Shown: positions 1 through 64,000 of the stretch, in pieces
Layout: the number at the start of each line of letters is the position of its first letter
Numbering within the stretch: the first letter of the stretch is position 1
Notes under the pieces: model-generated
The model's database searches: none
Seen by the model: only the letters and a program-made list of their open reading frames with translations
Told to the model about the DNA's origin: nothing
Program-made: the position numbers and the translations under genes
From: Janthinobacterium sp. J1-1
GTDB lineage: Bacteria > Pseudomonadota > Gammaproteobacteria > Burkholderiales > Burkholderiaceae_D
Direction of reading: 5' to 3'
Assembly: GCF_030944405.1 (NCBI RefSeq)
Contig: NZ_CP132339.1
Coordinates: 3,472,001 to 3,536,000, forward strand
Length of the DNA stretch: 64,000 nucleotides

Positions 1-2259
1 CCGCGTACACGCCCGCCGGTGGCGCTGCTGTGCCAGACGCAAGCGGCCGGGGACGATGGCCAGCCACGCACGCAGTCGGCATTTTTCCCGTTCTGCGACT
101 ACAGCCCGGAATGGGTGGCCTTGAGGACCGGGCAGGAGGCCGGCGCGCAGCTGGCCTTTATCGACCTGCCATGGCAGGCGCGGGCGGACAAGCATCAAAA
201 CGACCAGGAGGCGCGCAGCCTGATGGCCGAACGCTACCTGGCGCACAGCACCTACCTGAATGCGCTGGCGCGGCAAGCCGGTTGCCGCGACCAGGACGAA
301 TTGTGGGACCATCTGTTCGAATCGCGCTCGCGCACGGCCTTGCTTGACTGGCGCAGCCTGTTCGGCGACGTGTTTTCCTATTGCGCCATGGCGCGCCTGG
401 ACTATGAGCCGGCCGTGCTGGAAGCGGAAGGCAGCCTGCCGCGCGAACGCCATATGGCGGCCCATATCGCGCGCTGGCGCAGCGAGGTGGTAGGGCCCAT
501 CGTCGTCGTGACGGGCGGCTTTCATACCAGCGCGCTGATCGACCTGCTTGAACAAGCCAAGCCGATTTCAAGCATGCCCGCAGCAGCCCCCAGCTGGCTG
601 ATACGCTACAGCTTCGAGCGCCTCGATGCCCTCAATGGCTATGGTGCGGGCATGCCGGCGCCGGCCTATTACCAGGCCGTGTGGGACGCGCTGCAAACGC
701 CTGGCGACGCGCATCACCTGGCGGTGGCCGTCGACCAGCTGACGCAGCTGGCGCAGCATAGCCGTGCGCGCGGGCTGCAGGACCGCATCTCGACCGCCGA
801 AGTGCAGGCGGCCGTGCTGCAGGCGGCGCGTCTGGCGGCCTTGCGCGGCCATGCGGGACCGGGCCGGATGGACCTGCTCGACGCCATGCGCTCCTGCTTC
901 GTGAAAGGCGCCATCGACGACGGCATGCAGGGCTTGCTGACGGATGTGCGGCGCCAGATGACGGGCAGCCGCCTGGGCGACGTGCCGCCCTCGGCCGGCT
1001 CGCCACCGCTGGTGGAAGACGCGCGCGCGCTGGCGCGCCGCCACGGCTTGCGGCTGGACGACGGCGAGCAGCGGCTGGCGCGGCTGGACCTGTACCGCAA
1101 GGAGCGCCACCGCTTGCGCAGCCATTATTTCCATCTGATGCAATACCTGGACGCGGGCCTGGCGCGCTGGCAGGGCGGGCCCGATTTCCTGACCGGCAGC
1201 CGGCTCGAACTGCTGTTCGAGGAATGGTCGTATGCGTGGACGCCGCTGGTCGAGGCGCGCCTGATCGAGCTGTCCGGCGATGGCGCGACGCTGCTTGAAG
1301 TGGCGCTGGCGCGGCTGCTGCGCGAGGAGCAGGCCCTGGCCGCCGAAGGCCGCGCCAGGTCCGCCGGCAGCGCGGCCGCCTTGCTGGTGCGTGCCTGCGT
1401 GATCGGCCTGCATGAACGCCTGCCCGGGCTGCTCGATCTGCTGTCGCGTCACCTCGACGAGGACGGCGACTTCGCTTCCGTGGTCGCTTGCGGCCATGCG
1501 CTGGTGACCTTGTGGCGCGCGCGCGAGCCGCTGGGCGTGCGTGCGCATCCTGGCGTGCTGCAGCTGATGCGGCGCGTCTGGCCGGCCGCGCTGTTTTTGC
1601 TGCCCGCCCTGGCCGATGTGGACGAACACGCGGAGAGTGCGCAGGTGGGGCAGTTGCTGGCGCTACGCGAATTTGGCCGCGCGGCGCGCAGCGCCCTGGG
1701 CGAGGAGGAAGCTGGTCTCGCTTTCGAAGTGGACGACCTGCACCGCCATCTGGACAGCCTGGCGCGGCGCGGCGACTGCGCGCCCGGCATCTGCGGCGCG
1801 GCCAGCGCGCTGCTGTTCCTCGACGGCGCGTGGGACGAGCGGCAGTTGTCGCTGCTGCTCGAACAGCGCTTCGGCGCTGGCGCCACGCCGCAGGACGCCG
1901 TGCGGTTCTTGTCCGGCCTGATGGCCGCCGCGCCCGAGATGCTGCTGACGCAGCCAGCTTTGCGGCGCAGTTTCAATCAACTGGTGGGCAGCTGGGACGA
2001 GGCGAGCTTCATCCAGTATCTGCCCGATCTGCGGCTGGCGTTTACAGGCTTGAAACCGCAGGAAACGGGCGAACTGGCCGAAGCGCTGGCGCTGCTCAAT
2101 GGCGCCGCGCCCGAGGCCTTGCAGGCGGAGCTTCATTACGACGTCAGCGAGGCCGAGATGCTGGCCGGCGGGCGCCTGAACGCGGCGCTGGCCGCCTGCC
2201 TGGAGCGCGATGCGCTGGCCGGCTGGTTGAACATCACACCGGAGGCGCCGCATGGCTGA
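1..2259 (+). CDS. DUF5682 family protein (5' end outside window)
   Basis: The reading frame is open from the first base to the stop at 2257-2259. The first in-frame start codon is a GTG at 19, so the true start is probably upstream and the gene is partial. About 750 residues are visible. A segment reading VVVVTGGFHT near residue 170 is typical of DUF5682, a family of unknown biochemical role. The rest is Leu/Ala-rich and mostly helical, without signal peptide or membrane segments, so a cytoplasmic protein is expected. The stop overlaps the start of the VWA gene by 8 bases, which indicates translational coupling. In related bacteria DUF5682 sits between a MoxR-type AAA ATPase and VWA and SWIM proteins. 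The ATPase would lie left of this window (inference). Confidence 0.8.
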   Translation, partial: PRTRPPVALLCQTQAAGDDGQPRTQSAFFPFCDYSPEWVALRTGQEAGAQLAFIDLPWQARADKHQNDQEARSLMAERYLAHSTYLNALARQAGCRDQDELWDHLFESRSRTALLDWRSLFGDVFSYCAMARLDYEPAVLEAEGSLPRERHMAAHIARWRSEVVGPIVVVTGGFHTSALIDLLEQAKPISSMPAAAPSWLIRYSFERLDALNGYGAGMPAPAYYQAVWDALQTPGDAHHLAVAVDQLTQLAQHSRARGLQDRISTAEVQAAVLQAARLAALRGHAGPGRMDLLDAMRSCFVKGAIDDGMQGLLTDVRRQMTGSRLGDVPPSAGSPPLVEDARALARRHGLRLDDGEQRLARLDLYRKERHRLRSHYFHLMQYLDAGLARWQGGPDFLTGSRLELLFEEWSYAWTPLVEARLIELSGDGATLLEVALARLLREEQALAAEGRARSAGSAAALLVRACVIGLHERLPGLLDLLSRHLDEDGDFASVVACGHALVTLWRAREPLGVRAHPGVLQLMRRVWPAALFLLPALADVDEHAESAQVGQLLALREFGRAARSALGEEEAGLAFEVDDLHRHLDSLARRGDCAPGICGAASALLFLDGAWDERQLSLLLEQRFGAGATPQDAVRFLSGLMAAAPEMLLTQPALRRSFNQLVGSWDEASFIQYLPDLRLAFTGLKPQETGELAEALALLNGAAPEALQAELHYDVSEAEMLAGGRLNAALAACLERDALAGWLNITPEAPHG

Positions 2260-3394
2260 CCAACTAGACAATGCCGAACTGCTGCGCCGCTGGCGCCTGA
2301 TCCTGGGGCGCTATGCGCAGCCTTTGCAAGGCGAAGCGTGGTCCGCTCACGATGGCCGGCTCGACGCCAGCCTCGATTACCTGTATGGCCGCGAATATGA
2401 GCGCAAGGGCATGCTGCTTGGCGGCCGCGCCGGTGGCGGCGGTTCGCTCGACCCCAGCCAGCTGCGCGCCATCGACTGGCTGAACCAGGCGCGCAAGCTG
2501 TTTCCGCAGGAGGTGTACGAGCGCGTGCAGGGCCATGCGATCGAACGCTATGAATTGAGCGGCCTGCTGCGCGACCCGGCGGTGCTGGCCAGCCTGGAGC
2601 CGAACCAGGCGCTGGCGCGCGCGCTGATCGGCATGCGCGGTCGCCTGAGCGCCGACATGCATGATGCGGTGCGCGCCATTATCCGCCGCGTGGTCGAGGA
2701 AATCACCGAGCGGCTGCGCAAGGATTTCGTCAATGCCGTGACGGGGCGGCGCAACCGCTTCCGCCGCACGCAGATGAAGAGCGCGCAGAACTTCGACTGG
2801 CGCGCCACCATCGCCGCCAACCTGAAGCATTACGACACGGCCAGCGCGCGCATGGTGATCGCGCGGCCCATCTTCAATGCGCGCGTCAAGCGCAGCCTGC
2901 CGTGGGACGTGATCCTGTGCGTCGACCAGAGCGGCTCGATGATGGATTCGGTAATCTATGCGGCGGTGGTGGCCGGCATTTTGTCCGGCCTTCCCGCCGT
3001 CAATGTGCGGCTGGTGGTGTTCGACACCAGCGTGGTCGACCTGACGCACCTGGCCAGCGATCCGGTCGAAGTGCTGCTGACGGTGCAGCTGGGCGGCGGC
3101 ACCAATATCGGCCGCGCGGTGCAGTACTGCGAACAGCTGGTGGCCACGCCGCAGCGCACCATCTTCGCCCTGATCAGCGATTTCGAGGAGGGGGCGCCGC
3201 CGGCGCCGCTGCTGGCGGCATTGAAGCGCATGGCCGAATCGCGCGTGACCTTGCTGGGCCTGGCCGCACTGGACGAGCGCGCGCAACCCGTCTACGACCG
3301 CGGCATGGCGCAGCGCTTGGCCGACCAGGGCATGCATGTGGCGGCGCTCACGCCGCAGCATTTCGCCGAATGGCTGGCGGGGGTGATGCAATGA
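2252..3394 (+). CDS. VWA domain protein of the DUF5682/SWIM cassette
   Basis: This 380-residue protein has a C-terminal von Willebrand factor A domain. The MIDAS motif DQSGSMM starts at about Asp225, and a GGGTNIG segment supplies the conserved Thr of the metal site. The N-terminal half is helical and charged and has no signal peptide, so the protein is probably cytoplasmic. VWA proteins of this type usually act with MoxR AAA ATPases as metal-dependent adaptors or chaperone partners. That role is known for the superfamily and only inferred here. The gene overlaps DUF5682 upstream by 8 bases and the SWIM gene downstream by 4 (ATGA), so the three are surely one operon. Confidence 0.88.
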   Translation: MADQLDNAELLRRWRLILGRYAQPLQGEAWSAHDGRLDASLDYLYGREYERKGMLLGGRAGGGGSLDPSQLRAIDWLNQARKLFPQEVYERVQGHAIERYELSGLLRDPAVLASLEPNQALARALIGMRGRLSADMHDAVRAIIRRVVEEITERLRKDFVNAVTGRRNRFRRTQMKSAQNFDWRATIAANLKHYDTASARMVIARPIFNARVKRSLPWDVILCVDQSGSMMDSVIYAAVVAGILSGLPAVNVRLVVFDTSVVDLTHLASDPVEVLLTVQLGGGTNIGRAVQYCEQLVATPQRTIFALISDFEEGAPPAPLLAALKRMAESRVTLLGLAALDERAQPVYDRGMAQRLADQGMHVAALTPQHFAEWLAGVMQ

Positions 3395-5388
3395 GCTGGC
3401 AAGCGGTGTACCGCAGCTTCGACGACGACAGCCTGGCGACCTTGGCCAATGCGGGCCTGCTGCGCCGCGCCCTGAAGGACGTGGAGGCGGGCAAGGTCGG
3501 CTGGCAGGGGGAAGCGGGTGGTGTGGTCCAGGCCGACGGCCAGCGGGTGACGCTCGATGGCGGCGGGCCGCAAAAGGCGCGCTGCGATTGTCCGGCGCCC
3601 GGCATCTGCAAGCATATCCTGGCCGCTGCCGTGTGGCTGCGCGAACTGCCCGCTGAAAACACCGGCGTGGCCGCCACGCTTGGCGTGCTGGAAGAAGTAC
3701 TGGCGCAGGATAGCGCGCTGCTGTGCAAGCAGGCCGGCAAGCCGGCCGTGCGCCAGGCGCTGGCCTGGCTGGCCGAAGGTGATGAGGTTGCGGCGACGGT
3801 GGTCAACGCCCGGCTGCAGATCGAGTTGCCGGCCTTGAAGCTGGCCTGCGGCTATCTGCGCGGCGCCGGCTACGAGGGCATGGTGTCGGAGACGCCAGTG
3901 AAGCTGCGCAAGGCGCTGCACCTGTATGCGCTGGCCTGCGTGTGGCGCGCGCATGGCCAGGCGTTTGCGTGGCCGGCCGGGATGGACGCGGCACCGGCCG
4001 AGGAAATGCCAGGCGTCAGCAGCTCGGAACTGCTGTTCCTGGCCCAGGTGCGCCGGCTGCTGGGCGAACTGTATGACAATGGCCTGTCGCACGCCAGCGC
4101 GATCGCGGCCGGCCAGCTGCGCGCGCTGACCATGTCGGCGCGCGGCGAAAACCTGCCGCGCCTGGCCGCCATGCTGCGCGGCCTGGGCGGCACGCTGGAC
4201 CTGCTGGTGCGGCGCGACTATCACGCCAGCGAACGGCTGGCGTTCGACGAGATGGCGTCGATTTACGCGCTGTGCGCGGCGCTGGAACAGGCCACCGGCC
4301 AGCCCTTGCAGCGGCTGCGGGGACAAACGCGGCGCAGCTTCGACGCCGCCGGCGAAGCACCATTGGAATTGCTGCCGCTGGGCGCCTGGTGGTGGGAAAC
4401 GCGCGGCGGCGCGCATGGCCTCACCCTGTCGTTCTGGGATCACCGGGCGGGACGGATCTTGCAGGCGGTGCTGGCGCGGCCGGACGGCAGCGACCGCTCG
4501 TTTACGCGCGAATCGAGCTGGAATGCCATCAGCCTGTGGCAAGGCGCCGGCAGCGTGCAGCGCCTGTGCGAGCAGGGCCTGCTGCTTTCCGGCGCCTCGC
4601 TGGCCGACGATGGCCGCATCGCGATGGACAGCCAGGCGCGCGCCAGCAGCGTGCCTTTGTGGGAGCTCGACGATGCGCGCTGGCAGGAAACCGGCTTTGC
4701 CGACTGGGCGGCGCTGGCCGCCTTCCTCGGCGAGAACGTCGGGCTCACGGCGCAGCCGGTCGACTGCGTGCTGCTGCGGCCCAGCGCCGTGGCCGCGCCC
4801 CGGCTCGATGAGGTGCGCCAGCAGCTGGACTGGCAGGTGTTCGACGCCAGCGGGGCCGTATTGAACCTGGCGATCCCCGCGCAGGAGGCGCTGCGCCCGC
4901 GCATCGCGCGGCTGCAGGCGGCGGTGACCGATGGCGCCGATATCCGCGCCGTGCTGGCCAGCCGCGCGCGCGGCGAGCCGGACGGCTGGCAGCCGGTGGC
5001 GCTGTTGATCGCCAAGAACGGCAAGCTGCGCGTGGTGTCGCTCGATTTCGCCGTCGACGCGGGCAAGCTGCCGTCGGCGCTGGCGCGTTTTTTCAAGAGC
5101 CTGGCCGGCACCAGCATGGCGCCGCCGGTATTGCCGCAAACTTCAGGCCTGTCGCTGGTGCTTGCCCAGGTAATCGATCGGCTGGCGCTGCAATCGCGCA
5201 GCGGCCGGCCGCGCCTGGAGCCGGAGGCGGCCAGCGAACTGGCGCGCCATGGCGCCACCTTGCGCGCGCTGGGACTGGACCTGCCGGCCCGTTTGCTGGC
5301 CGACTATGTGCGCCATCCACATGCCGGCGAGGCCTTGCGGCTGGCGTATGTCTGCACCACGTGCCTGGCCCTGGATGCCTTGAAATAA
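3391..5388 (+). CDS. SWIM zinc-finger domain protein
   Basis: The start is the ATG at 3391, which shares an ATGA overlap with the VWA stop. A much longer open frame extends upstream but lies inside the VWA gene and is not used. The product has 665 residues. Near the N-terminus it carries a SWIM zinc finger, CDCPAPGICKH at residues 65-75 (CxC-x5-CxH), a fold that binds DNA or protein. The remainder is a long alpha-helical region without a recognised catalytic motif. It is the last gene of the DUF5682-VWA-SWIM cassette. After its stop there is a short AT-rich gap before the Sel1 pseudogene. The function is unknown; the SWIM assignment is firm. Confidence 0.85.
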   Translation: MSWQAVYRSFDDDSLATLANAGLLRRALKDVEAGKVGWQGEAGGVVQADGQRVTLDGGGPQKARCDCPAPGICKHILAAAVWLRELPAENTGVAATLGVLEEVLAQDSALLCKQAGKPAVRQALAWLAEGDEVAATVVNARLQIELPALKLACGYLRGAGYEGMVSETPVKLRKALHLYALACVWRAHGQAFAWPAGMDAAPAEEMPGVSSSELLFLAQVRRLLGELYDNGLSHASAIAAGQLRALTMSARGENLPRLAAMLRGLGGTLDLLVRRDYHASERLAFDEMASIYALCAALEQATGQPLQRLRGQTRRSFDAAGEAPLELLPLGAWWWETRGGAHGLTLSFWDHRAGRILQAVLARPDGSDRSFTRESSWNAISLWQGAGSVQRLCEQGLLLSGASLADDGRIAMDSQARASSVPLWELDDARWQETGFADWAALAAFLGENVGLTAQPVDCVLLRPSAVAAPRLDEVRQQLDWQVFDASGAVLNLAIPAQEALRPRIARLQAAVTDGADIRAVLASRARGEPDGWQPVALLIAKNGKLRVVSLDFAVDAGKLPSALARFFKSLAGTSMAPPVLPQTSGLSLVLAQVIDRLALQSRSGRPRLEPEAASELARHGATLRALGLDLPARLLADYVRHPHAGEALRLAYVCTTCLALDALK

Positions 5389-5462
5389 GGGCCGAAAAAT
5401 ATTTTCATCTGGAAGGTTTTAAATTGATCATGTGATGCCCCTGGCATGCTTTTAAAGGATCA

Positions 5463-6420
5463 ATGATGCGGTTACGGCAAGCGTGTGTGCTCAGTTTTCC
5501 TTTGGGCGGCGTGTATCGGTTCTCCCGTTCAGGCCAATTTCGCCGGGAGCGGGGGCCTGATGGTCGATGGCAGGGTCTGTGGTGCGCCGTTCTATCGCGA
5601 TCATGCCGCATCGGGCAGCGGCTGGCGGTGAACGGCAACGCCGGCGCCATGTTTCGCGTGGCGCGGATGACTGAAAAAGGACGTGGCACCAGCAAGGGCG
5701 GGAATCTCGAGGCCGCCAAGCCCTGGTATCTCAAGGCGGGTGACGCGCGGACGCAGTCCTGGCTGGGCAGGGCGTACATGTCGGGCGATGGCATGCAACA
5801 GGATACGGTCGAAGCCTTGCGCTGGTTGCGCCTGGAGGCCGGTAATGGCGATGCCGAGGCGCGCAATGTGCTGGGCCGCTGGTACGAACGTCTCGGCAAT
5901 GCGGAGCATGACCTGCGGCAGGCGAGTAAGCTGTACCGGCAGGCGTTTGAAAAAGGCGACTTCGATGGTCGCATCGGCTATGCGCGCCTGCTGCTGAACG
6001 GCCCGGTCGAGGATCGCGATTCGGTCCGCGCCGCCGCCTTGTACCGGCAGGCCGCCGAAGCGGGCGATCCGCGCGGCATGTTGGCGCTGTCGGTCTTGTA
6101 TGTCAGCGGCACCGGCGTGAAAGCCGATCCGGAACTGGGGGAAAAATGGCTGGCTGACGCGCTCAAGTTCAGGGATCCGCAGGCGCGCGTGATGCGCTGC
6201 GATCAACTGCTGCAGGAGGGGCAGAGCGCGGCCATGCGCCGGTGCAAAGCAAGCTGGCCCGGTGTTTTGAAACGGGCGTGGGCATGCCGCAGGATGCGCG
6301 GCGCGCGCGCCTGTGGTACGCGCAGGCATTGCTGGAGGACGATGTGGCGGCGATCGCCGGCATGGCTCGCTTGACTTGGGGCGAGCAGGCGAGCGGCGCT
6401 GCGCGTACACTCCAGGCGCC
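5463..6420 (+). pseudogene. Sel1-repeat (TPR-like) exported protein, frameshifted
   Basis: A good ribosome site (AAAGGA, 5454-5459) precedes ATG 5463, but the coding sequence is spread over three frames. A convincing signal peptide (SVFLWAACIGSPVQANFAG) and the following FYRDHAASG lie in the frame of base 5464. The Sel1 repeats (for example WYLKAGDARTQSWLGRAYMSGDG) run in the frame of 5463 from about 5625 to 6235. The last repeat (LARCFETGVGMPQDARRARLWYAQALL) runs in the frame of 6242. At least three indels are therefore needed, near 5470, 5610 and 6237. The gene is related in type to the intact Sel1 gene at 9533. Clustered sequencing errors are the alternative, but neighbouring genes are clean. 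Confidence 0.75.
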
Positions 6421-6429
6421 AAGACTGGC

Positions 6430-6505
6430 GGGCCTGCAGCACCGCCAGTTCAGTCCTGGCTTGTCCAATCTTCCACCTTGTTGGTATTGCCCATCGTCCA
6501 GGTGT
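6430..6505 (-). pseudogene. DUF1090 gene remnant
   Basis: On the minus strand this stretch encodes MGNTNKVE and then, after an internal deletion and a frame change, ELAVLQARQ. Both match the intact DUF1090 gene at 9066-9455 (MGNTNKVEG and ELAALQARQ). Bases 6470-6495 are identical to 9293-9318, and 6427-6465 closely resemble 9070-9108. The middle of the gene and its 5' part are missing. The remnant lies on the same strand as the intact copy, so the two unknown genes between them are flanked by direct repeats. Confidence 0.75.
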
Positions 6506-6619
6506 TGGCGGCGTCAAACCGCAGCCTGACGGCTTCGGCCAAGTCAGTTTGGTTGCTCATGGCGTCGGCTATACCTTCATGCAATCGCCCTGTGGAAGCA
6601 CCAGCCAAGGCCCGGCCGC

Positions 6620-7681
6620 TCAGTCCGGCCTGCGCTGGCGGCTGTTCATCGTCGCTCCACTCAGGTCCAGGAACATCAACTTGATGCCATGCAAGGTACA
6701 AAAGACTTGCAACTCACGCTTCATTTTGGCGATGGCCAACACCCTGTCGCCCAGGCTCAGTTCCAGCAACTCAGCCGGCATGAGGTCCTGATGCGTGCTG
6801 CGGTCATGCAACATGTGATCCAGATCAGGCTGCGAAATGACGATGATCTGCACATCGTTGGCCCAGCTAATTTGTCCCCAACCTTGCGCCTCGATGAATT
6901 CATTGGGCGATGCCGCTTCCCCCACGCCGGCGAGCGAACACAGGTATTGCAGCTCCCGATCGGAAACACGCAACAAGACATTGGCAATCGTCGTGATCGA
7001 ACAGATATCGATGGAATCCGGCGATTTCAGCATTTGCAGCGTGTCCGTCGCCGTGTAGGTGCAGCGCATTTTCACCGCGTCTTTATAGACCACGTAAGAC
7101 TGGCCGTAGGGCGGAGCCCCGCCCTGCTGCAGGCAACCTGGGCTAAGGGCGATGTAAATTGGCCTGCCATCGCCCGTGGGGGCAATGGAGACGGAGGTGC
7201 TGAGTTCCATGAAGAGCTTTTTTTCGCCACTATCGCGCTCCATGCCATAGGCATCTTTGCTGCTCGAACCGAGCGCCCACATATTTTTCATCACGCCCGC
7301 CGAGGCCAGCATCTTCCACAGTCTGGGGGTCGGGAAATTGCTGGTGAGTTCAGCCTTGAGCAAGAGCTGGACAATCTTGTTGTAAAGTTGCTTGATAAGA
7401 ATATCTTGCTGATAACCGAACCAATTGATATTGCCCATCAGCCGAGATATCCTCAACTGCATCGAGGTTTCGATTTCCAGTTGCCTGGTTTGGTTAGGCA
7501 CGCTCACGCCACTCACGGCCGATACCGCCGCGCTGCGGGCATCTTCGCCATAAGCACGCGCCTCGCTGGAGCGGTGACAGACATCGCACACCAACTGACT
7601 GTCAGGGAAGCGGAGAAATACTCCCCAGTTCAATGCCGGCAAATTAAAGTAACACCCGTTGGGGCAGCGTATCAATGGCAT
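6620..7681 (-). CDS. Unknown protein: N-terminal zinc ribbon plus ADP-ribosyltransferase-like motifs
   Basis: The frame opens at 7843, but ATG 7681 is preferred because the product then begins MPLIRCPNGC, like the Cys-rich ribbon that opens some FHA and secretion-associated proteins; CDVCH about 30 residues on completes a four-Cys zinc site. The product has 353 residues. Its central region RPIYIALSPG...PPYGQSYVVYKDAVKMRCTYT and the later FIEAQGWGQISW resemble, from memory, the DUF3626/ADP-ribosyltransferase-like pattern (YG-x-VxK-R-TYT, then an E-x-Q-x-G motif). This is inference and needs a profile search. There is no signal peptide or membrane segment. Codon use is AT-richer than the neighbours, which suggests transfer. 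The gene is divergent from the unknown gene at 7937. Confidence 0.6.
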   Translation of the reverse strand: MPLIRCPNGCYFNLPALNWGVFLRFPDSQLVCDVCHRSSEARAYGEDARSAAVSAVSGVSVPNQTRQLEIETSMQLRISRLMGNINWFGYQQDILIKQLYNKIVQLLLKAELTSNFPTPRLWKMLASAGVMKNMWALGSSSKDAYGMERDSGEKKLFMELSTSVSIAPTGDGRPIYIALSPGCLQQGGAPPYGQSYVVYKDAVKMRCTYTATDTLQMLKSPDSIDICSITTIANVLLRVSDRELQYLCSLAGVGEAASPNEFIEAQGWGQISWANDVQIIVISQPDLDHMLHDRSTHQDLMPAELLELSLGDRVLAIAKMKRELQVFCTLHGIKLMFLDLSGATMNSRQRRPD

Positions 7682-7936
7682 AGGAACGGTTCTTCTGCAA
7701 TGGAATATGGAGCGACTCACTACCATACGCCTCAACTTGGCGCGGCAGGCATGCGATTGATTTTGCCACAATTGCATGCCCACATAGTCATTGAATTGAT
7801 ATTTATTCACCGTGCCTGCGGACGCGGCGCCGGAGCCCGGCACTCAAAAAATTGGCGGGCAAACCCCATAGCCGTTATCGACAATGAATAAAATTGCCAG
7901 TAAAATAAGAAAATCGACATTCAAAAGAGGGCACTC

Positions 7937-9028
7937 ATGGCCAGTTTGAGCAAGGCAGGAGAGGAATTATTTATCGCTGAATCGACCGCATTGTCAATTA
8001 TCGGCGAAATGGATTCGAATGGAATGCTGGCATCCGCCTTGCACATGAGGCATAAAGTCCGGGAAGCGGATATTGAAAAATTATTGGAAACTTGTGCCAA
8101 GACGCCGCCGGAAACCTATGCCCGCCTGTTGGCGGTGGCTTATCTGATGTGTTATTCCAGTTCGGCCTACGCTGAAATCAATGCGCTGGTAAAGTCCCAT
8201 AATTTGAAGGATGTCAACGTGACGCCCCATTTTGGAGGGGGTAGCAGATATTTGAAACTGGCCTGCATTGCGGAACCAATGAATCTGTGGACGGGATGGG
8301 CATTGGAAAATACAAAAAGCAACCAGACCACCTTCGATGGACATATGGTCGATATCATTGTCAATAGCGTGACATCGATCAGGATGACCGCGCTGTCAAA
8401 TGCCCCGTCATCGGGCCAGACCATCACTACGGGGCAAACTGTCTGGAACTCAAGCTTCAGTCCAAACCAGAAACTGCAGGGCACGCATAGTTTCAACTCT
8501 TCTAACGCACCGCCAAAGCTTCAACGAACCCTGACGCCAACCAGTGAAGGATTGCAGCAAATGCTGAAGTCAGATCATGTCTACAAGAGTTCCATAAACG
8601 AGGGCGCCATCTCCGGCAGGGATGATCTGATCAAGGAGGTTTTGCAGGCCGCGAATAATCCTGGTGCCAATCACGCAGTTCTGCAAAATAAATTAAACGA
8701 GGATCTCGATAAAATCCGTGTTGCCTTTAAAGAAATGAAAACATTGGCATTGAATTTGAAGACAAAAGGAAAGCAACACTATCAAGAGTTGTATTCCCAG
8801 TTGGAACTCAGATTTCCTCATACCGGCAGGCCGGACATGATAAAAAGCATGCTGGATGTGATCGAGAGCGCGCATGATGGCTGGATCACCAATCGAAATC
8901 TGCTGGAGGCTGAGCTGGATCAGGTCATTCTGGCGCTTGCCTCTAAATCAGCTGTACCATTTTTCTTTGATCACTTTTGGGGTTGGCAATACACCTCTTC
9001 GTTTTATCTGAGGACGCCCTATAAGTAA
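7937..9028 (+). CDS. Hypothetical protein, divergent partner of the zinc-ribbon gene
   Basis: This 363-residue protein matches no family I recognise. A purine-rich site (AGAGGG) lies just upstream of ATG 7937. There is no signal peptide. The first third (to about residue 130) is compact and mixed. Residues 155-200 are Ser/Thr/Asn/Gln-rich and probably a flexible linker. The last third is amphipathic helix and may be coiled coil (for example LNEDLDKIRVAFKEMKTLALNLK). Base composition is clearly AT-richer than the surrounding core genes, like that of the divergent gene at 6620-7681. The two probably arrived together; whether they form a toxin/immunity or other functional pair cannot be told from sequence. 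Confidence 0.6.
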   Translation: MASLSKAGEELFIAESTALSIIGEMDSNGMLASALHMRHKVREADIEKLLETCAKTPPETYARLLAVAYLMCYSSSAYAEINALVKSHNLKDVNVTPHFGGGSRYLKLACIAEPMNLWTGWALENTKSNQTTFDGHMVDIIVNSVTSIRMTALSNAPSSGQTITTGQTVWNSSFSPNQKLQGTHSFNSSNAPPKLQRTLTPTSEGLQQMLKSDHVYKSSINEGAISGRDDLIKEVLQAANNPGANHAVLQNKLNEDLDKIRVAFKEMKTLALNLKTKGKQHYQELYSQLELRFPHTGRPDMIKSMLDVIESAHDGWITNRNLLEAELDQVILALASKSAVPFFFDHFWGWQYTSSFYLRTPYK

Positions 9029-9065
9029 AAGCCGGGTTTTCGAGAATTATTCTGAATAATGGCTG

Positions 9066-9455
9066 TCAAGGCTGGCGCGCCTGCAGCGCCGCCAGTTCGG
9101 CCTTGGCTTTTTCCAGTTTGCCCTCGAGCTTGGCGATCTTCTTCGGTTCCTTGTTCGCCTCCTGGGCCAGGCGCAGCGAGCGGTCGGTCTGGTTGACCTT
9201 GGCCTGGGCCTTGATGATTTTTTCGTTGTGGCGTTTTACCAGCGCGTCGTCGCGGCAGCTGGCGTTGTTTTCGTCGAGCGCGCGGCTCAGGCCTTCCACC
9301 TTGTTGGTATTGCCCATCTGCTGGGCGTCGCGCAGTTCGGCGCGGATGCTTTCGCGCTTGGCGGCGCAGCCGGCCAGCTGGGTTTCGGCCCAGGCACCGC
9401 CGCTGGCGGAAATGGCGACAAGCAGGGTCATTGCGGTGAGGGATAGACGGTTCAT
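9066..9455 (-). CDS. DUF1090 family periplasmic protein
   Basis: This 129-residue protein has a clear signal peptide (MNRLSLTAMTLLVAISASGGAWA), cleaved before ETQLAGC. The mature part contains two cysteines (in AGCAAK and NASCRDD) and a long charged helix rich in Lys, Glu and Gln that ends AALQARQP. This is the layout of DUF1090 proteins, small periplasmic proteins of unknown role. The gene diverges from the Sel1 gene at 9533. A deleted copy of it lies at 6430-6505. Confidence 0.85.
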   Translation of the reverse strand: MNRLSLTAMTLLVAISASGGAWAETQLAGCAAKRESIRAELRDAQQMGNTNKVEGLSRALDENNASCRDDALVKRHNEKIIKAQAKVNQTDRSLRLAQEANKEPKKIAKLEGKLEKAKAELAALQARQP

Positions 9456-9532
9456 GGCGGCCTTTCAACAGTGGTGAACGATCCTACCATTATTGCGTGC
9501 CGGGCGCTGTCTTGCTGGCGCAGTCAAGTACC

Positions 9533-10543
9533 ATGGCACCCATGCTTAAATATCTATTTGCGCTGGCGTGTCTGCTGCCGGCGTCTACCTTTGCAGAACC
9601 TGCACCGCGCCAGCATCCGGCGCTGCTGCCCTTCGACATGAGCGGGCTCGACGCGCTGCGTCAGCGGGTCGACGCGGTGGTCAACCGTCCGGCCGACCTG
9701 TCAGCCGACAAGGTCGCCGCGTTTGAGCAGGCGCGGGCCAGCGCGCAGGCCGGCGATGCGGCGGCCCAGCTGCGAATGGCCGGCATGCTGCACGAAGGCC
9801 AGGGCACGCCGCGCGACCGCGACGCGAGCCTGGCCTGGCTGAAAAAGTCGGCCGAAGGCGGCAACGGCACGGCGCAATCTGTTCTCGGCGTGGCGCTGAC
9901 GCATGGACAGGGCGTGGCGGTGGACCGCAAGGCTGGCGAGTACTGGCTGCGCAAGGCGGCGGCGCAAGACATCGAACAGGCGCACATCACCCTGGCGCTG
10001 CAGTACGAAACCATCCACGGCAGCCCTGAAGAACGCGCGCATGCGCTGCACTGGCTGAAGGTCTGCGCGGAAAACGGCTACTTCCCGGCCTATAATGAAA
10101 TCGGCTACCGGCTGATGATGACGGCCACCGGCGAGGCCCAGCGCGTGGAAGCGTTCGGCTGGTACATGCAGGCGGCCAAGGTGCTCGACCCGCCAGGCCT
10201 CAACAACGTCGCCTATTCGTACGAAGTGGGGCAGGGCGTGGCGCAGAGCGACGAGGCGGCGCTGGGCTGGTATGAAATGGCGGCGATCGCCAAAAGTCCG
10301 CCCGGCCAGACCGGTTTTGCGCGGCTGCTGGAACAGGGCAGGGGCGGGCCGACCCGGCAAGGGCCGGCGCCGCCGCCGTTCGCGCTGTATCTGCTGGCCG
10401 CGCAGCAGGGCGATGAGGAGGCGATGGCGCGGCTGGTCAAGGTGTTTGAACTTGGCGAACTGGGGCAGGCCGCCGATCCGGCACAGGCGGCGCTGTGGCG
10501 GGAAAAGCTGCGGCAAGCCAGGGCAGCAGGCGGCATGCTATGA
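9533..10543 (+). CDS. Sel1-repeat exported protein
   Basis: ATG 9533 (MAPMLKYLFALACLLPASTFA) gives a proper signal peptide; ATG 9542 is an equally possible start. The frame extends further upstream to 9497, but that part lacks signal character. The mature protein holds about six Sel1 repeats, helical pairs of about 36 residues with motifs such as AAAQLRMAGMLHEGQGTPRD and AAYSYEVGQGVAQSD-like units. Such repeats form solenoid surfaces for protein binding. The product is presumably periplasmic. Its stop lies directly before the operator palindrome of the AGE gene. No partner can be named. Confidence 0.8.
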   Translation: MAPMLKYLFALACLLPASTFAEPAPRQHPALLPFDMSGLDALRQRVDAVVNRPADLSADKVAAFEQARASAQAGDAAAQLRMAGMLHEGQGTPRDRDASLAWLKKSAEGGNGTAQSVLGVALTHGQGVAVDRKAGEYWLRKAAAQDIEQAHITLALQYETIHGSPEERAHALHWLKVCAENGYFPAYNEIGYRLMMTATGEAQRVEAFGWYMQAAKVLDPPGLNNVAYSYEVGQGVAQSDEAALGWYEMAAIAKSPPGQTGFARLLEQGRGGPTRQGPAPPPFALYLLAAQQGDEEAMARLVKVFELGELGQAADPAQAALWREKLRQARAAGGML

Positions 10544-10546
10544 TAT

Positions 10547-10562
10547 TTGTTATCGATAACAA
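10547..10562. promoter_or_regulatory. 16-bp perfect palindrome, candidate LacI-family operator
   Basis: TTGTTATCGATAACAA is fully self-complementary with a central CG, the usual design of LacI/GalR operators. It lies 15 bases upstream of the AGE-family gene, where a repressor would block transcription. The LacI-type protein encoded at 12857-13900 is the obvious candidate ligand (inference). Confidence 0.7.
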
Positions 10563-10577
10563 TATGATGAGAGACCG

Positions 10578-11804
10578 ATGAATTCCGCAAGCAATCCCGA
10601 TTTCCGTTCCAAGCACATGCTGGAACAGCATATCCTGCACACCATGCGTTTTTACCATCCGCGCGCGCTCGACGCCAGCGGCGGTTTTTACCATTTCTTC
10701 CTCGACGACGGCACCGTCTACGACGCCACCACGCGCCACCTGGTCAGCAGCACGCGCTTCATCTTCAACTACGCCATGGCCTACCGCCAGTTCGGCGACG
10801 ACGACTACCAGGCGGCGCTGCGCCATGGCGTGGCGTTCCTGCGCGAGGTGCATCGCGATCCCGAAACGGGCGGCTATGCCTGGCAGCTGCACTGGGAAGA
10901 CGGCCGCAAGACGGTGGAAGACGGCGCCAATCACTGCTACGGCCTGGCCTTCGTGCTGCTGGCCTATGCGCACGCGCTGCAGGCCGGCATGCAGGAAGCG
11001 CGCGCTTATCTGGATGAAACGTTCGAACTGATGGAGCAGCGCATGTGGCTGCCCGAGCACGGCCTGTACGCCGACGTCGCCAGCGCCGACTGGGCCAGCA
11101 TGGACGGCTACCGCGGCCAGAACGCCAACATGCACGCCTGCGAAGCGATGCTGGCGGCGTTCGAGGCAACCGGCGAAGCGCGCTACCTGCACCGCGCCGA
11201 GACGCTGGCCCACAATATCACGGTGCGCCAGGCCGGCCTGGCCGGCGGCATGATCTGGGAACACTACAAACCCGACTGGTCGATCGACTGGGACTACAAC
11301 CTGCACGACAAGAGCAATATCTTCCGCCCGTGGGGCTACCAGCCCGGCCACTTCACGGAATGGGCCAAGCTGCTCTTGATCATGGAGCGCCACGCCAAGT
11401 TCATGGCCGGACCATCGGACTGGCTGCTGCCGCGCGCGCGAGAGCTGTTCGACACGGCCCTGGCCAAGGCCTGGGACCACACGCATGGCGGCATCCATTA
11501 CGGCTTCGGCCCGCAGGATGAAATCTGCGATGGCGACAAGTATTTCTGGGTGCAGGCCGAAAGCTTTGCCGCTGCCGCCGTGCTGGCCAAGCGTACCGGC
11601 GACGAAGGCTACTGGCAAACCTACGACAAGATCTGGGACTACAGCTGGCAGCATTTCGTCGACCATGACCATGGCGCCTGGTACCGCATCCTGACGCCCG
11701 ACAATCAGAAGATCAGCAACGAGAAAAGCCCGGCCGGCAAGACCGACTACCACACCATGGGCGCCTGCTACGAAGTGCTGAACGTGATTGGCGGTGCGGC
11801 ATGA
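10578..11804 (+). CDS. AGE-family sugar epimerase/isomerase (mannose isomerase-like)
   Basis: This 408-residue protein spans the usual length of the N-acylglucosamine 2-epimerase family, an (alpha/alpha)6 barrel. Motifs seen include the RFIFNYAMAYR segment near residue 60, the YGLAFVLLAYAHAL helix, GYRGQNANMHACEAMLAAFE and DKSNIFRPWGYQPGH, with conserved His residues expected to act as acid/base catalysts. Family members interconvert mannose and fructose, mannose and glucose, or act on N-acyl sugars. The ATGA overlap with a fructokinase-like PfkB gene favours mannose-to-fructose isomerisation feeding fructose 6-phosphate (inference). A perfect palindrome just upstream suggests LacI-type repression. 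Confidence 0.85.
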   Translation: MNSASNPDFRSKHMLEQHILHTMRFYHPRALDASGGFYHFFLDDGTVYDATTRHLVSSTRFIFNYAMAYRQFGDDDYQAALRHGVAFLREVHRDPETGGYAWQLHWEDGRKTVEDGANHCYGLAFVLLAYAHALQAGMQEARAYLDETFELMEQRMWLPEHGLYADVASADWASMDGYRGQNANMHACEAMLAAFEATGEARYLHRAETLAHNITVRQAGLAGGMIWEHYKPDWSIDWDYNLHDKSNIFRPWGYQPGHFTEWAKLLLIMERHAKFMAGPSDWLLPRARELFDTALAKAWDHTHGGIHYGFGPQDEICDGDKYFWVQAESFAAAAVLAKRTGDEGYWQTYDKIWDYSWQHFVDHDHGAWYRILTPDNQKISNEKSPAGKTDYHTMGACYEVLNVIGGAA

Positions 11805-12718
11805 GCGGCTTCCCTTCTTTTGTCTCGGCCGGCGAAGCGCTGACCGACATGCTGCGTACTGGCAGCGACCAGTGGAGCAGCCAGGTGGGCGGCTCGACCT
11901 GGAACGTGGCGCGCGTGATGGCCAAGCTGGGCGTGCCGAGCGCCTTTGCCGGCGCCGTCAGCCTCGACGTGTTTGGCGACGCGCTGGCCAAGGCCAACGA
12001 TGCGGCCGGCCTGGATGCGCGTTTCCTGCAGCGTTATGCGAAATCGCCGCTGCTGGCCATCGTGCACGAGCTGAACCCGCCGACCTACTACTTTATCGGC
12101 GACGACAGCGCCGACCTGCATTTCGACGCGGCCCGGCTGCCGGCCGGCTGGATGCAGGGCGCGCAATGGGTGCACTTCGGCGGCATCAGCCTGGCGCGCG
12201 AACCGCTGGCCGGCAAGCTGGTGGCGCTGGCCGAAGAGCTGAAGGCGGCCGGTGTCAAAATCAGCTACGACCCGAACTTCCGCGTCATGATGGACGAGCG
12301 CTACGACGCCACCCTGGCGCGCATGACGGCGCTGGCCGACGTGGTGAAAGTGTCCGATGAAGACCTGGCGGGCCTGTTCCGCCACGACGATATCGACGCC
12401 TCGTTTGCCCTGCTGCGCAGCTGGAATCCGCAAGCCGGTTTCCTGTACACGCGCGGCGCCGCCGGCGCAGCCTTGTACCAGGGCGAGCGCAGCTGGCAGG
12501 CGGCGCCGCCAAAGATCGAGGTGGTCGACTCGGTCGGCGCCGGCGACGCCAGCATCGGCGGCCTGCTGTACAGCCTGATGTACCGGCCCGAGGTCGATGG
12601 CGGCGAGCATTTGCGCTTTGCCGTGGCCGCCGGCGCGGGCGCATGCCTGGCCGCCGGCGGCTCGCCGCCGTCGGTGGAGCTGGTGGAGTCACTGGCGGAA
12701 CGCACTGTGGTCAGGTAA
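11801..12718 (+). CDS. PfkB-family carbohydrate kinase (fructokinase-like)
   Basis: This 305-residue ribokinase-family protein opens with SAGEALTDML. It has the N-terminal substrate-binding GGSTWNVARVMAKLG segment and the C-terminal signature DSVGAGDASIGG near residue 245, whose Asp is the catalytic base and whose GAGD forms the anion hole. Members phosphorylate fructose, 2-keto-3-deoxygluconate or similar sugars. The 4-base overlap with the AGE gene points to fructokinase as the most economical reading, but the substrate is not proven. A REP-like hairpin pair follows the stop. Confidence 0.85.
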   Translation: MSGFPSFVSAGEALTDMLRTGSDQWSSQVGGSTWNVARVMAKLGVPSAFAGAVSLDVFGDALAKANDAAGLDARFLQRYAKSPLLAIVHELNPPTYYFIGDDSADLHFDAARLPAGWMQGAQWVHFGGISLAREPLAGKLVALAEELKAAGVKISYDPNFRVMMDERYDATLARMTALADVVKVSDEDLAGLFRHDDIDASFALLRSWNPQAGFLYTRGAAGAALYQGERSWQAAPPKIEVVDSVGAGDASIGGLLYSLMYRPEVDGGEHLRFAVAAGAGACLAAGGSPPSVELVESLAERTVVR

Positions 12719-12736
12719 AGCAGGCGCCGCGGATGA

Positions 12737-12834
12737 TGTCGGGTTACGCCCTGCGGGCTAACCCGACCTACGTGCCAGTGCCGTATCGGGTAGGTCGGAT
12801 TAGCGGGGCCGCCTAGGCGTAGCGTAATCCGACA
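12737..12834. repeat. REPIN-like pair of inverted REP hairpins
   Basis: Two hairpin-forming units lie head to head between the convergent kinase and LacI genes. Unit one (12737-12772) pairs TCGGGTTA with TAACCCGA. Unit two (12790-12834) pairs GTCGGATTA with TAATCCGAC and is in inverted orientation. The core resembles the REP/RAYT-mobilised hairpins common in Pseudomonas and Betaproteobacteria. The pair may also act as a bidirectional terminator. No second copy was noticed in this window. Confidence 0.7.
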
Positions 12835-12856
12835 ACATTGTTGGAGTCGCAGGCAT

Positions 12857-13900
12857 TCAGATTCCCGGCACCCCCGACGACCCCCGCACCATCAGCGTAA
12901 ATTCCAGCAAGCGGTGCGTCGCCGGCGCCACGTCGCCGGCGCGGCGCTGGCGTATCTCGTCGAGCACCAGGGTGACGGCGGCGCGCGCCATGTCGGCGAT
13001 CGGCTGGTGGATGGTGGTCAGCTCGGGCCACACGGTGGTGGCCACCGGCGTGTCGTCGAAGCCGCAGACGGACAGCTGCTGCGGCACCTGCAGGCCCATG
13101 CCGTGCGCCACGGCCAGGGTGGCGGCCGCCATGTCGTCGTTGCTGGCAAAGATGGCGCTGGGGCGTGCCGGCCCCGCCAGCAGCTTGCGCGCGGCGTCGA
13201 GTCCCGAACGATAGGTAAACAGTCCCTGCGCCAGCCGCTCCCGCGGCACGCTCCATCCCGCTTCCCGCATCGCATCGAGAAACGCCTGCCGGCGCAAGAG
13301 GGCGGGCGTGTGGGCCGGGTCGCCCTCGATAAAGCCGATATCGCGGTGGCCCAGCCCCAGCAGGTGGCGCGTCATCGCCAGCGCGCCCTTGTAGTCGTCG
13401 ATGCGCACGGCGGAAATGGCCGGCGACGGCTGGCCAGTGGCCACCGCAATCGAGGGCATGCCGATGCGGTTCAGTTGCGCCTGCACTTCGGGCGAGTCGC
13501 ACAGCGGCGGCGGCACCAGGATGCCGTCGACCCCGGCCGCCACCAGTTTTTTAATCGCGGCGCGCTGGCTGGCCAGGTCGCTACAGCGTTCCAGCAGCAA
13601 CTGGCCGCCGCTCTGGCTGCACTGCTCCATGGCGCCGACCAGGAATTCACTGAGATAGGCGGCGCTCGGGTTGCTGTACAACAGGCCGATGCGCAGGGTG
13701 CCGGTGCGCGCGGTCCTGGCCGCCAGGTTGGGCTGGTAGCGCAGCGCGGCGATCGCCGCTTCCACCTTGCCGCGCGTGGCGGCGCTGACGCTGGCGCGGC
13801 CGTTGATCACGCGCGACACCGTCATGGCCGAGACGCCGGCCAGGCGCGCCACGTCGTGCACGGTGGCGCCGCCCGGCGCATCTGCGGCGATGGGCGTCAT
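12857..13900 (-). CDS. LacI-family transcriptional regulator
   Basis: This 347-residue protein has the classic N-terminal HTH, TVHDVARLAGVSAMTVSRVINGRASV, followed by the hinge helix region NLAARTART. A periplasmic-binding-protein-like effector domain follows, with segments such as IGLLYSNPSAAYLSEF, ASNDDMAAATL and CGFDDTPVA. Sequences of this kind form dimers that bind palindromic operators and respond to a sugar. It starts one base after the stop of the glucokinase-RpiR gene and is therefore probably its operon partner. The palindrome upstream of the AGE gene and one near the porin promoter are candidate targets. Confidence 0.92.
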   Translation of the reverse strand: MTPIAADAPGGATVHDVARLAGVSAMTVSRVINGRASVSAATRGKVEAAIAALRYQPNLAARTARTGTLRIGLLYSNPSAAYLSEFLVGAMEQCSQSGGQLLLERCSDLASQRAAIKKLVAAGVDGILVPPPLCDSPEVQAQLNRIGMPSIAVATGQPSPAISAVRIDDYKGALAMTRHLLGLGHRDIGFIEGDPAHTPALLRRQAFLDAMREAGWSVPRERLAQGLFTYRSGLDAARKLLAGPARPSAIFASNDDMAAATLAVAHGMGLQVPQQLSVCGFDDTPVATTVWPELTTIHQPIADMARAAVTLVLDEIRQRRAGDVAPATHRLLEFTLMVRGSSGVPGI

Positions 13901-13901
13901 C

Positions 13902-15815
13902 TTATTCGAGATGGCCGCCGAACTTCAGCTTGCCGCTGATGCGCATGCCGTGCAACTGGCCTTCATCGGGCTCGGCCGCGCTGGTGCGCTGCACCGTGTC
14001 GCGCCGCGCCAGGCCGACCGACAAGATATCGAGCATCATCAGCTGCAGCAGGCGCACGATCATCGGCACGAAATTGAGGTTGCCTTCGGGGTGGTTCAGG
14101 GTCAGCAGCACGTCGGCCTGGCGCGACAGCGGCGAGCCGCTGGCGGTAATGGCCAGCACGCGCGCGCCGCAGCCCTGCGCCACCTTCACCGTGCGCAGCA
14201 GTTCGGGCAGGGCGCCCGAGCGTGAAATCACCAGCGCGACGTCGCCTGGTTTGAGCATGGCGGCGCTCATTTCCTGCGCCTGCTGGTCGGCGAAATAACT
14301 GCTGACGATGCCCAGGTTGAGCAGCTTGTGCTGCATGTCGTCGGCCACCACGCGCGCGCTGCCGACGGCCAGCAATTCCACCCGCCGCGCGCCGCGCAGC
14401 ATGTCGATCGCCTCGGTCAGCGCCTTGACGTCCAGCATGTCGCGCATGGCCAGCGCGGCCGAGGCGCTGTTGCCCAGCACCTTGCGCGCCAGTTCGGCGT
14501 CGGAGTCCGACATCTCCACATGGCAGTGCGCCACCGTGATGGCGCCGCCCGTCAGGCCCGAGGCCAGTTTCAGCTTGAAATCGGCCAGGCCCTGCACGCC
14601 GATCGAGCGGCAAAAACGCATCACGGTCGGCTGGCTGACGCCCACGCGCTGGGCGATTTCGGCGATCGGCAGGGTCAGCATGGCGTTCGGTTCTTTCAGC
14701 ACCCAGTCGGCCACCTTGCACTCGGAGGGGCTCATGCGGCCGCGCGCCTGGCGCACCGATTCGAGCACCGGCGCGCCGGAATTGGCCCGCTTGAGCTTTT
14801 GCGCCAGGATGGCGGCGATGCCCAGAAACGTCGGCAGTTCGGCCGTGATCAGGAAGGTGGGGATCTGCGCCAGGTATTCGTTCAGGCGGCCCTTCTGCTC
14901 GAAGCGGGCGCGGAACTGCGAGCGTTCGAACAGGGGGCCCAGGCGCGGCACGATGCCGCCGCCGATATAGATGCCGCCCAGCGCGCCCAGTGTCATGGCG
15001 ACATTGCCGGCGATCGAGCCGAGGATGGCGCAGAAGCAGTCGACCGCTTCCAGGCACACTTCGCAGTCGTTGGCCAGCGCGCGGCTGGTGATCTCGGCCG
15101 CCAGCAGCGGCTGCGCATCGGTCACGCCGGCGCGTTCGGACAGGGCGCGGTAGATCAGCTCCAGGCCGCGCCCGGAAGCGAGGCGTTCGGCCGACACATG
15201 CGACAGTTCGCGCCAGGCATAGGACAGCACGTCCATCTCGCGCTGGTCGCACGGCGCAAAGCTGACGTGGCCGCCTTCGCTGCCCAGCGCGATCCAGCGG
15301 TCTTCGGCCGGAATCATGCCCGATACGCCCAGGCCCGTGCCCGAGCCGAGCAGGCCGATCACGCTGTCGGCGCGCGCCATGCCGCCGCCGATCTGCATGC
15401 GCTGGTCGGGCCGCAGATAGGGCAGGGCCATCGCCAGTGCCGTGAAGTCGTTCACGACCAGCAGGGTGTCGAGGCCCAGCGCGGCGCGCATTGCTTCGAT
15501 CGAGAAGAACCAATGGTGGTTCATCATGCGGATATTGTCGTCGTCGATCGGGTTGGCGATCGCGATGGCCGCATGGCGTACGCGGGCCGAACCGGCGGCG
15601 CGCGCGTCGGGACTGTCGATATAGGCGGTAATGGCCTCCAGCAGGGAGGCATAGTCGTCGCAGGGCAGCACGGCCACCGCTTCCAGGTGGCCCTGGCGCG
15701 TTTCCAGCACGAAGCGGGCGTTGGTGCCGCCGATATCGGCCAGCAGGCGCGGTCCGTCGCTGAAACGGTCGGCCGCATCGCCGCCCGCACTCTCTGTTCT
15801 TTCATCAATTCTCAT
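13902..15815 (-). CDS. glk: Bifunctional glucokinase / RpiR-HexR-type regulator
   Basis: The frame is open from 15929, but ATG 15815 (MRIDERTESAGG) gives the normal N-terminus before the phosphate-binding LLADIGGTNARF. The product has 637 residues. Residues 1 to about 335 form a glucokinase with VVNDFTALAMALPYL, GSGTGLGVSG and GGIYIGGGIVPRLG. After a short linker there is an RpiR-type HTH (IAEIAQRVGVSQPTVMRFCRS) and a SIS sugar-phosphate-binding domain (VELLAVGSARVVADDMQHKL). This fusion is known from Burkholderia and relatives. It phosphorylates cytoplasmic glucose and may sense the resulting sugar phosphate to control catabolic genes. It is transcribed divergently from the porin and leads into the LacI gene. 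Confidence 0.93.
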   Translation of the reverse strand: MRIDERTESAGGDAADRFSDGPRLLADIGGTNARFVLETRQGHLEAVAVLPCDDYASLLEAITAYIDSPDARAAGSARVRHAAIAIANPIDDDNIRMMNHHWFFSIEAMRAALGLDTLLVVNDFTALAMALPYLRPDQRMQIGGGMARADSVIGLLGSGTGLGVSGMIPAEDRWIALGSEGGHVSFAPCDQREMDVLSYAWRELSHVSAERLASGRGLELIYRALSERAGVTDAQPLLAAEITSRALANDCEVCLEAVDCFCAILGSIAGNVAMTLGALGGIYIGGGIVPRLGPLFERSQFRARFEQKGRLNEYLAQIPTFLITAELPTFLGIAAILAQKLKRANSGAPVLESVRQARGRMSPSECKVADWVLKEPNAMLTLPIAEIAQRVGVSQPTVMRFCRSIGVQGLADFKLKLASGLTGGAITVAHCHVEMSDSDAELARKVLGNSASAALAMRDMLDVKALTEAIDMLRGARRVELLAVGSARVVADDMQHKLLNLGIVSSYFADQQAQEMSAAMLKPGDVALVISRSGALPELLRTVKVAQGCGARVLAITASGSPLSRQADVLLTLNHPEGNLNFVPMIVRLLQLMMLDILSVGLARRDTVQRTSAAEPDEGQLHGMRISGKLKFGGHLE

Positions 15816-16020
15816 GGCGGCGTTCAATGTCTCGTGTGCGTGCGCCGTCTTTGCGGCGCAACTGTCGTTATGGTGAAAACCAAGGATTCTAGAGGGTATT
15901 TGGTCTGCGTGCCAAAAAATGCCAGGCATGCCAGATCAGCACTTATCTGTGTTGAAAAAAAACACTTTGCGCAAGGCCAAAGATAGTCAAATAAAGTGTG
16001 GCTGACTAGTCGTAGGATTA

Positions 16021-16035
16021 CAACATAATATGTTG
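16021..16035. promoter_or_regulatory. 15-bp perfect palindrome upstream of the porin gene
   Basis: CAACATAATATGTTG is a perfect inverted repeat (7+1+7). It overlaps the predicted -35 element of the porin promoter, a position suited to repression. Either the LacI protein or the RpiR half of the glucokinase fusion could bind; the sequence differs from the palindrome upstream of the AGE gene. Confidence 0.6.
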
Positions 16036-16061
16036 ATATTTGTTCGTAGTATAGTTACTAT
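16033..16061 (+). promoter_or_regulatory. Predicted sigma70-like promoter of the porin/ABC operon
   Basis: A -35 hexamer TTGATA (16033-16038) and a -10 TACTAT (16056-16061) are separated by 17 bases. The transcript would start near 16068 and have a leader of about 70 bases before the strong ribosome site GAGGAG next to ATG 16140. Both hexamers are overlapped by inverted repeats. Confidence 0.55.
16047..16060. promoter_or_regulatory. Inverted repeat TAGTA-N4-TACTA over the -10 region
   Basis: TAGTATAGTTACTA has 5-base arms around four bases and covers the predicted -10 element. The half-site resembles those bound by RpiR/HexR-type regulators. The glucokinase-RpiR fusion encoded divergently is the natural candidate (inference). 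Confidence 0.45.
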
Positions 16062-16139
16062 GTCTCTGCTGGAAAGATTTCTGGCCAGTACATTCGGCCA
16101 CGAAGTACTAGAAAAAAACAACTACTGAGGAGACTTACC

Positions 16140-17450
16140 ATGCTGCATCGCAACATGTTGAAGGCCGCGTTGAAAGCGCTGCCTGCTGCCATCGTATTAG
16201 CTATCGCCAGCGGTTCCGCCATGGCGGACCCGATGTACCCAACCGATTCCGAAGGCTTCCACGGCTACCTGCGCGCTGGCGCCGGCAGCAACACCTCTAG
16301 TGACGGCGGCTCACAAGGCTGCTTCGGCCTGGGTGGCAACACCATGAAATATCGTCTGGGCAATGAGTGCGACGCCTATACCGAATTCGGCTACACCAAA
16401 GCCATCGCCAAATCCGGCGACGTAACCTACATGGCCACCGTCTGGGTCAACGCCTACGCACCAAATTCCGATTTCGGCGACAACAAGGTCGGCATCGTCA
16501 AAGCCTACGTCGAAGCACAGGGACTCGACTTCCTGAACGGCGGCACGGCCTGGGTCGGCAAACGTTTCTACTACCGTCCTGACATCCACATGCTGGATCT
16601 GCAGTACATCAACATGAACGGTACCGGCGCCGGCCTGGACCGCATTCAGGCGGGCCCGGGTAAATTCTCGTATGCCTTCTTCAAGGACAACGACATTGCC
16701 CAGTTCGATGATGCCCAGGGTTCGAAGAGCGGCACGCCAGGTGTCTACCTTGGCAACCGTTCGGCCGTGCGCCAGAACTTCATCTACGGTGAAATTCCGG
16801 TCAACACCAACGGCACCCTGGACCTGGCCGCGACCTACATCATCGGCGAAGGCAAGGACAACGATTTCTTCGGCAAGAAAAACAACGGCTGGCAGCTGTC
16901 GGCATTCCACCGTCAAGGCAAGGTCTTCGGCGGCGGCAATACCTTCGGCGTGCAGTATGGCGTCGGTCCTGGCGTCGGCAAAGGTGCGCAGTTCGGCGCC
17001 GCCGGCGACACCTCGTTCGGTTCGGACGTGAAACGTACCCGCGTGTTCAATGACATGGCGATCCAGCCGATGGAAAACTTCGGCATGGAACTGGTCGCCC
17101 TGTGGCAAAAAGACGAGTCGAAAGCTGCCGGCTCCTCGACCTGGACCTCGGTTGGCGTGCGCCCTGTCTACGCTTTCACCAACAACCTCAAGCTGATTGG
17201 CGAACTGGGCACGGACCGCGTGACGCAATCGGGCGGCCCGACCAAGCGCCTGACCAAGATCACCATCGCACCGGCGATTTCGGCAGGTCCTGGCCTGTGG
17301 TCGCGTCCTGAACTGCGCGCCTTTGTCAGCTATGGCAAATGGAACGATGCGGCCACCGCGTCGGTCAACGCGTCGAACAACGGCGGCCCGATCTACAACA
17401 ACAACACCAGCGGCACCTCGTACGGCTTCCAGGTTGAAGCCTGGTTCTAA
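16140..17450 (+). CDS. lamB: LamB-type carbohydrate porin
   Basis: This 436-residue outer-membrane protein has a signal peptide cleaved after SGSAMA. The mature start DPMYPTDSEGFHGYLRAGAG, the Cys pair in GCFGLGG and RLGNECDAYTEFGY, and the C-terminal aromatic residue (FQVEAWF) are hallmarks of maltoporin-family 18-strand beta-barrels. The length is as expected. It would admit glucose, mannose or oligosaccharides to the periplasm for the binding protein encoded next. The promoter carries two inverted repeats, and a strong GC hairpin follows the stop, so porin mRNA may be produced in excess over the transporter genes. Confidence 0.9.
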   Translation: MLHRNMLKAALKALPAAIVLAIASGSAMADPMYPTDSEGFHGYLRAGAGSNTSSDGGSQGCFGLGGNTMKYRLGNECDAYTEFGYTKAIAKSGDVTYMATVWVNAYAPNSDFGDNKVGIVKAYVEAQGLDFLNGGTAWVGKRFYYRPDIHMLDLQYINMNGTGAGLDRIQAGPGKFSYAFFKDNDIAQFDDAQGSKSGTPGVYLGNRSAVRQNFIYGEIPVNTNGTLDLAATYIIGEGKDNDFFGKKNNGWQLSAFHRQGKVFGGGNTFGVQYGVGPGVGKGAQFGAAGDTSFGSDVKRTRVFNDMAIQPMENFGMELVALWQKDESKAAGSSTWTSVGVRPVYAFTNNLKLIGELGTDRVTQSGGPTKRLTKITIAPAISAGPGLWSRPELRAFVSYGKWNDAATASVNASNNGGPIYNNNTSGTSYGFQVEAWF

Positions 17451-17459
17451 GTTTTGACT

Positions 17460-17492
17460 GATGGGGCCATTCCCGCCGGGGATGGCCCCATC
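17460..17492 (+). terminator. Hairpin after the porin gene
   Basis: GATGGGGCCAT pairs with ATGGCCCCATC around an 11-base loop. There is no T-run, so it may be an attenuator or an mRNA-stabilising stem rather than a full terminator. Its position between porin and binding-protein genes suits differential expression. Confidence 0.65.
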
Positions 17493-17589
17493 TGACTGTA
17501 AAGAGCGCCGGCACAGGCGCAAATTAACCTTTATCGGCAGATTGCGCCGAAGCCCCCTAAAAGCTTGATCAAAAAAAGGAATTGTGGAG

Positions 17590-18843
17590 ATGAAACTGAA
17601 ATTCAAGATTACCCAAGTCGCCGCCCTGACCGCACTGGCATTCGCCGGCAATGCATTCGCTGCCGACGTGGAAGTGCTGCACTACTGGACCTCGGGTGGC
17701 GAAGCCAAGTCGGTCGGCCAGCTGCAGCAGATGGTCAAGGAAGCCGGTTTCGGCTGGAAAGATTTTGCAGTCGCAGGCGGTGCCGGCGAAAACGCCACCA
17801 CCGCACTGAAAACCCGCGTCATCTCCGGCAATCCACCGACCGCCGCCCAGATCAAGGGCCCGTCGATCCAGGAATGGGGCGCTGAAGGCGTGCTGGCCAA
17901 TATCGATGAAGCTGCCAAGGCAGGCAAATGGGACGCCGTGCTGCCGAAAGTTGTGGCCGATGGCATGAAATACAAGGGTCACTACGTTGCCGCACCGGTC
18001 AATGTGCACCGCGTCAACTGGATGTGGGTCAACCCGGAAGTGCTGAAAAAAGCCGGCGTGGTCGGTACGCCAACCACCTGGCCAGCGTTCTTCGAAGCGG
18101 CTGACAAGATCAAGAAATCGGGCGGCATCGCGATTGCCCACGGCGGCCAGCCATGGCAGGACGCGACCGTGTTTGAATCGGTCGCACTGGGTGTCGGCGG
18201 CGCCGAGTTCTACAAGAAAGCCATCATCAAGCTGGACCAGAAAGAGCTGACCGGCCCGACCATGCTCAAGGTGTTCGACACCCTGGGCAAGGTCAAGACC
18301 TACATCGACAAGGATGCGGCAGGCCGCGACTGGAACCTGGCAACCGCCATGGTCATCAACAACAAGGCAGGCTTCCAGTTCATGGGTGACTGGGCCAAGG
18401 GCGAATTTACCGCCGCTGGCAAAGTGCCAGGCAAAGACTACCTGTGCGTCGCCGCACCGGGCAGCGAAAAAGCCTACACCTACAACATCGACTCGTTTGC
18501 GATGTTCACGCAAAAGGATGCGAATGCGAAGAAAGGGCAGATCGCCCTGGCCAACGCCATCATGAATCCGAAGTTCCAGTCGATCTTCAACCTGAACAAG
18601 GGTTCCATCCCTGTGCGTTCCGGCGTTTCCAAGGACAAGTTCGACGCTTGCGCCCTGAAATCGATGGACGACATGGATGCCAGCAACAAGGCAGGCACCT
18701 TGCTGCCATCGTTCGCGCACGGCATGGCGCTGCCATCGGCCACGCAAGGCGCCGTGTTTGACGTGGTTGCCAAGTTCATGAACACCAACATGAGCTCGAA
18801 GGACGCTGTTGCCGAACTGGCCAAAGCCGCCAAAGTGAAGTAA
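17590..18843 (+). CDS. gtsA: Sugar ABC transporter substrate-binding protein (GtsA-like)
   Basis: ATG 17590 is chosen because AAAGGA at 17575-17580 is well placed; an in-frame GTG at 17584 is less likely. The 417-residue product has a signal peptide (ALTALAFAGNAFA) and a mature start ADVEVLHYWTSGGEAKSV. It then shows DFAVAGGAGENATTALKTRVISG and PSIQEWG, all characteristic of the glucose/mannose-binding GtsA group of family 1 extracellular binding proteins. It works in the periplasm, delivering sugar to the permeases encoded next. Two cysteines in the C-terminal half may form a disulfide. Confidence 0.9.
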   Translation: MKLKFKITQVAALTALAFAGNAFAADVEVLHYWTSGGEAKSVGQLQQMVKEAGFGWKDFAVAGGAGENATTALKTRVISGNPPTAAQIKGPSIQEWGAEGVLANIDEAAKAGKWDAVLPKVVADGMKYKGHYVAAPVNVHRVNWMWVNPEVLKKAGVVGTPTTWPAFFEAADKIKKSGGIAIAHGGQPWQDATVFESVALGVGGAEFYKKAIIKLDQKELTGPTMLKVFDTLGKVKTYIDKDAAGRDWNLATAMVINNKAGFQFMGDWAKGEFTAAGKVPGKDYLCVAAPGSEKAYTYNIDSFAMFTQKDANAKKGQIALANAIMNPKFQSIFNLNKGSIPVRSGVSKDKFDACALKSMDDMDASNKAGTLLPSFAHGMALPSATQGAVFDVVAKFMNTNMSSKDAVAELAKAAKVK

Positions 18844-18963
18844 TCACCACAGCGTCGGCTCCCCGCCGGCGCTGCTGCATCGCAGATGTTGCAGGTATCG
18901 CAGGCCCCCTCCGGCATCCGCCCGGACGGGCGCCATACGCAGTTCTACTTCTACGGCTGTCCT

Positions 18964-19848
18964 ATGTCCATACGCAAGCAATTTGATCGATGGATACCAC
19001 AACTGGTCCTGGGCCCGACGCTCATCGCCAGCCTGGTATTCGTCTATGGTTTTATTTTCCTGACCGGTTATCTGTCCCTGACCGAATCGCGCATGATGCC
19101 GAACTTCGAGTTCTCCGGCCTGACGCAATACTATAGTTTGTTCGATAACGAACGCTGGTGGACCTCGCTGAAGAATCTCGGTATCTTCGGCGTGCTGTTC
19201 ATCGGCCTGTCGATCACCATCGGCCTGTTCCTGGCGATCCTGCTCGACCAGAAGATCCGTGGCGAAGGCTTTCTTCGCGCAATCTACCTGTACCCGATGG
19301 CGCTGTCGTTCATCGTCACCGGCACCGCCTGGAAATGGATGCTGAACCCCAGCCTGGGCCTGGAAAAGGTCATGCACGACTGGGGCTGGACCTCGTTCAC
19401 CTTCGACTGGCTGGTCAATTCGGACATGTCGATCTATACGGTGGTGATCGCCGGCGTGTGGCAGTCGTCCGGTTTCGTGATGGCGCTGTTCCTGGCCGGC
19501 CTGCGCGGCATCGATGACGAGATCATCAAGGCGGCGCAAGTCGACGGCGCGTCCCTGCCGACCATCTACTGGCGCATCGTGATTCCCGCCATGCGTCCGG
19601 TGTTCTTCAGCGTGATCCTGATCCTGTCGCATATCGCGATCAAGAGTTTCGATCTGGTGATCGCATTGACTTCCGGCGGCCCGGGCAATTCGTCCGACGT
19701 GCCGGCAATCTTCATGTACCAGTTTTCCTTCACCCGCGGCCAGTTGGGCCTGGGCTCGGCATCGGCAATGATGATGCTGGCCACCATCGTGGCCGTGCTG
19801 GTGCCGCTGATGTACCTGGAAACGCGCAGCGCAAAGGCGATGAGATGA
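18964..19848 (+). CDS. gtsB: Sugar ABC transporter permease 1 (GtsB-like)
   Basis: ATG 18964 (MSIRKQFDRWIPQLVLGPTLIASL) is preferred over the open frame beginning at 18886, because the transmembrane segment then begins soon after the start. The 294-residue protein has six predicted membrane helices. It carries the EAA coupling motif, EIIKAAQVDGASLPTIYWRIVIP, that contacts the ATPase. It belongs to the MalF-like permeases of sugar importers. The stop overlaps the gtsC start (ATGA). Confidence 0.9.
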   Translation: MSIRKQFDRWIPQLVLGPTLIASLVFVYGFIFLTGYLSLTESRMMPNFEFSGLTQYYSLFDNERWWTSLKNLGIFGVLFIGLSITIGLFLAILLDQKIRGEGFLRAIYLYPMALSFIVTGTAWKWMLNPSLGLEKVMHDWGWTSFTFDWLVNSDMSIYTVVIAGVWQSSGFVMALFLAGLRGIDDEIIKAAQVDGASLPTIYWRIVIPAMRPVFFSVILILSHIAIKSFDLVIALTSGGPGNSSDVPAIFMYQFSFTRGQLGLGSASAMMMLATIVAVLVPLMYLETRSAKAMR

Positions 19849-20714
19849 CACACACACGCAAGCATCAATTTACCCTGGGGCGGGTGGTCCTGTACCTGTT
19901 GCTGATCCTGTTCGCCCTGTATTACATCATTCCGCTGTACGTGACCCTGTCGACGTCGTTCAAGTCGCTCGACGAGATCCGCAGCGGCAACCTGCTGGCG
20001 CTGCCGCAGGTATGGCAGTTCGAGTCCTGGGGCAAGGCCTGGTCCTCGGCCTGTACCGGCGTGACCTGCAACGGCCTGCAGCCGTTCTTCTGGAACTCGC
20101 TTGAAATGGTGGTGCCGGCCGTCCTGATCTCGACCTTCATCGGCGCCTTCAACGGCTATGTGTTCGCGCACTGGCGCTTCCGTGGTTCGGAACTGCTGTT
20201 CGCCGGCCTGCTGGTGGGTTGCTTCATCCCGTTCCAGGTGGTGATTCTGCCGATGGCGCGCTTGCTGGGCGACTTCGGCCTGGCCAATACCACCACCGGC
20301 TTGGTGTTCGTGCACGTGGTCTACGGCACGGCCTTCACGACCCTGTTCTTCCGTAACTACTACACCAGCGTGCCGGAAGAACTGATCAAGGCGGCCCGCA
20401 TCGACGGCGCCGGCTTCTTCCTGATCTTCCGCAAGATCGTGCTGCCGATTTCCGGCCCGATTTTTGTCGTGTGCATCATCTGGCAATTCACGCAGATCTG
20501 GAACGACTTCCTGTTCGGCATCGTGTTCGCCAGCGGGGATTCGCAGCCGATCACGGTGGGCTTGAACAACCTGGTCAATACATCGACCGGCGTGAAGGAA
20601 TACAACGTCAACATGGCGGCGGCGGTGATCGCAGCGCTGCCGACACTGCTGGTCTACCTGGTCGCAGGCCGTTATTTTGTGCGCGGCCTGACCGCAGGCG
20701 CAGTCAAAGGTTAA
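19845..20714 (+). CDS. gtsC: Sugar ABC transporter permease 2 (GtsC-like)
   Basis: This 289-residue inner-membrane protein is of the MalG type. It has a first membrane helix [20 protein letters not shown], four further helices, and the EAA loop [24 protein letters not shown]. The C-terminal segment ends [15 protein letters not shown], as in the family. It pairs with GtsB to form the translocation pore. It overlaps gtsB by 4 bases and is followed by the ATPase gene after 8 bases. Confidence 0.9.
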
Positions 20715-20722
20715 GGAAAAAC

Positions 20723-21832
<1,110 letters not shown>

Positions 21833-21859
21833 CTGATCGCGATTGAGCGCCACACGCTT

Positions 21860-21887
21860 GGCCCGGCAGCCGCAAGGTTGCCGGGCC
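21860..21887 (+). terminator. Terminator hairpin of the gts operon
   Basis: GGCCCGGCA pairs with TGCCGGGCC around a 10-base loop and is followed by CATTGTCGTTTG. A near copy occurs at 54930-54957. Confidence 0.75.
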
Positions 21888-22048
21888 ATTGTCGTTTGCA
21901 TGGCCAGCATTCCAGCTCGCACTTGTGCCGTGAAAACACTTGTGGCCACCCGGACAATGCGATACTTTCTCCTGCCAGCAGTGTGCCGAGTGGCCAAATT
22001 TGTTGTTAGCATGGAGTACGGTGGCGCCGTGTTGAAAGGATGGAGGCC

Positions 22049-24598
22049 ATGGACAAGCCGCAGGGCACCGAGGGGCTGACAGCAGCGCAGGCCGCTGAAC
22101 GACTGCAAAAAGACGGGCCGAATGCGCTGCCTGCGGCACGTCCTTTGGGTGCGGCCGGCCTGTTGATCGAGGTTGTCGTGGAACCCATGTTCCTGCTGCT
22201 GGTTGGCTGTGGCGTCATTTATCTGCTGCTCGGCGATCGCAATGAGGCGCTGATGCTGCTGGCCTTCGTTGGCATTGTCATCGGCATGACGTTTTTCCAG
22301 CGCAGACGTACCGAAAGCTCGCTGCGTGCGCTAAGCGACCTGTCCAGTCCGCGTGCGCTGGTGATTCGGGATGGAAATCAGGAACGCATCGCTGGCCGGG
22401 AACTGGTGGTGGGCGACCTGGTCTTGCTTGCCGAAGGCGACCGCGTGCCCGCCGACATGGAGCTGCTCAGTGCATCGAATTTGACGGCCGATGAGTCGTT
22501 GCTGACGGGAGAATCAGTACCGGTGGTCAAGTATGGTTGCTCCGAGGACGGCGTCGGTCCGGCCAGCCTTGTCTATTCCGGCACGCTGATCACTCAAGGC
22601 ACGGCCAGCGGCCTGGTGGTCGCCACCGGCCCGCGTAGCGCACTCGGTCGCATCGGTGCCTCACTGGTCACACTGGGCAGCGAACTGACGCCAATCCAGT
22701 TGCAAACGCGCCGGGTCGTCAAGCAGGTCACCATCGGCGGCCTGGCTCTCGCCGCCGGCCTGGCGCTGGCCTATTGGTGGCTGCGCGGAGAGGGCCTGCA
22801 AGGGCTGCTGGCCGGACTGACGCTGGCCATGGCGGTCCTGCCGGAAGAGCTTCCAGTGATCCTGACGCTTTTCCTGGGCCTGGGCGCCTGGCGCTTGGCG
22901 CGCGAAAATATTCTGGCGCGCAGTATTCCCGCGATTGAATTGCTCGGCGCGACGACCGTACTTTGTGTCGACAAGACGGGAACACTGACCGCCAACAGCA
23001 TGGTGGTGGCCCGCATCTGGTCGCAGGAAACCTCTTACGATTGCCGATATCCTGGCGCCGCCGCTTTGCCGGAGTTGCTGCACGGCGTGCTCGAATATGC
23101 CGTGCTGGCCAGTCACCGGCGGGCGTTTGACCCGATGGAGTCGGCCATTGTCCGGACCGGCGCAAGTTTGCTGGCCAATACCGAACACCTGCATGCCGAC
23201 TGGCAGCTGGTCGACGATTATCCTCTGTCGCGGCAAATGCTGGCCATGTCGCGGGTGTGGCAATCGCCGGACCGCTCCGGGTTCCTGGTGGCGGCGAAGG
23301 GGGCGCCCGAGGCCATCATCGACCTGTGCCATCTTCCACCGGCGCGCGCGGCCGCTATTGCCACCGAAGTACAAGCCATGGCAGACAGCGGTTTGCGCGT
23401 GATCGGTATTGCCCGTGCCATCTTTGCCGCGCCACATCTGCCTGACAATCAGCATGGTTTTGATTTTGAATTTCTCGGCCTGCTGGGCATGCACGATCCG
23501 GTACGGCCGGAAGTCCCCGATGCAGTGGCGCAATGTCACGCTGCGGGGATGCGCGTGGTGATGATCACGGGCGACCATCCCGCCACCGCATCGGCGATCG
23601 CGCGGCAGGCTGGTATCGCGGGCATGGCGGACAAGCGCTTGTCGGGCAATGATCTGGCCATGCTCGATGACACGGCGCTACAGGAACGCCTGGCGGACAC
23701 CGATGTTTTTTGCCGTATCGCACCGGAGCAGAAATTGCGTCTGGTGCTGGCGTTTCGCCGGCGCGGTGATATCGTCGCCATGACCGGTGACGGCGTCAAT
23801 GACGCGCCTGCGTTGAAGGCCGCCCATATCGGCGTGGCGATGGGCGCGCGCGGCACCGATGTCGCGCGCGAAGCGGCCGCGCTGGTACTGCTCAAGGATG
23901 ACTTTTCCTCGTTGCTGCTGGCGGTCCGTCATGGCCGCTGCCTGTTTGCCAATCTGCGCAAGGCGATCGTCTTTATCGTCGCGGTCCATGTTCCCATCGT
24001 TGGCCTGTCGATCCTGCCGGTGCTGCTGGGCTGGCCCATGCTGTTGATGCCGGTGCATATACTCTTCCTGCAGATGGTGATCGACCCTGCCTGCTCGATC
24101 GTATTCGAGGCCGAGCCGATAGAAGCCGGTGCCATGCTGAGCAAGCCTAGAAGGCCGGACATGCATTTGTTCGACCGCGACCTTCTGGTACGCGGTTTGC
24201 TGCAGGGAATAGGACTGCTGCTCATGCTGCTCGGCGTCTTTGCGTATGTTCGCTGGTCGCTTCAGTCCGACGACGTCGCGCGCACGACGACGTTCCTGGC
24301 CCTGGTGCTGTCGAACCTGGGGTTGATCCATGTCAATCGTCAATGGACCCAGCCGTCCTGGCGCAGCGGGGTACGCTCGAACCAGGCGTTCATATGGATC
24401 AGCATGGCGACCTTGCTGTTGCTGTTGCTGGCACTGGGTGTGCCGGCGCTGCGTGACCTGTTTGGCTTCGCGCTTCCGGGCATGGCCCAACTGGTGATGT
24501 GCTGCCTGGTCGCCATGCTCGCTACCCTCTGGTTCGAGTGCGTCAAGTGGGCGCTCGCCAGAGAGCGCAGGCGCAGTACTGTTGCTGTGCCTGATTGA
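22049..24598 (+). CDS. P-type cation-transporting ATPase
   Basis: ATG 22049 is chosen over ATG 22040 because AAAGGA (22035-22040) is then 8 bases upstream. The 849-residue protein has the P-type order: N-terminal cation-ATPase domain (LTAAQAAERLQKDGPNALP), actuator LTGESVPV, phosphorylation motif DKTGTLT (Asp at about 308), nucleotide-binding KGAPE, hinge TGDGVNDAPALKAAHIGVAMG and six C-terminal membrane helices. The PEELP motif in helix 4 suits Ca2+/Mn2+ or monovalent transporters of the PacL-like group rather than heavy-metal CPx ATPases. It opens the stress island and precedes the MgtA-like gene by 82 bases. Confidence 0.9.
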   Translation: MDKPQGTEGLTAAQAAERLQKDGPNALPAARPLGAAGLLIEVVVEPMFLLLVGCGVIYLLLGDRNEALMLLAFVGIVIGMTFFQRRRTESSLRALSDLSSPRALVIRDGNQERIAGRELVVGDLVLLAEGDRVPADMELLSASNLTADESLLTGESVPVVKYGCSEDGVGPASLVYSGTLITQGTASGLVVATGPRSALGRIGASLVTLGSELTPIQLQTRRVVKQVTIGGLALAAGLALAYWWLRGEGLQGLLAGLTLAMAVLPEELPVILTLFLGLGAWRLARENILARSIPAIELLGATTVLCVDKTGTLTANSMVVARIWSQETSYDCRYPGAAALPELLHGVLEYAVLASHRRAFDPMESAIVRTGASLLANTEHLHADWQLVDDYPLSRQMLAMSRVWQSPDRSGFLVAAKGAPEAIIDLCHLPPARAAAIATEVQAMADSGLRVIGIARAIFAAPHLPDNQHGFDFEFLGLLGMHDPVRPEVPDAVAQCHAAGMRVVMITGDHPATASAIARQAGIAGMADKRLSGNDLAMLDDTALQERLADTDVFCRIAPEQKLRLVLAFRRRGDIVAMTGDGVNDAPALKAAHIGVAMGARGTDVAREAAALVLLKDDFSSLLLAVRHGRCLFANLRKAIVFIVAVHVPIVGLSILPVLLGWPMLLMPVHILFLQMVIDPACSIVFEAEPIEAGAMLSKPRRPDMHLFDRDLLVRGLLQGIGLLLMLLGVFAYVRWSLQSDDVARTTTFLALVLSNLGLIHVNRQWTQPSWRSGVRSNQAFIWISMATLLLLLLALGVPALRDLFGFALPGMAQLVMCCLVAMLATLWFECVKWALARERRRSTVAVPD

Positions 24599-24680
24599 GA
24601 TCGGTTCACGCGGCAGCCGGGCGGATGCCGGGCGCATTTCCCCTGCCGGTGATTGCCGCAAGCTTGAAGAAGGAATCCCG

Positions 24681-27302
24681 ATGCGAAAGACTGTTACCCA
24701 TATGAAATGGCACCAGTCTCAGACTGAAACGACCGTACTGTACGCGCTGAGCAAGCTGAGTGCGCAAGCCAGTTGCGTTGCGATGGGCTCTACCATCGCA
24801 GGACTGGAGTGGCGCACCGCGCAGGAGCGGCTGCGGCGCTACGGGCCCAATCTGGTGAGCCGTGATGTGCCACCGGGCATGGCAAGGCAGTTGTGGCGCC
24901 GCTTGCGCCAGCCCTTGAACGCCTTGTTAATCGCGCTCGCCGCCGCAGCCTGGGCCTTGGGCGATCGCCCGGCCGCGGCATTGATCTTGTTGATCACCAT
25001 GCTGGCCACCGGCCTGTCTTTTTTGCAGGAGTATCGTGCCACCGCGGCGGCGACCCGCTTGCGTTCGATGGTCACGAATTGCGCCCGTGTACGGCGTCGT
25101 GGCCGGGTGGATGCCGATGCCGATGGCTACGGCGAGCTGCCGATCGAGGCCTTGGTGCCAGGCGACATCATCGCCTTGGCGGCGGGTGACATGATCCCCG
25201 CCGATGTGCGCCTGCTGGAGACGAAGGATTTTTTTGTCAATCAGGCGGCCTTGACGGGGGAAGCACTGCCCACGGAAAAATTTTCGGCGCCATTTGACGC
25301 GGGAGCCGAGTCGCCTTTTGATCTGCCCAATATGTGTTTCATGGGCGAAAACGTGCAAAGTGGCTATGCTACCGGCGTCATCATTCGAACCGGCTCGGGT
25401 ACCTTGTTCGGCGAATTGGCTGATCAGGTCGCGCACGGCCGTCCGGCCACCGCTTTTGACCTGGGTGTCAGGCAATTTACCTTGATGATGATACGCTGCA
25501 TCGCGGTCATGGTACCGGTGGTGTTGCTGATCAATGGCTTGACCAAGCACGACTGGCTGGAGGCCATGATGTTCGCGCTGGCCATCGGGGTCGGATTGAC
25601 CCCTGAAATGCTACCGATGATCATCACGGTCAATCTGGCAAAGGGTGCGCTGGTGATGGCCCGCGCCAAGGTGATCGTGAAGCGGCTCGATGCGATTCAG
25701 AATCTGGGCGCGATGGACATTCTCTGTACCGACAAAACGGGTACGCTCACGCAGGACCGGATCATTCTCAAGCGTCACCTGGACTTGAACGGCAATGAGT
25801 CCGAGCGCGTGCTGCGTTATGCCTGGATCAATAGCCATTTCCAGTCTGGCTTGAAAAATTTGCTCGATGTGGCTGTATTGAAACACGCCGAGTTGCATGG
25901 CCTGCTGGGCGTGGATGCGGGGTACGCAAAGGTGGATGAAATTCCGTTTGATTTTTCGCGTCGGCGCTTGTCGGTGGTGGTAGCGACACCGGAAGGCCGC
26001 CATCTCTTGGTATGCAAGGGTGCCGTCGAGGAAATCATGGCCGTCTGCAGCCACTATGAAGCCGATGGCCGATGCGCCATCCTCGACGCGACGCATATTG
26101 CCGCCGTCAATGCCCAGGCCCATGCTTTGAACGATGATGGCTTCCGGGTCGTGGCCATCGGGTATAAAGATGTGCTGGCGGACCAAGCCGGCGGCCATCG
26201 CGCTGATGAAACGGAACTGACACTGGCCGGCTATATCGCTTTCCTGGATCCGCCCAAGGAAAGTGCGGCTGCCGCACTCGACGCGCTGGCAGGGCAGGGC
26301 GTCGCGGTAAAGATCCTCACAGGCGACAACCCTGTCATTACCCGCAAGGTCTGCCGTGAAGTTGGCTTCGACGCCGGCGTGATCGTGCCCGGCACCAGCC
26401 TGGACAGCATGCAGGACGCGGAACTGGCCGTTCTGGCGGAGCGCACACGCGTGTTTGCCAAGCTGACACCGTCGCAAAAGGAGCGCGTGGTGCGCTTGCT
26501 GCGCGGCCACAAGCATGTGGTTGGCTTTCTCGGCGACGGTATCAACGACAGTCCGGCCTTGCGGGCTGCCGATGTGGGCCTGTCGGTGGATGGCGCGGTC
26601 GATATCGCGAAGGAGGCGGCCGATATCATTTTGCTGGAAAAAAACTTGATGGTGTTGCAAGAAGGGGTACTTGAAGGGCACAGGGTGTTTGCCAACATGA
26701 CGAAGTACCTGCGGATGGGCGCCAGTTCGAACATCGGCAATATGTTCAGCGTGCTGGGGGCAAGCCTGTTCCTGCCGTTTCTGCCATTGACGCCGATCCA
26801 GGTACTGGCGAATAATCTGCTGTATGACTGCTCGCAAATGGCGATTCCGAGCGACAGCGTGGATGCGGCCGAGATTGCCATGCCGTGCCTTTGGGATATG
26901 GACCGCATGTTCAAGTTCATGCTGTTGTTGGGGGCGGTCAGTTCCTTGTTCGATTATCTCACCTTCGCCATGTTGCTGTGGTTCTTCGATGCGTGGCGCG
27001 ATCCTGCACTGTTCCAGACCGGCTGGTTCATCGAGTCGCTGCTGAGCCAGACCCTGATCATCCATATTCTCCGCACGGCCAGGATACCGTTTTTTCAGAG
27101 CCGGGCCAGCGTCGTGCTGTCGGTGACCAGTGCCGCTATTTGCGCGCTCGGCATCTGGTTGCCGCACTCGGCCTTTGCCGCCGCACTCGGTTTGCGGCCC
27201 TTGCCCCCCTGTTACTGGATATTGCTGCTTCCGCTGTTGTGCGCCTATGCGGTATCGGCTTTTATCGCGAAAAGATATGGTGCGCGGCTCTGGACTGGGT
27301 GA
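24681..27302 (+). CDS. mgtA: MgtA-type Mg2+-importing P-type ATPase
   Basis: ATG 24681 follows AAGGAATCCCG and is preferred over upstream frame-open codons. The 873-residue product has the MgtA/MgtB pattern: LTGEALPTEKF in the actuator domain, CTDKTGTLTQD (Asp at about 351), KGAVEEIM, TGDNPVIT, the hinge FLGDGINDSPALRAADVGLSVDG, and the NNLLYDCSQMAIP helix characteristic of Mg2+ ATPases. It would import Mg2+ across the inner membrane. No long mgtA-type leader is present in the 82-base gap upstream, so the usual Mg2+-sensing 5' UTR is absent. Expression with the preceding ATPase gene is likely. Confidence 0.88.
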   Translation: MRKTVTHMKWHQSQTETTVLYALSKLSAQASCVAMGSTIAGLEWRTAQERLRRYGPNLVSRDVPPGMARQLWRRLRQPLNALLIALAAAAWALGDRPAAALILLITMLATGLSFLQEYRATAAATRLRSMVTNCARVRRRGRVDADADGYGELPIEALVPGDIIALAAGDMIPADVRLLETKDFFVNQAALTGEALPTEKFSAPFDAGAESPFDLPNMCFMGENVQSGYATGVIIRTGSGTLFGELADQVAHGRPATAFDLGVRQFTLMMIRCIAVMVPVVLLINGLTKHDWLEAMMFALAIGVGLTPEMLPMIITVNLAKGALVMARAKVIVKRLDAIQNLGAMDILCTDKTGTLTQDRIILKRHLDLNGNESERVLRYAWINSHFQSGLKNLLDVAVLKHAELHGLLGVDAGYAKVDEIPFDFSRRRLSVVVATPEGRHLLVCKGAVEEIMAVCSHYEADGRCAILDATHIAAVNAQAHALNDDGFRVVAIGYKDVLADQAGGHRADETELTLAGYIAFLDPPKESAAAALDALAGQGVAVKILTGDNPVITRKVCREVGFDAGVIVPGTSLDSMQDAELAVLAERTRVFAKLTPSQKERVVRLLRGHKHVVGFLGDGINDSPALRAADVGLSVDGAVDIAKEAADIILLEKNLMVLQEGVLEGHRVFANMTKYLRMGASSNIGNMFSVLGASLFLPFLPLTPIQVLANNLLYDCSQMAIPSDSVDAAEIAMPCLWDMDRMFKFMLLLGAVSSLFDYLTFAMLLWFFDAWRDPALFQTGWFIESLLSQTLIIHILRTARIPFFQSRASVVLSVTSAAICALGIWLPHSAFAAALGLRPLPPCYWILLLPLLCAYAVSAFIAKRYGARLWTG

Positions 27303-27350
27303 ATTCTTCTCTGCCAGCCAGTAAATTTGATGCCGCGCCGCTCTGGACGT

Positions 27351-27364
27351 TTGATCCGCATCAA
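27351..27364. promoter_or_regulatory. Perfect FNR/Anr box upstream of the BON gene
   Basis: TTGATCCGCATCAA matches the TTGAT-N4-ATCAA consensus at all ten positions. A possible -10, TATGCT (27386-27391), puts the start near 27398, so the box centre lies at about -41, the class II activation position. The leader to ATG 27451 is about 50 bases. Confidence 0.8.
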
Positions 27365-27450
27365 GCGTGCGGCGCCGCTGTTTTCTATGCTGGTGAAGCA
27401 GGAAGGACCTTGCTATCTGATGGGGGCATGCACTGAAAACGGAGGTGGAC

Positions 27451-28113
27451 ATGTTGAGCGATGATGAAGTAAAAAAGCAGGTCGAACGTGAGCTGGAGTG
27501 GGTGACGAATGTCGCGGCATCGGATATCGGCGTGTCGGTCAAGAACAGCGTCGTCACCTTGTCCGGATTTACGCATAGTTTCGGCGACAAGGTGCAAGCC
27601 GAACGTTGTGCGAAAGGCGTCGCCGGTGTCGCCGGCGTGGCCAACGATATCGAGGTACGGCTGGCGGGGGAAGCGCGGCCCGATCCCGAAATTGCGCGCG
27701 ATGCCGTGGCCGTACTCAAGGCGCAACTGCCTGGTTCATCCGACATGATCAAGGTAGTGGTACAGGATGGCGTGCTGCGGCTGGAAGGGCGGGTTGCCTG
27801 GAATTATCAACGTCAGCGTGCCGAGGAGGCGGTACATCACCTGCGCGGCGTGCGCAGTGTGCTCAACCAGCTCGCGCTCAAACCCACCGCCTCGGCCGGC
27901 GAAGTGCGGCAGAAAATCCTGTCTGCATTCCAGCGCAGCGCCGCCCTCGATGCCGCGCGCCTGGTGGTCGAGGCGAGTGGCGCGCGCGTGGTGCTGAGCG
28001 GCAGCGTGCGCTCGTTCATGGAGCGCGAGGACGCGGAAAAAGCCGCCTGGCACGCTCCTGGCGTGACCGAGGTGGAAAACCACATCAAGATTGATCCGAC
28101 GCTGGCGTGCTAG
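27451..28113 (+). CDS. Triple BON-domain protein
   Basis: ATG 27451 follows GGAGG; the in-frame GTG at 27445 is less likely. The 220-residue product consists of three BON domains at about residues 5-70, 78-145 and 150-218, each with the G-x-V-x-L-x-G pattern (SVVTLSGFTHS, GVLRLEGRVAW, ARVVLSGSVRS). BON domains bind phospholipid or other hydrophobic surfaces and are common in envelope-stress proteins (OsmY-like). No signal peptide is visible, so it may be cytoplasmic or at the membrane face. A very similar protein is encoded at 41267-41911. The perfect FNR box upstream suggests induction at low oxygen. Confidence 0.88.
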   Translation: MLSDDEVKKQVERELEWVTNVAASDIGVSVKNSVVTLSGFTHSFGDKVQAERCAKGVAGVAGVANDIEVRLAGEARPDPEIARDAVAVLKAQLPGSSDMIKVVVQDGVLRLEGRVAWNYQRQRAEEAVHHLRGVRSVLNQLALKPTASAGEVRQKILSAFQRSAALDAARLVVEASGARVVLSGSVRSFMEREDAEKAAWHAPGVTEVENHIKIDPTLAC

Positions 28114-28198
28114 CCCCCACGCGATAGCGGGACTGGCCCGGCACGATGTTTTTTGGGATATGCCGCCCAGGCCGATACCGCGTTAACAGGAGATGATG

Positions 28199-28630
28199 AT
28201 GAACAGAACGACGCAGCAGATCGTGCACGGCTCAAGATTGTGGCACTTGTTTTCCATGGCCCGTATGGAGGAGTACCTTCAGCGCTGGCGTCTCAAGCAT
28301 TCATTTTTTTCAATGAAGAAACGCCAGCACTTCCGGCTCGATGTTGTGGAAACGGAGGATGCTTATCTGGTCGAGGCAGAGATGCCCGGTTATGGCAAGG
28401 ATGCGCTGAAGGTGGAAATCGACGGGAATGAAGTGCTGATTTATGCGCAGGCGAAGGAAGCCACCGGCGCCAACGACGGGGAAGCGCGGTTGACGCCACA
28501 GTACCGCTATTTCACCTTGCAGCAAGCCATCGACGATCACAACGCAACGGCGCGCTACCGGCACGGTATCCTGGAGCTGCGCCTGCCGAAAAAGCGTGGA
28601 AGCCGTACGGTCCAATTGGCCATCAACTGA
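28199..28630 (+). CDS. Hsp20/alpha-crystallin family small heat-shock protein
   Basis: Three ATG codons occur in a row (28193, 28196, 28199). The last is best spaced from AGGAG (28188-28192). The product of about 143 residues has a short divergent N-terminus and an alpha-crystallin domain: FRLDVVETEDAYLVEAEMPGYGKDALKVEIDGNEVLIYA through YRHGILELRLPKK. The C-terminus lacks an obvious I-x-I motif. Such proteins hold unfolded clients as oligomers. It follows the BON gene by 85 bases and may share its FNR-dependent transcript. Confidence 0.88.
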   Translation: MNRTTQQIVHGSRLWHLFSMARMEEYLQRWRLKHSFFSMKKRQHFRLDVVETEDAYLVEAEMPGYGKDALKVEIDGNEVLIYAQAKEATGANDGEARLTPQYRYFTLQQAIDDHNATARYRHGILELRLPKKRGSRTVQLAIN

Positions 28631-28737
28631 CGTTGGCCGATATGCGCTGCCCGACGTCAGCGCATCGCCTTCGGGCAGGCTGGCCATGCCCAGGCGCGAC
28701 AAGGGCGGTGCGTGGCGGGCGCACGGCCGACATGTCA

Positions 28738-29520
28738 CTAGTGCGACATGAGTACCGGCACGGTCATCGATTGCAATACAGTGCGCGTCACCCCGCCCAG
28801 CAGGATTTCGTGCCAGCGCGCATGGCCGTAAGCACCCATGACCAGCAGATCGGCATCCCGGTCAGCCGTCAGTGACAACAATGCGTCGCCTATCGGCAAT
28901 CCGGCCGATGTGGTCTGTTGTAGCACCTCCACATGGACATCATGGCGTGCCAGGAACAGCGCGATGTCGGCGCCGGGCTGAGCGCCGTGTACCCCATATT
29001 CGCGCTCCGGATTGAATACGGCCACCGTCACGAGCTTGCTGGCACGCAGTAGCGGCAGCGCATCGCTGATGGCGCGCGTGGCGGCGCGGCTGCCATCCCA
29101 GGCCACGATGGCGTGCTGGCTCCAGCGATCCCTGACGCCTGCGTGCGGCAGCACCAGTGATGGCCTGCCCGCATGCAGCGTCACATATTCGGGTAGTTGC
29201 CCATTTGTCGTGTCGTCGCGATCCTGCGGATTGCTTTGGCTAAGCATGATCAGATCGGCATAGCGCGCATGCAGCGTCAGGTTGGCCGCGCTGTCTTGCG
29301 GTCCCATGCGGCGTTCGAAGGAAACACCGGCAAGGCGCGCCTGCGTTTCAAATCGATCGAATGCCGCCAGGATCTGGTGGCTGGCGGCCGGCAACACGGG
29401 TTGCGTTGCCAGGCCGACCAGATGGGCATGTTCGATACTGGCAATCTGTGCCGCCACGACGATACGGTCACGGGCCTGGACCGAGCCGTCAATATGTACC
29501 AGGATGGTCTTGTAATGCAT
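28738..29520 (-). CDS. Universal stress protein, two UspA domains
   Basis: ATG 29520 is placed 7 bases after AGGAG on the minus strand; the frame open to 29754 upstream is not used. The 260-residue protein opens MHYKTILVHIDGS, and its second UspA domain starts SQHAIVAWDGSRAATRAI. It ends with an ATP-binding-like loop LVMGAYGHARWHEILLGGVTRTVL (G-x2-G-x9-G-type). Tandem UspA proteins are stress and anaerobiosis markers. It converges on the hsp20 gene. A degenerate FNR-like site is noted near 29578 but not claimed. Confidence 0.88.
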   Translation of the reverse strand: MHYKTILVHIDGSVQARDRIVVAAQIASIEHAHLVGLATQPVLPAASHQILAAFDRFETQARLAGVSFERRMGPQDSAANLTLHARYADLIMLSQSNPQDRDDTTNGQLPEYVTLHAGRPSLVLPHAGVRDRWSQHAIVAWDGSRAATRAISDALPLLRASKLVTVAVFNPEREYGVHGAQPGADIALFLARHDVHVEVLQQTTSAGLPIGDALLSLTADRDADLLVMGAYGHARWHEILLGGVTRTVLQSMTVPVLMSH

Positions 29521-29693
29521 GGCTCGCTCCTGTCGGATAAACAATGCCCAGCCTAGCAAATCGGCACGCAAAACCGCATGATCTGCGTCACGCAATCCGG
29601 CGTTGGTGGCGCCGGTGCAGACGACGGCCTGCATCGTCGTCGCGACGCTGCGGCCAGCACGGTAACGATCAATGTGCGGTTTCCGGACTGAGC

Positions 29694-31097
29694 TTATGGA
29701 CGCCGTGTTCGATAGCGATGGGCCAGCAGCAATGCCAGCGCTGCCGATCCGCATGGCGCTGGCGCATTGTCGCTACCATTGCTCAGAGCGATCGGCACGG
29801 CCGCGCCCATGATCACGCCGCAGTTTTCCGCGCCGCCCAGGCATTGCAGCGTTCTGGTGAGCATGCTGCCGGCTTCGAGGTCGGGAGTGATCAGGATGTC
29901 CGCATGCAGGCCGACCGCCGACGCGGCGCCACTGGCGCGGGCGGCGAACGGCGAAATGGTCGCGTCGACAGTGAGTGGGCCATCGACCAGCGCGCCGGTG
30001 ATCTGGCCGCGATCGCGCATCTTGCACAGTGCGGCCGCATCCAGCGTGGAGGCGATCTCGCTAGTCACGGTGTTCAGCGCGCACAGTAGCGCGACGCGCG
30101 GTTCCGCATTGCCGAGCGCATGCGCCAGTTCGATCGCGTTCTGCACGATGTCGATCTTGTCGGCCAGAGTGGGACGCACATTGAGCACGCCATCGGAGAT
30201 CAGAAGGGGTTTGTCATACATCGGCAGTTCAAGGTGGCAGATGTGCGACAGGCGCCGCTTGGTATGCAAGGCCGGTAGCGCCAGCACGGCCTCGATCAGT
30301 TCGTCGAGATGCGCCGCTCCCGCCATCAGCATCTCGACCTTGCCGGCGGCGGCCATGGCGGCCCCGCGCGCCGCGGCGGCATGGCTGTGCGGGGCGTCGA
30401 TCAGCACCACGTCATCGAGCGACAGGCCGAGCGATGCGCCCAGCGCGCGCAACCGCGCCTGCGGTCCGATCAGCAAGGGCGTGATCAGGCGCCGCTGCGC
30501 CACGTCGAGCGCCACGCGCAGCGATGGCGCATCGCATGGATGGATCACCGCGCAGCGCAGCGGTTCCAGCTGCGCCACAGCGGCCAGCAGGCTGGCGTAG
30601 GGAGGTTGCGCGAAAGGCAAATGCAGCAGCGGCACTCTGGCGCGCGGCCGGCGTATTTTCGCCTCTGGCGCGATGACGGTGGCGACCCCGGTCAATACCG
30701 ACGTGCCGGTCTGGTTCTTGACTTCGCAATCGAGCTGCACATGACGGTTGGCGGGGTTCTTGGACGTTACCGTGGCCGTGATGCGCAATTCGTCGCCGAT
30801 GCGTACCGGCCTGAGAAACTGCAGCGTTTGCGCCAGATAGATCGTGCCCGGGCCTGGCAGGCACGTGCCCAGCAGGCGTGAAATCAGCGCCGCTTCCCAC
30901 ATGCCATGCCCGATCACGCCGTGGAAGGGCGTGTGCTCGGCATACTCGGGATCGACATGGGCCGGATTGACGTCGCCGGACACCAGCGCGAAGGCGGCGA
31001 TATCGTCCGGGCCAAGCTTGCGTGTCAGTCGCGCGCTCTGGCCAATCTGCAGCGCATCGTAGGTGGTGTTCTCAATGAACTCGGGGTCGTCGCTCAT
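29694..31097 (-). CDS. MaoC-like hydratase fused to phosphate acetyl/butyryltransferase
   Basis: This 467-residue fusion has an N-terminal hot-dog domain of the MaoC/(R)-specific enoyl-CoA hydratase type, with FALVSGDVNPAHVDPEYAE and HGMWEAALISRLLGT carrying the expected Asp and His. A C-terminal Pta/Ptb domain (about residues 150-467) contains DGPLTVDATISPFAA and LITPDLEAGSML. Such bifunctional enzymes are known in Proteobacteria. They can exchange acyl-CoA with acyl-phosphate, linking the PHB/acyl-CoA pool to ATP via acyl phosphates. The gene is divergent from the PHB synthase and shares an intergenic region with a perfect FNR box. Confidence 0.9.
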   Translation of the reverse strand: MSDDPEFIENTTYDALQIGQSARLTRKLGPDDIAAFALVSGDVNPAHVDPEYAEHTPFHGVIGHGMWEAALISRLLGTCLPGPGTIYLAQTLQFLRPVRIGDELRITATVTSKNPANRHVQLDCEVKNQTGTSVLTGVATVIAPEAKIRRPRARVPLLHLPFAQPPYASLLAAVAQLEPLRCAVIHPCDAPSLRVALDVAQRRLITPLLIGPQARLRALGASLGLSLDDVVLIDAPHSHAAAARGAAMAAAGKVEMLMAGAAHLDELIEAVLALPALHTKRRLSHICHLELPMYDKPLLISDGVLNVRPTLADKIDIVQNAIELAHALGNAEPRVALLCALNTVTSEIASTLDAAALCKMRDRGQITGALVDGPLTVDATISPFAARASGAASAVGLHADILITPDLEAGSMLTRTLQCLGGAENCGVIMGAAVPIALSNGSDNAPAPCGSAALALLLAHRYRTRRP

Positions 31098-31130
31098 GCC
31101 GGCAGTGTAGTAAATATCGTCGCCGTGTAC

Positions 31131-31144
31131 TTGATTGCGATCAA
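31131..31144. promoter_or_regulatory. Perfect FNR/Anr box between pta-like and phaC genes
   Basis: TTGATTGCGATCAA matches the consensus at all ten defined positions. On the plus strand a -10-like CATAAT at 31168-31173 gives a start near 31180, so the box centre is at about -42, the class II activator position. This favours phaC as the main activated gene. Activation or repression of the divergent fusion gene is also possible. Confidence 0.85.
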
Positions 31145-31167
31145 ATACACGGTAGCGTCTTTTTTAC

Positions 31168-31173
31168 CATAAT
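31168..31173 (+). promoter_or_regulatory. -10 element of the predicted phaC promoter
   Basis: CATAAT fits TATAAT at five of six positions. It lies 24 bases downstream of the end of the FNR box and has no convincing -35, as expected for an activator-dependent promoter. The leader would be about 25 bases. Confidence 0.6.
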
Positions 31174-31204
31174 GTGAAAGGACAGCTGTATCAAGGAGGG
31201 CAAC

Positions 31205-32953
31205 ATGAGCGCACTGTCATCATTGAGCGTCGTACCGGGCATGGTGCCGCCGCCACCCTTGCCGGCACATCGCAATCTGCTGGACCTGCATCTGCAGAGC
31301 CAGATTGCCCGCGTGACGGGAGGTATTTCGCCGGTCGCGATGTCATTGGCGTTCCAGGACTGGTGGCAGCATCTGCTGATGTCGCCTGGCAAATGCTGCG
31401 AACTGGCCGCATTTGCCGCCAGCGGCGTGGGCGGCGTCGGCCTGGCGCGCGACTCCGCCGGCGATGGGCGCTTTGCCGATGCCGCCTGGGGGGACTGGCC
31501 GTTTTCGCAGTACGCGCAAGGTTTCCGGCAGATCGAGCAGTTCTGGCGCCAGGCTACCAGCGGCGTGTGCGGCGTGACGCCGCACCATGCCGATGTGGTG
31601 GCTTTCACGGTGCGTCAGTTGCTTGATATGTATGCACCATCGAATTTTCCGTGGACGAATCCGGAAGTGATTCAGGCGGCGCTGGCCAGCGGCGGACGCA
31701 GTCTGCTGCGTGGCGCGCTGAATTGGCGCCAGGACATGTGCCGCCGTATTGCGCCACCGGATATGGCGGTACCGGAGCCGGTCGGTAGCGGCTACCTGCC
31801 CGGGCGTGATGTCGCGCTTACCCCGGGCAATGTGATTTATGCCAATGAATTGATGGAATTGATCCAGTACGCGCCGCAGTCAGGCAAGGTGTACGCCGAA
31901 CCGGTGCTGATCGTGCCGTCCTGGATCATGAAGTATTACATCCTCGATCTGTCGCCACACAATTCGCTGGTGCGCTATCTGGTCGAACAAGGACACACGG
32001 TGTTGATGATGTCCTGGCGTAATCCTGACCGGCGCGACCGCGACCTGGGCATGGACGATTATCTGCAACGCGGTGTGTTTGCCGCGCTCGATGAGGTCAA
32101 TGCGCTGTGTGGCGGCGCGCCGGTGCATGCCGTCGGATACTGTCTTGGCGGTACCTTGCTGGCGATCGCCGCCGCCGCCCTCGATTCCGGCGACCACCGT
32201 GCGCATGGCCGGCTGGCGTCGCTGACGCTGTTGGCGGCCCAGACCGATTTCAGCGAACCGGGAGAACTGGGCCTGTTCATCGATGACAGCGAACTGGCAT
32301 TCCTTGATGCCCTGATGTGGGATCAGGGTTATCTGGCCGGCGACCAGATGGCGGCCTCCTTCCAGCTGCTGCACGCACGTGATCTGGTGTGGTCGCGCAT
32401 GATGCGCGAGTATCTGATGGGAAGGCGCACCGCGCCAAACGACCTGATGGCGTGGAACGCCGACAGTACCCGCTTGCCATTCCGCATGCATAGCGAGTAC
32501 CTGCATGGCTTGTTCTTGCACAACGACCTGGCCGAAGGACGTTACCTGGTCGATGGCATACCGGTTGCGCTGAGCGACATCCGCACGCCGATGTTTGTAC
32601 TGGGCACGCAGCGCGATCATGTCTCGCCCTGGCGTTCGGTATACAAGATACACCTGCTGTGCGGCGCGCCGATGGAATTCGTGCTGGCCGCGGGTGGTCA
32701 CAATGCGGGCATTGTGTCGGAACCGGGCCACGCCAGGCGCAGTTACTTCAGGCAAGCTGCCAACCTGGTGACTTATGGATACAGCAGCCCGGACGAGTGG
32801 CTCGACCGCGCCGTCCTCGCCGACGGTTCATGGTGGCCATACTGGCAACGATGGCTGGTGCAACGATCCAGCCGGAAGCGCGTCGCGCCGCCGCCGATGG
32901 GAATCGGTCCAACACTGGGTCCCGCCCCCGGGCGTTACGTACTGCAGTCCTAG
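31205..32953 (+). CDS. phaC: Poly-3-hydroxyalkanoate synthase (PhaC, class I-like)
   Basis: ATG 31205 follows AAGGAGGGCAAC. The 582-residue enzyme has the PhaC N-terminal domain (FPWTNPEVIQAAL, SGYLPGRDVALTPGNVIYANELMELIQY) and an alpha/beta-hydrolase core. The lipase-like box GYCLGG carries the nucleophile Cys at about 313, with Asp471 (GTQRDHVSPW) and His499 (GGHNAG) completing the triad. It polymerises (R)-3-hydroxyacyl-CoA into storage granules, consuming reducing power when oxygen is limiting. The predicted FNR class II promoter upstream fits this. Its stop overlaps the convergent usp gene by 4 bases. Confidence 0.93.
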   Translation: MSALSSLSVVPGMVPPPPLPAHRNLLDLHLQSQIARVTGGISPVAMSLAFQDWWQHLLMSPGKCCELAAFAASGVGGVGLARDSAGDGRFADAAWGDWPFSQYAQGFRQIEQFWRQATSGVCGVTPHHADVVAFTVRQLLDMYAPSNFPWTNPEVIQAALASGGRSLLRGALNWRQDMCRRIAPPDMAVPEPVGSGYLPGRDVALTPGNVIYANELMELIQYAPQSGKVYAEPVLIVPSWIMKYYILDLSPHNSLVRYLVEQGHTVLMMSWRNPDRRDRDLGMDDYLQRGVFAALDEVNALCGGAPVHAVGYCLGGTLLAIAAAALDSGDHRAHGRLASLTLLAAQTDFSEPGELGLFIDDSELAFLDALMWDQGYLAGDQMAASFQLLHARDLVWSRMMREYLMGRRTAPNDLMAWNADSTRLPFRMHSEYLHGLFLHNDLAEGRYLVDGIPVALSDIRTPMFVLGTQRDHVSPWRSVYKIHLLCGAPMEFVLAAGGHNAGIVSEPGHARRSYFRQAANLVTYGYSSPDEWLDRAVLADGSWWPYWQRWLVQRSSRKRVAPPPMGIGPTLGPAPGRYVLQS

Positions 32954-33792
32954 TGTGCCACCAGCACCGGCAATGTCATGCCGCGCAGCACCGTACGGGT
33001 GGCGCCACCGAGCAGCATTTCCTGGACACGGCGATGGCGATAGGCTCCCATGACCAGCAGGCCGCAGTCCTGCGCGGCCGCCACGCTCAACAGCATTGCA
33101 CCGATATCGCCGGCCGTGACCTCGCGCATGAGCCGGACCTGCACTGCGTGCCGGGCCAGATAGTTGGCGATGGCGGCACCGGGTTCGATGCCGTCGGGTG
33201 ATGGCTGATGGCCGCCATTGAGCATCAGTACCGTGACATGTGCCGACAGGCGCAATAATGGCAGCGCGTCGGTCATCGCGCGCGCCGCCTGCATGCTGCC
33301 ATCCCATGCCAGCAGCGAAGAGCGAGCTGCCAGTGTCGCTGGCGTGCCGTGCGATGCCGGCAGCAGCAATAATGGGCGAGCGGTGTGAAACAGCAACTCC
33401 GATGGCAGCGGCCGCGGTATGCCGCGCAGCACGTCATAGGCGTCGCTTTGGCTTAATATCAGCAGGTCGGCATAGCGCGCATGCCGCTGCAGCGCTCCTT
33501 CGGCGTCGTCCTCCTCCAGCCAGCGCGACCATTGGCCGACGCCCATGGCACAGGCCTCATGCGCAAATGAGTCGAGCGCTTCCGACGCTTGCTGGCGCCG
33601 CTGCGCGATGACGTTGCGTAGCAAAGGTCCGGCGCCGGACTGGGCGTTCCACTGAGCGTGGTGCGATAAGCCCGTCGCCGCGACGCCCGCCAGGTGAGCA
33701 TCCGTCGCACACGCCAGCCACGTTGCCAGCGCGTAACGTGCCGCTGCGTGACGCGATTGGTCGCAATGGACGACGATCGTTCGATAGCTCAT
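32950..33792 (-). CDS. Universal stress protein, two UspA domains
   Basis: This 280-residue protein has an N-terminal UspA domain (SYRTIVVHCDQSRHAAARYAL) and a second domain starting near ARSSLLAWDGSMQAARAM. The latter ends LLVMGAYRHRRVQEMLLGGATRTVL, the usual nucleotide-binding loop. It resembles the proteins encoded at 28738 and 42082 in length and layout, so these are likely paralogues of one expanded stress-protein set. The gene is convergent with phaC. No strong FNR site was seen in the 160 bases upstream. Confidence 0.88.
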   Translation of the reverse strand: MSYRTIVVHCDQSRHAAARYALATWLACATDAHLAGVAATGLSHHAQWNAQSGAGPLLRNVIAQRRQQASEALDSFAHEACAMGVGQWSRWLEEDDAEGALQRHARYADLLILSQSDAYDVLRGIPRPLPSELLFHTARPLLLLPASHGTPATLAARSSLLAWDGSMQAARAMTDALPLLRLSAHVTVLMLNGGHQPSPDGIEPGAAIANYLARHAVQVRLMREVTAGDIGAMLLSVAAAQDCGLLVMGAYRHRRVQEMLLGGATRTVLRGMTLPVLVAH

Positions 33793-33951
33793 CGCAGTGC
33801 CTGACTATCGTGGCGCATCAGCGGCGCCACTACGGCGATGCACGGCCCGGTTACTCTCCGGTGCAAGGCGATCGGGATGAATGTCGCAGAGGGCATCATG
33901 AACTCCGGCGATGGTGGACACGGGCCTGGCCAGCCTGCGGGGAAGGCGAGT

Positions 33952-34428
33952 TCAGTGGTCTGGCGCGACAGCGAAGAGTTCGGTGTGGCCGAAACCTTGC
34001 TCATAGTCGAGCACGGAAATAAGCAGCGGATCAATCCGCACGAAAACCGCGCCTGGCCAGTTGCTGGCGGTACTGGGCAGCAGCTGGCGCAATTGCGGGA
34101 ATCGAAACAGCATCAGGTCGGCGGCATGGGCGTTCTCCTCGGCGTCGCCGACCATCGTGGCCGTACCTGCTAGCGACAACGCGCGGATATGTTGCCAATC
34201 GGTATAGGGTGGCGTGATGGTCGCCGACACCTTGTTGTGTTGACGGATGTTATGTGCTTTCTGGCTATCAAGGCCGATGCCGGCATATAGCGTCAGGTCG
34301 TCGTGTACAAAACTGACGACCGTGGCCTGTGGGTAGCCATCCGGTCGCAATGTGGCCAGCGTCAGATCATGAGTGGCGCGCATGATGCTGAGAATAAATC
34401 GGTGCTGATGGTGGTTCAGTGCCTGCAT
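33952..34428 (-). CDS. Pyridoxamine 5'-phosphate oxidase-like FMN-binding protein
   Basis: ATG 34428 is chosen because GAGGAA lies upstream at good spacing; ATG 34458 has no ribosome site. The 158-residue protein folds as a split barrel of the PNPOx type, with LATLRPDGYPQATVVSFVHDDLTLYAGIG and KVSATITPPYTDW followed by IRALSLAGTATMV. Members bind FMN or F420-like cofactors and reduce small molecules; the substrate cannot be told. Its place among stress genes fits a redox role (inference). Confidence 0.82.
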   Translation of the reverse strand: MQALNHHQHRFILSIMRATHDLTLATLRPDGYPQATVVSFVHDDLTLYAGIGLDSQKAHNIRQHNKVSATITPPYTDWQHIRALSLAGTATMVGDAEENAHAADLMLFRFPQLRQLLPSTASNWPGAVFVRIDPLLISVLDYEQGFGHTELFAVAPDH

Positions 34429-34707
34429 GGAATTCCTCGCAAACGTCTTCAGGGACACGACGCGACCGAACGCTTACTATGCCATGCTTTTTACATCATC
34501 GTTTGCGCTGGATTAAGAGCGATGCACGTGGCGTGTCAAACCCACGTGCATGGTCGGTAGCGGATGCCCGTTTTTCCCATCGGCTGACAAGATGACGTGC
34601 GGTGGCGTCTTGCCGGCGTTGAGGGAGACAGCGGCCATGTCCGCATTATTGCCTGTGCGGCGCCACCTGCGCTGGCGGGCCTGGCGCTGCGCGCAACATG
34701 GCGCCAC

Positions 34708-35850
34708 TTACGCCATGCGCGTGATGGAACTGCGAAAGCGATGCAGGGAGGCGATGAACAGCAGGGCGCCGATCGCCGCCAGGGCGCCCAGTTGGGGCCA
34801 GAGGATGTCAATGCCGGCGCCGCGGAACAGGATGGCCTGGCCGGCCGCCACGAAATGCGTGGTCGGCGCCAGCAGCATCAGATACTGTACCGGTACCGGC
34901 ATGCTTTCGCGCGGCGTGGTTGCGCCCGAGAGCATCTGTAACGGCAGCAGTACCAGCACCAACAGCATGCCGAACTGCGGCATGCTGCGCGCCAGCGTGG
35001 CTAAAAAAATCCCCATCGAGCTGGCTGCAAACAGGTGCAGCAGCGTGACCAGCGCGAATAGCAAGACTGAGCCGCGCACGGGAACCTGTAGCGCCCCCTG
35101 TACGATGAACACGAGTGCGGCCATCGCCGCAAGTTCCACCACCAGCCCCATTGACCATATCTTGGCCAGCATGATCTCGATCGGTATGACCGGCATCGCC
35201 AGCAGGTGATCGATGGTGCCGTGTTCGCGTTCGCGTATCAGCGCGGCGCCGGTCAGGATGATCGACAGCATCGTGACATTGTTGATGAGTTCTGTGAGCG
35301 CACCAAACCAGGCGGGCTCCAGATTCGGATTGAATCGCATCCGCAGGGCCAAATCGACCGGCGGCGGGCCGGGTTGCTGATGTCGACGCATGAAATCGCC
35401 GACTTCGTCGGCGACGATACGCTGGATGTAGCCATTGCCTGTGAACGCCTGACTCATGCGCGCGGCGTCAATGCTGAGCTGTACTGCTGGCGCCCGCCCT
35501 GCCAGCGTGTCGCGCTGGTAGCCAGGTGGAATTGCCAGCACGAAGGTATAGTCGCCATTGTCCAGGCCGGTATCCGCTTGGTCGGTGGTCAGCAGTGCCG
35601 GCGTGCGGAAACGAGGTGGATAGAAGCTGGCGGCAATGCGTGCCGATAGCTGCGAGGAGTCCAGGTCGACAATGGCGACCGCCGCATTGTGGAGGCTCTC
35701 CGGCGTGGCCGTGGCCGCCACATAGATCGATAGCGAAAAGGTATACGCGATCAGTACCAGCATCGCTGGATCGCGGACCAGGCTCCATAGTTCCTTGATG
35801 CCGAGGCGGTAGATGTGCGCCAGGCTGATGGGCAGGGCGGAGCGTATCAT
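34708..35850 (-). CDS. yhhJ: ABC-2 type permease, YhhJ-like
   Basis: ATG 35850 ([21 protein letters not shown]) has AGGAG upstream and overlaps the RbbA-like stop (ATGA); the upstream in-frame ATG at 35922 is not used. The 380-residue protein has one N-terminal membrane helix, a large periplasmic region (about residues 40-175) and five C-terminal helices, with [28 protein letters not shown] at the ABC-2 coupling segment. It completes the export complex with the RbbA-like ATPase/permease, HlyD-type adaptor and outer-membrane factor encoded upstream in the same direction. Confidence 0.88.
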
Positions 35851-38603
35851 TGGCGCTCCTGTTTCTTCAGCAGCGTAACCGAAGCGGCCAGAATCAGCGG
35901 CGCCGCTACCAGCAGCGGCCACAGCGAACCGCTCAGATCCGCCATTCCCAGCGCCTTGTTGAATACGCCGCGGCTGATCGTCAGGAAATGGGTGGCGGGA
36001 TACAGGTGGCCGATCACGCTACCGGCGCCAGTGAGCCCGGACACCGGATTGAGCAGACCGGCGAACTGCACACAGGGAATGATGGTGCCGATCATCGTGA
36101 CGAACAGGGCGGCGATCTGGCTGCGCGTAAACGTCGACACCAGCAGGCCCATCCCCGTCGAACAGACCACATAAACTAGCGCGCTCAATGTCAGCGTCGC
36201 CAGGCTGCCTTTGAGGGGAACGCCAAAGGCCGTTACCGCCAGCAACGTCAGCAGCATGAAGTTAAGCATGCCCAAGCCAATGTAGGGCAGCTGTTTGCCA
36301 AGCAGGAACTCTGCCCGGGTCACCGGCGTCACGTAAAGGTTGATGATCGAACCAAGCTCCTTTTCGCGCACCACCGACAGCGCGGCGAGCATCGCCGGTA
36401 TCATCATCAGCAACAGGGGTATCACTGCCGGAACCATTGCCGGCAGGCTACGCACGTCTGGGTTGTAGCGATAGCGTGTTTCGATCTGGCCGGGGCTGGA
36501 GCTACGCACGCCGTGTCGCTGCCGCGCGATACCCGCCAGCCAATCCTGGTGCATCGCCTGCACGTAAGCGGCGGTCGTTTCTGCCCGCATCGGCATCGCG
36601 CCATCGACCCACGCGCCAACCGCCACCGGCGCCCGGCGTGCGATGGCGCGCCCGAACCCTGGCGGCAGCTCGATCGCCAATGCCAGTTCACCGCTGCGCA
36701 TGCGGCGGTCGAGTTGCGCATGGTCGTCGAGCGGCGCCTGTTCGATGAAGTAACGCGATCCCGCCAGGTTCAGTGCGTAATTACGGCTCAGGCCGCTCTC
36801 GTCGCGGTCCAGCACGGCGTAGGAAAGATGTTCCACGTCCATGTTGATGCCGTAGCCGATAATGAACATCAGGATTGCCGCTCCCAGCAAGGCCAGCGTC
36901 GAGCGCACCGGATCCCGGCGCAGTTCCAGGGTTTCGCGCAGCGAATAGCTGGAGATCCGCCCCAGGCTGCGACGCCAGCGCGACAGGTCGGCTGGCGCGA
37001 TCGCCGGTGGGGGGAGCATTGCGGGGGCGGCGGAAGGGACGGCAGGCTGGCCGCCCGCTTCGCGCAGATGGGCGATGAAGGCTTGCTCCAGCGTTGCCAC
37101 GCCACGCGCCGCCACCAGTGCCGCCGGCGTGGCGCTCACCAGGACATGCCCGGCGTGCATCAGCGCGATGCGGTCACAACGCTCGGCTTCGTTCATGAAA
37201 TGGGTCGAGATGAAGATGGTCACATGCTCGCGGCGCGCCAGCTCGATCAGCAGGCGCCAGAACAGCTCGCGCGCCACGGGGTCGACGCCGGAGGTTGGCT
37301 CATCGAGCAGCAGCAGTTCCGGCCCGTGCACCATGGCCACTGCCAGGGACAGGCGCTGACGTAGGCCCAATGGCAATTGCTCCGGCAGCGATTCGAACAC
37401 GGTGTCGAGCCCGAAGCGCCCCGCCAGTTCCGCCACCCGGCCGGCAATGTCCGTTTCACGCAGGCCGAACAGGCGCGCATGCAATACCAGATTTTGCGCC
37501 ACGGTCAATTCACCGTACAGGGAAAATGACTGCGACATATAGCCGACGCGACGTCTGGTCGCCATGTCAGCGGCATCGACGGCACGGCCAAACAGCATGG
37601 CCGTGCCGCTGCTGGCCGGCAGCAAGCCGGTCAACATTTTCATGGTGGTCGACTTGCCGCAGCCGTTGGAACCGAGAAAGCCGAAGATTTCGCCGCGGCG
37701 AATACGGAGATCCACCTGGTCGACGGCGATAAAATCGCCGAAGCGCTTGCTCAGTCCACACGCTTCGATCGCCACGTCGCCGCCATCGTCGCCATCGCCG
37801 CGCCCCTGAAACGGTGGTATCGTCAGCGGTCGCTGGTCGCCGCGCCGGTCGGCCGGCAGCAGGGCGATGAAGGCGGCCTCCAGGGTCGTTGTGGCGCAGC
37901 GCGCGCGCAGCGCCTGTGGCGTGCCGGTAGCGAGTATCCGGCCGGCATCCATCGCCACCAGCCAGTCGAAGCGCTCGGCCTCCTCCATGTAGGCGGTGGC
38001 CACCACCACGCTCATGCCGACGCGTTGGCGCCGCAACACATCGATCAGTTCCCAGAACTGGGCGCGTGAAAGCGGGTCGACTCCGGTGGTCGGCTCATCG
38101 AGAATGAGCAGCTCGGGGTCGTGTATCAATGCGCAGCAAAGGCCGAGCTTTTGTTTCATTCCCCCCGACAGTTGTCCGGCTGGCCGTTGCAGGAAGCCCG
38201 CCAGCCCGGTCGCTTGCGTCACCTGGTCGATACGCCGGCGCCGGCTGGCCGCATCCTGCCCGAACAGGCGCCCGAAGAACTGCAGATTTTCTTCCACCGA
38301 CAGGGTTGGGTAGAGATTGCGCCCGAGACCCTGTGGCATATAGGCGATGCGCGGGCAGACCAGGGCGCGATGGCGCGGGTCAAGCAGGTCGCCGCCCAGC
38401 ACGAACAGACTGCCGTGCTGCATAGCGCGTGCGCCAGCGAGCAGCGACAGCAGGCTGGATTTCCCGACCCCGTCCGGTCCGATCAAGCCGACCATGCGCC
38501 CGGCCGGCAATGCCAGGTCTATGCCTGCCAGTGCGGCGACCTTGCCGTAAGCGAGGCGCACCTGGCCCAGCCGGGCCACATCGTCCTGGTGTGCCGCGCT
38601 CAT
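35847..38603 (-). CDS. rbbA: RbbA-like double ABC ATPase fused to ABC-2 permease
   Basis: This 918-residue protein contains two ABC domains and a membrane domain. ABC1 has Walker [10 protein letters not shown], signature LSGGMKQKL and Walker [16 protein letters not shown]2 has GSNGCGKST, a degenerate signature (LPLGLRQRL) and [12 protein letters not shown]. The C-terminal 380 residues form an ABC-2 permease with six helices and a periplasmic loop. The order matches E. coli RbbA (YhiH), described as ribosome-associated and as an export component with YhiI and YhhJ. Here the gene lies between HlyD-like and YhhJ-like genes, each overlapping by 4 bases, which favours an export role. The substrate is unknown. 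Confidence 0.92.
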
Positions 38604-39673
38604 TGCGGCACCCGCACCGTCAGCGCGGCCGGCCAGGGTGTGCGAGGGTCAAGCCGTACCCAGGCCACGCCGGGCAGCCCTGTCTTGACCAACTGGCGGT
38701 GCTTGCGCAAGAGGGAAGGATCGATCTGTGCCTTGACGCGAAACATCAATTTTTGCCGCTCGCTGGCCGTTTCGACCGTCTTGGGCGTAAATTGTGCATT
38801 GCTGGCGACGAACGATACCTGTGCCGGGATGACGAATTGAGGCGCGGCATCCAGTACCAGCCTTACCGGCGCGCCCAACGGCAGCTTGCCGGCGGCCTGC
38901 TCGGGGACGAAGAAGGTCATGTAGACGTCGTCCAGGTCGACCAGGTTGAGGACTTTGTCGCCGCCACCGAGTACTTCGCCAGGTTGGGCGATGAGGTACT
39001 GGATACGTCCGGCGCGGGGCGCCAGCAGCGCACTGTCGGCGATGTCGACCTCAATGCGGGCGATGGTGGCCTGCGTGGCCGCCACCGAGGCGCGCGCGCC
39101 GCTGGCCTGGGTGCGGGCGGCGTCGATGGCGCTGCGTGCGGCGGCCGCCTGCGCTCGTGCCGCCGCGATCGCCGCATGGATACCGCGCACCCGGCCGCGG
39201 TCATCATCGAGCTCCTGTTCGGACGAAGCGCCTTCGCGCGCCAGCAGTTCGGAGCGGTTCAGGCGCCGCTGCGCGGCATCGAGTTCGGCCTCGCGTTGCG
39301 CCACCAACGCCAGCACTGCCTGGTAATCGCTTTGCCGTACGGCCACCATGGCCTCGGCGCTGGCAACGACAGAGATCGCTTGTTGCCGCATCGCCAGCGC
39401 CTCGTCGCGCTGGGCCTGCAGGGATAGGTCCTGCATGTGGCCGAGTAGCTGGCCGGCGATGACAAAGTCGCCGTCGTTGACCACCAGCTCGACCAGGCGT
39501 CCGGGCAATTTGGCCGCCACGTCGATTTCCGTGGCTTCGATACGACCATTGCCACTGATAAATTGTGGACCCCACCCCGCACGGTTCAGGCTTTGCCACG
39601 CATACAAGCCTGCGGCAAGAAGCATGACGCCGATGATGCCGGCCATCAGGTGCCTGGAAATCGGAGCGGTCAT
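38600..39673 (-). CDS. yhiI: HlyD-family periplasmic adaptor (YhiI-like)
   Basis: This 357-residue protein has one N-terminal membrane anchor ([18 protein letters not shown]) and a biotinyl-lipoyl-like segment ([32 protein letters not shown]). A long Ala/Gln/Arg-rich coiled-coil hairpin follows (about residues 85-200), then a beta-barrel domain. It would bridge the inner-membrane RbbA/YhhJ proteins to the outer-membrane factor. Both ends overlap neighbours by 4 bases, showing tight translational coupling. Confidence 0.9.
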
Positions 39674-41205
39674 GAGCGCGGAGTGAGCATGGCGCTGTCC
39701 GGCAAGTGCTGCGCGCCACTGCCGGCACCCATCGGGTCGCCGCCCAGCGCCGTGTAGAGCGCGACCCCGGCGCTGAGCAGGGCCCGCTGCAGTTGCAGCA
39801 CCAGTTGCTCGGCACCAAGAAGGTCGCGCTGGGCGTCGAGCACGTCCAGAAAGGGGGTGGCGCCGCTGTCGTAACGCATCTGCGCAAGGCGTGCCCTGTC
39901 GTGCTGCACTTCCAGCGTGCGCTCGGCGATCGCGATTTGCGCGTTCAGCCAGGTGTGTGCGGACAGCGCGTCGGCCACCTCGCGAAAAGCGGCTTGAACG
40001 GTCTTTTCGTAATTGGCCACCGCGCTGTCGCGGCGGGCTTGCGCCACGCCGAGGTTCAGCCGCCGTCGACCGCCGTCAAACAGCTGAAGCGTCATGCCAG
40101 GTAAGAAGGTCCAGACACGGCTGGCGCCTGCGAACAAGCTGTCGAGTTGGCTACTGGCCGTGCCGTAGGAGCCGGTCAGGGTGATTTTGGGGAAGAGCGC
40201 GGCACGCGCCGCGCCAACGTCGGCATGCGCGGCCTTCAGCTCATGTTCGGCGGCAAGCAAATCGGCGCGCCGCTCCAGCAGGGTTGAAGGCAGGCCCGCC
40301 TCGAGCGCGGGCAGCCGCTCGAGGCGGGCGTCCGGCAAGCCGGCCGGCAGCGATACGGGGACGCCGACCAGCGCCTGTAGCGCATGCCGCTTGAAATCGC
40401 GCTCCTGTTCGAGTTGGGCCACCAGCGCCCGGGCCTGCAGCAGGAGCGTTTCCACCTGCGCCAGATTAAAGCGCGAGGTCGCCCCGAGCGCTGTCCGGTG
40501 TGTCAGGATGCGGTAGCTTTCCTGGCGTGTGGCCAGCGTGCGTTGTGCAAGTGCAATACGCTGGTCCATTTCACGCAGGGCGAAATAGGCTTCGGCGACC
40601 TGCGCGATCAGACCGACGGTGACCGCGCGGCGTGCCGCGTCGGTGGCAAGATACGCTTCCAGCGCCGCGTCGCCCGCGCTGCGCAGCCGGCCCCAGAAAT
40701 CGAGTTCCCAGGTTCCCAGGTCGATGCTTGCCTGGTCTTGCCGGCCTATCATTCCCTTGCCTGTCGCGCTCAGGTCGGCTGGTACCCGCTGGCGCTGCCT
40801 GGACCACTGCGCCGCCAGCGATGGCAAGCGCGTCGCCTGCGCGATGCCGTAGGCGGCACGCGCCTGCTCGACGCGTAGCGCGGCGATGCGCAAGTCGCGA
40901 TTATTGTCGAGCGCCAGCGCGATCGTCTCCTGCAGCGGCTCAGCGGAAAAATAGCCGCGCCAGGATGGCAGCGCCGCGTCGGCCGGCAATGCGGGCGCCG
41001 TGGCGGTCAAGGGATAGCGTGTGGCCACCGGCAGCGCTGGCCGAACGTAGAAGGGCGCCAATGTGGTACAACCGCACAACAGCATCGCTGCGCACGCCTT
41101 TACTGCCGCGAACACCGGCTTGCTGGCGGGCCGCACCGGACTTTCCACATGCTTGCATTGCGCGGTAGCGCTTCGACATGGGCTATTCACATGGAATTTG
41201 AGCAT
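39670..41205 (-). CDS. NodT-family outer-membrane efflux lipoprotein
   Basis: ATG 41205 is preceded by AGGAG; the frame open further upstream is not used. The 511-residue product carries a lipobox (AMLLCGCTTLAP) after a rather long N-terminus. It has the duplicated outer-membrane factor structure (TolC-like), with motifs such as SWRGYFSAEPLQETIALAL, DLGTWELDFWGRLRS and LFPKITLTGSYG. It forms the exit duct for the HlyD/RbbA/YhhJ system encoded by the next genes. Confidence 0.9.
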   Translation of the reverse strand: MLKFHVNSPCRSATAQCKHVESPVRPASKPVFAAVKACAAMLLCGCTTLAPFYVRPALPVATRYPLTATAPALPADAALPSWRGYFSAEPLQETIALALDNNRDLRIAALRVEQARAAYGIAQATRLPSLAAQWSRQRQRVPADLSATGKGMIGRQDQASIDLGTWELDFWGRLRSAGDAALEAYLATDAARRAVTVGLIAQVAEAYFALREMDQRIALAQRTLATRQESYRILTHRTALGATSRFNLAQVETLLLQARALVAQLEQERDFKRHALQALVGVPVSLPAGLPDARLERLPALEAGLPSTLLERRADLLAAEHELKAAHADVGAARAALFPKITLTGSYGTASSQLDSLFAGASRVWTFLPGMTLQLFDGGRRRLNLGVAQARRDSAVANYEKTVQAAFREVADALSAHTWLNAQIAIAERTLEVQHDRARLAQMRYDSGATPFLDVLDAQRDLLGAEQLVLQLQRALLSAGVALYTALGGDPMGAGSGAQHLPDSAMLTPRS

Positions 41206-41266
41206 CGTGCAACTCCTGATGGTGCGGCATCGGCAATCAGACCCGGGCTTCCCGGCGGGGCGGGCT

Positions 41267-41911
41267 TCAACTGCTGACTTCCAGCTGGTTCCTGACCGCC
41301 GCAATGCCAGGCGCCATCCAGGCTGCGCGTTCGACCTCGTCGCGCTCTTTCCAGGAGCGTACTTTGCCACTCAGGGTCACTGTGTCGCCATCGGCCTCGA
41401 CCTTGATGCCACTCGCTTCAATCAAGGCGCTACGCCGCAACGCCGCCTGAATCTGGGCTTTCACATCGGCAGGCAAGGCCTTGTGAGCAATCCGGATGTC
41501 ACTGTCGATGCTGCGAATACCCTGCACGTGGCGCAACGCGCGTACGGCATGCTCGCGCTGATAGTTCCATTCGACCGTGCCTGCCAACAAGACATGACCT
41601 TGATCCACCGTCACCTTGATGGATGCCGACGACACCGGTAACTGCAGTGCAATGGCGGCAATCGCATCGCGCAGAATCTCCGAATCCGGACGCGAGGGCG
41701 GGTGCACTTCGAGATCGTTGGCCACGCCCTGGACGCCAGCGACGCGCTGGGCATCGCGCTCCGCCGCCAGCTTGTGGCCATAGGCCCGCACATAGCCGGA
41801 CAGTGTGACGGTCTGTTGCTTGACCGAAACTGCGATATGACTGGCGTCAATCCGCACGTCCCACTTCAGCTCTTGCTCGACGCGTGCCGTGATCTCCTGG
41901 TCGGCGTTCAT
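41267..41911 (-). CDS. Triple BON-domain protein
   Basis: This 214-residue protein has three BON domains (TVTLSGYVRAYG, HVLLAGTVEWNYQ, DTVTLSGKVRSW) and aligns along its length with the product of 27451-28113; both share the EWNYQR/AWNYQR and RAAWMAPG/KAAWHAPG segments, so they are paralogues. No signal peptide is seen. It lies between a usp gene (170 bases upstream) and the efflux operon (61 bases downstream), all on the minus strand, and could be co-transcribed with either. Confidence 0.87.
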   Translation of the reverse strand: MNADQEITARVEQELKWDVRIDASHIAVSVKQQTVTLSGYVRAYGHKLAAERDAQRVAGVQGVANDLEVHPPSRPDSEILRDAIAAIALQLPVSSASIKVTVDQGHVLLAGTVEWNYQREHAVRALRHVQGIRSIDSDIRIAHKALPADVKAQIQAALRRSALIEASGIKVEADGDTVTLSGKVRSWKERDEVERAAWMAPGIAAVRNQLEVSS

Positions 41912-42081
41912 GATGTGTCCCTATGGCAATTAGAAAGCGCCTGAGCGGCTTGGTGATGGCTGCTGCTGGTTGCTCGTTGCCCGTGCCAGTAGTGATACTG
42001 CCAGGCGCAACCAGAGGGGCCGGTACCGGCAAGTGCATCAGCGCGAGAGCGTGATCGCTTGTCGAAAGGCTGCGTTGGCGT

Positions 42082-42921
42082 TCAATGCATCACCAATACA
42101 GGCAGCGTGGAATGGCTCAGCAAATGGCGGGTGGTGCCGCCGAGTACCCATTCCTGAAATCGACTGTGTCCAAATGCCCCGGCCACGATCAGATCGGCGC
42201 CGTTCTCTTGCGCGATGCCACACAAAGCCGCACCGGATTCTTCGCTCGTCTCGTGGCATAACACTTCCGCCTTGGCACCGTGGCGTGCCAGGTATGTCGA
42301 GAGATCTGCCCCTGGTTCCTCGCCATGCCGTCCGGGATGCTGTCGCGGATTGACGATGACGATCTGCACGCGCCGCGCACGCAGCAACAGCGGTAAGGCG
42401 CCGATCACCGCGCGGCTGGCCTCGGCACTGGCGTTCCAGGCGATCATGACCGATTCAATGGAGCGGGCCATGGCGATTTCTCGTTCGGGAATGACGAGCA
42501 AAGGACGGGCAATATGGAGTGCGAGATAGGAAGGCAGCCGGGTTGACCAGATGAGTGACCGGTCACTCAGGTCGCTTTGACCGACAATTACTAAATCACA
42601 ATACAAGGATTGCAGTATCAGTGCATCGACCGCGCTGCTATCCTGAAAACGCGTTTCATGTGACGCCACGCCGAGTTGCCGGCATCGGTCATCGAAACGG
42701 GCCAGCTGTTCCTGTGCCGCCTTGCGCAGCGGTTCGTAATCCATCGCCGGCGGCGGGGCCAGCGTCATCGCGCCAAAGACGATATAGTCGAGTTGCGGGC
42801 CGCCGCTGGCGACCGTTCCAATCAGATGTGATTCATCTTCGCGGGCAAGCGCGGCGGCCACTTGCAGGCGCCGCTCAAAACCGGAAAACTGGTCCGCATA
42901 TATCAGTATCGTCTTGTACAT
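42082..42921 (-). CDS. Universal stress protein, two UspA domains
   Basis: This 279-residue protein has a first UspA domain (MYKTILIYADQFSGFERRL) and a second beginning SVMIAWNASAEASRAV, ending DLIVAGAFGHSRFQEWVLGGTTRHLL with the glycine-rich nucleotide loop. It is paralogous to the proteins at 28738 and 32950. A near-perfect FNR box lies about 200 bases upstream (43119-43132). Its length and layout match tandem Usp proteins linked to anaerobic survival in Pseudomonas and relatives. Confidence 0.88.
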   Translation of the reverse strand: MYKTILIYADQFSGFERRLQVAAALAREDESHLIGTVASGGPQLDYIVFGAMTLAPPPAMDYEPLRKAAQEQLARFDDRCRQLGVASHETRFQDSSAVDALILQSLYCDLVIVGQSDLSDRSLIWSTRLPSYLALHIARPLLVIPEREIAMARSIESVMIAWNASAEASRAVIGALPLLLRARRVQIVIVNPRQHPGRHGEEPGADLSTYLARHGAKAEVLCHETSEESGAALCGIAQENGADLIVAGAFGHSRFQEWVLGGTTRHLLSHSTLPVLVMH

Positions 42922-43118
42922 GGTCGGCTCCGGAGTGAGTCTGGATCATTGATGGCGTTCGGCCTTTTGGTGAACCCCACAGATCGTGCTCGGGCTGACG
43001 GGGGCCGCCAGGATGGCGGGCGCGGGCTACGGCTTCTTTCTGCACTGAAGGTCCGCCCGATCGACACCCGCCATATTCATTTGACAGCGTGAAATCCGAA
43101 TTCCTTCCGTCTTTCAGA

Positions 43119-43132
43119 TTGATCCGGATCAG
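43119..43132. promoter_or_regulatory. Near-perfect FNR box, overlapping the end of the GGDEF-EAL gene
   Basis: TTGATCCGGATCAG fits nine of ten defined consensus bases. It straddles the stop codon of the GGDEF-EAL gene and lies about 200 bases upstream of the usp start at 42921. No clear -10 was found at the ideal distance, so its effect is less certain than for the phaC and BON boxes. Confidence 0.55.
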
Positions 43133-45912
43133 GCATGCGATTGACGGCCGGCCAGCGCACGGAATTCCCGCGCGCACAGTGGCTGGCTGAACAGGAAGCC
43201 CTGGAAAGCATTGCATTGATTCGCCACCAGGAAAGCCTGTTGCTCGGCCGTTTCCACGCCTTCGGCGATGACCGTCAGGCCAAGCGTGTGTCCCAGCACG
43301 ATCATCACGCGTGCGATGGCGGCATCATTGGGATCGGTCAGCAGATCATGGCAGAAGCTGCGGTCGATTTTCAGCTGATCCAGCGGCAGCCGCTTGAGAG
43401 AGGCAAGCGAAGAATACCCTGTGCCGAAGTCATCCAGTGCCAGGCCAACCCCGGCGCGTTTGAGCGTGCTCATTTTTTCGGCGATGCTGGTGAAGTCGTC
43501 AAGCATCAAGCTTTCTGTCAGTTCCAGTTTCAGCCGCTGTGGTTCGGCGCCCGCGGCGCGCACGGCATCGTTGACCTGGGACACGAAGCCGGCTTGCTTG
43601 AACTGTTGCGGACTGACGTTGATTGCCAGCGTCAGATGCCGCATGACTGGCTCGCTCGCCCAGGTCGCCAGCTGCGCGCAGGCGCTCTTGAGCACCCACT
43701 GCCCCAAGCGCAGGATCAGGTCGCTGCTCTCCGCCAGTTCGATGAACTGGTCGGGCAGCACCAGGCCTTTGCGCGGATGGTGCCAGCGCAGCAGGGCTTC
43801 GGCGCCAATCAGCTGGCCAGTCGCATTGACCTGGGCCTGGTAGTAGAGTTCGAACTGTTCCTGCTCTAACGCCTGTTGCAGGTCGTGCTCCATTTCGGCT
43901 CGTGCGTTGGCCGCTTGCTGCATCCGCGGTTCGAAGAAGCGGAAGGTGTTGCGCCCCGCGGCCTTGGCCTGATACATGGCCAGATCGGCATGCCGCAATA
44001 CCTCGTCGGTTGTCAGGCGGTGGTCGGAGATCAGTGTCACGCCGACGCTCGACGTGCACAGGTACTGGCGATCGGCGAGCGTGTAGGGACGATTCAGTTC
44101 CGCCAGAATATGTTCGGCGATATCCTGTGCCTTGTGGCTTGCTTCGGCCTCCTGGTGGCTCAAGCCTTCGAGCATGATGACAAATTCGTCTCCGCCCAGA
44201 CGGGCGACCGTGTCGACGCTGCGCAGGCAGGCTGGCAGGCGTCGCGCCACTTCGCGCAGCAGCACGTCGCCCTGGTCGTGGCCCAGCGTGTCATTGAGCA
44301 TTTTGAAGTTGTCGAGGTCAATGAACATGAGGGCGCCAATCAGATTGCTGCGGCCTGACTTGTCGATGGCGTGGCGCAAACGGTCGACCAGCAGCCGCCG
44401 GTTCGGCAGTCTGGTCAGCGGGTCGTAAAAAGCGAGTTGGCGAATTTCCTCTTCGGCCTGCTTGCGGCTGCTGATGTCGCTTTGCGTGCAGACATAGTGG
44501 CGAATGATGCCTTGCTGATCGCGGATGGCGCTGATGATGGTCCAGGTAGGATAGACTTCGCCATTCTTGCGGCGGTCCCAGCACTCGCCCTGCCAGGTGC
44601 CTTGCCGCGTGATGCTGTCCCACATGGCGGCATAGAAAGCGTCGTCGTGGCGGCCTGATCTCAGCATGTGCGGCGTGTGCCCGAGGATGTCCTGCTCGGT
44701 ATAGCCGGTGCTGGCCGTGAAAGCGGAATTGATGCGCAGCACGGTCTGCCTGGCATCCGTGATCATCATCGGTTCGTGTGACTCGAACGCGACCGCGGCA
44801 ATGCGCAGTTGCTCGGCGGCCCGGAGTGTTTCCGTGATGTCGAGCGAGATGGCCAACAGATGCGTTGGCTTGCCTGTATGGTCAAGCAGAACCATTTTTC
44901 TGGTATGCAGGAAGCGTGTCGTTCCTTGGGGGGCGCAAAATGTTTCTTGCGCGATATCCACGATCTCGCGTGAATCAATGACCTTGCGGTCGGCGGCCAT
45001 GCGCGCCTGGGCCTCCGCGCCCGGGTACAGGTCCTGGTCGGTACGGTGGATGATGTCCGCCGACGATTTCCCAAACAGCACCTCCGCGGCCTGGTTGAAG
45101 AATTCGTAGCGCAGGTTGTCGGCACGCTTGACGACGATAATTGCCGGCATCTGCTCCATGATCAGCGAGACCAGATGGCGTGATTGCCGCAGGTCTTGGG
45201 TGCGCTCATGTACCTCGTGCTCCAGTTCGATGTTGCTGCGCCGGATCGCGGCTTCGGCGTCGAGCCGCACCGCGTCGTCTCGCCGCAGGCGTGCCGCCGC
45301 GTCGATCAAGGCATCGGCGACCTGTTGCGTTGCAGGCAGTCGCATACGCCGTGCGGGTAGCTTGCCGTCTGTGCCGAGCGCGCTCGCGAGCGTCAGGAGT
45401 TGTTCCATGTCTCGCCTGATCAGCCGGCTGGATCGCCTTGCCAGCAGCAAACCAGTCGCCAGCATGATGGCGCCCAATCCGATACCGCAAGCCAGCCAGC
45501 GCCACAGCGCGCCGTCACCACTGCTGTCCGGTGCCCGGTTGGCAGCCGTCTGCCGGCGATCCGGCGGCCGTGGCATCGTACTCAGGTCGGGCAGGCCTTG
45601 CCGCGCGTACCAGCTGCGCCGCCGCCATTCGAGCGCAGCCTGGGCAGCGATGTGGCAGTGTGGCAGGCGGCGGCGCGCCGCGATGCCGCCGCCGACGGTC
45701 CCGGCGTCAATCCGGGCTCGCGGCGTGTGCCACAAGGCGGGAACACGCCGCGACGAAGGCTGACCGCCATATTCGGAGAGTGGCGCGCCATGGGCGACGC
45801 AGGGCGCGCGCGCTTGCCGCGGCGCAGGCGGGATGTGCGCGGCCGGCAGCGTCAAGATCAGCGCGGCGGCGATGAGCAGCGCGAGATGGCGAATGGTGTG
45901 CGGTTCGTGCAT
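43129..45912 (-). CDS. Membrane PAS-GGDEF-EAL protein
   Basis: This 927-residue protein has an N-terminal hydrophobic segment (residues 9-25) and a periplasmic stretch to about 140. A second membrane helix (ACGIGLGAIMLATGLLLA) is followed by a coiled linker and two PAS domains (about 240-345 and 365-475). The GGDEF domain has the intact motif at about residues 573-577, and the EAL domain has EALLRW at about 705 and DDFGTGYSSL. Both catalytic motifs look intact, so it could make or degrade cyclic di-GMP. PAS domains suggest redox or small-ligand sensing. An FNR-like box lies upstream. Confidence 0.92.
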   Translation of the reverse strand: MHEPHTIRHLALLIAAALILTLPAAHIPPAPRQARAPCVAHGAPLSEYGGQPSSRRVPALWHTPRARIDAGTVGGGIAARRRLPHCHIAAQAALEWRRRSWYARQGLPDLSTMPRPPDRRQTAANRAPDSSGDGALWRWLACGIGLGAIMLATGLLLARRSSRLIRRDMEQLLTLASALGTDGKLPARRMRLPATQQVADALIDAAARLRRDDAVRLDAEAAIRRSNIELEHEVHERTQDLRQSRHLVSLIMEQMPAIIVVKRADNLRYEFFNQAAEVLFGKSSADIIHRTDQDLYPGAEAQARMAADRKVIDSREIVDIAQETFCAPQGTTRFLHTRKMVLLDHTGKPTHLLAISLDITETLRAAEQLRIAAVAFESHEPMMITDARQTVLRINSAFTASTGYTEQDILGHTPHMLRSGRHDDAFYAAMWDSITRQGTWQGECWDRRKNGEVYPTWTIISAIRDQQGIIRHYVCTQSDISSRKQAEEEIRQLAFYDPLTRLPNRRLLVDRLRHAIDKSGRSNLIGALMFIDLDNFKMLNDTLGHDQGDVLLREVARRLPACLRSVDTVARLGGDEFVIMLEGLSHQEAEASHKAQDIAEHILAELNRPYTLADRQYLCTSSVGVTLISDHRLTTDEVLRHADLAMYQAKAAGRNTFRFFEPRMQQAANARAEMEHDLQQALEQEQFELYYQAQVNATGQLIGAEALLRWHHPRKGLVLPDQFIELAESSDLILRLGQWVLKSACAQLATWASEPVMRHLTLAINVSPQQFKQAGFVSQVNDAVRAAGAEPQRLKLELTESLMLDDFTSIAEKMSTLKRAGVGLALDDFGTGYSSLASLKRLPLDQLKIDRSFCHDLLTDPNDAAIARVMIVLGHTLGLTVIAEGVETAEQQAFLVANQCNAFQGFLFSQPLCAREFRALAGRQSHA

Positions 45913-46028
45913 GGCGTTCGTGCTGCGTGGGCGGCTCGCTGCTGTACGCGTTGAGACTCGATGAAGCGCTCAGCTGCGGTGCGCCTGTCCTCATGCCGGT
46001 ATTCAGGCACGCGGCGGGCGGCGGGCGG

Positions 46029-46042
46029 TTGATGCGCATCAC
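46029..46042. promoter_or_regulatory. Near-perfect FNR box upstream of the GGDEF-EAL gene
   Basis: TTGATGCGCATCAC fits nine of ten consensus positions. A start about 41 bases downstream on the minus strand would leave a leader of about 80 bases before ATG 45912. The rest of the gene-free stretch 45913-46262 shows no convincing gene. Confidence 0.6.
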
Positions 46043-46123
46043 TCAATCTGCGTTGTCCGCAAGAAAACGCCGCATCCGGGTCACTTTTTATACCCATGGC
46101 AAGGGCTCGCGGTCCGACGCGTC

Positions 46124-46138
46124 ACCTGACAGTCAGGT
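46124..46138. repeat. 15-bp perfect palindrome downstream of the flavodoxin gene
   Basis: ACCTGACAGTCAGGT is a 7+1+7 perfect inverted repeat in the gap 45913-46262. It could be a small terminator stem for the flavodoxin transcript or a protein site. It lacks a T-run downstream on the minus strand, so no firm role is assigned. Confidence 0.4.
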
Positions 46139-46262
46139 AAAAAGAAGCGGTGCGGCTGCCTGCCCGGCAAGTCCTGGACCTGTTGCGCGAGGCGCCGGGC
46201 CGGCAAGAGCGAGTCGGGATACTGTTTGCCGGCATGGGCCTTCGTGCTGCACTGGATGGGCA

Positions 46263-46817
46263 TCAAAACCCGCCGCTGGCGGCTGGTGATGTGTTGCGAG
46301 GCGCGTTGCGTGGCGAGATCGGCGATGATGGCGTCGCCTCGTCGAGCCGGCCCAGTTCCGCACTGAAGCGCGTGATGCGCTCCAGGTAGCATCCGGTGCG
46401 GATTTCCCGTTCTCGCAAGCACAGCCTGGCGAACGGTTCACGATGGCACAGGATCGCCATGTCATGCATGGCCTTGTCGCCGCTCCTGCCGCCCATGGTG
46501 CAAAATACCGCGACGCGATGAAAATGGTGCTGTTGCTGCAGGATATAGCTGCGCATCGGCGCGCTTGCACGGCCTGCCCAGACCGGCGTTCCCAGCACGA
46601 TGAACGGATAATCGGCCGGATTGTGCCGGACTGGCGCGATGGGCGCCGCAACGTCATGGACCGCATCCCACAGGGCGCGCAGGAAACCGAAGGCATTGCG
46701 ATAGGTGTGCTGCGGCCGCAACGCTTCGACATCCGCACCGCTTGCCCTGGCCAGGGCAAGGGCGGCTGCTTCGGTCACGCCGGTGCGCGAGTAGTAGACG
46801 ATCAGGCAGCTCTTCAT
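46263..46817 (-). CDS. Flavodoxin-domain protein
   Basis: This 184-residue protein begins KSCLIVYYSRTGVTE, the phosphate-binding loop of flavodoxins (S/T-x-T-G-x-T). It continues with FIVLGTPVWAGRASAPMRSYI and VAVFCTMGGRSGDKAM, the two FMN-isoalloxazine loops. It is therefore an FMN-binding electron carrier or quinone/porphyrin oxidase-like protein. It follows the nitroreductase gene by 57 bases on the same strand, suggesting that the pair cooperates in flavin-based electron transfer (inference). Confidence 0.85.
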   Translation of the reverse strand: MKSCLIVYYSRTGVTEAAALALARASGADVEALRPQHTYRNAFGFLRALWDAVHDVAAPIAPVRHNPADYPFIVLGTPVWAGRASAPMRSYILQQQHHFHRVAVFCTMGGRSGDKAMHDMAILCHREPFARLCLREREIRTGCYLERITRFSAELGRLDEATPSSPISPRNAPRNTSPAASGGF

Positions 46818-46874
46818 TTCATTCTCCTTTGCCCCCGGCGCCGGGGCACATGCGGGACGCCGGCATGGCCCGCT

Positions 46875-47552
46875 TCATCGGCATGCCGCGTCGTTCGTGC
46901 GCCCGTCGGCGCCCGGCGCGATCGGGGCCGCATGGCCGGGGAAACCCACCGATTGTGCCAGCATCACGCGCTGGTTTGCCCGCAGGCCGAGCACGTGCGC
47001 CAGCACGGGGCGGTCCACCCAGGCGCGCGCGACAGTGGCGAGGCCCTGGGCGGCGCAGAACAGGTACACATTCTGGCTGATATAGCCGGTATCGAGCGCC
47101 GCATACAGCTTCTGCTCCCAGCGCGGTGCGTGATCCATTTTGGCCAGGTCGGCGACATACACCAGGTTGACCGGGACACCGGCGACGAAATCCTGCCAGC
47201 CGGTCGCCGCGCGCACATCGCGCTGGTCCAGCTGGCGCAGCGCGCCGGCGGCGGCCTCGAACAGGAACAGACCGTCTTGCTGGGCCACATAAATATCGAT
47301 CTCCTGCCAGTTCTTCGCCGAGGGCGCGGTACGCTGTCCGGTGGCCGGACGGTTCACGCCGCATGCCGCCCACAGCAGTTGCGCCAGCACCGGCAACGGC
47401 ACGCTGCGCGCCGAAAACTGGCGCTCGCTGCGCCGCTGTTCGAGTACCTGAAGCAAGGAGCGGCTCAGAGGAGTCAAGGCGGCTTGGCCGCCATCGAGTG
47501 GCAAATTGTGCAGCAGCGGATCGGTGGTCAGCAAGGTGCTCTCGGTAGGCAT
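46875..47552 (-). CDS. Nitroreductase-family protein (SagB/ThcOx-like)
   Basis: ATG 47552 follows AGGAG; the frame opens earlier at 47606 but without a ribosome site. The 225-residue product has the FMN-contact start LEQRRSERQFSARSVPLPVLAQLLWAACGVNR. It then shows GYISQNVYLFCAAQGLATVARAWVD and a C-terminal QRVMLAQSVGFPG. It groups with nitroreductase-like oxidoreductases of roughly 200-220 residues. The N-terminal PTEST tail has no signal character. It probably transfers electrons with the flavodoxin encoded downstream. Confidence 0.87.
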   Translation of the reverse strand: MPTESTLLTTDPLLHNLPLDGGQAALTPLSRSLLQVLEQRRSERQFSARSVPLPVLAQLLWAACGVNRPATGQRTAPSAKNWQEIDIYVAQQDGLFLFEAAAGALRQLDQRDVRAATGWQDFVAGVPVNLVYVADLAKMDHAPRWEQKLYAALDTGYISQNVYLFCAAQGLATVARAWVDRPVLAHVLGLRANQRVMLAQSVGFPGHAAPIAPGADGRTNDAACR

Positions 47553-47745
47553 GGCGGACTCCTGCAGATAGGTTCGGACATGAGTGGCGGTTTCGGAACC
47601 CGCCATATTTCAGGTCAAGGAATTGATCCGGATGGCAGTTCGACCTTCCGACAGGCGAAAGAGTTCGCGCCGCAGTGACGCTTTCATGCCGCACTTTCGG
47701 CGTGGCCTGAATCGGCGTCCCGGCCGACTTTCATTTTTCCGGGAT

Positions 47746-47786
47746 TTGTCGCACATCAAGGCAGATGGGGGCTGCCGTCGTAGTAT
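47746..47786 (+). promoter_or_regulatory. FNR-like half-perfect box with -10 element
   Basis: TTGTCGCACATCAA (47746-47759) has one perfect half-site and eight of ten consensus bases. TAGTAT at 47781-47786 would serve as -10 with the box centre at about -41. Together they predict an oxygen-regulated transcript reading right, into the small secreted ORF and the usp gene at 48100. Confidence 0.5.
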
Positions 47787-47845
47787 GTTCTTCTGCGTGG
47801 AGCATCATTACGGCATCACGACAGACCGCAAGCACAGGAGGATGT

Positions 47846-48049
47846 CTGCATATCCGGCACGGCATCAAGGCCTGGCTTTTTGCCGGGTTGATCAGCGCGT
47901 TCGCCGGTGGCGCCATCGCCCATTCCGATGCTTTGTGGCCCCAGGACATCGCCGACGGGACGGTCAACAATCCACAGGCCGAGTCTTTGCAGCAGGCACT
48001 GGGCGATGTGTCCACTGTCACCAGGCAGGGTCCGCCTGGTCGGCCTTGA
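47846..48049 (+). CDS. Possible small secreted protein, CTG start or indel
   Basis: An AGGAGG site (47836-47841) is followed immediately by ATG 47842, whose frame gives a meaningless Arg-rich peptide. The overlapping frame from CTG 47846 gives a good signal peptide (HIRHGIKAWLFAGLISAFAGGAIA) and a short acidic mature part (HSDALWPQDIADGTVNNPQAESLQQALGDV), 67 residues in all. Either a CTG start is used or an indel shifted the ATG. The predicted FNR promoter lies just upstream and usp follows 50 bases after the stop. No family is recognised. Confidence 0.4.
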   Translation: MHIRHGIKAWLFAGLISAFAGGAIAHSDALWPQDIADGTVNNPQAESLQQALGDVSTVTRQGPPGRP

Positions 48050-48099
48050 ACCGCATGGTGTCGTGCTTCCGCCTCATCTTGCCTTGAAGGGAGGGTGTC

Positions 48100-48537
48100 A
48101 TGTTTCGACATATTTTATTTCCCACCGATGGAGAAGCGCCGTCCCGCGCGGCCCTGGCGCAGTGCGTGGCATTTGCCAAAGCGTGCGGTGCGCGCTTGAC
48201 CGGATTGCATGTGGTGCCGCCTTTCCACGTGCTCACCACCAACGCGGCCATGCTGCGTGATACGCCCGAGACTTACGCCGCACATAGCCAGGCGCATGCC
48301 AGGGCTTGCCTGGAGCAGGTGGCCGAGTCGGCGCGCGAGCAGGGCGTCGTCTATGAAACCTTGATTGTGGAACACGAGGCGCCTCATGAAGCGATCATTG
48401 ATGCCGCGCGTAGCCACCATTGCGATCTGATCGCCATGGCATCACACGGGCGCCGCGGCATGCGGGCATTGCTCATCGGCAGCGAGACGCAGAAGGTGTT
48501 GACGCACAGTAAGTTACCCGTGCTGGTCTATCGTTGA
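48100..48537 (+). CDS. Universal stress protein, single UspA domain
   Basis: A strong site (GGGAGGGTGTC) precedes ATG 48100. The 145-residue protein is a single UspA domain: FRHILFPTDGEAPSRAAL at the N-terminus and DLIAMASHGRRGMRALLIGSETQKVLTHS at the C-terminus. The latter carries the G-x2-G-x8-G-S/T ATP-binding motif in better form than in the tandem Usp proteins nearby, so it likely binds ATP. It follows the small secreted ORF and may share the FNR-linked promoter at 47746. Confidence 0.9.
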   Translation: MFRHILFPTDGEAPSRAALAQCVAFAKACGARLTGLHVVPPFHVLTTNAAMLRDTPETYAAHSQAHARACLEQVAESAREQGVVYETLIVEHEAPHEAIIDAARSHHCDLIAMASHGRRGMRALLIGSETQKVLTHSKLPVLVYR

Positions 48538-48569
48538 CGCCTATTTCCTGCCTTCCTGAAAGGTGGATA

Positions 48570-48773
48570 GTGGACAGATTGCCTGAGGAGCAGCGCATGC
48601 TGACCCTGGTACCGTCCGGGCAAGCGATGATGGCTGCATTGGCATGTCGCCTGCATGTCGACGCGTCCGGCCGCCAGCGTGTGCCGTTCATCGCGGCGGC
48701 ATCGAAGGAGGGGGCGATGGGCAGCTTCTGCAAGACGGGTCGCGCGGAACTCATCGCTTCAGGTGCTCTGTGA
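48570..48773 (+). CDS. Small hypothetical protein coupled to the kinase gene
   Basis: GTG 48570 has AAGGTGG a few bases upstream. The 67-residue product (starting VDRLPEEQRMLTL) has no recognised domain or signal peptide. Its stop overlaps the GTG start of the next gene (GTGA), the arrangement of translationally coupled genes. That overlap is the main reason to accept it. It could instead be a leader peptide or a chance frame. Confidence 0.4.
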   Translation: MDRLPEEQRMLTLVPSGQAMMAALACRLHVDASGRQRVPFIAAASKEGAMGSFCKTGRAELIASGAL

Positions 48774-50419
48774 CGTCGGCCGGACAGCAGGACTGCGACG
48801 CTGTGCCACAGGCGCGGCTTGTGCGTCGCCTCGCACGCTGCCTGGATACGGCCGATGCGCGCACACAGCTGATCGAGACCGATATTTCCTGGGTATTGTT
48901 GGCTGGCGGCTTGGCCTATAAATTCAAAAAAGCAATTCGCCGCGATGTGCTGGACTACGGCAGCCTGGCGGCGAGACGCTTTGCCTGTGAAGAGGAGTTG
49001 CGCCTTAACCGTCGTCTCGCGCCGGAACTGTATCTGGGCTTGTCTACCGCCACCGGCAGCCAGGCCTGTCCCTCCATGGATGGGGTCGGCCCGGCGCTTG
49101 ACGTGGCCGTTCGCATGCGCCGCTTTCCGCAGTCCGCGTTATGGCAGGCACGGCTTGATGCCGGACAACTTGGCACGTTGGAGGTCAAGGAACTCGCGGC
49201 GCTGCTGGCGGATTTTCACGTCCGCGCGCCGCGTGCCACGCGTGCGCTGCCTTGGGGTAGCGGCAGGCTGATTCGAGCCCGCACGATGCAGGACCTTGAT
49301 GGGATTGTTGCCTTGGCAAGCAGTTCGCGCCAGCAGGGCATGCTCGCTGACATCGCAAGCTGGATCGGCGCCCAACACCATGGCTTGAAGCGGATTTTTG
49401 CGCGGCGCAAGGAGGACGGCTGGGTGCGTGAGTGCCACGGAGATTTGCATCTCGCAAATATCCTGACACTCGATGGCCTGGTGCGTGTGTTCGACGGCAT
49501 CGAATTCAGTCCGGGCCTGCGCTGGATTGACGTGGCCCAGGATCTGGCTTTTATCTGGATGGATTTGCAATGTCACGGGCAGCCTCGGTTGGCTGCGCGC
49601 TTGCTCAATGATTACCTGGAACGCAGCGGCGACTACGGCAGCCTGGCGGTGCTGCCTTACTACCGGGTGCAACGGGCGCTGGTACGCTGCAAGGTGGCCC
49701 TGCAGCGTACCCTGCCCGGTACGCCAGGGCGCATTGCGGCCCTGAAGCAGGCGGCACGTTATCTGGCATTCGCGCATGCCCACACCGTGCCTGGCGCGGC
49801 ATCGCTGATCATTGCGCACGGCCTGTCCGGCAGCGGCAAGTCCTGGTTGTGCGATGCGCTGGTCGAGCCGCTCGAGGCGGTGCGTTTGCGTTCCGATGTC
49901 GAGCGCAAACGGTTGTATGCCGGGGCGGTCATGCCGGCAACAGGATGGTATGACAGCATCCGCAACGCCGCCACGTATCGCCGGCTGGCACGGCTGGCGC
50001 GCACCGCCTTGCTGGCGGGTTTTACGGTTTTGGTCGATGCGGCCTTTCTGGAGCGCGATAAACGCCTGGTATTTTGCCGTCTCGCGCAACGCTGCCACGT
50101 CGCGTTCCTGCTGCTGCATGTCAGTGCGCCACTTGCCTTGCTGCAATCGCGCCTGGCCGAGCGCGCGGCGTCCGGCCACGATCCCTCCGACGCGGACCAT
50201 GCAGTGCTGGCCGGCCAGATGGCGCGCTTCGGGCCGCAGGGGTTGCTGGCTGAGGAACTGGGCAATGCTGTCGTCGTTCTCAATGATGCCGGATTTGGCA
50301 GCGTAGCGGTGGCCGGGTTGGCGTGTCGCTTGCGTCGCACCTTGCGCAGGAACGCCGCGCCAGTGCGCGACGAACATGGCGTGATGGGTTCGGATGACGG
50401 CCTGCCACCGGTCGATTAG
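48770..50419 (+). CDS. APH-like kinase domain fused to P-loop (AAA/zeta-like) kinase
   Basis: GTG 48770 is the best start; the frame open to 48644 lies over the preceding ORF. The 549-residue product has an N-terminal aminoglycoside-phosphotransferase-like domain with the catalytic loop ECHGDLHLANIL and the DFG-like FDGIEF segment. A C-terminal P-loop kinase follows (HGLSGSGKSWLCDAL, then LRSDVERKRL and VDAAFLERDKRL). This two-domain protein is widespread in Proteobacteria, often next to stress genes, but its substrate is not established. It lies in a run with usp upstream and hsp20 downstream. Confidence 0.87.
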   Translation: MTSAGQQDCDAVPQARLVRRLARCLDTADARTQLIETDISWVLLAGGLAYKFKKAIRRDVLDYGSLAARRFACEEELRLNRRLAPELYLGLSTATGSQACPSMDGVGPALDVAVRMRRFPQSALWQARLDAGQLGTLEVKELAALLADFHVRAPRATRALPWGSGRLIRARTMQDLDGIVALASSSRQQGMLADIASWIGAQHHGLKRIFARRKEDGWVRECHGDLHLANILTLDGLVRVFDGIEFSPGLRWIDVAQDLAFIWMDLQCHGQPRLAARLLNDYLERSGDYGSLAVLPYYRVQRALVRCKVALQRTLPGTPGRIAALKQAARYLAFAHAHTVPGAASLIIAHGLSGSGKSWLCDALVEPLEAVRLRSDVERKRLYAGAVMPATGWYDSIRNAATYRRLARLARTALLAGFTVLVDAAFLERDKRLVFCRLAQRCHVAFLLLHVSAPLALLQSRLAERAASGHDPSDADHAVLAGQMARFGPQGLLAEELGNAVVVLNDAGFGSVAVAGLACRLRRTLRRNAAPVRDEHGVMGSDDGLPPVD

Positions 50420-50517
50420 CGCGCCCGCATGTCCGCGCCAGCGGCGCGAGCCGGGTCGCCACTCATGCACCTGTCCGCTGGCTTGCCTTGGCTGTTGCAG
50501 TCATGCAGTTGGACATC

Positions 50518-50531
50518 TTGATCGAGATCAT
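50518..50531. promoter_or_regulatory. Near-perfect FNR box upstream of hsp20-adh
   Basis: TTGATCGAGATCAT fits nine of ten consensus bases. It lies in the 330-base gap 50420-50749, which otherwise shows no gene. The nearest downstream genes are hsp20 (50750) and the alcohol dehydrogenase. No AT-rich -10 was found at the ideal distance. Confidence 0.6.
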
Positions 50532-50749
50532 GCCAGGTACGGCTAGTGGGTGAGGCGGCATCACCGGGCGCAGCTGGAAGGTGACTTGTCCGGCAGTTTT
50601 TGAGCGTCGCAGGGCAGCCAATTTGATGTGCGTCAGATGTCGTTGGGCGGCGCCTTATAAGCTGGATGGGCTGTCTGTTGGAGATGGTCCTGATCTGGCA
50701 AGCTTATCGAGGGCATCCGGCAGGCGCGTTCCACTCAAGGAGAATTGCC

Positions 50750-51196
50750 ATGGTCAACAGTTTGATGCCTTTTAGTTCGTTGCGTGATATTGCGCGTTTT
50801 GATCCATTCCGGGAAATGGATGATTTTTTTCAAGATTATGCGGCATTCCCGCGTTTGCGCATGGGTGACGCCGCGCAACGCATCCGCGTGGACATGTCGG
50901 AAAACGAGCAGGCGTATATGCTCCGGGCCGAGCTGCCCGGAGTCCAGAAGGAGGATATCAAGGTCGCGATCGACGGTAATCAGGTATCCATCACCGCCGA
51001 GGTGAAGAAGGAAGAGCAGCACGAGAACGGCAATATGGTCCGCAGTGAACGCTATTATGGTCAGCAGTATCGCAGCTTCAGCCTGCCGCAAGAGGTGGAC
51101 GAGAGCAAGGCCGAGGCCAAATGCCATGACGGCATCCTGGAATTGACGTTACCAAAAAAACCTGGCGGCGGTGGCAGGACCCTGCAAATTCAGTAG
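50750..51196 (+). CDS. Hsp20/alpha-crystallin family small heat-shock protein
   Basis: ATG 50750 follows AAGGAG by 7 bases. The 148-residue protein (MVNSLMPFSSLRDIARFDPFREMDDFF) has a typical class A small heat-shock protein N-terminus. The alpha-crystallin domain runs from IRVDMSENEQAYMLRAELPGVQKEDIKVAIDGNQVSI to CHDGILELTLPKK. The C-terminal LQIQ contains an I/L-x-I-like contact motif. It differs clearly from the Hsp20 at 28199. It holds unfolded proteins for refolding. The alcohol dehydrogenase gene follows 50 bases later and is probably co-transcribed. Confidence 0.93.
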   Translation: MVNSLMPFSSLRDIARFDPFREMDDFFQDYAAFPRLRMGDAAQRIRVDMSENEQAYMLRAELPGVQKEDIKVAIDGNQVSITAEVKKEEQHENGNMVRSERYYGQQYRSFSLPQEVDESKAEAKCHDGILELTLPKKPGGGGRTLQIQ

Positions 51197-51246
51197 CGTC
51201 ACCAGGTGGTATCTGACACTGAATCAACCTCGCTGAGGTGATGCCG

Positions 51247-52260
51247 ATGACGTTGACGGGCAGCATGCTGGCGATGCAATGGCCGGGGGCGGGGCGGGAC
51301 CTGCAGGCGGTAAGCCTTCCGATTCCCGCCTGTGGCGCGCATGAGGTCCTGCTGCGGGTGCTGGCTTGCGGCATATGCCGCACGGATCTGCATATCGTCG
51401 ATGCGGAGTTGGCGCCGCACCGCGTGCCGCTGATACCGGGGCATGAAATCGTCGGAGAACTGGTGCATGCCGGCAGCCATGTGAACCGCTTCAAGGTAGG
51501 CGAGCGACTGGGCGTGCCATGGTTGGGGGGCACATGCGGGCGTTGCCGTTATTGCCGCGCTTCGCGCGAGAATCTGTGTGACCGGCCTTTCTTTACTGGC
51601 TACGACCGCGATGGCGGCTACGCGCAGTATGCGCTTGCCGATGCGCGCTACTGTTTCGCGATCCCGCCGCGGTATGACGATGCGCATGCGGCGCCACTGC
51701 TGTGCGCCGGCCTGATTGGCTATCGCGCCTACCTGATGGCCGGTGATGGCAGGCGGCTCGGCTTGTATGGTTTCGGTGCCGCAGCCCATTTGCTGGCGCA
51801 GGTGGCGCTGGCGCAGGGACGCGAGGTCTATGCCTTTACACGGCCTGGCGACTCGCGCACGCAGCGTTTCGCACAATCGCTGGGCGTCACTTGGGCCGGT
51901 GACAGTGACGCCGCCGCACCTGTGCCGCTCGATGCCGCCATCATTTTTGCGCCGCTCGGTACGCTGGTGCCAACCGCGCTCGCTGCGTGCGTCAAAGGCG
52001 GTACGGTCGTCTGTGCCGGTATCCACATGTCGGCCATTCCCTCGTTTCCCTATGCGCTGTTATGGCAAGAGCGCTGTCTGCGCTCGGTGGCAAACCTCTG
52101 CCGTGCCGATGGAGAGGCTTTCCTTGCGCTGGCCGCCAGCTTGCCGCTGCAGACCACGGTAAGCACATTTCCCCTGCGGGAGGCAAACCGGGCCCTGGCG
52201 ATGTTACGCGGCGGTGGCCTGGACGGCGCCGCCGTGCTGTTACCGGAATGGCAATCGTGA
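51247..52260 (+). CDS. Zinc-dependent alcohol dehydrogenase
   Basis: ATG 51247 is best spaced from GAGG; GTG 51238 and ATG 51241 are alternatives. The 337-residue MDR-family enzyme has the catalytic-zinc Cys in CGICRTDLHIVDAEL, GHEIVGELVHAGSHV, and the structural-zinc lobe CGRCRYCRASRENLC. The cofactor motif GLYGFGAAAHLLAQVA replaces the usual GxGxxG with GFGAAA, as in the AdhA-like/YahK-type subgroup. It likely reduces aldehydes to alcohols to dispose of NADH. The upstream FNR-like box fits a fermentative role. Confidence 0.9.
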   Translation: MTLTGSMLAMQWPGAGRDLQAVSLPIPACGAHEVLLRVLACGICRTDLHIVDAELAPHRVPLIPGHEIVGELVHAGSHVNRFKVGERLGVPWLGGTCGRCRYCRASRENLCDRPFFTGYDRDGGYAQYALADARYCFAIPPRYDDAHAAPLLCAGLIGYRAYLMAGDGRRLGLYGFGAAAHLLAQVALAQGREVYAFTRPGDSRTQRFAQSLGVTWAGDSDAAAPVPLDAAIIFAPLGTLVPTALAACVKGGTVVCAGIHMSAIPSFPYALLWQERCLRSVANLCRADGEAFLALAASLPLQTTVSTFPLREANRALAMLRGGGLDGAAVLLPEWQS

Positions 52261-52445
52261 AGGTCTGCCTGATCCTTGCGCTTCCAGACCGGCGTCCGGG
52301 CTGTCTGGCGCATCAGGCGGCGTACTTTGTAGCACCGCGTGTGCCAGCCTCAAGAATGGTCGAGTTGAATCATTGAGTTCCGTTGCATGGAAGCCTGTTT
52401 TCACCTCCCTCACACTGCGCAAGCCGTAAAATAATTCGATAATAT

Positions 52446-52474
52446 TTGAAGTATTGAATTTTTCGCGCTATGAT
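52446..52474 (+). promoter_or_regulatory. Predicted ars promoter
   Basis: TTGAAG (52446-52451) and TATGAT (52469-52474) are separated by 17 bases. The ArsR-type inverted repeat that follows overlaps the -10, as expected for an ArsR-repressed promoter. The rest of 52261-52445 shows no gene. Confidence 0.6.
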
Positions 52475-52496
52475 AATTCAATATTTTTTGAATTAT
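52473..52496. promoter_or_regulatory. Inverted repeat, candidate ArsR operator
   Basis: ATAATTCAA and TTGAATTAT form 9-base perfect arms around six bases. The site overlaps the -10 and lies 12 bases before the arsR start, an autoregulatory position. Confidence 0.7.
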
Positions 52497-52508
52497 GAAA
52501 GAGTTCCC

Positions 52509-52838
52509 ATGGATAGCAAAGAGGTTTTAGCCGCGCTCTCGGCCATTGCGCAGGAAAGCCGGCTGGGCATTTTTCGGCTGTTGGTACAGGTCGTGCCCGA
52601 TGGAATGGCCGCCACCAAGATCGCCGAGCAGCTCGATATCGCACCATCATCGCTGTCGTTTCACTTGAAGGAACTGACGCACGCCAAGCTGATCACCTCG
52701 CGCAGCGAAGGCCGTTTCGTCATCTATTCGGCCGATATCGCGGTCATGAACGGCGTGATCGGCTATCTGACCGAAAACTGTTGCGGTGGTGTTCCTTGCG
52801 GCGCAGGCAGCTGCGACACCCAGCAATCGCCTGCCTGA
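52509..52838 (+). CDS. arsR: ArsR/SmtB-family arsenic-responsive repressor
   Basis: ATG 52509 (MDSKEVLAALSAIAQESRLGIFRLL) is preferred over the upstream in-frame ATG 52470, which lies in the operator region. The 109-residue product has the ArsR winged helix: DGMAATKIAEQLDIAPSSLSFHLKELTHAKLI and the wing SRSEGRFVIYS. Cysteines lie in the C-terminal tail (ENCCGGVPCGAGSCD) rather than in the classic ELCVCDL helix, so arsenite is probably sensed by C-terminal thiols, as in some other ArsR variants. It opens the arsRCB operon; arsC follows 14 bases later. Confidence 0.92.
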   Translation: MDSKEVLAALSAIAQESRLGIFRLLVQVVPDGMAATKIAEQLDIAPSSLSFHLKELTHAKLITSRSEGRFVIYSADIAVMNGVIGYLTENCCGGVPCGAGSCDTQQSPA

Positions 52839-52852
52839 ACCGGAGAACTCCC

Positions 52853-53347
52853 ATGCAAGACAAAGTCTGTAACGTGCTGTTCCTCTGCACCGGCAATTCG
52901 TGCCGCTCCATCCTCTCCGAAGCCACCTTCAACCATCTGGCGCCGGTCGGCTTCAAAGCGATCAGCGCCGGCAGCCAGCCGGCCGGCCAACTGCATCCAC
53001 GTGCCGTCGCGCTGCTGCAGAGCAAGGGGATTGCCACCGAGGGCTACTACAGCAAGTCGTGGGACGATCTGCCGGTGACGCCGGACATTGTCGTCACCGT
53101 CTGCGCCAGCGCCGCCGGCGAAGCTTGCCCGGCTTACCTGGGCCCGGTGTTGCGCACGCACTGGGGCGTCGACGATCCCGGTCATGTGGTGGGCAGCGAG
53201 GAGGAGATCCTTGCCGCGTTCGAACAGACCTACCGCATCATCCGCGGGCGCATTGACGCCTTCCTGGCCTTGCCGCTGGCCGAGCTGGTCAACGACAGGC
53301 CCGGATTGAAAGCCGAACTCGACAAAATAGGTACCATCCTGGCCTGA
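52853..53347 (+). CDS. arsC: Arsenate reductase, low-molecular-weight phosphatase type
   Basis: The 164-residue protein starts at ATG 52853. The P-loop CTGNSCRS (Cys12, Arg18) is the CX5R phosphatase motif. DIVVTVCASAAGEACPAY carries further cysteines at the usual region of thioredoxin-coupled ArsC (Cys near 82 and 89 types). WGVDDPGHVVGSEEE is characteristic of ArsC in ars operons. It reduces arsenate to arsenite, which ArsB then exports. Confidence 0.93.
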   Translation: MQDKVCNVLFLCTGNSCRSILSEATFNHLAPVGFKAISAGSQPAGQLHPRAVALLQSKGIATEGYYSKSWDDLPVTPDIVVTVCASAAGEACPAYLGPVLRTHWGVDDPGHVVGSEEEILAAFEQTYRIIRGRIDAFLALPLAELVNDRPGLKAELDKIGTILA

Positions 53348-53385
53348 GCCGGACATCACGCTTTTGACAACGACAAGGACCAGCC

Positions 53386-54666
53386 GTGCTGATCGCCTTT
53401 CTGATTTTTCTCGCCACCCTGATTCTCGTCATCTGGCAACCGCGCGGCCTGGGTATCGGCTGGAGTGCCGCCGCCGGCGCGATCGTCGCGTTGCTGGCCG
53501 GCGTGATCCATGTCGCCGATATTCCCGTGGTCTGGCACATTGTCTGGAACGCCACCGGCACCTTCGTGGCCGTGATCATCATCAGCCTGTTGCTGGACAA
53601 GGCCGGTTTCTTTGAATGGGCGGCGCTGCATGTCGCGCGCTTGGGCCGCGGCAGCGGCAAACGCCTGTTCGTGATGCTGGTCCTGCTGGGCGCCGCGGTG
53701 GCGGCCTTGTTCGCCAATGACGGCGCAGCGCTGATCCTGACACCGATCGTGATCGCCATGCTGCGGGCGCTGCGCTTTTCGGCCAGGGCCACACTTGCGT
53801 TCGTGATGGCGGCCGGCTTTATCGCCGACACAGCCAGCCTGCCACTGGTGGTGTCGAACCTGGTCAATATCGTCTCGGCCGATTATTTCAATATCGGCTT
53901 CGCGCGCTATTCCGCCGTGATGGTACCGGTGAACCTGGTGGCCGTTGCCGCGAGCCTGGGGGCCCTGATGTGGTTCTTCCGCAAGGATATTCCGGCTAAC
54001 TACGACCTGGCTCAGTTGAAGGCGGCTGGCGAGGCGATCCATGACCGTGCCACGTTTGTCACCGGCTGGTGGGTACTGGGCTTGCTGCTGGTGGGCTTTT
54101 TCTGGCTGGAGGCGCAAGGCGTGCCGATCAGCGCCGTCGCGGCGGTGGGCGCCGCGCTGCTGCTGGCGGTGGCCGCACGCGGCCATCGCATTTCGACCCG
54201 TGAAGTGCTGCGCAACGCGCCCTGGCAGGTGGTGGTGTTCTCGCTCGGCATGTACCTGGTGGTCTACGGCTTGCGCAATGCCGGCCTGACCGACTACCTG
54301 ACCGGCGTGCTCAATACCTGCGCGACCCATGGCGTATGGGGCGCCGCGCTGGGTACGGGTTTTATCACCGCGCTCTTGTCGTCGATTATGAACAATATGC
54401 CCACCGTATTGATCGGAGCATTGTCGATCGATGCCACCACCTCGCAAGGCGTGGTGCGTGAGGCGATGATTTACGCCAACATCATCGGCAGTGATCTGGG
54501 ACCGAAGATCACGCCGATCGGCAGTCTCGCCACGCTGTTGTGGCTGCACGTCCTGTCAAACAAGGGCATCCAGATTTCGTGGGGCTACTATTTCCGCGTC
54601 GGCATCGTCCTGACCTTGCCGGTGCTGTTGATCACGCTGGCCGCACTTGCCGTGCGCCTCGCTTGA
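53386..54666 (+). CDS. arsB: Arsenite efflux permease ArsB
   Basis: A GTG at 53386, 6 bases after AAGGA, starts this 426-residue protein. It has about 11-12 membrane helices, with segments typical of ArsB such as [65 protein letters not shown] and [20 protein letters not shown]. It exports arsenite using the proton gradient and no ArsA ATPase gene is present. The broken arsH follows 13 bases downstream. Confidence 0.95.
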
Positions 54667-54679
54667 AGGAAGAACGGTC

Positions 54680-54839
54680 ATGATCGTCATCATCCCCTCT
54701 GCCCAATATCAATCCCGAGCAGCTTGACCTGCCAACCCTGGACAAGCTCGCCCCTGTTGCTGAGCTGACGCACCCGTCGCGCATCCTGATGCTGTATGGC
54801 TCGCTGCGCGAGCGTTTCTTCAGCCGATTCCTGACCGCA
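54680..54839 (+). pseudogene. arsH: arsH, 5' fragment, frameshifted and truncated
   Basis: From about 54699 one frame reads LPNINPEQLDLPTLDKLAP and then HPSRILMLYGSLRERFFSRFLT, the N-terminus of the flavoprotein ArsH, including the GSLRxRS-type FMN phosphate loop. ATG 54680 is out of frame with it by one base. The match breaks at about 54839, where sequence copied from the gtsD 3' end begins. Only about 45 of roughly 230 ArsH residues remain, so arsenic resistance here must rest on arsRCB. Confidence 0.8.
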
Positions 54840-54967
54840 GTCGTTCAACCTGTCGCAAGCGGCCCTGTTCGATCCGGCCAATGGCGAACGCATCGCGTAA
54901 CTGATCACGACCGAGCACGCCACACGAATGGCCCTGCAGCCGCAAGGTTGCCGGGCCATTCTCGTTT
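54840..54967 (+). repeat. Second copy of the gtsD 3' end and terminator
   Basis: This 128-base stretch matches 21772-21897 with about eight substitutions and a two-base indel by eye. It includes the last 20 codons of gtsD, its stop and the terminator hairpin (54930-54957, one mismatch in the stem). It joins the arsH fragment without an insertion sequence. It probably now ends the ars transcript. Confidence 0.88.
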
Positions 54968-55000
54968 ACACTCCCGGTATCGCCATCCGACACCTTTGCC

Positions 55001-56155
55001 ATGAAAAAACTTGCCCTAGTCCTGTGCTGTTCGCTGTTGTCACTGCCCGCCCTGGCCGGCAAGGAAGCGCATGAAGAAGCGGTCTCCGCCATGTTTGCCG
55101 ACAGCGGCGCCTTGGGCATGGTGGTGGTGACGGTGCAGGGCGGCCAGATCCATGTGTACGGTCGTGGCGAGACGCGGCCCGGCAGCGGCCAGTTGCCCGA
55201 TGGCCAGTCGCTGGTGCGCATCGGCTCGGGCTCGCAGGTATTGACGGCCGAGGTGCTGGCCCGCCTGGTGGAAGACGGCAAATTGAAACTGGACGATACG
55301 CTGCAGCGGCATGCAGGGGCCGGCCGCGTGGTGCCGCGCGCCCCCAGCGTACCCGAGATCACCTTGCTGGACCTGGCCACGCATATCAGCGGCCTGCCGC
55401 GCGGCGTATCAAGCGGGCCGCCGAAATATGCGGCGCCGTTTGCCTGGCCAGGCGAAGCCGTGCGCTGGGGCGAACTGAAAGACGGCAAAACGGATGCCGT
55501 GCCCCGCACGGAAGCGGTCTACTCGAATCGCGGCTATGACCTGCTCGGCGACGCAATGGCGTCGGCCGGCGGCGCACCGTATACCGAGCTGCTGGCACGG
55601 CTGGTGACGCGCCCGCTGCAGATGAAAGACACGACGGCCACGCCGACGCCGGAGCAATGCGCGCGCCTGATGAGCGGCCCCGATCTCGACAACAGCGGGC
55701 CGTGCGGCGCGACCACGGCCACCGCCGCCAGCAGCGGCCTGTTTTCCACGCCGCTCGACATGGGCGTCTGGCTGCGCAAGCTGGTCAGCGTGGTGCCGCC
55801 GGCGCCATCAACCTGCATGGTGCTGAAACCCTGGCTGACGCGCGCCGCCATGCCGGTCATGAAGGGTTTCGATTTCCCGGGGCCGGCCGATGCGCTGGGA
55901 CTGGGCTGGGTGCGCCTGGGTGACGGCCAGCAGACCAGTTCGCCGCTCTGGCACAAGACGGGCAGCGGGGCCGGCTTCATGAGCTATACGGCGATCCTGC
56001 CCGCGCCGCGCAGCGCCGTTTTTATCGTCGTGAGCAAGGTCGACATGAAAATGCTGCCGCGCCTGACGCGGGCCGGCAATGCGCTGCTGCGCCAGCTGGG
56101 GCAGGAAGTGCTCGATACGGTGGGCAGCCAGTTCAATCAGCAGCCTTGCCCATGA
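55001..56155 (+). CDS. AmpH-like serine hydrolase (class C beta-lactamase fold), altered SxxK
   Basis: The 384-residue protein has a signal peptide (LALVLCCSLLSLPALA). It follows AmpH closely: GMVVVTVQGGQIHVYGRGETRPGSG, LLDLATHISGLPR, YSNRGYDLLGDAM (Tyr174), CARLMSG and WHKTGSGAGFMSY (HKTG at 318-321). In the first catalytic motif the sequence is SGSQ (76-79) where AmpH has S-x-x-K, so the general-base lysine is replaced by glutamine. It may be a catalytically impaired penicillin-binding protein. The family trims peptidoglycan peptides in the periplasm. Confidence 0.85.
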   Translation: MKKLALVLCCSLLSLPALAGKEAHEEAVSAMFADSGALGMVVVTVQGGQIHVYGRGETRPGSGQLPDGQSLVRIGSGSQVLTAEVLARLVEDGKLKLDDTLQRHAGAGRVVPRAPSVPEITLLDLATHISGLPRGVSSGPPKYAAPFAWPGEAVRWGELKDGKTDAVPRTEAVYSNRGYDLLGDAMASAGGAPYTELLARLVTRPLQMKDTTATPTPEQCARLMSGPDLDNSGPCGATTATAASSGLFSTPLDMGVWLRKLVSVVPPAPSTCMVLKPWLTRAAMPVMKGFDFPGPADALGLGWVRLGDGQQTSSPLWHKTGSGAGFMSYTAILPAPRSAVFIVVSKVDMKMLPRLTRAGNALLRQLGQEVLDTVGSQFNQQPCP

Positions 56156-56322
56156 GTTCACCCAGCCATTTGCCGCTTTATGTACGATGGCGAACACACG
56201 AGTTTTCGGCCAGAAATTAAAATCACTACCGAACATAGCGGTCAGCGAACACTCCCCGGACAATGCAGTGCCACTCGACGACTATTCCTTCGACGCCCTT
56301 GTTCCCATGAAGTTGACACCCT

Positions 56323-57843
56323 ATGAACGACAACCGCACTGCCCAGCCGCGCGAACGGCGCAAACCGACCAGCCGCATTTCCACCGGCGTCGCCGGCCTC
56401 GATGACATCCTGTGCGGTGGCCTGACGGCCCAGCGCGTGTATCTGGTGGAAGGCTCGCCCGGCACCGGCAAGACCACGCTGGGCCTGCAATTCCTGCTCG
56501 ACGGCGTGACGCAGGGCGAGACCGGCCTGTATATCACCCTGTCGGAAACGGCCGACGAGCTCGACGCCGTGGCCGAAAGCCATGGCTGGAGCATGGACGG
56601 CATCGCCGTGTTCGAGCTGGCGAATGACACCTCGCTCGATCCCGACGCCCAGCAGTCCGTATTCCACCCGTCCGAAGTGGAGCTGGGCGAAACCACCAAA
56701 AGCGTGATGGAGCGGGTCAATACCCTGAAACCCTTGCGCGTGGTGTTCGACAGCCTGTCCGAGATGCGGCTGCTGGCGCAGAACCCGCTGCGCTACCGGC
56801 GCCAGATCCTGGCGCTGAAACAATTCTTCTCGCTGCGCGACTGCACCGTGCTGCTGCTCGACGACAAGTCCAACACGCCCGACCAGCAGCTGCACAGCAT
56901 TGCCCATGGCGTGATCAGCCTGGAACAGATCGCCCAGGAGTTCGGCAAGGAACGGCGCCGCGTGAATGTGATCAAGATGCGCGGCACCAAGTTTCGCGGC
57001 GGCTACCATGACTACATCCTGGAAACGGGCGGCCTGAAAATCTTTCCACGCCTGATCGCGGCCGAACACAACCGTGATTTCAGCGCCCAGGTCAGCTCGA
57101 CCGGCTCGGCCGCTTTCGATGCGCTGCTGGGCGGCGGCCTGGCCAAGGGGACGAATACCCTGATCGTCGGCCCGTCCGGCATCGGCAAGACCACGGTGTC
57201 GGTGCGCTGCCTGCTGTCGGCGCTGGAACGCGGTGAAAAGGCCTCGTTCTATCTGTTCGACGAGGGCCTGGCGACGTTTTTTGCGCGCTCGGCCTCGCTG
57301 CAGATGGACTTGCGGCCGTACGCCGCCCGCGGCCAGCTGGCGATCCACCATATCGACCCGGCCGAGCTGGCGCCCGGCGAATTTGCCCAGATGCTGCGCG
57401 ACGCGGTCGAGCAGTCCGATGTCAAGTTCATCGTCATCGACAGCCTGAACGCCTATCTGCAGGCGATGCCGGGCGAACATTTCTTGACCCTGCAGATGCA
57501 CGAACTGCTGTCCTATCTGAACCAGCAGGGCGTGACTACCGTGCTGGTGCTGGGCCAGCATGGCCTGATCGGCGAAGTGCGTTCCGACGTCGACCTGAGC
57601 TACCTCAGCGACACTACCGTGCTGCTGCGCTTCTTCGAGTCGAACGGCAAGCTGCGCCGTGCGATTACCGTGATCAAGAGCCGCACCAGCAACCATGCAT
57701 TGACCATCCATGAACTGAAACTCGGTTCCGGCGGCATCGCCATCGGCGGCGCGCTGGAAGGATTCGAGGGCATATTGACGGGCTTGCCAACCTACCGCGG
57801 CGCCACCCCCATGATGCTGGCGGGGCCCGATGAGCCTCGATAA
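56323..57843 (+). CDS. KaiC-like double RecA ATPase
   Basis: The 506-residue protein has two KaiC domains. The first starts ISTGVAGLDDILCGGL with Walker A GSPGTGKTT (about 44-52). The second has GSAAFDALLGGGLAKG and GPSGIGKTT (about 284-292), with FIVIDSLNAYLQ as Walker B. Length and order match KaiC homologues found in non-cyanobacteria, often next to histidine kinases, where they act in stress or light/energy signalling. The stop overlaps the kinase gene by 14 bases, so the two are translated together. Confidence 0.92.
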   Translation: MNDNRTAQPRERRKPTSRISTGVAGLDDILCGGLTAQRVYLVEGSPGTGKTTLGLQFLLDGVTQGETGLYITLSETADELDAVAESHGWSMDGIAVFELANDTSLDPDAQQSVFHPSEVELGETTKSVMERVNTLKPLRVVFDSLSEMRLLAQNPLRYRRQILALKQFFSLRDCTVLLLDDKSNTPDQQLHSIAHGVISLEQIAQEFGKERRRVNVIKMRGTKFRGGYHDYILETGGLKIFPRLIAAEHNRDFSAQVSSTGSAAFDALLGGGLAKGTNTLIVGPSGIGKTTVSVRCLLSALERGEKASFYLFDEGLATFFARSASLQMDLRPYAARGQLAIHHIDPAELAPGEFAQMLRDAVEQSDVKFIVIDSLNAYLQAMPGEHFLTLQMHELLSYLNQQGVTTVLVLGQHGLIGEVRSDVDLSYLSDTTVLLRFFESNGKLRRAITVIKSRTSNHALTIHELKLGSGGIAIGGALEGFEGILTGLPTYRGATPMMLAGPDEPR

Positions 57844-59548
57844 CGGCGCGCTCGACGAGCGTATCCTGATCCTGGCGCCGCATGGCCGCGACGCCGAAGT
57901 GATCCACCAGGTGCTGGCGCGCAACGGCTTTGGCGGCGGCGCGGTGGCCAGCTTCGACGCCATGGTCACCGAACTGCTGATCGGCGCCGGCGCCTGCGTG
58001 ATTGCCGAAGAAGCGCTGCAGGATTCCAGCGTCAACCAGCTGCTGGCCTGGCTGCGCACGCAGGAGCCGTGGTCCGACTTTCCCTTCGTGATATTGATCT
58101 CCAGGCGCACCGGCCTTACGCCGCAGGCGGCGCGCAGCACCTTTGACCAGCTGGGCAATATCATCCTGCTGGAACGCCCGCTCAATGCCGAGACCCTGCG
58201 CAGCGCCGCTGCCTCGGCCCTGCGCGGACGCCAGCGCCAGTACGAGGCGCGCAACATCCTGGGCGAGCGCATGCGCGTGGCGGAAAGCCTGCGCGACAGC
58301 CGGGCCCAGCTGCTGCAGCTGAACGAGACGCTGGAATCGCGCATCGAGGAACGCACGCGCGCGCTGGCGCAGGCCAATGACCGCCTGATGAACGAAGTCA
58401 TCGAACGCGAGCGGGTGCAGCTGGCCATGGTGCAGCTGCAAAAGATGGAGGCGGTGGGGCGCTTGACGGGCGGCATCGCGCATGACTTCAATAACCTGCT
58501 CAACGTGATCCAGGGCAGCATGGACCTGATCCTGTACTTGTCGAAGGACGAGAACGCCAAACGCAAGGCCGAAGTCGCCCGACGCGCCTGCGAGCGCGGC
58601 GGCAAGCTGACCAGCCAGCTGCTGGCGTTTTCGCGCAACCAGCGCCTGAACCTGCGCGCCACCGAACTGCACACCCTGTTCGACGGCGTGCGCGAACTGA
58701 TGGCCACCTCGCTGGGCTCGGCGATCACCCTGTCGTTCGAGATCGACCAGCAGGTGCGGTTCGTGATGGCGGACGTCAACCAGATGGAAATGGCGCTGCT
58801 GAACCTGGCCATCAACGCGCGCGACGCCATGCCGGCCGGCGGCAAACTGGTGGTGCGGGCCAGCCGCGCGGCCGCGCCCGAGGGACTGCTGGCGAGCGGC
58901 ATGTATTGCCTGATCGCCGTCACCGATGACGGCCAGGGCATGGACCCGGCGGTTGCCGCCAAGGTTTTCGAACCGTTTTTTACCACCAAGGCGATCGGCA
59001 AGGGCACGGGGCTGGGCCTGAGTCAGGTCTACGGCATGGCCCAGCAGTCGGGCGGCACCGCGCGCGTGATCAGCACGGCGGGCGTCGGCACCACGATTGA
59101 GATCTGGCTGCGCCTGACCGGCGACGCCACGGATGCCGAGGATGCGGAACCGGCCCAGCCGCCGCCGGTTCCCGGCGCCGGCGCGCGCATCCTGGTGGTC
59201 GAAGACGACAGCTCGGTACGCCTGTCGATGGTCGAATCGCTCGAAGCGCTCGGCTATTGTGTCAGCCAGGCGCAGGATGGCCAGGCCGGCCTGCACGAAC
59301 TGCGGCGCGACAAGCCCAGCCTGATGATCACCGACTACCTGATGCCCGGCATGACGGGCGCCGAACTGGTGGCGATCGCCAACCGCGAGTTTCCCGGATT
59401 GCCGATGATCATCGCCACCGGCTATGCGGACATGGAAGCGATCGACCAGGTGATCGGCAGCAATACCGTGCTGCGCAAACCGTTCCAGCTGGCCGACCTG
59501 GCGGCGACGGTAACGCAGGCGCTGGGGCGGCAGGCGGGGATGGTTTGA
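57830..59548 (+). CDS. Hybrid histidine kinase with C-terminal receiver
   Basis: The 572-residue cytoplasmic protein has three parts. Residues 1-130 form a receiver-like or sensor domain lacking the phosphoryl Asp (ILILAPHGRDAEVIHQVL; the Asp site falls in VIAEEAL). After a coiled coil comes a kinase core with H-box TGGIAHDFNNLL (His218), N-box NLAINARDAM, DDGQGMD and GTGLGLSQVYG. The C-terminal receiver has VVEDDSS, ITDYLMPGMTG (Asp502) and LRKPF. It likely works with the KaiC-like protein encoded just upstream, as in other KaiC-kinase pairs. Confidence 0.92.
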   Translation: MSLDNGALDERILILAPHGRDAEVIHQVLARNGFGGGAVASFDAMVTELLIGAGACVIAEEALQDSSVNQLLAWLRTQEPWSDFPFVILISRRTGLTPQAARSTFDQLGNIILLERPLNAETLRSAAASALRGRQRQYEARNILGERMRVAESLRDSRAQLLQLNETLESRIEERTRALAQANDRLMNEVIERERVQLAMVQLQKMEAVGRLTGGIAHDFNNLLNVIQGSMDLILYLSKDENAKRKAEVARRACERGGKLTSQLLAFSRNQRLNLRATELHTLFDGVRELMATSLGSAITLSFEIDQQVRFVMADVNQMEMALLNLAINARDAMPAGGKLVVRASRAAAPEGLLASGMYCLIAVTDDGQGMDPAVAAKVFEPFFTTKAIGKGTGLGLSQVYGMAQQSGGTARVISTAGVGTTIEIWLRLTGDATDAEDAEPAQPPPVPGAGARILVVEDDSSVRLSMVESLEALGYCVSQAQDGQAGLHELRRDKPSLMITDYLMPGMTGAELVAIANREFPGLPMIIATGYADMEAIDQVIGSNTVLRKPFQLADLAATVTQALGRQAGMV

Positions 59549-60642
59549 TGAGTGAAATCGTTGCGCCCGGCGACCTGATGCTGCCGTCCGAACTTGAACG
59601 GCAAAAGATCTTCTACACGCTCAAGAAAGTGAGCTCGATCACCGCCTGGCGCCGCAATTATGCCCTGTATAAAGCCTGGGCCGACGTGACCAAGGCCAGC
59701 CTGCAGGAAGCGACACGGCAGGGCTGGGCGCTGGTGACCTCGCTGCCGGCGTCGGAGCTGGCGTTTGTGCAGGGTGGACTGGATGAGTTCAGGAAAGCCA
59801 TGGCGAAGCTGGAAAAAAACAACTTCAAGGACTTCGGCGATCCGCCTTTTTTCGAACTGATCGCCGCCCGCAAGCGCCTGACCATTCAGCTGAGCGTGCA
59901 GCGGCGGGTGGATGAAGGCGAGAACGGCGTCAACGAGCCACATACGCCGCTGTGGCAGGCGTATTGCGACGCCATGCACTCGGCCTACGATGAGTGGGCG
60001 GAATGCTCGATGCATCTTTATCAGCGTGATTATTTTCCTGGCGGCCTGTGGTATTACAACCGCTGGCTGAGAAACGATCTGCCGCTGATGCACTTTCCTG
60101 ATGACATGGAAGCGGTGCCCGATCCTGCCGTCAACACCTTTGTTCGCGCGAATGGCTTCGTGCCTTTTGCCGGCATCTGGGAACCGGTCGCCGCGCCGGC
60201 CACGCGCTTTATCGACCGTTTCACCGGTGCCTGGAGGCCGCAGGCGCCGTTCAAGGTGGTGGCGCCGATGAAATATTTCGATCGCGGCGCGCAGGCGCAT
60301 GCGATGACCTTGCAAGACAACAGCGACAGCGACGACAAGGGCGAAAAACTGCACCTGGCCTGGCGCCTGCTATGGCGCGAGGACCGCTACACGGACGGCA
60401 CCATGCCCGCGGAAGAGGCGCACTACCGGTTCCTGGAACCCGAGCGTTCGCGCCCCACAACGTCTGGCGGCGAACCCGTCGATGGCGTGATCTGGGCCTG
60501 GAGCGGCGCGGCGGCGCCGGCCAGCGGCACCTGGCTGTGCGATACGCAAGGCAAGTACAGGGAAGTGCGAAAAAAGGGCCAGCGCATGGGCTTTTTGCAG
60601 GGGGCGCGCGTCGTGCGCTGGGTATTGATACGGCCGGATTGA
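59548..60642 (+). CDS. Imm71-like protein (possible orphan immunity protein)
   Basis: ATG 59548 overlaps the kinase stop (TGATG). The 364-residue product has no signal peptide. It is rich in Trp and Tyr, with segments LPSELERQKIFYTLKKVSSITAWRR, FKDFGDPPFFELIAARKRL and WAECSMHLYQRDYFPGGLWYYNRWLR. From memory these resemble proteins annotated as Imm71-type immunity proteins of polymorphic toxin loci; this needs a profile search. No toxin gene is adjacent, so it would be an orphan. The coupling to a signalling operon is unusual. Confidence 0.6.
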   Translation: MSEIVAPGDLMLPSELERQKIFYTLKKVSSITAWRRNYALYKAWADVTKASLQEATRQGWALVTSLPASELAFVQGGLDEFRKAMAKLEKNNFKDFGDPPFFELIAARKRLTIQLSVQRRVDEGENGVNEPHTPLWQAYCDAMHSAYDEWAECSMHLYQRDYFPGGLWYYNRWLRNDLPLMHFPDDMEAVPDPAVNTFVRANGFVPFAGIWEPVAAPATRFIDRFTGAWRPQAPFKVVAPMKYFDRGAQAHAMTLQDNSDSDDKGEKLHLAWRLLWREDRYTDGTMPAEEAHYRFLEPERSRPTTSGGEPVDGVIWAWSGAAAPASGTWLCDTQGKYREVRKKGQRMGFLQGARVVRWVLIRPD

Positions 60643-60646
60643 GCTC

Positions 60647-61441
60647 TCAGACGGTGGGTATCGTCCCGCCATCGATCACATATTCGCTGCCATGGATGGA
60701 GGCCGCCCGCTGCGAGGCCAGGAAGGCGACCAGTTCGGCCACTTCGTCCGGTTTGCCCGGACGGCCGATCGGAATGCCGCCCAGGCTGTCCATCAATAGC
60801 TCGCGCGCAGCGATGTCGCTGGTGCCGCCATGCTCGGCGATGCGCCTTATCATGGCGCTGGCCGCCGTGGTTTCGATAAAGCCGGGCGCCACCGTGTTGA
60901 TGCGGATGCCGCGCGGGCCGAATTCATTGGCCAGGCCCTTGCTGTAGTTGCTCAGGGCCGCCTTGGCGGCGGCATAGGCCAGGGTAGACTCGAACAGCGG
61001 CAGGCTGCGCTGTATCGATGAGATATGAATGATGACGCCGGCGCCCTGGTCCAGCATGGCCGGCAGCAAGGCCCGGTCCAGCCGCACCGCCGCCAGCAGG
61101 TTGCTCTGCAGCGCCTCCTCCCATAATTGATCGGTCAGTGCCAGCGCGCCGCCGCCGGGTGCGGTCGAGCCGCCGACATTGTTGACGAGGATATCGACGC
61201 CGCCATGCGAGACCAAAATGGCGTCGGCCACCGCATCGCTTCCTTCCCGGGTGCCGAGGTCGGCGCGGACGAACGCCACGCCGGGCGGCAGTTCACCGGA
61301 CGCTTCCCTGGCGGTGGTGATCACCCGGGCGCCACGCGCCTGCATCAGGTCGACGATGGCGCGGCCCATGCCCCTGGTGCCGCCGGTGACGAGGACGCGC
61401 TGGCCGGCGAAGTCTTGCGGTTGATTCAATGCGTGGTTCAT
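60647..61441 (-). CDS. SDR-family oxidoreductase
   Basis: ATG 61441 gives a 264-residue classical short-chain dehydrogenase with the cofactor motif [18 protein letters not shown], catalytic Ser and Tyr in [20 protein letters not shown], and a C-terminal [10 protein letters not shown]. It overlaps the SnoaL-like gene by 4 bases (ATGA). The substrate is unknown. It converges with the Imm71-like gene, with only 4 bases between stops. Confidence 0.9.
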
Positions 61442-61767
61442 GATGTGATCTCCAGTACGGTGATTTTTGCGGCATCGATATTGAAAGCAAAGTCCAGCAG
61501 CACCGGGCTGCCCGGAAAATTGCCGCTGACTTCGCCCTTGGCCACGCAACCTTCCGCTGTGACGGTGCAGGCGAGGGGCTCCACCGTCGCGGCATATTTG
61601 TCGCTGGAGGCGCGTTTCCATTCAGTAATTGCGGCGTGGCCACGATGCACATGGTGCTCGTCGCGCACCTCGCCATCGGCACTGAAACACTGCGCCACTG
61701 CAGCCGCATCGTGCGCGTTTTCTGCTTGAAAGTAGGCTGCCACCACGGCAGGCAAGTTGATCGCCAT
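61438..61767 (-). CDS. SnoaL-like / NTF2-fold protein
   Basis: ATG 61767 follows AGGAG; the frame opens at 61812 without a ribosome site. The 109-residue protein ([35 protein letters not shown]) is an NTF2-fold SnoaL-like domain with the usual length. Such proteins are small isomerases/hydrolases or binding partners. It is coupled to the SDR gene and divergent from a LysR regulator, so the three probably form a small ligand-responsive catabolic unit. Confidence 0.85.
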
Positions 61768-61851
61768 GCTGTTCTCCTGTTGCGTTGATCGAGTGCTCAT
61801 CATAAGTAACATGATTTATTCCCGATACGCTGGTTCGGCATGTAAGCTATC

Positions 61852-61862
61852 AACTCAAAGTT
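61852..61862. promoter_or_regulatory. Short inverted repeat AACT-CAA-AGTT near the LysR start
   Basis: AACTCAAAGTT lies 13 bases before the LysR ATG in the 108-base divergent region. It could be part of a LysR autoregulatory site. The arms are only four bases, so the case is weak. Confidence 0.3.
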
Positions 61863-61875
61863 AATAATCAACGCC

Positions 61876-62805
61876 ATGAAACCCATCTCGTTTGAAGCCA
61901 TCCGTATCTTCCTCGCCGTGGCCGAGGCCAGGAGTTTTACCGCCGCGGCGATACGCCTGGGCGTGACGCCGGCGGCGGCCAGCAAGGCGGTCAAGCTGCT
62001 CGAAGCGCAGCATGGCGTCATCGTGTTCGTGCGCAATACGCGCCGGGTGGCGCTGACCGAGGCCGGCGGCGTCCTGTACGCCAGCCTGCTGGCGGCCACC
62101 GCGCAGATCGACGATGCGTTTGCGGCGCTGACCCGCTTTCGCGACCGGCCGGCGGGCACCTTGCGGCTGACCGTGCCGCGCGCCTTGGGGGCGCTGGTGC
62201 TGAAGGGCCTGGCGCCACGCTTCCAGCGCGCGTATCCCGATGTGTCGCTCGATATTTCGCTCGACGATGGCGAGGTCGACTTGCTGGAGCAGGGCTATGA
62301 CGCCGGCATACGGCTGGGCCAGTCGGTGGCGCAAGGCATGGTGGCGGTGCGCCTGACGGGCGAGCTGGCCTGGTCGGTGGTGGCTACGCCCGCGTACTTC
62401 GCGCGCGCCGGCAGGCCGTTGATCCCGGAAGACCTGGTGCGCCACGACACCGTGCGCTACCGTTTCCACCGCTCGAAAGCGCTGGCGCCCTGGGCCTTCG
62501 TGCGCAATGGCGACACCTTCCATGTGGAAACCGGGCACAAGCTGGTGGTCAACGACACGGGCCTGATCGCCGACTTTGCCCGCTCCGGGCTGGGCCTGGC
62601 CTACCTGCCTGATATCGAGATCGCGCAGGACCTGGCCGACGGGCGGCTCGAACGCGTGCTCGAAGCGTTTGTTCCGCCGTCATCGGGCATGTTCCTGTAT
62701 TTCGCCGCCAGGACGCAAAGCCAGCCCAAGTTGCGCGCGTTTATCGATATGGCGACTGCCGACAATGGCTTGTTGGCCTCAATGGCAGGCAAGGGCAGTG
62801 CATGA
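61876..62805 (+). CDS. LysR-family transcriptional regulator
   Basis: The 309-residue protein has the LysR HTH (FLAVAEARSFTAAAIRLGVTPAAASKAVKLLEA, about residues 12-45) and a substrate-binding domain of the CrgA/AaeR-type (GTLRLTVPRALGALVL, YDAGIRLGQSV, GLIADFARSGLGLAYLPD). It is transcribed divergently from the SnoaL-SDR pair and is likely their regulator. Confidence 0.92.
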   Translation: MKPISFEAIRIFLAVAEARSFTAAAIRLGVTPAAASKAVKLLEAQHGVIVFVRNTRRVALTEAGGVLYASLLAATAQIDDAFAALTRFRDRPAGTLRLTVPRALGALVLKGLAPRFQRAYPDVSLDISLDDGEVDLLEQGYDAGIRLGQSVAQGMVAVRLTGELAWSVVATPAYFARAGRPLIPEDLVRHDTVRYRFHRSKALAPWAFVRNGDTFHVETGHKLVVNDTGLIADFARSGLGLAYLPDIEIAQDLADGRLERVLEAFVPPSSGMFLYFAARTQSQPKLRAFIDMATADNGLLASMAGKGSA

Positions 62806-62837
62806 CCGGCTCAGGTCTTGAACCAGGCTGGTGGCAT

Positions 62838-63221
62838 TCACAGCTTGTCCCACGCGACGCTGGCCGTCTGCACTTGCAGCCTGTATCGATTGCGTATGGT
62901 CTCAAATTCAGCGCCGGAGACAGGTCCGGAAATATGGCCTGATTTGATGTCAATGACCATCCATCCGTCTCGGTCGCCACGAAACGTGGCGTATCGCTCG
63001 ACGCCGATCATCTCGTCGTTCCAGGCCAGGCGAAGAACGGTGCCCTCGATCAGTCCGCCACCTTGCTCAGCCACATGCGATGGTCCGTGCAGATAATAGG
63101 TTTTGTTATCTTCCCATCGTTCCAGCTGGTAGTTGCCGGGTAATGATTTGGTGTTATCACATCCCGCCGCAAAAATCAGCGGAAGGGATGCAAACAGTAC
63201 TCGCCAGGCAGTGCTTTTCAT
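62838..63221 (-). CDS. Hypothetical lipoprotein
   Basis: The 127-residue product has a lipoprotein signal (LFASLPLIFAAGC) with Cys21 as the lipidation site; Asp follows the Cys (CDN), suggesting retention in the inner membrane. The rest is beta-rich (YQLERWEDNKTYYL) and matches no family I recognise. Confidence 0.7.
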   Translation of the reverse strand: MKSTAWRVLFASLPLIFAAGCDNTKSLPGNYQLERWEDNKTYYLHGPSHVAEQGGGLIEGTVLRLAWNDEMIGVERYATFRGDRDGWMVIDIKSGHISGPVSGAEFETIRNRYRLQVQTASVAWDKL

Positions 63222-63258
63222 CGAGGTACCAAATAGGATTGCAGCACAATGTAATATC

Positions 63259-64000
63259 TCAGCTTTCTTCGAACGTCAGTTCGATTACGCTGTCGTCGCT
63301 CCAGTCCTTTTCGCGCAAGGGCGGCGTGAACGAAAAACCGCTGAATGGCACGGGTGCGGTTTTTCCATTGTAGCTGATGGTGGCGGCCGTAATGCGCTGC
63401 GGTTCGGTAAAGCTGTAAGTGCCTTTCTGCGACACGAAATTGCATGGTCCGCCCAGCGCGCTCAAGGTGGTGCGCATGGCAAACGGCAGCGTGTCCTTGT
63501 CGATTGCCCAGTGCACCTCGCACGTCAGCCGCAGGTCGCCCAGGCGGCGGCTGGTATCGGTGGCCGTCGCACTTCGGATATAGGGAATCCAGCGGACCGA
63601 GCCGGCTTTGCGGTTGAGCGTCAGGTCGGCCTTTGCAAGGAGCGGGTCCTGCTCGGCTGGCAGGCTGAAAATGCTTTTTTCTTCCAGCGCTATCGGCATA
63701 CTCGCATAGTCGCTTTCCAGCCGGAGCTGGAGCGCGTTCATGTCGACATCCGCATGGCGCGGCTGCAGGATAAAGCGCAGCCTTGCATCAGGCGCCAGCG
63801 CGTGCTTTTCCTCGAATCGATGCACGCCCTTGAGCATGGCGCTGTACGGCTTCCAGTCCGGGTCCCGGATGCCCTTGATATTGACTGACGAGGTGGCCTC
63901 GTCCCCGGAGGGTGTCACGGGGGGCGCATCGTCCGCCTGTGCCTGGACCGCGTTACAGCAAAAATACGCCAACAGGCTGGCGGTTTTCAAAGCGCGCAAA
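63259..64000 (-). CDS. Hypothetical exported protein, 5' end at window edge
   Basis: The frame is open to the window edge, and the first in-frame start inside is a TTG at 63999. The N-terminus RALKTASLLAYFCCNAVQAQA looks like a signal peptide, so the true start is likely a few codons to the right. About 246 residues are visible. The mature part is beta-rich with two cysteines (LTCEVHW and GGPCNFV) that may form a disulfide. No family is recognised. It is followed by the lipoprotein gene on the same strand. Confidence 0.65.
   Translation of the reverse strand, partial: LRALKTASLLAYFCCNAVQAQADDAPPVTPSGDEATSSVNIKGIRDPDWKPYSAMLKGVHRFEEKHALAPDARLRFILQPRHADVDMNALQLRLESDYASMPIALEEKSIFSLPAEQDPLLAKADLTLNRKAGSVRWIPYIRSATATDTSRRLGDLRLTCEVHWAIDKDTLPFAMRTTLSALGGPCNFVSQKGTYSFTEPQRITAATISYNGKTAPVPFSGFSFTPPLREKDWSDDSVIELTFEES

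Follow-up and report, generated by a model that had tools for sequence, protein, structure and literature searches.

The interval from 22049 to 52260 of the window (the whole 64-kb stretch of Janthinobacterium sp. J1-1 DNA analysed here) probably represents most of an acquired island of about 33 kb, a locus for survival at low oxygen that is under FNR control and of the kind described as lxa in Burkholderia cenocepacia. This reading draws together the gene families of the block, the FNR boxes, their positions and the conservation of some of them among relatives, an FNR gene elsewhere in the genome, and the traces of an insertion behind malK.

Gene content of the interval

The set of stress and anaerobic-metabolism genes proposed by the original prediction was confirmed, and further genes were added to it. 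The left part starts on the + strand with a cation P-type ATPase (22040–24598), whose best NCBIfam matches fall under their cut-offs, and a Mg2+-translocating P-type ATPase of the MgtA type (24582–27302). They are followed on the same strand by a triple BON-domain protein (BON1, 27445–28113) and an Hsp20 (hsp20a, 28193–28630). On the - strand lie a universal stress protein (Usp1, 28738–29754), of uncertain start and overlapping the end of the next gene, and a fusion of MaoC (enoyl-CoA hydratase) with a phosphate acyltransferase (MaoC-Pta, 29694–31097), whose nearest named relatives are in Rugamonas (64–67%). Divergent from this pair is a PHA synthase gene (phaC, 31205–32953, +), nearest to class I and under the NCBIfam cut-off of that model.

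A long run of - strand genes comes next: Usp2 (32950–33792), a pyridoxamine 5'-phosphate oxidase-fold (PNPOx-like) protein (33952–34458), a second ABC-2 permease (34708–35922) that we take to be YhhJ-like, an RbbA ABC ATPase/permease (35847–38603; 1497 bits for a cut-off of 1050), an HlyD-family adaptor (38600–39673), an outer-membrane efflux protein of the NodT/TolC type (OEP, 39670–41370), a second triple BON-domain protein (BON2, 41267–41911), Usp3 (42082–42921), a PAS-GGDEF-EAL protein with intact GGDEF and EAL motifs (43129–45912), a flavodoxin-like protein (46263–46817), and a nitroreductase-family protein (46875–47606). The PNPOx-like protein, the second permease, the flavodoxin and the nitroreductase are the additions. 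The right part is again on the + strand, with Usp4 (48100–48537), a protein with a C-terminal AAA_33 ATPase domain (48644–50419), some plasmid relatives of which are annotated as bifunctional phosphotransferase/ATP-binding proteins, a second Hsp20 (hsp20b, 50666–51196), and a zinc alcohol dehydrogenase (ADH, 51238–52260; TIGR02822). Four + strand ORFs (33838, 34550, 35206, and 46443) were rejected as genes: they lack a Pfam family, unlike the genes on the opposite strand, which replaced them. Scans of the 64-kb window for tRNAs and for Rfam families (gathering cut-offs) found nothing.

FNR boxes and the regulators that may read them

We searched the window for TTGATNNNNATCAA with up to two mismatches. 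All six sites of the original prediction are present with the scores given there: 27351 and 31131 (10/10), 43119, 46029, and 50518 (9/10), and 47746 (8/10). They had been placed in or next to gaps, and five indeed lie within intergenic gaps, while the one at 43119 runs four bases into the end of the GGDEF-EAL gene. There are additional sites at 46253 (46253–46266, -; 9/10), sharing four bases with the end of the flavodoxin-like gene, at 24323 (9/10), within the first P-type ATPase gene and about 250 bp ahead of the second, and at 50623 (8/10). At ≤2 mismatches, the window holds 36 sites where shuffles average 11.8 ± 2.9. With margins of seven bases, and over the window between its outer stretches 1–6688 and 59549–64000, the 14 gaps of the interval (2709 bp) contain six sites at ≤1 mismatch where shuffles gave a mean of 0.075 (maximum 1 in 200). 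The gaps examined outside the interval contain none, and its coding DNA has one such site (0.3 in shuffles).

A weaker test uses the rate over the whole genome, 289 sites with ≤1 mismatch across 6.95 Mb: the seven found in 30.2 kb exceed the 1.26 predicted from it (nominal Poisson P = 3e-4). However, 29% of random placements reach at least seven sites in some 30-kb stretch, so that density alone is unremarkable genome-wide, and genome-wide clustering was discarded as proof. Exact boxes elsewhere in the genome also occur inside long ORFs or near genes atypical of FNR. Consensus sigma-70 and terminator scans gave counts no higher than shuffles. It is the position of the boxes and their conservation that are notable.

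Conservation is clearest at three promoters. The exact box at 27351–27364 (+), upstream of BON1-hsp20a, has a TATGCT 21 bp downstream; BON1 relatives carry a box in five of six promoters, and both box and -10 are conserved in the relative L075. The exact box at 31131–31144 lies in the divergent MaoC-Pta/phaC promoter, with CATAAT at 23 bp on the phaC side and TACACT at 21 bp on the Pta side. Boxes, all exact, precede phaC in 7/8 relatives, and none was found upstream of MaoC-Pta in 11 relatives. At phaC and BON1, a -10 element aligns with the box, and its distance is close to the ~22 bp expected of class II promoters, a spacing not seen at 43119, 46029, or 50518. The third promoter, that of hsp20b, has a box at -141 (50518–50531, +), matched at a similar distance in four relatives, and a second, FNR-like one at -36 (50623–50636, +) followed by TATAAG 19 bp downstream, the latter box and its TATAAG being kept in L075. 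Seven of nine hsp20b relatives have a box; L075, the closest of them (88%), has none at ≤1 mismatch.

Elsewhere, the boxes vary in their backing. The one at 43119–43132 (-) is 204 bp upstream of Usp3, and four of six Usp3 orthologues have one, yet at -126. The GGDEF-EAL gene has its box (46029–46042, -) 117 bp ahead of it; the one relative compared, a distant one, has none. The weak site upstream of the nitroreductase (47746–47759, -) has little support (2/7 relatives), and boxes precede the AAA_33 gene in one of seven relatives and ADH in none of three. Upstream regions of relatives give no box support for RbbA, OEP, or BON2. In the window itself, no box at ≤2 mismatches lies in the gaps ahead of the P-type ATPase pair, PNPOx, Usp2, BON2-exporter, or ars genes. 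The boxes had been proposed as marks of the whole set; this stands for phaC, BON1, and hsp20b, and for the enrichment in promoters, but not for the genes without a box, nor for GGDEF-EAL and the nitroreductase, where it is unsupported or weak.

One may ask if FNR targets only phaC, BON1-hsp20a, and hsp20b-adh, the rest being a general stress and efflux cluster whose other boxes are chance occurrences or relics. This is a serious possibility, albeit one we lean against: it agrees with where the support from relatives falls and with the boxless ATPases and ars genes, whereas it leaves aside the excess of gap boxes and the boxes of the Usp3 orthologues. The exporter, moreover, could be reached by read-through; at most, it would be read through from Usp3.

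The genome encodes an FNR homologue (L061, C1:250030) with a C-x2-C-x5-C motif (CATCSMHQLC) and further cysteines, and five kilobases from it an exact box precedes a COX1-family oxidase gene by about 80 bp. A second FNR-like protein (C1:2758734) lacks the N-terminal cysteine cluster, presumably keeps an FNR-like recognition helix, and could use the same boxes. It is unlikely that this protein, or a Dnr/FixK-type member of the CRP/FNR family, reads the boxes, which would tie the island to a different cue, nitric oxide or a two-component cascade for example: FixLJ is reported to induce fixK, an anr2 homologue, in B. dolosa (PMC9104464), but a cysteine-bearing FNR is present in the same genome, and Fnr of Herbaspirillum is described as binding the same classes of targets (PMC5934665).

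Insertion behind malK and a proposed role

The 30-kb island of the original prediction is genuine, but it extends further than proposed, from about 21.9 to 54.8 kb. Two direct-repeat copies of ~130 bp, ~91% identical and made of the 3' end of malK and a terminator-like hairpin, bracket it on the left (21769–21900, +) and on the right (54837–54970, +). The bracketed ~33 kb include arsR, an arsC-like gene of the LMW phosphatase family, and arsB (52470–54666, +), and then the start of a further gene (54700–54836, +), presumably ArsH-like, which the right junction truncates. In L148, the ORF of its relative runs on. The flanks are joined in three related genomes (G012, G009, and G003), and G012 has a single repeat copy at the joined site.

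The window has no tRNA that could have been an insertion site. That the block is ancestral and was lost by the related genomes seems improbable. In favour of loss, no integrase or transposase family was recognised among the block proteins scanned, base composition is ordinary, with no clear sign of foreign DNA, and related genes occur across the genus in other arrangements. Against it, the repeat brackets the block with its right copy just after a cut-off gene, G012 has one copy at the joined site, and among the matches listed no other genome of the genus has the block at this site. MaoC-Pta was rejected as a synteny anchor, since the whole set was found in none of 29 named loci.

We infer from these observations the following binding, oxygen response, operon limits, and physiology for the acquired island. 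The block would have entered the chromosome behind malK. As oxygen runs low, an FNR (most likely the one with the cysteine motif) would bind the palindromes and activate at least three units: BON1-hsp20a, the divergent phaC and MaoC-Pta-Usp1, and hsp20b-adh. Less surely, it may also drive GGDEF-EAL, as well as Usp3 together with the BON2-exporter genes that follow Usp3. Reduced carbon would then be stored as PHA, energy conserved from acyl-CoA via acyl-phosphate, cofactors reoxidised by ADH, nitroreductase, and flavodoxin, and proteins and envelope protected by Usp, Hsp20, and BON.

Comparison with known low-oxygen loci

The island has the only full-length RbbA of this genome, behind Usp3-BON2. 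The same exporter, with a MaoC-Pta paralogue, is found across the genus in an operon ordered FNR-box/fabI/OEP-HlyD-RbbA-YhhJ/DUF3141-like/MaoC-Pta/ackA, whereas the core operon of this genome lacks the exporter. The box is ahead of the operon in 23/23 loci examined (22 exact, one with one mismatch), and phaC joins fabI/MaoC-Pta/ackA in two loci. This association offers a concrete lead on the role of the RbbA-type exporter. Tentatively, low-oxygen survival in this group might travel as modular FNR-boxed DNA blocks, the exporter being a conserved part of the PHA/acyl-phosphate branch that exports a low-oxygen product or envelope component. With its boxes already in place, such a block would give any recipient that has an FNR a pre-wired anoxia programme at a single stroke.

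In Pseudomonas, a low-oxygen switch governs Usp and alpha-crystallin genes as part of the Anr stress and fermentation regulon. Fnr1 of Herbaspirillum seropedicae is reported to control directly phaC1 and the dksA-phaC2-fabI operon, Fnr3 to control adhA, and both jointly two usp genes (PMC5934665). The phaC, adhA, and usp targets are alike, but what is described there as a regulon has several of its kinds of targets together here in one inserted block. The DosR regulon includes a nitroreductase and a P-type ATPase, and DosR is another kind of regulator, with another kind of site, than FNR. The lxa locus has been likened to this mycobacterial dormancy regulon for its Usp, alpha-crystallin, and low-oxygen switch (PMC6127331); a literature search joining DosR terms with Burkholderia returned nothing on Burkholderia.

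The lxa locus itself (BCAM0275-BCAM0323) is described as encoding several Usp, an alpha-crystallin/Hsp20, and a BON-domain protein, as strongly induced by low oxygen, and as needed for anoxic persistence (PMC6127331, PMC9733578). It is reported as patchy among strains, H111 and others being without it (PMC3759415). An lxa-like locus of Burkholderia stagnalis has similar kinds of genes, with Pta and a P-type ATPase among them, and is dotted with FNR boxes along its whole length (10, against 0.4 in shuffles). Acetate kinase (AckA) has no match in the 64-kb window and is present in L118, whose P-type ATPase is of the heavy-metal type, unlike those of the island. The island shares with lxa a dense Usp/Hsp20/BON/Pta cluster (four Usp, two Hsp20, two BON, and MaoC-Pta); it differs in having four Usp rather than six and in adding PhaC, the MaoC-Pta fusion, the RbbA-type exporter, and PAS-GGDEF-EAL. 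With it, low-oxygen loci of the lxa type would reach beyond Burkholderia into another genus, here as an inserted block.

FNR-type sites and the promoters beside them

The original prediction placed six FNR-type sites among the stress and anaerobic-metabolism genes at 22049-52260, and our motif scan reproduced the coordinates and scores of all of them (27351, 31131, 43119, 46029, 47746, and 50518). Gene limits were drawn from the protein families found. With seven-base margins, the 14 gaps of this interval (2,709 bp) hold six sites with at most one mismatch; when the gap sequences were shuffled 200 times, the mean was 0.075 and the maximum one. Of these six sites, 43119 and 46253 are counted through the margin, each overlapping a gene end by four bases. 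The gaps outside the interval, at 6689-22039 and 52261-59548, have no site at this threshold. The predicted enrichment stands up less well: the interval has seven sites where the genome-wide rate (289 sites with at most one mismatch in 6.95 Mb) predicts 1.26, but 29% of random placements give an equally rich stretch somewhere. The case for FNR control is therefore based on position and conservation, and density is not used.

Sequences resembling a -10 element lie downstream of both exact boxes: CATAAT at 23 bp on the phaC side of 31131, TACACT at 21 bp on its MaoC-Pta side, and TATGCT at 21 bp from 27351. The weaker box at 50623 is followed by TATAAG at 19 bp. No good -10 was found at that spacing for 43119, 46029, and 50518.

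We surveyed 22 of 119 fetched loci for boxes with at most one mismatch in the 300 bp upstream of relatives of the island genes, keeping matches that covered at least half of the query and excluding upstream regions shorter than 150 bases; several rows of this survey are distant paralogues. Boxes precede 7/8 phaC relatives, every one exact (the Cupriavidus gene lacks it), 5/6 of BON1, and 7/9 of hsp20b. Four hsp20b relatives have two boxes, near -135 and -30, comparable to 50518 (-141) and 50623 (-36), and in two distant ones (41-42%) the box sits on the start codon itself. Usp3 relatives have a box in four of six cases, at -126 (-204 in the window copy), and Usp4 relatives in three of eight, all within a Burkholderia stagnalis locus (L118) at 27-32% identity. 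Counts are lower for nitroreductase (2/7), PATP1 (1/2), PNPOx (1/5), and AAA33 (1/7). Within these 300 bp, no box was found for MaoC-Pta (0/11), YhhJ (0/14), HlyD (0/9), BON2 (0/6), OEP (0/4), RbbA (0/4), ADH (0/3), flavodoxin (0/2), or Hsp20a, Usp1, MgtA, and GGDEF-EAL (0/1 each), nor for malK, outside the island gene set (0/11). In the phaC promoter alignment the box is common to all five relatives; AATAAT or CATAAT matches the window -10 in four (L001, L002, L004, and L091), and the fifth (L090) has TATAGT. Locus L075 retains the BON1 box with TATGCT. Its hsp20b gene, the nearest relative (88%), has no box at up to one mismatch, and the alignment shows the proximal box and TATAAG retained in degenerate form.

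Ten regions of the genome exceed the Pfam cut-off for HTH_Crp_2. The protein at C1:250030 carries CATCSMHQLC plus further cysteines, and the one at C1:2758734 is without an N-terminal cysteine cluster; we take the recognition helices of both to be FNR-like. As a control, we examined the surroundings of 20 other exact boxes in the genome and searched ten adjoining ORFs against Pfam. A COX1-family gene lies ~80 bp from an exact box, five kilobases from the fnr gene at C1:250030, and one of the ten ORFs is a PAS-MCP gene; passages of PMC5934665 include oxidase and taxis genes among Herbaspirillum Fnr targets. Six ORFs are atypical for FNR (ligase, 3-hydroxyacyl-CoA dehydrogenase, ketol-acid reductoisomerase, protease, IclR regulator, and SRP54 GTPase), two match no Pfam family, and three exact boxes are located solely within long ORFs. 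An exact box alone is therefore no proof of regulation.

Judging from the families named and from work on Herbaspirillum and Burkholderia, a fall in oxygen would activate FNR, which would in turn induce storage, acyl-phosphate, and protective functions.

The RbbA exporter module

Among the matches listed, the genes for RbbA, its adaptor and channel, and the second permease form a module that adjoins a MaoC-Pta paralogue in at least 32 genus genomes, and two further ones have partial matches. In 23 of the 32 we examined the operon order (loci L088-L090 and L120-L139), which is box, fabI, OEP, HlyD, RbbA, YhhJ, a presumably DUF3141-like gene, MaoC-Pta, and ackA; in L090 and L121 phaC is inserted between box and fabI. 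The box is exact in 22 loci and has one mismatch in the other, while fabI, the DUF3141-like gene, and ackA are each present in 23/23, the last often truncated where the examined sequence stops. The core operon of J1-1 itself (L092, G000:C1:1780000-1799999) keeps the exact box, fabI, the DUF3141-like gene, MaoC-Pta, and ackA and has no exporter genes; the single full-length RbbA of this genome is the island copy. FNR control of the exporter may therefore reflect an old association, which in the island would act via Usp3-BON2 read-through. Among the titles and abstracts listed from the open-licence literature, we found no description of an FNR-boxed RbbA exporter. In Alphaproteobacteria (Caulobacter, Brevundimonas, Acetobacteraceae, and Rhodopila; loci L022, L028, L029, and L021), a Pta gene is likewise no more than a few kb from an HlyD-RbbA-YhhJ-OEP module.

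Boundaries and origin of the inserted block

We compared the flanking DNA (9000-22039 and 52300-64000) with 40 genus genomes, including that of J1-1. The left-flank match ends at 21917 and the right-flank match begins at 54837 in G012, where they overlap by 143 bp; the corresponding positions are 21900 and 56175 in G009 (24 bp apart) and 21890 and 56235 in G003 (75 bp apart). Three others (G032, G014, and G010) keep the malK end with a different right neighbour. Copies of the malK end with its hairpin, ~91% alike, lie at 21769-21900 and 54837-54970. The right copy is preceded by a gene start cut at the junction, presumably ArsH-like, which continues in a relative (L148) as a 238-codon ORF. The arsB gene matches its counterparts in G009 and G012 at 89-93%; these are at other sites, and J1-1 carries no ars genes at the site used in G009. 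At 32.9 kb, the inserted block is thus larger than the proposed 30-kb stress island and probably assembled from several sources. Its right end is formed by ars genes (52470-54836). Further right, an ORF at 59257-60642 matches the immunity protein families Imm71 and Imm72; its neighbours are a hybrid histidine kinase and a KaiC-like protein (56323-59548).

No integrase family was found among the block proteins scanned and no tRNA in the window, and the base composition of the block is ordinary. Our simplest guess is that it entered by recombination via shared malK DNA.

Similar loci in the genus and in Burkholderia

Five genus genomes (G016, G014, G028, G007, and G036) have other arrangements of similar genes, where loci L075, L081, L082, L084, and L086 contain 2-6 boxes per 20 kb, versus 0.1-0.4 in shuffles. 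A long AAA33 homologue (E < 1e-100) is present in 8/40 genus genomes, including that of J1-1, one with internal stops. The titles and abstracts listed from the open-licence literature yielded no description of an lxa-type block as an insertion.

The B. stagnalis locus encodes six Usp-like stretches, Pta, acetate kinase, BON, Hsp20, AAA33, and a heavy-metal-type P-type ATPase, and has ten boxes, four of them exact, in 41 kb (0.4 in shuffles). The lxa-like part is L118:1-28500, and one of the boxes lies between the Pta and acetate kinase genes. By its gene content, this is probably the counterpart of the low-oxygen-activated (lxa) locus of Burkholderia cenocepacia, for which the facts derive from passages of PMC6127331, PMC9733578, PMC9104464, and PMC3759415, and which is named only in reference entries of PMC4603805 and PMC3966863.
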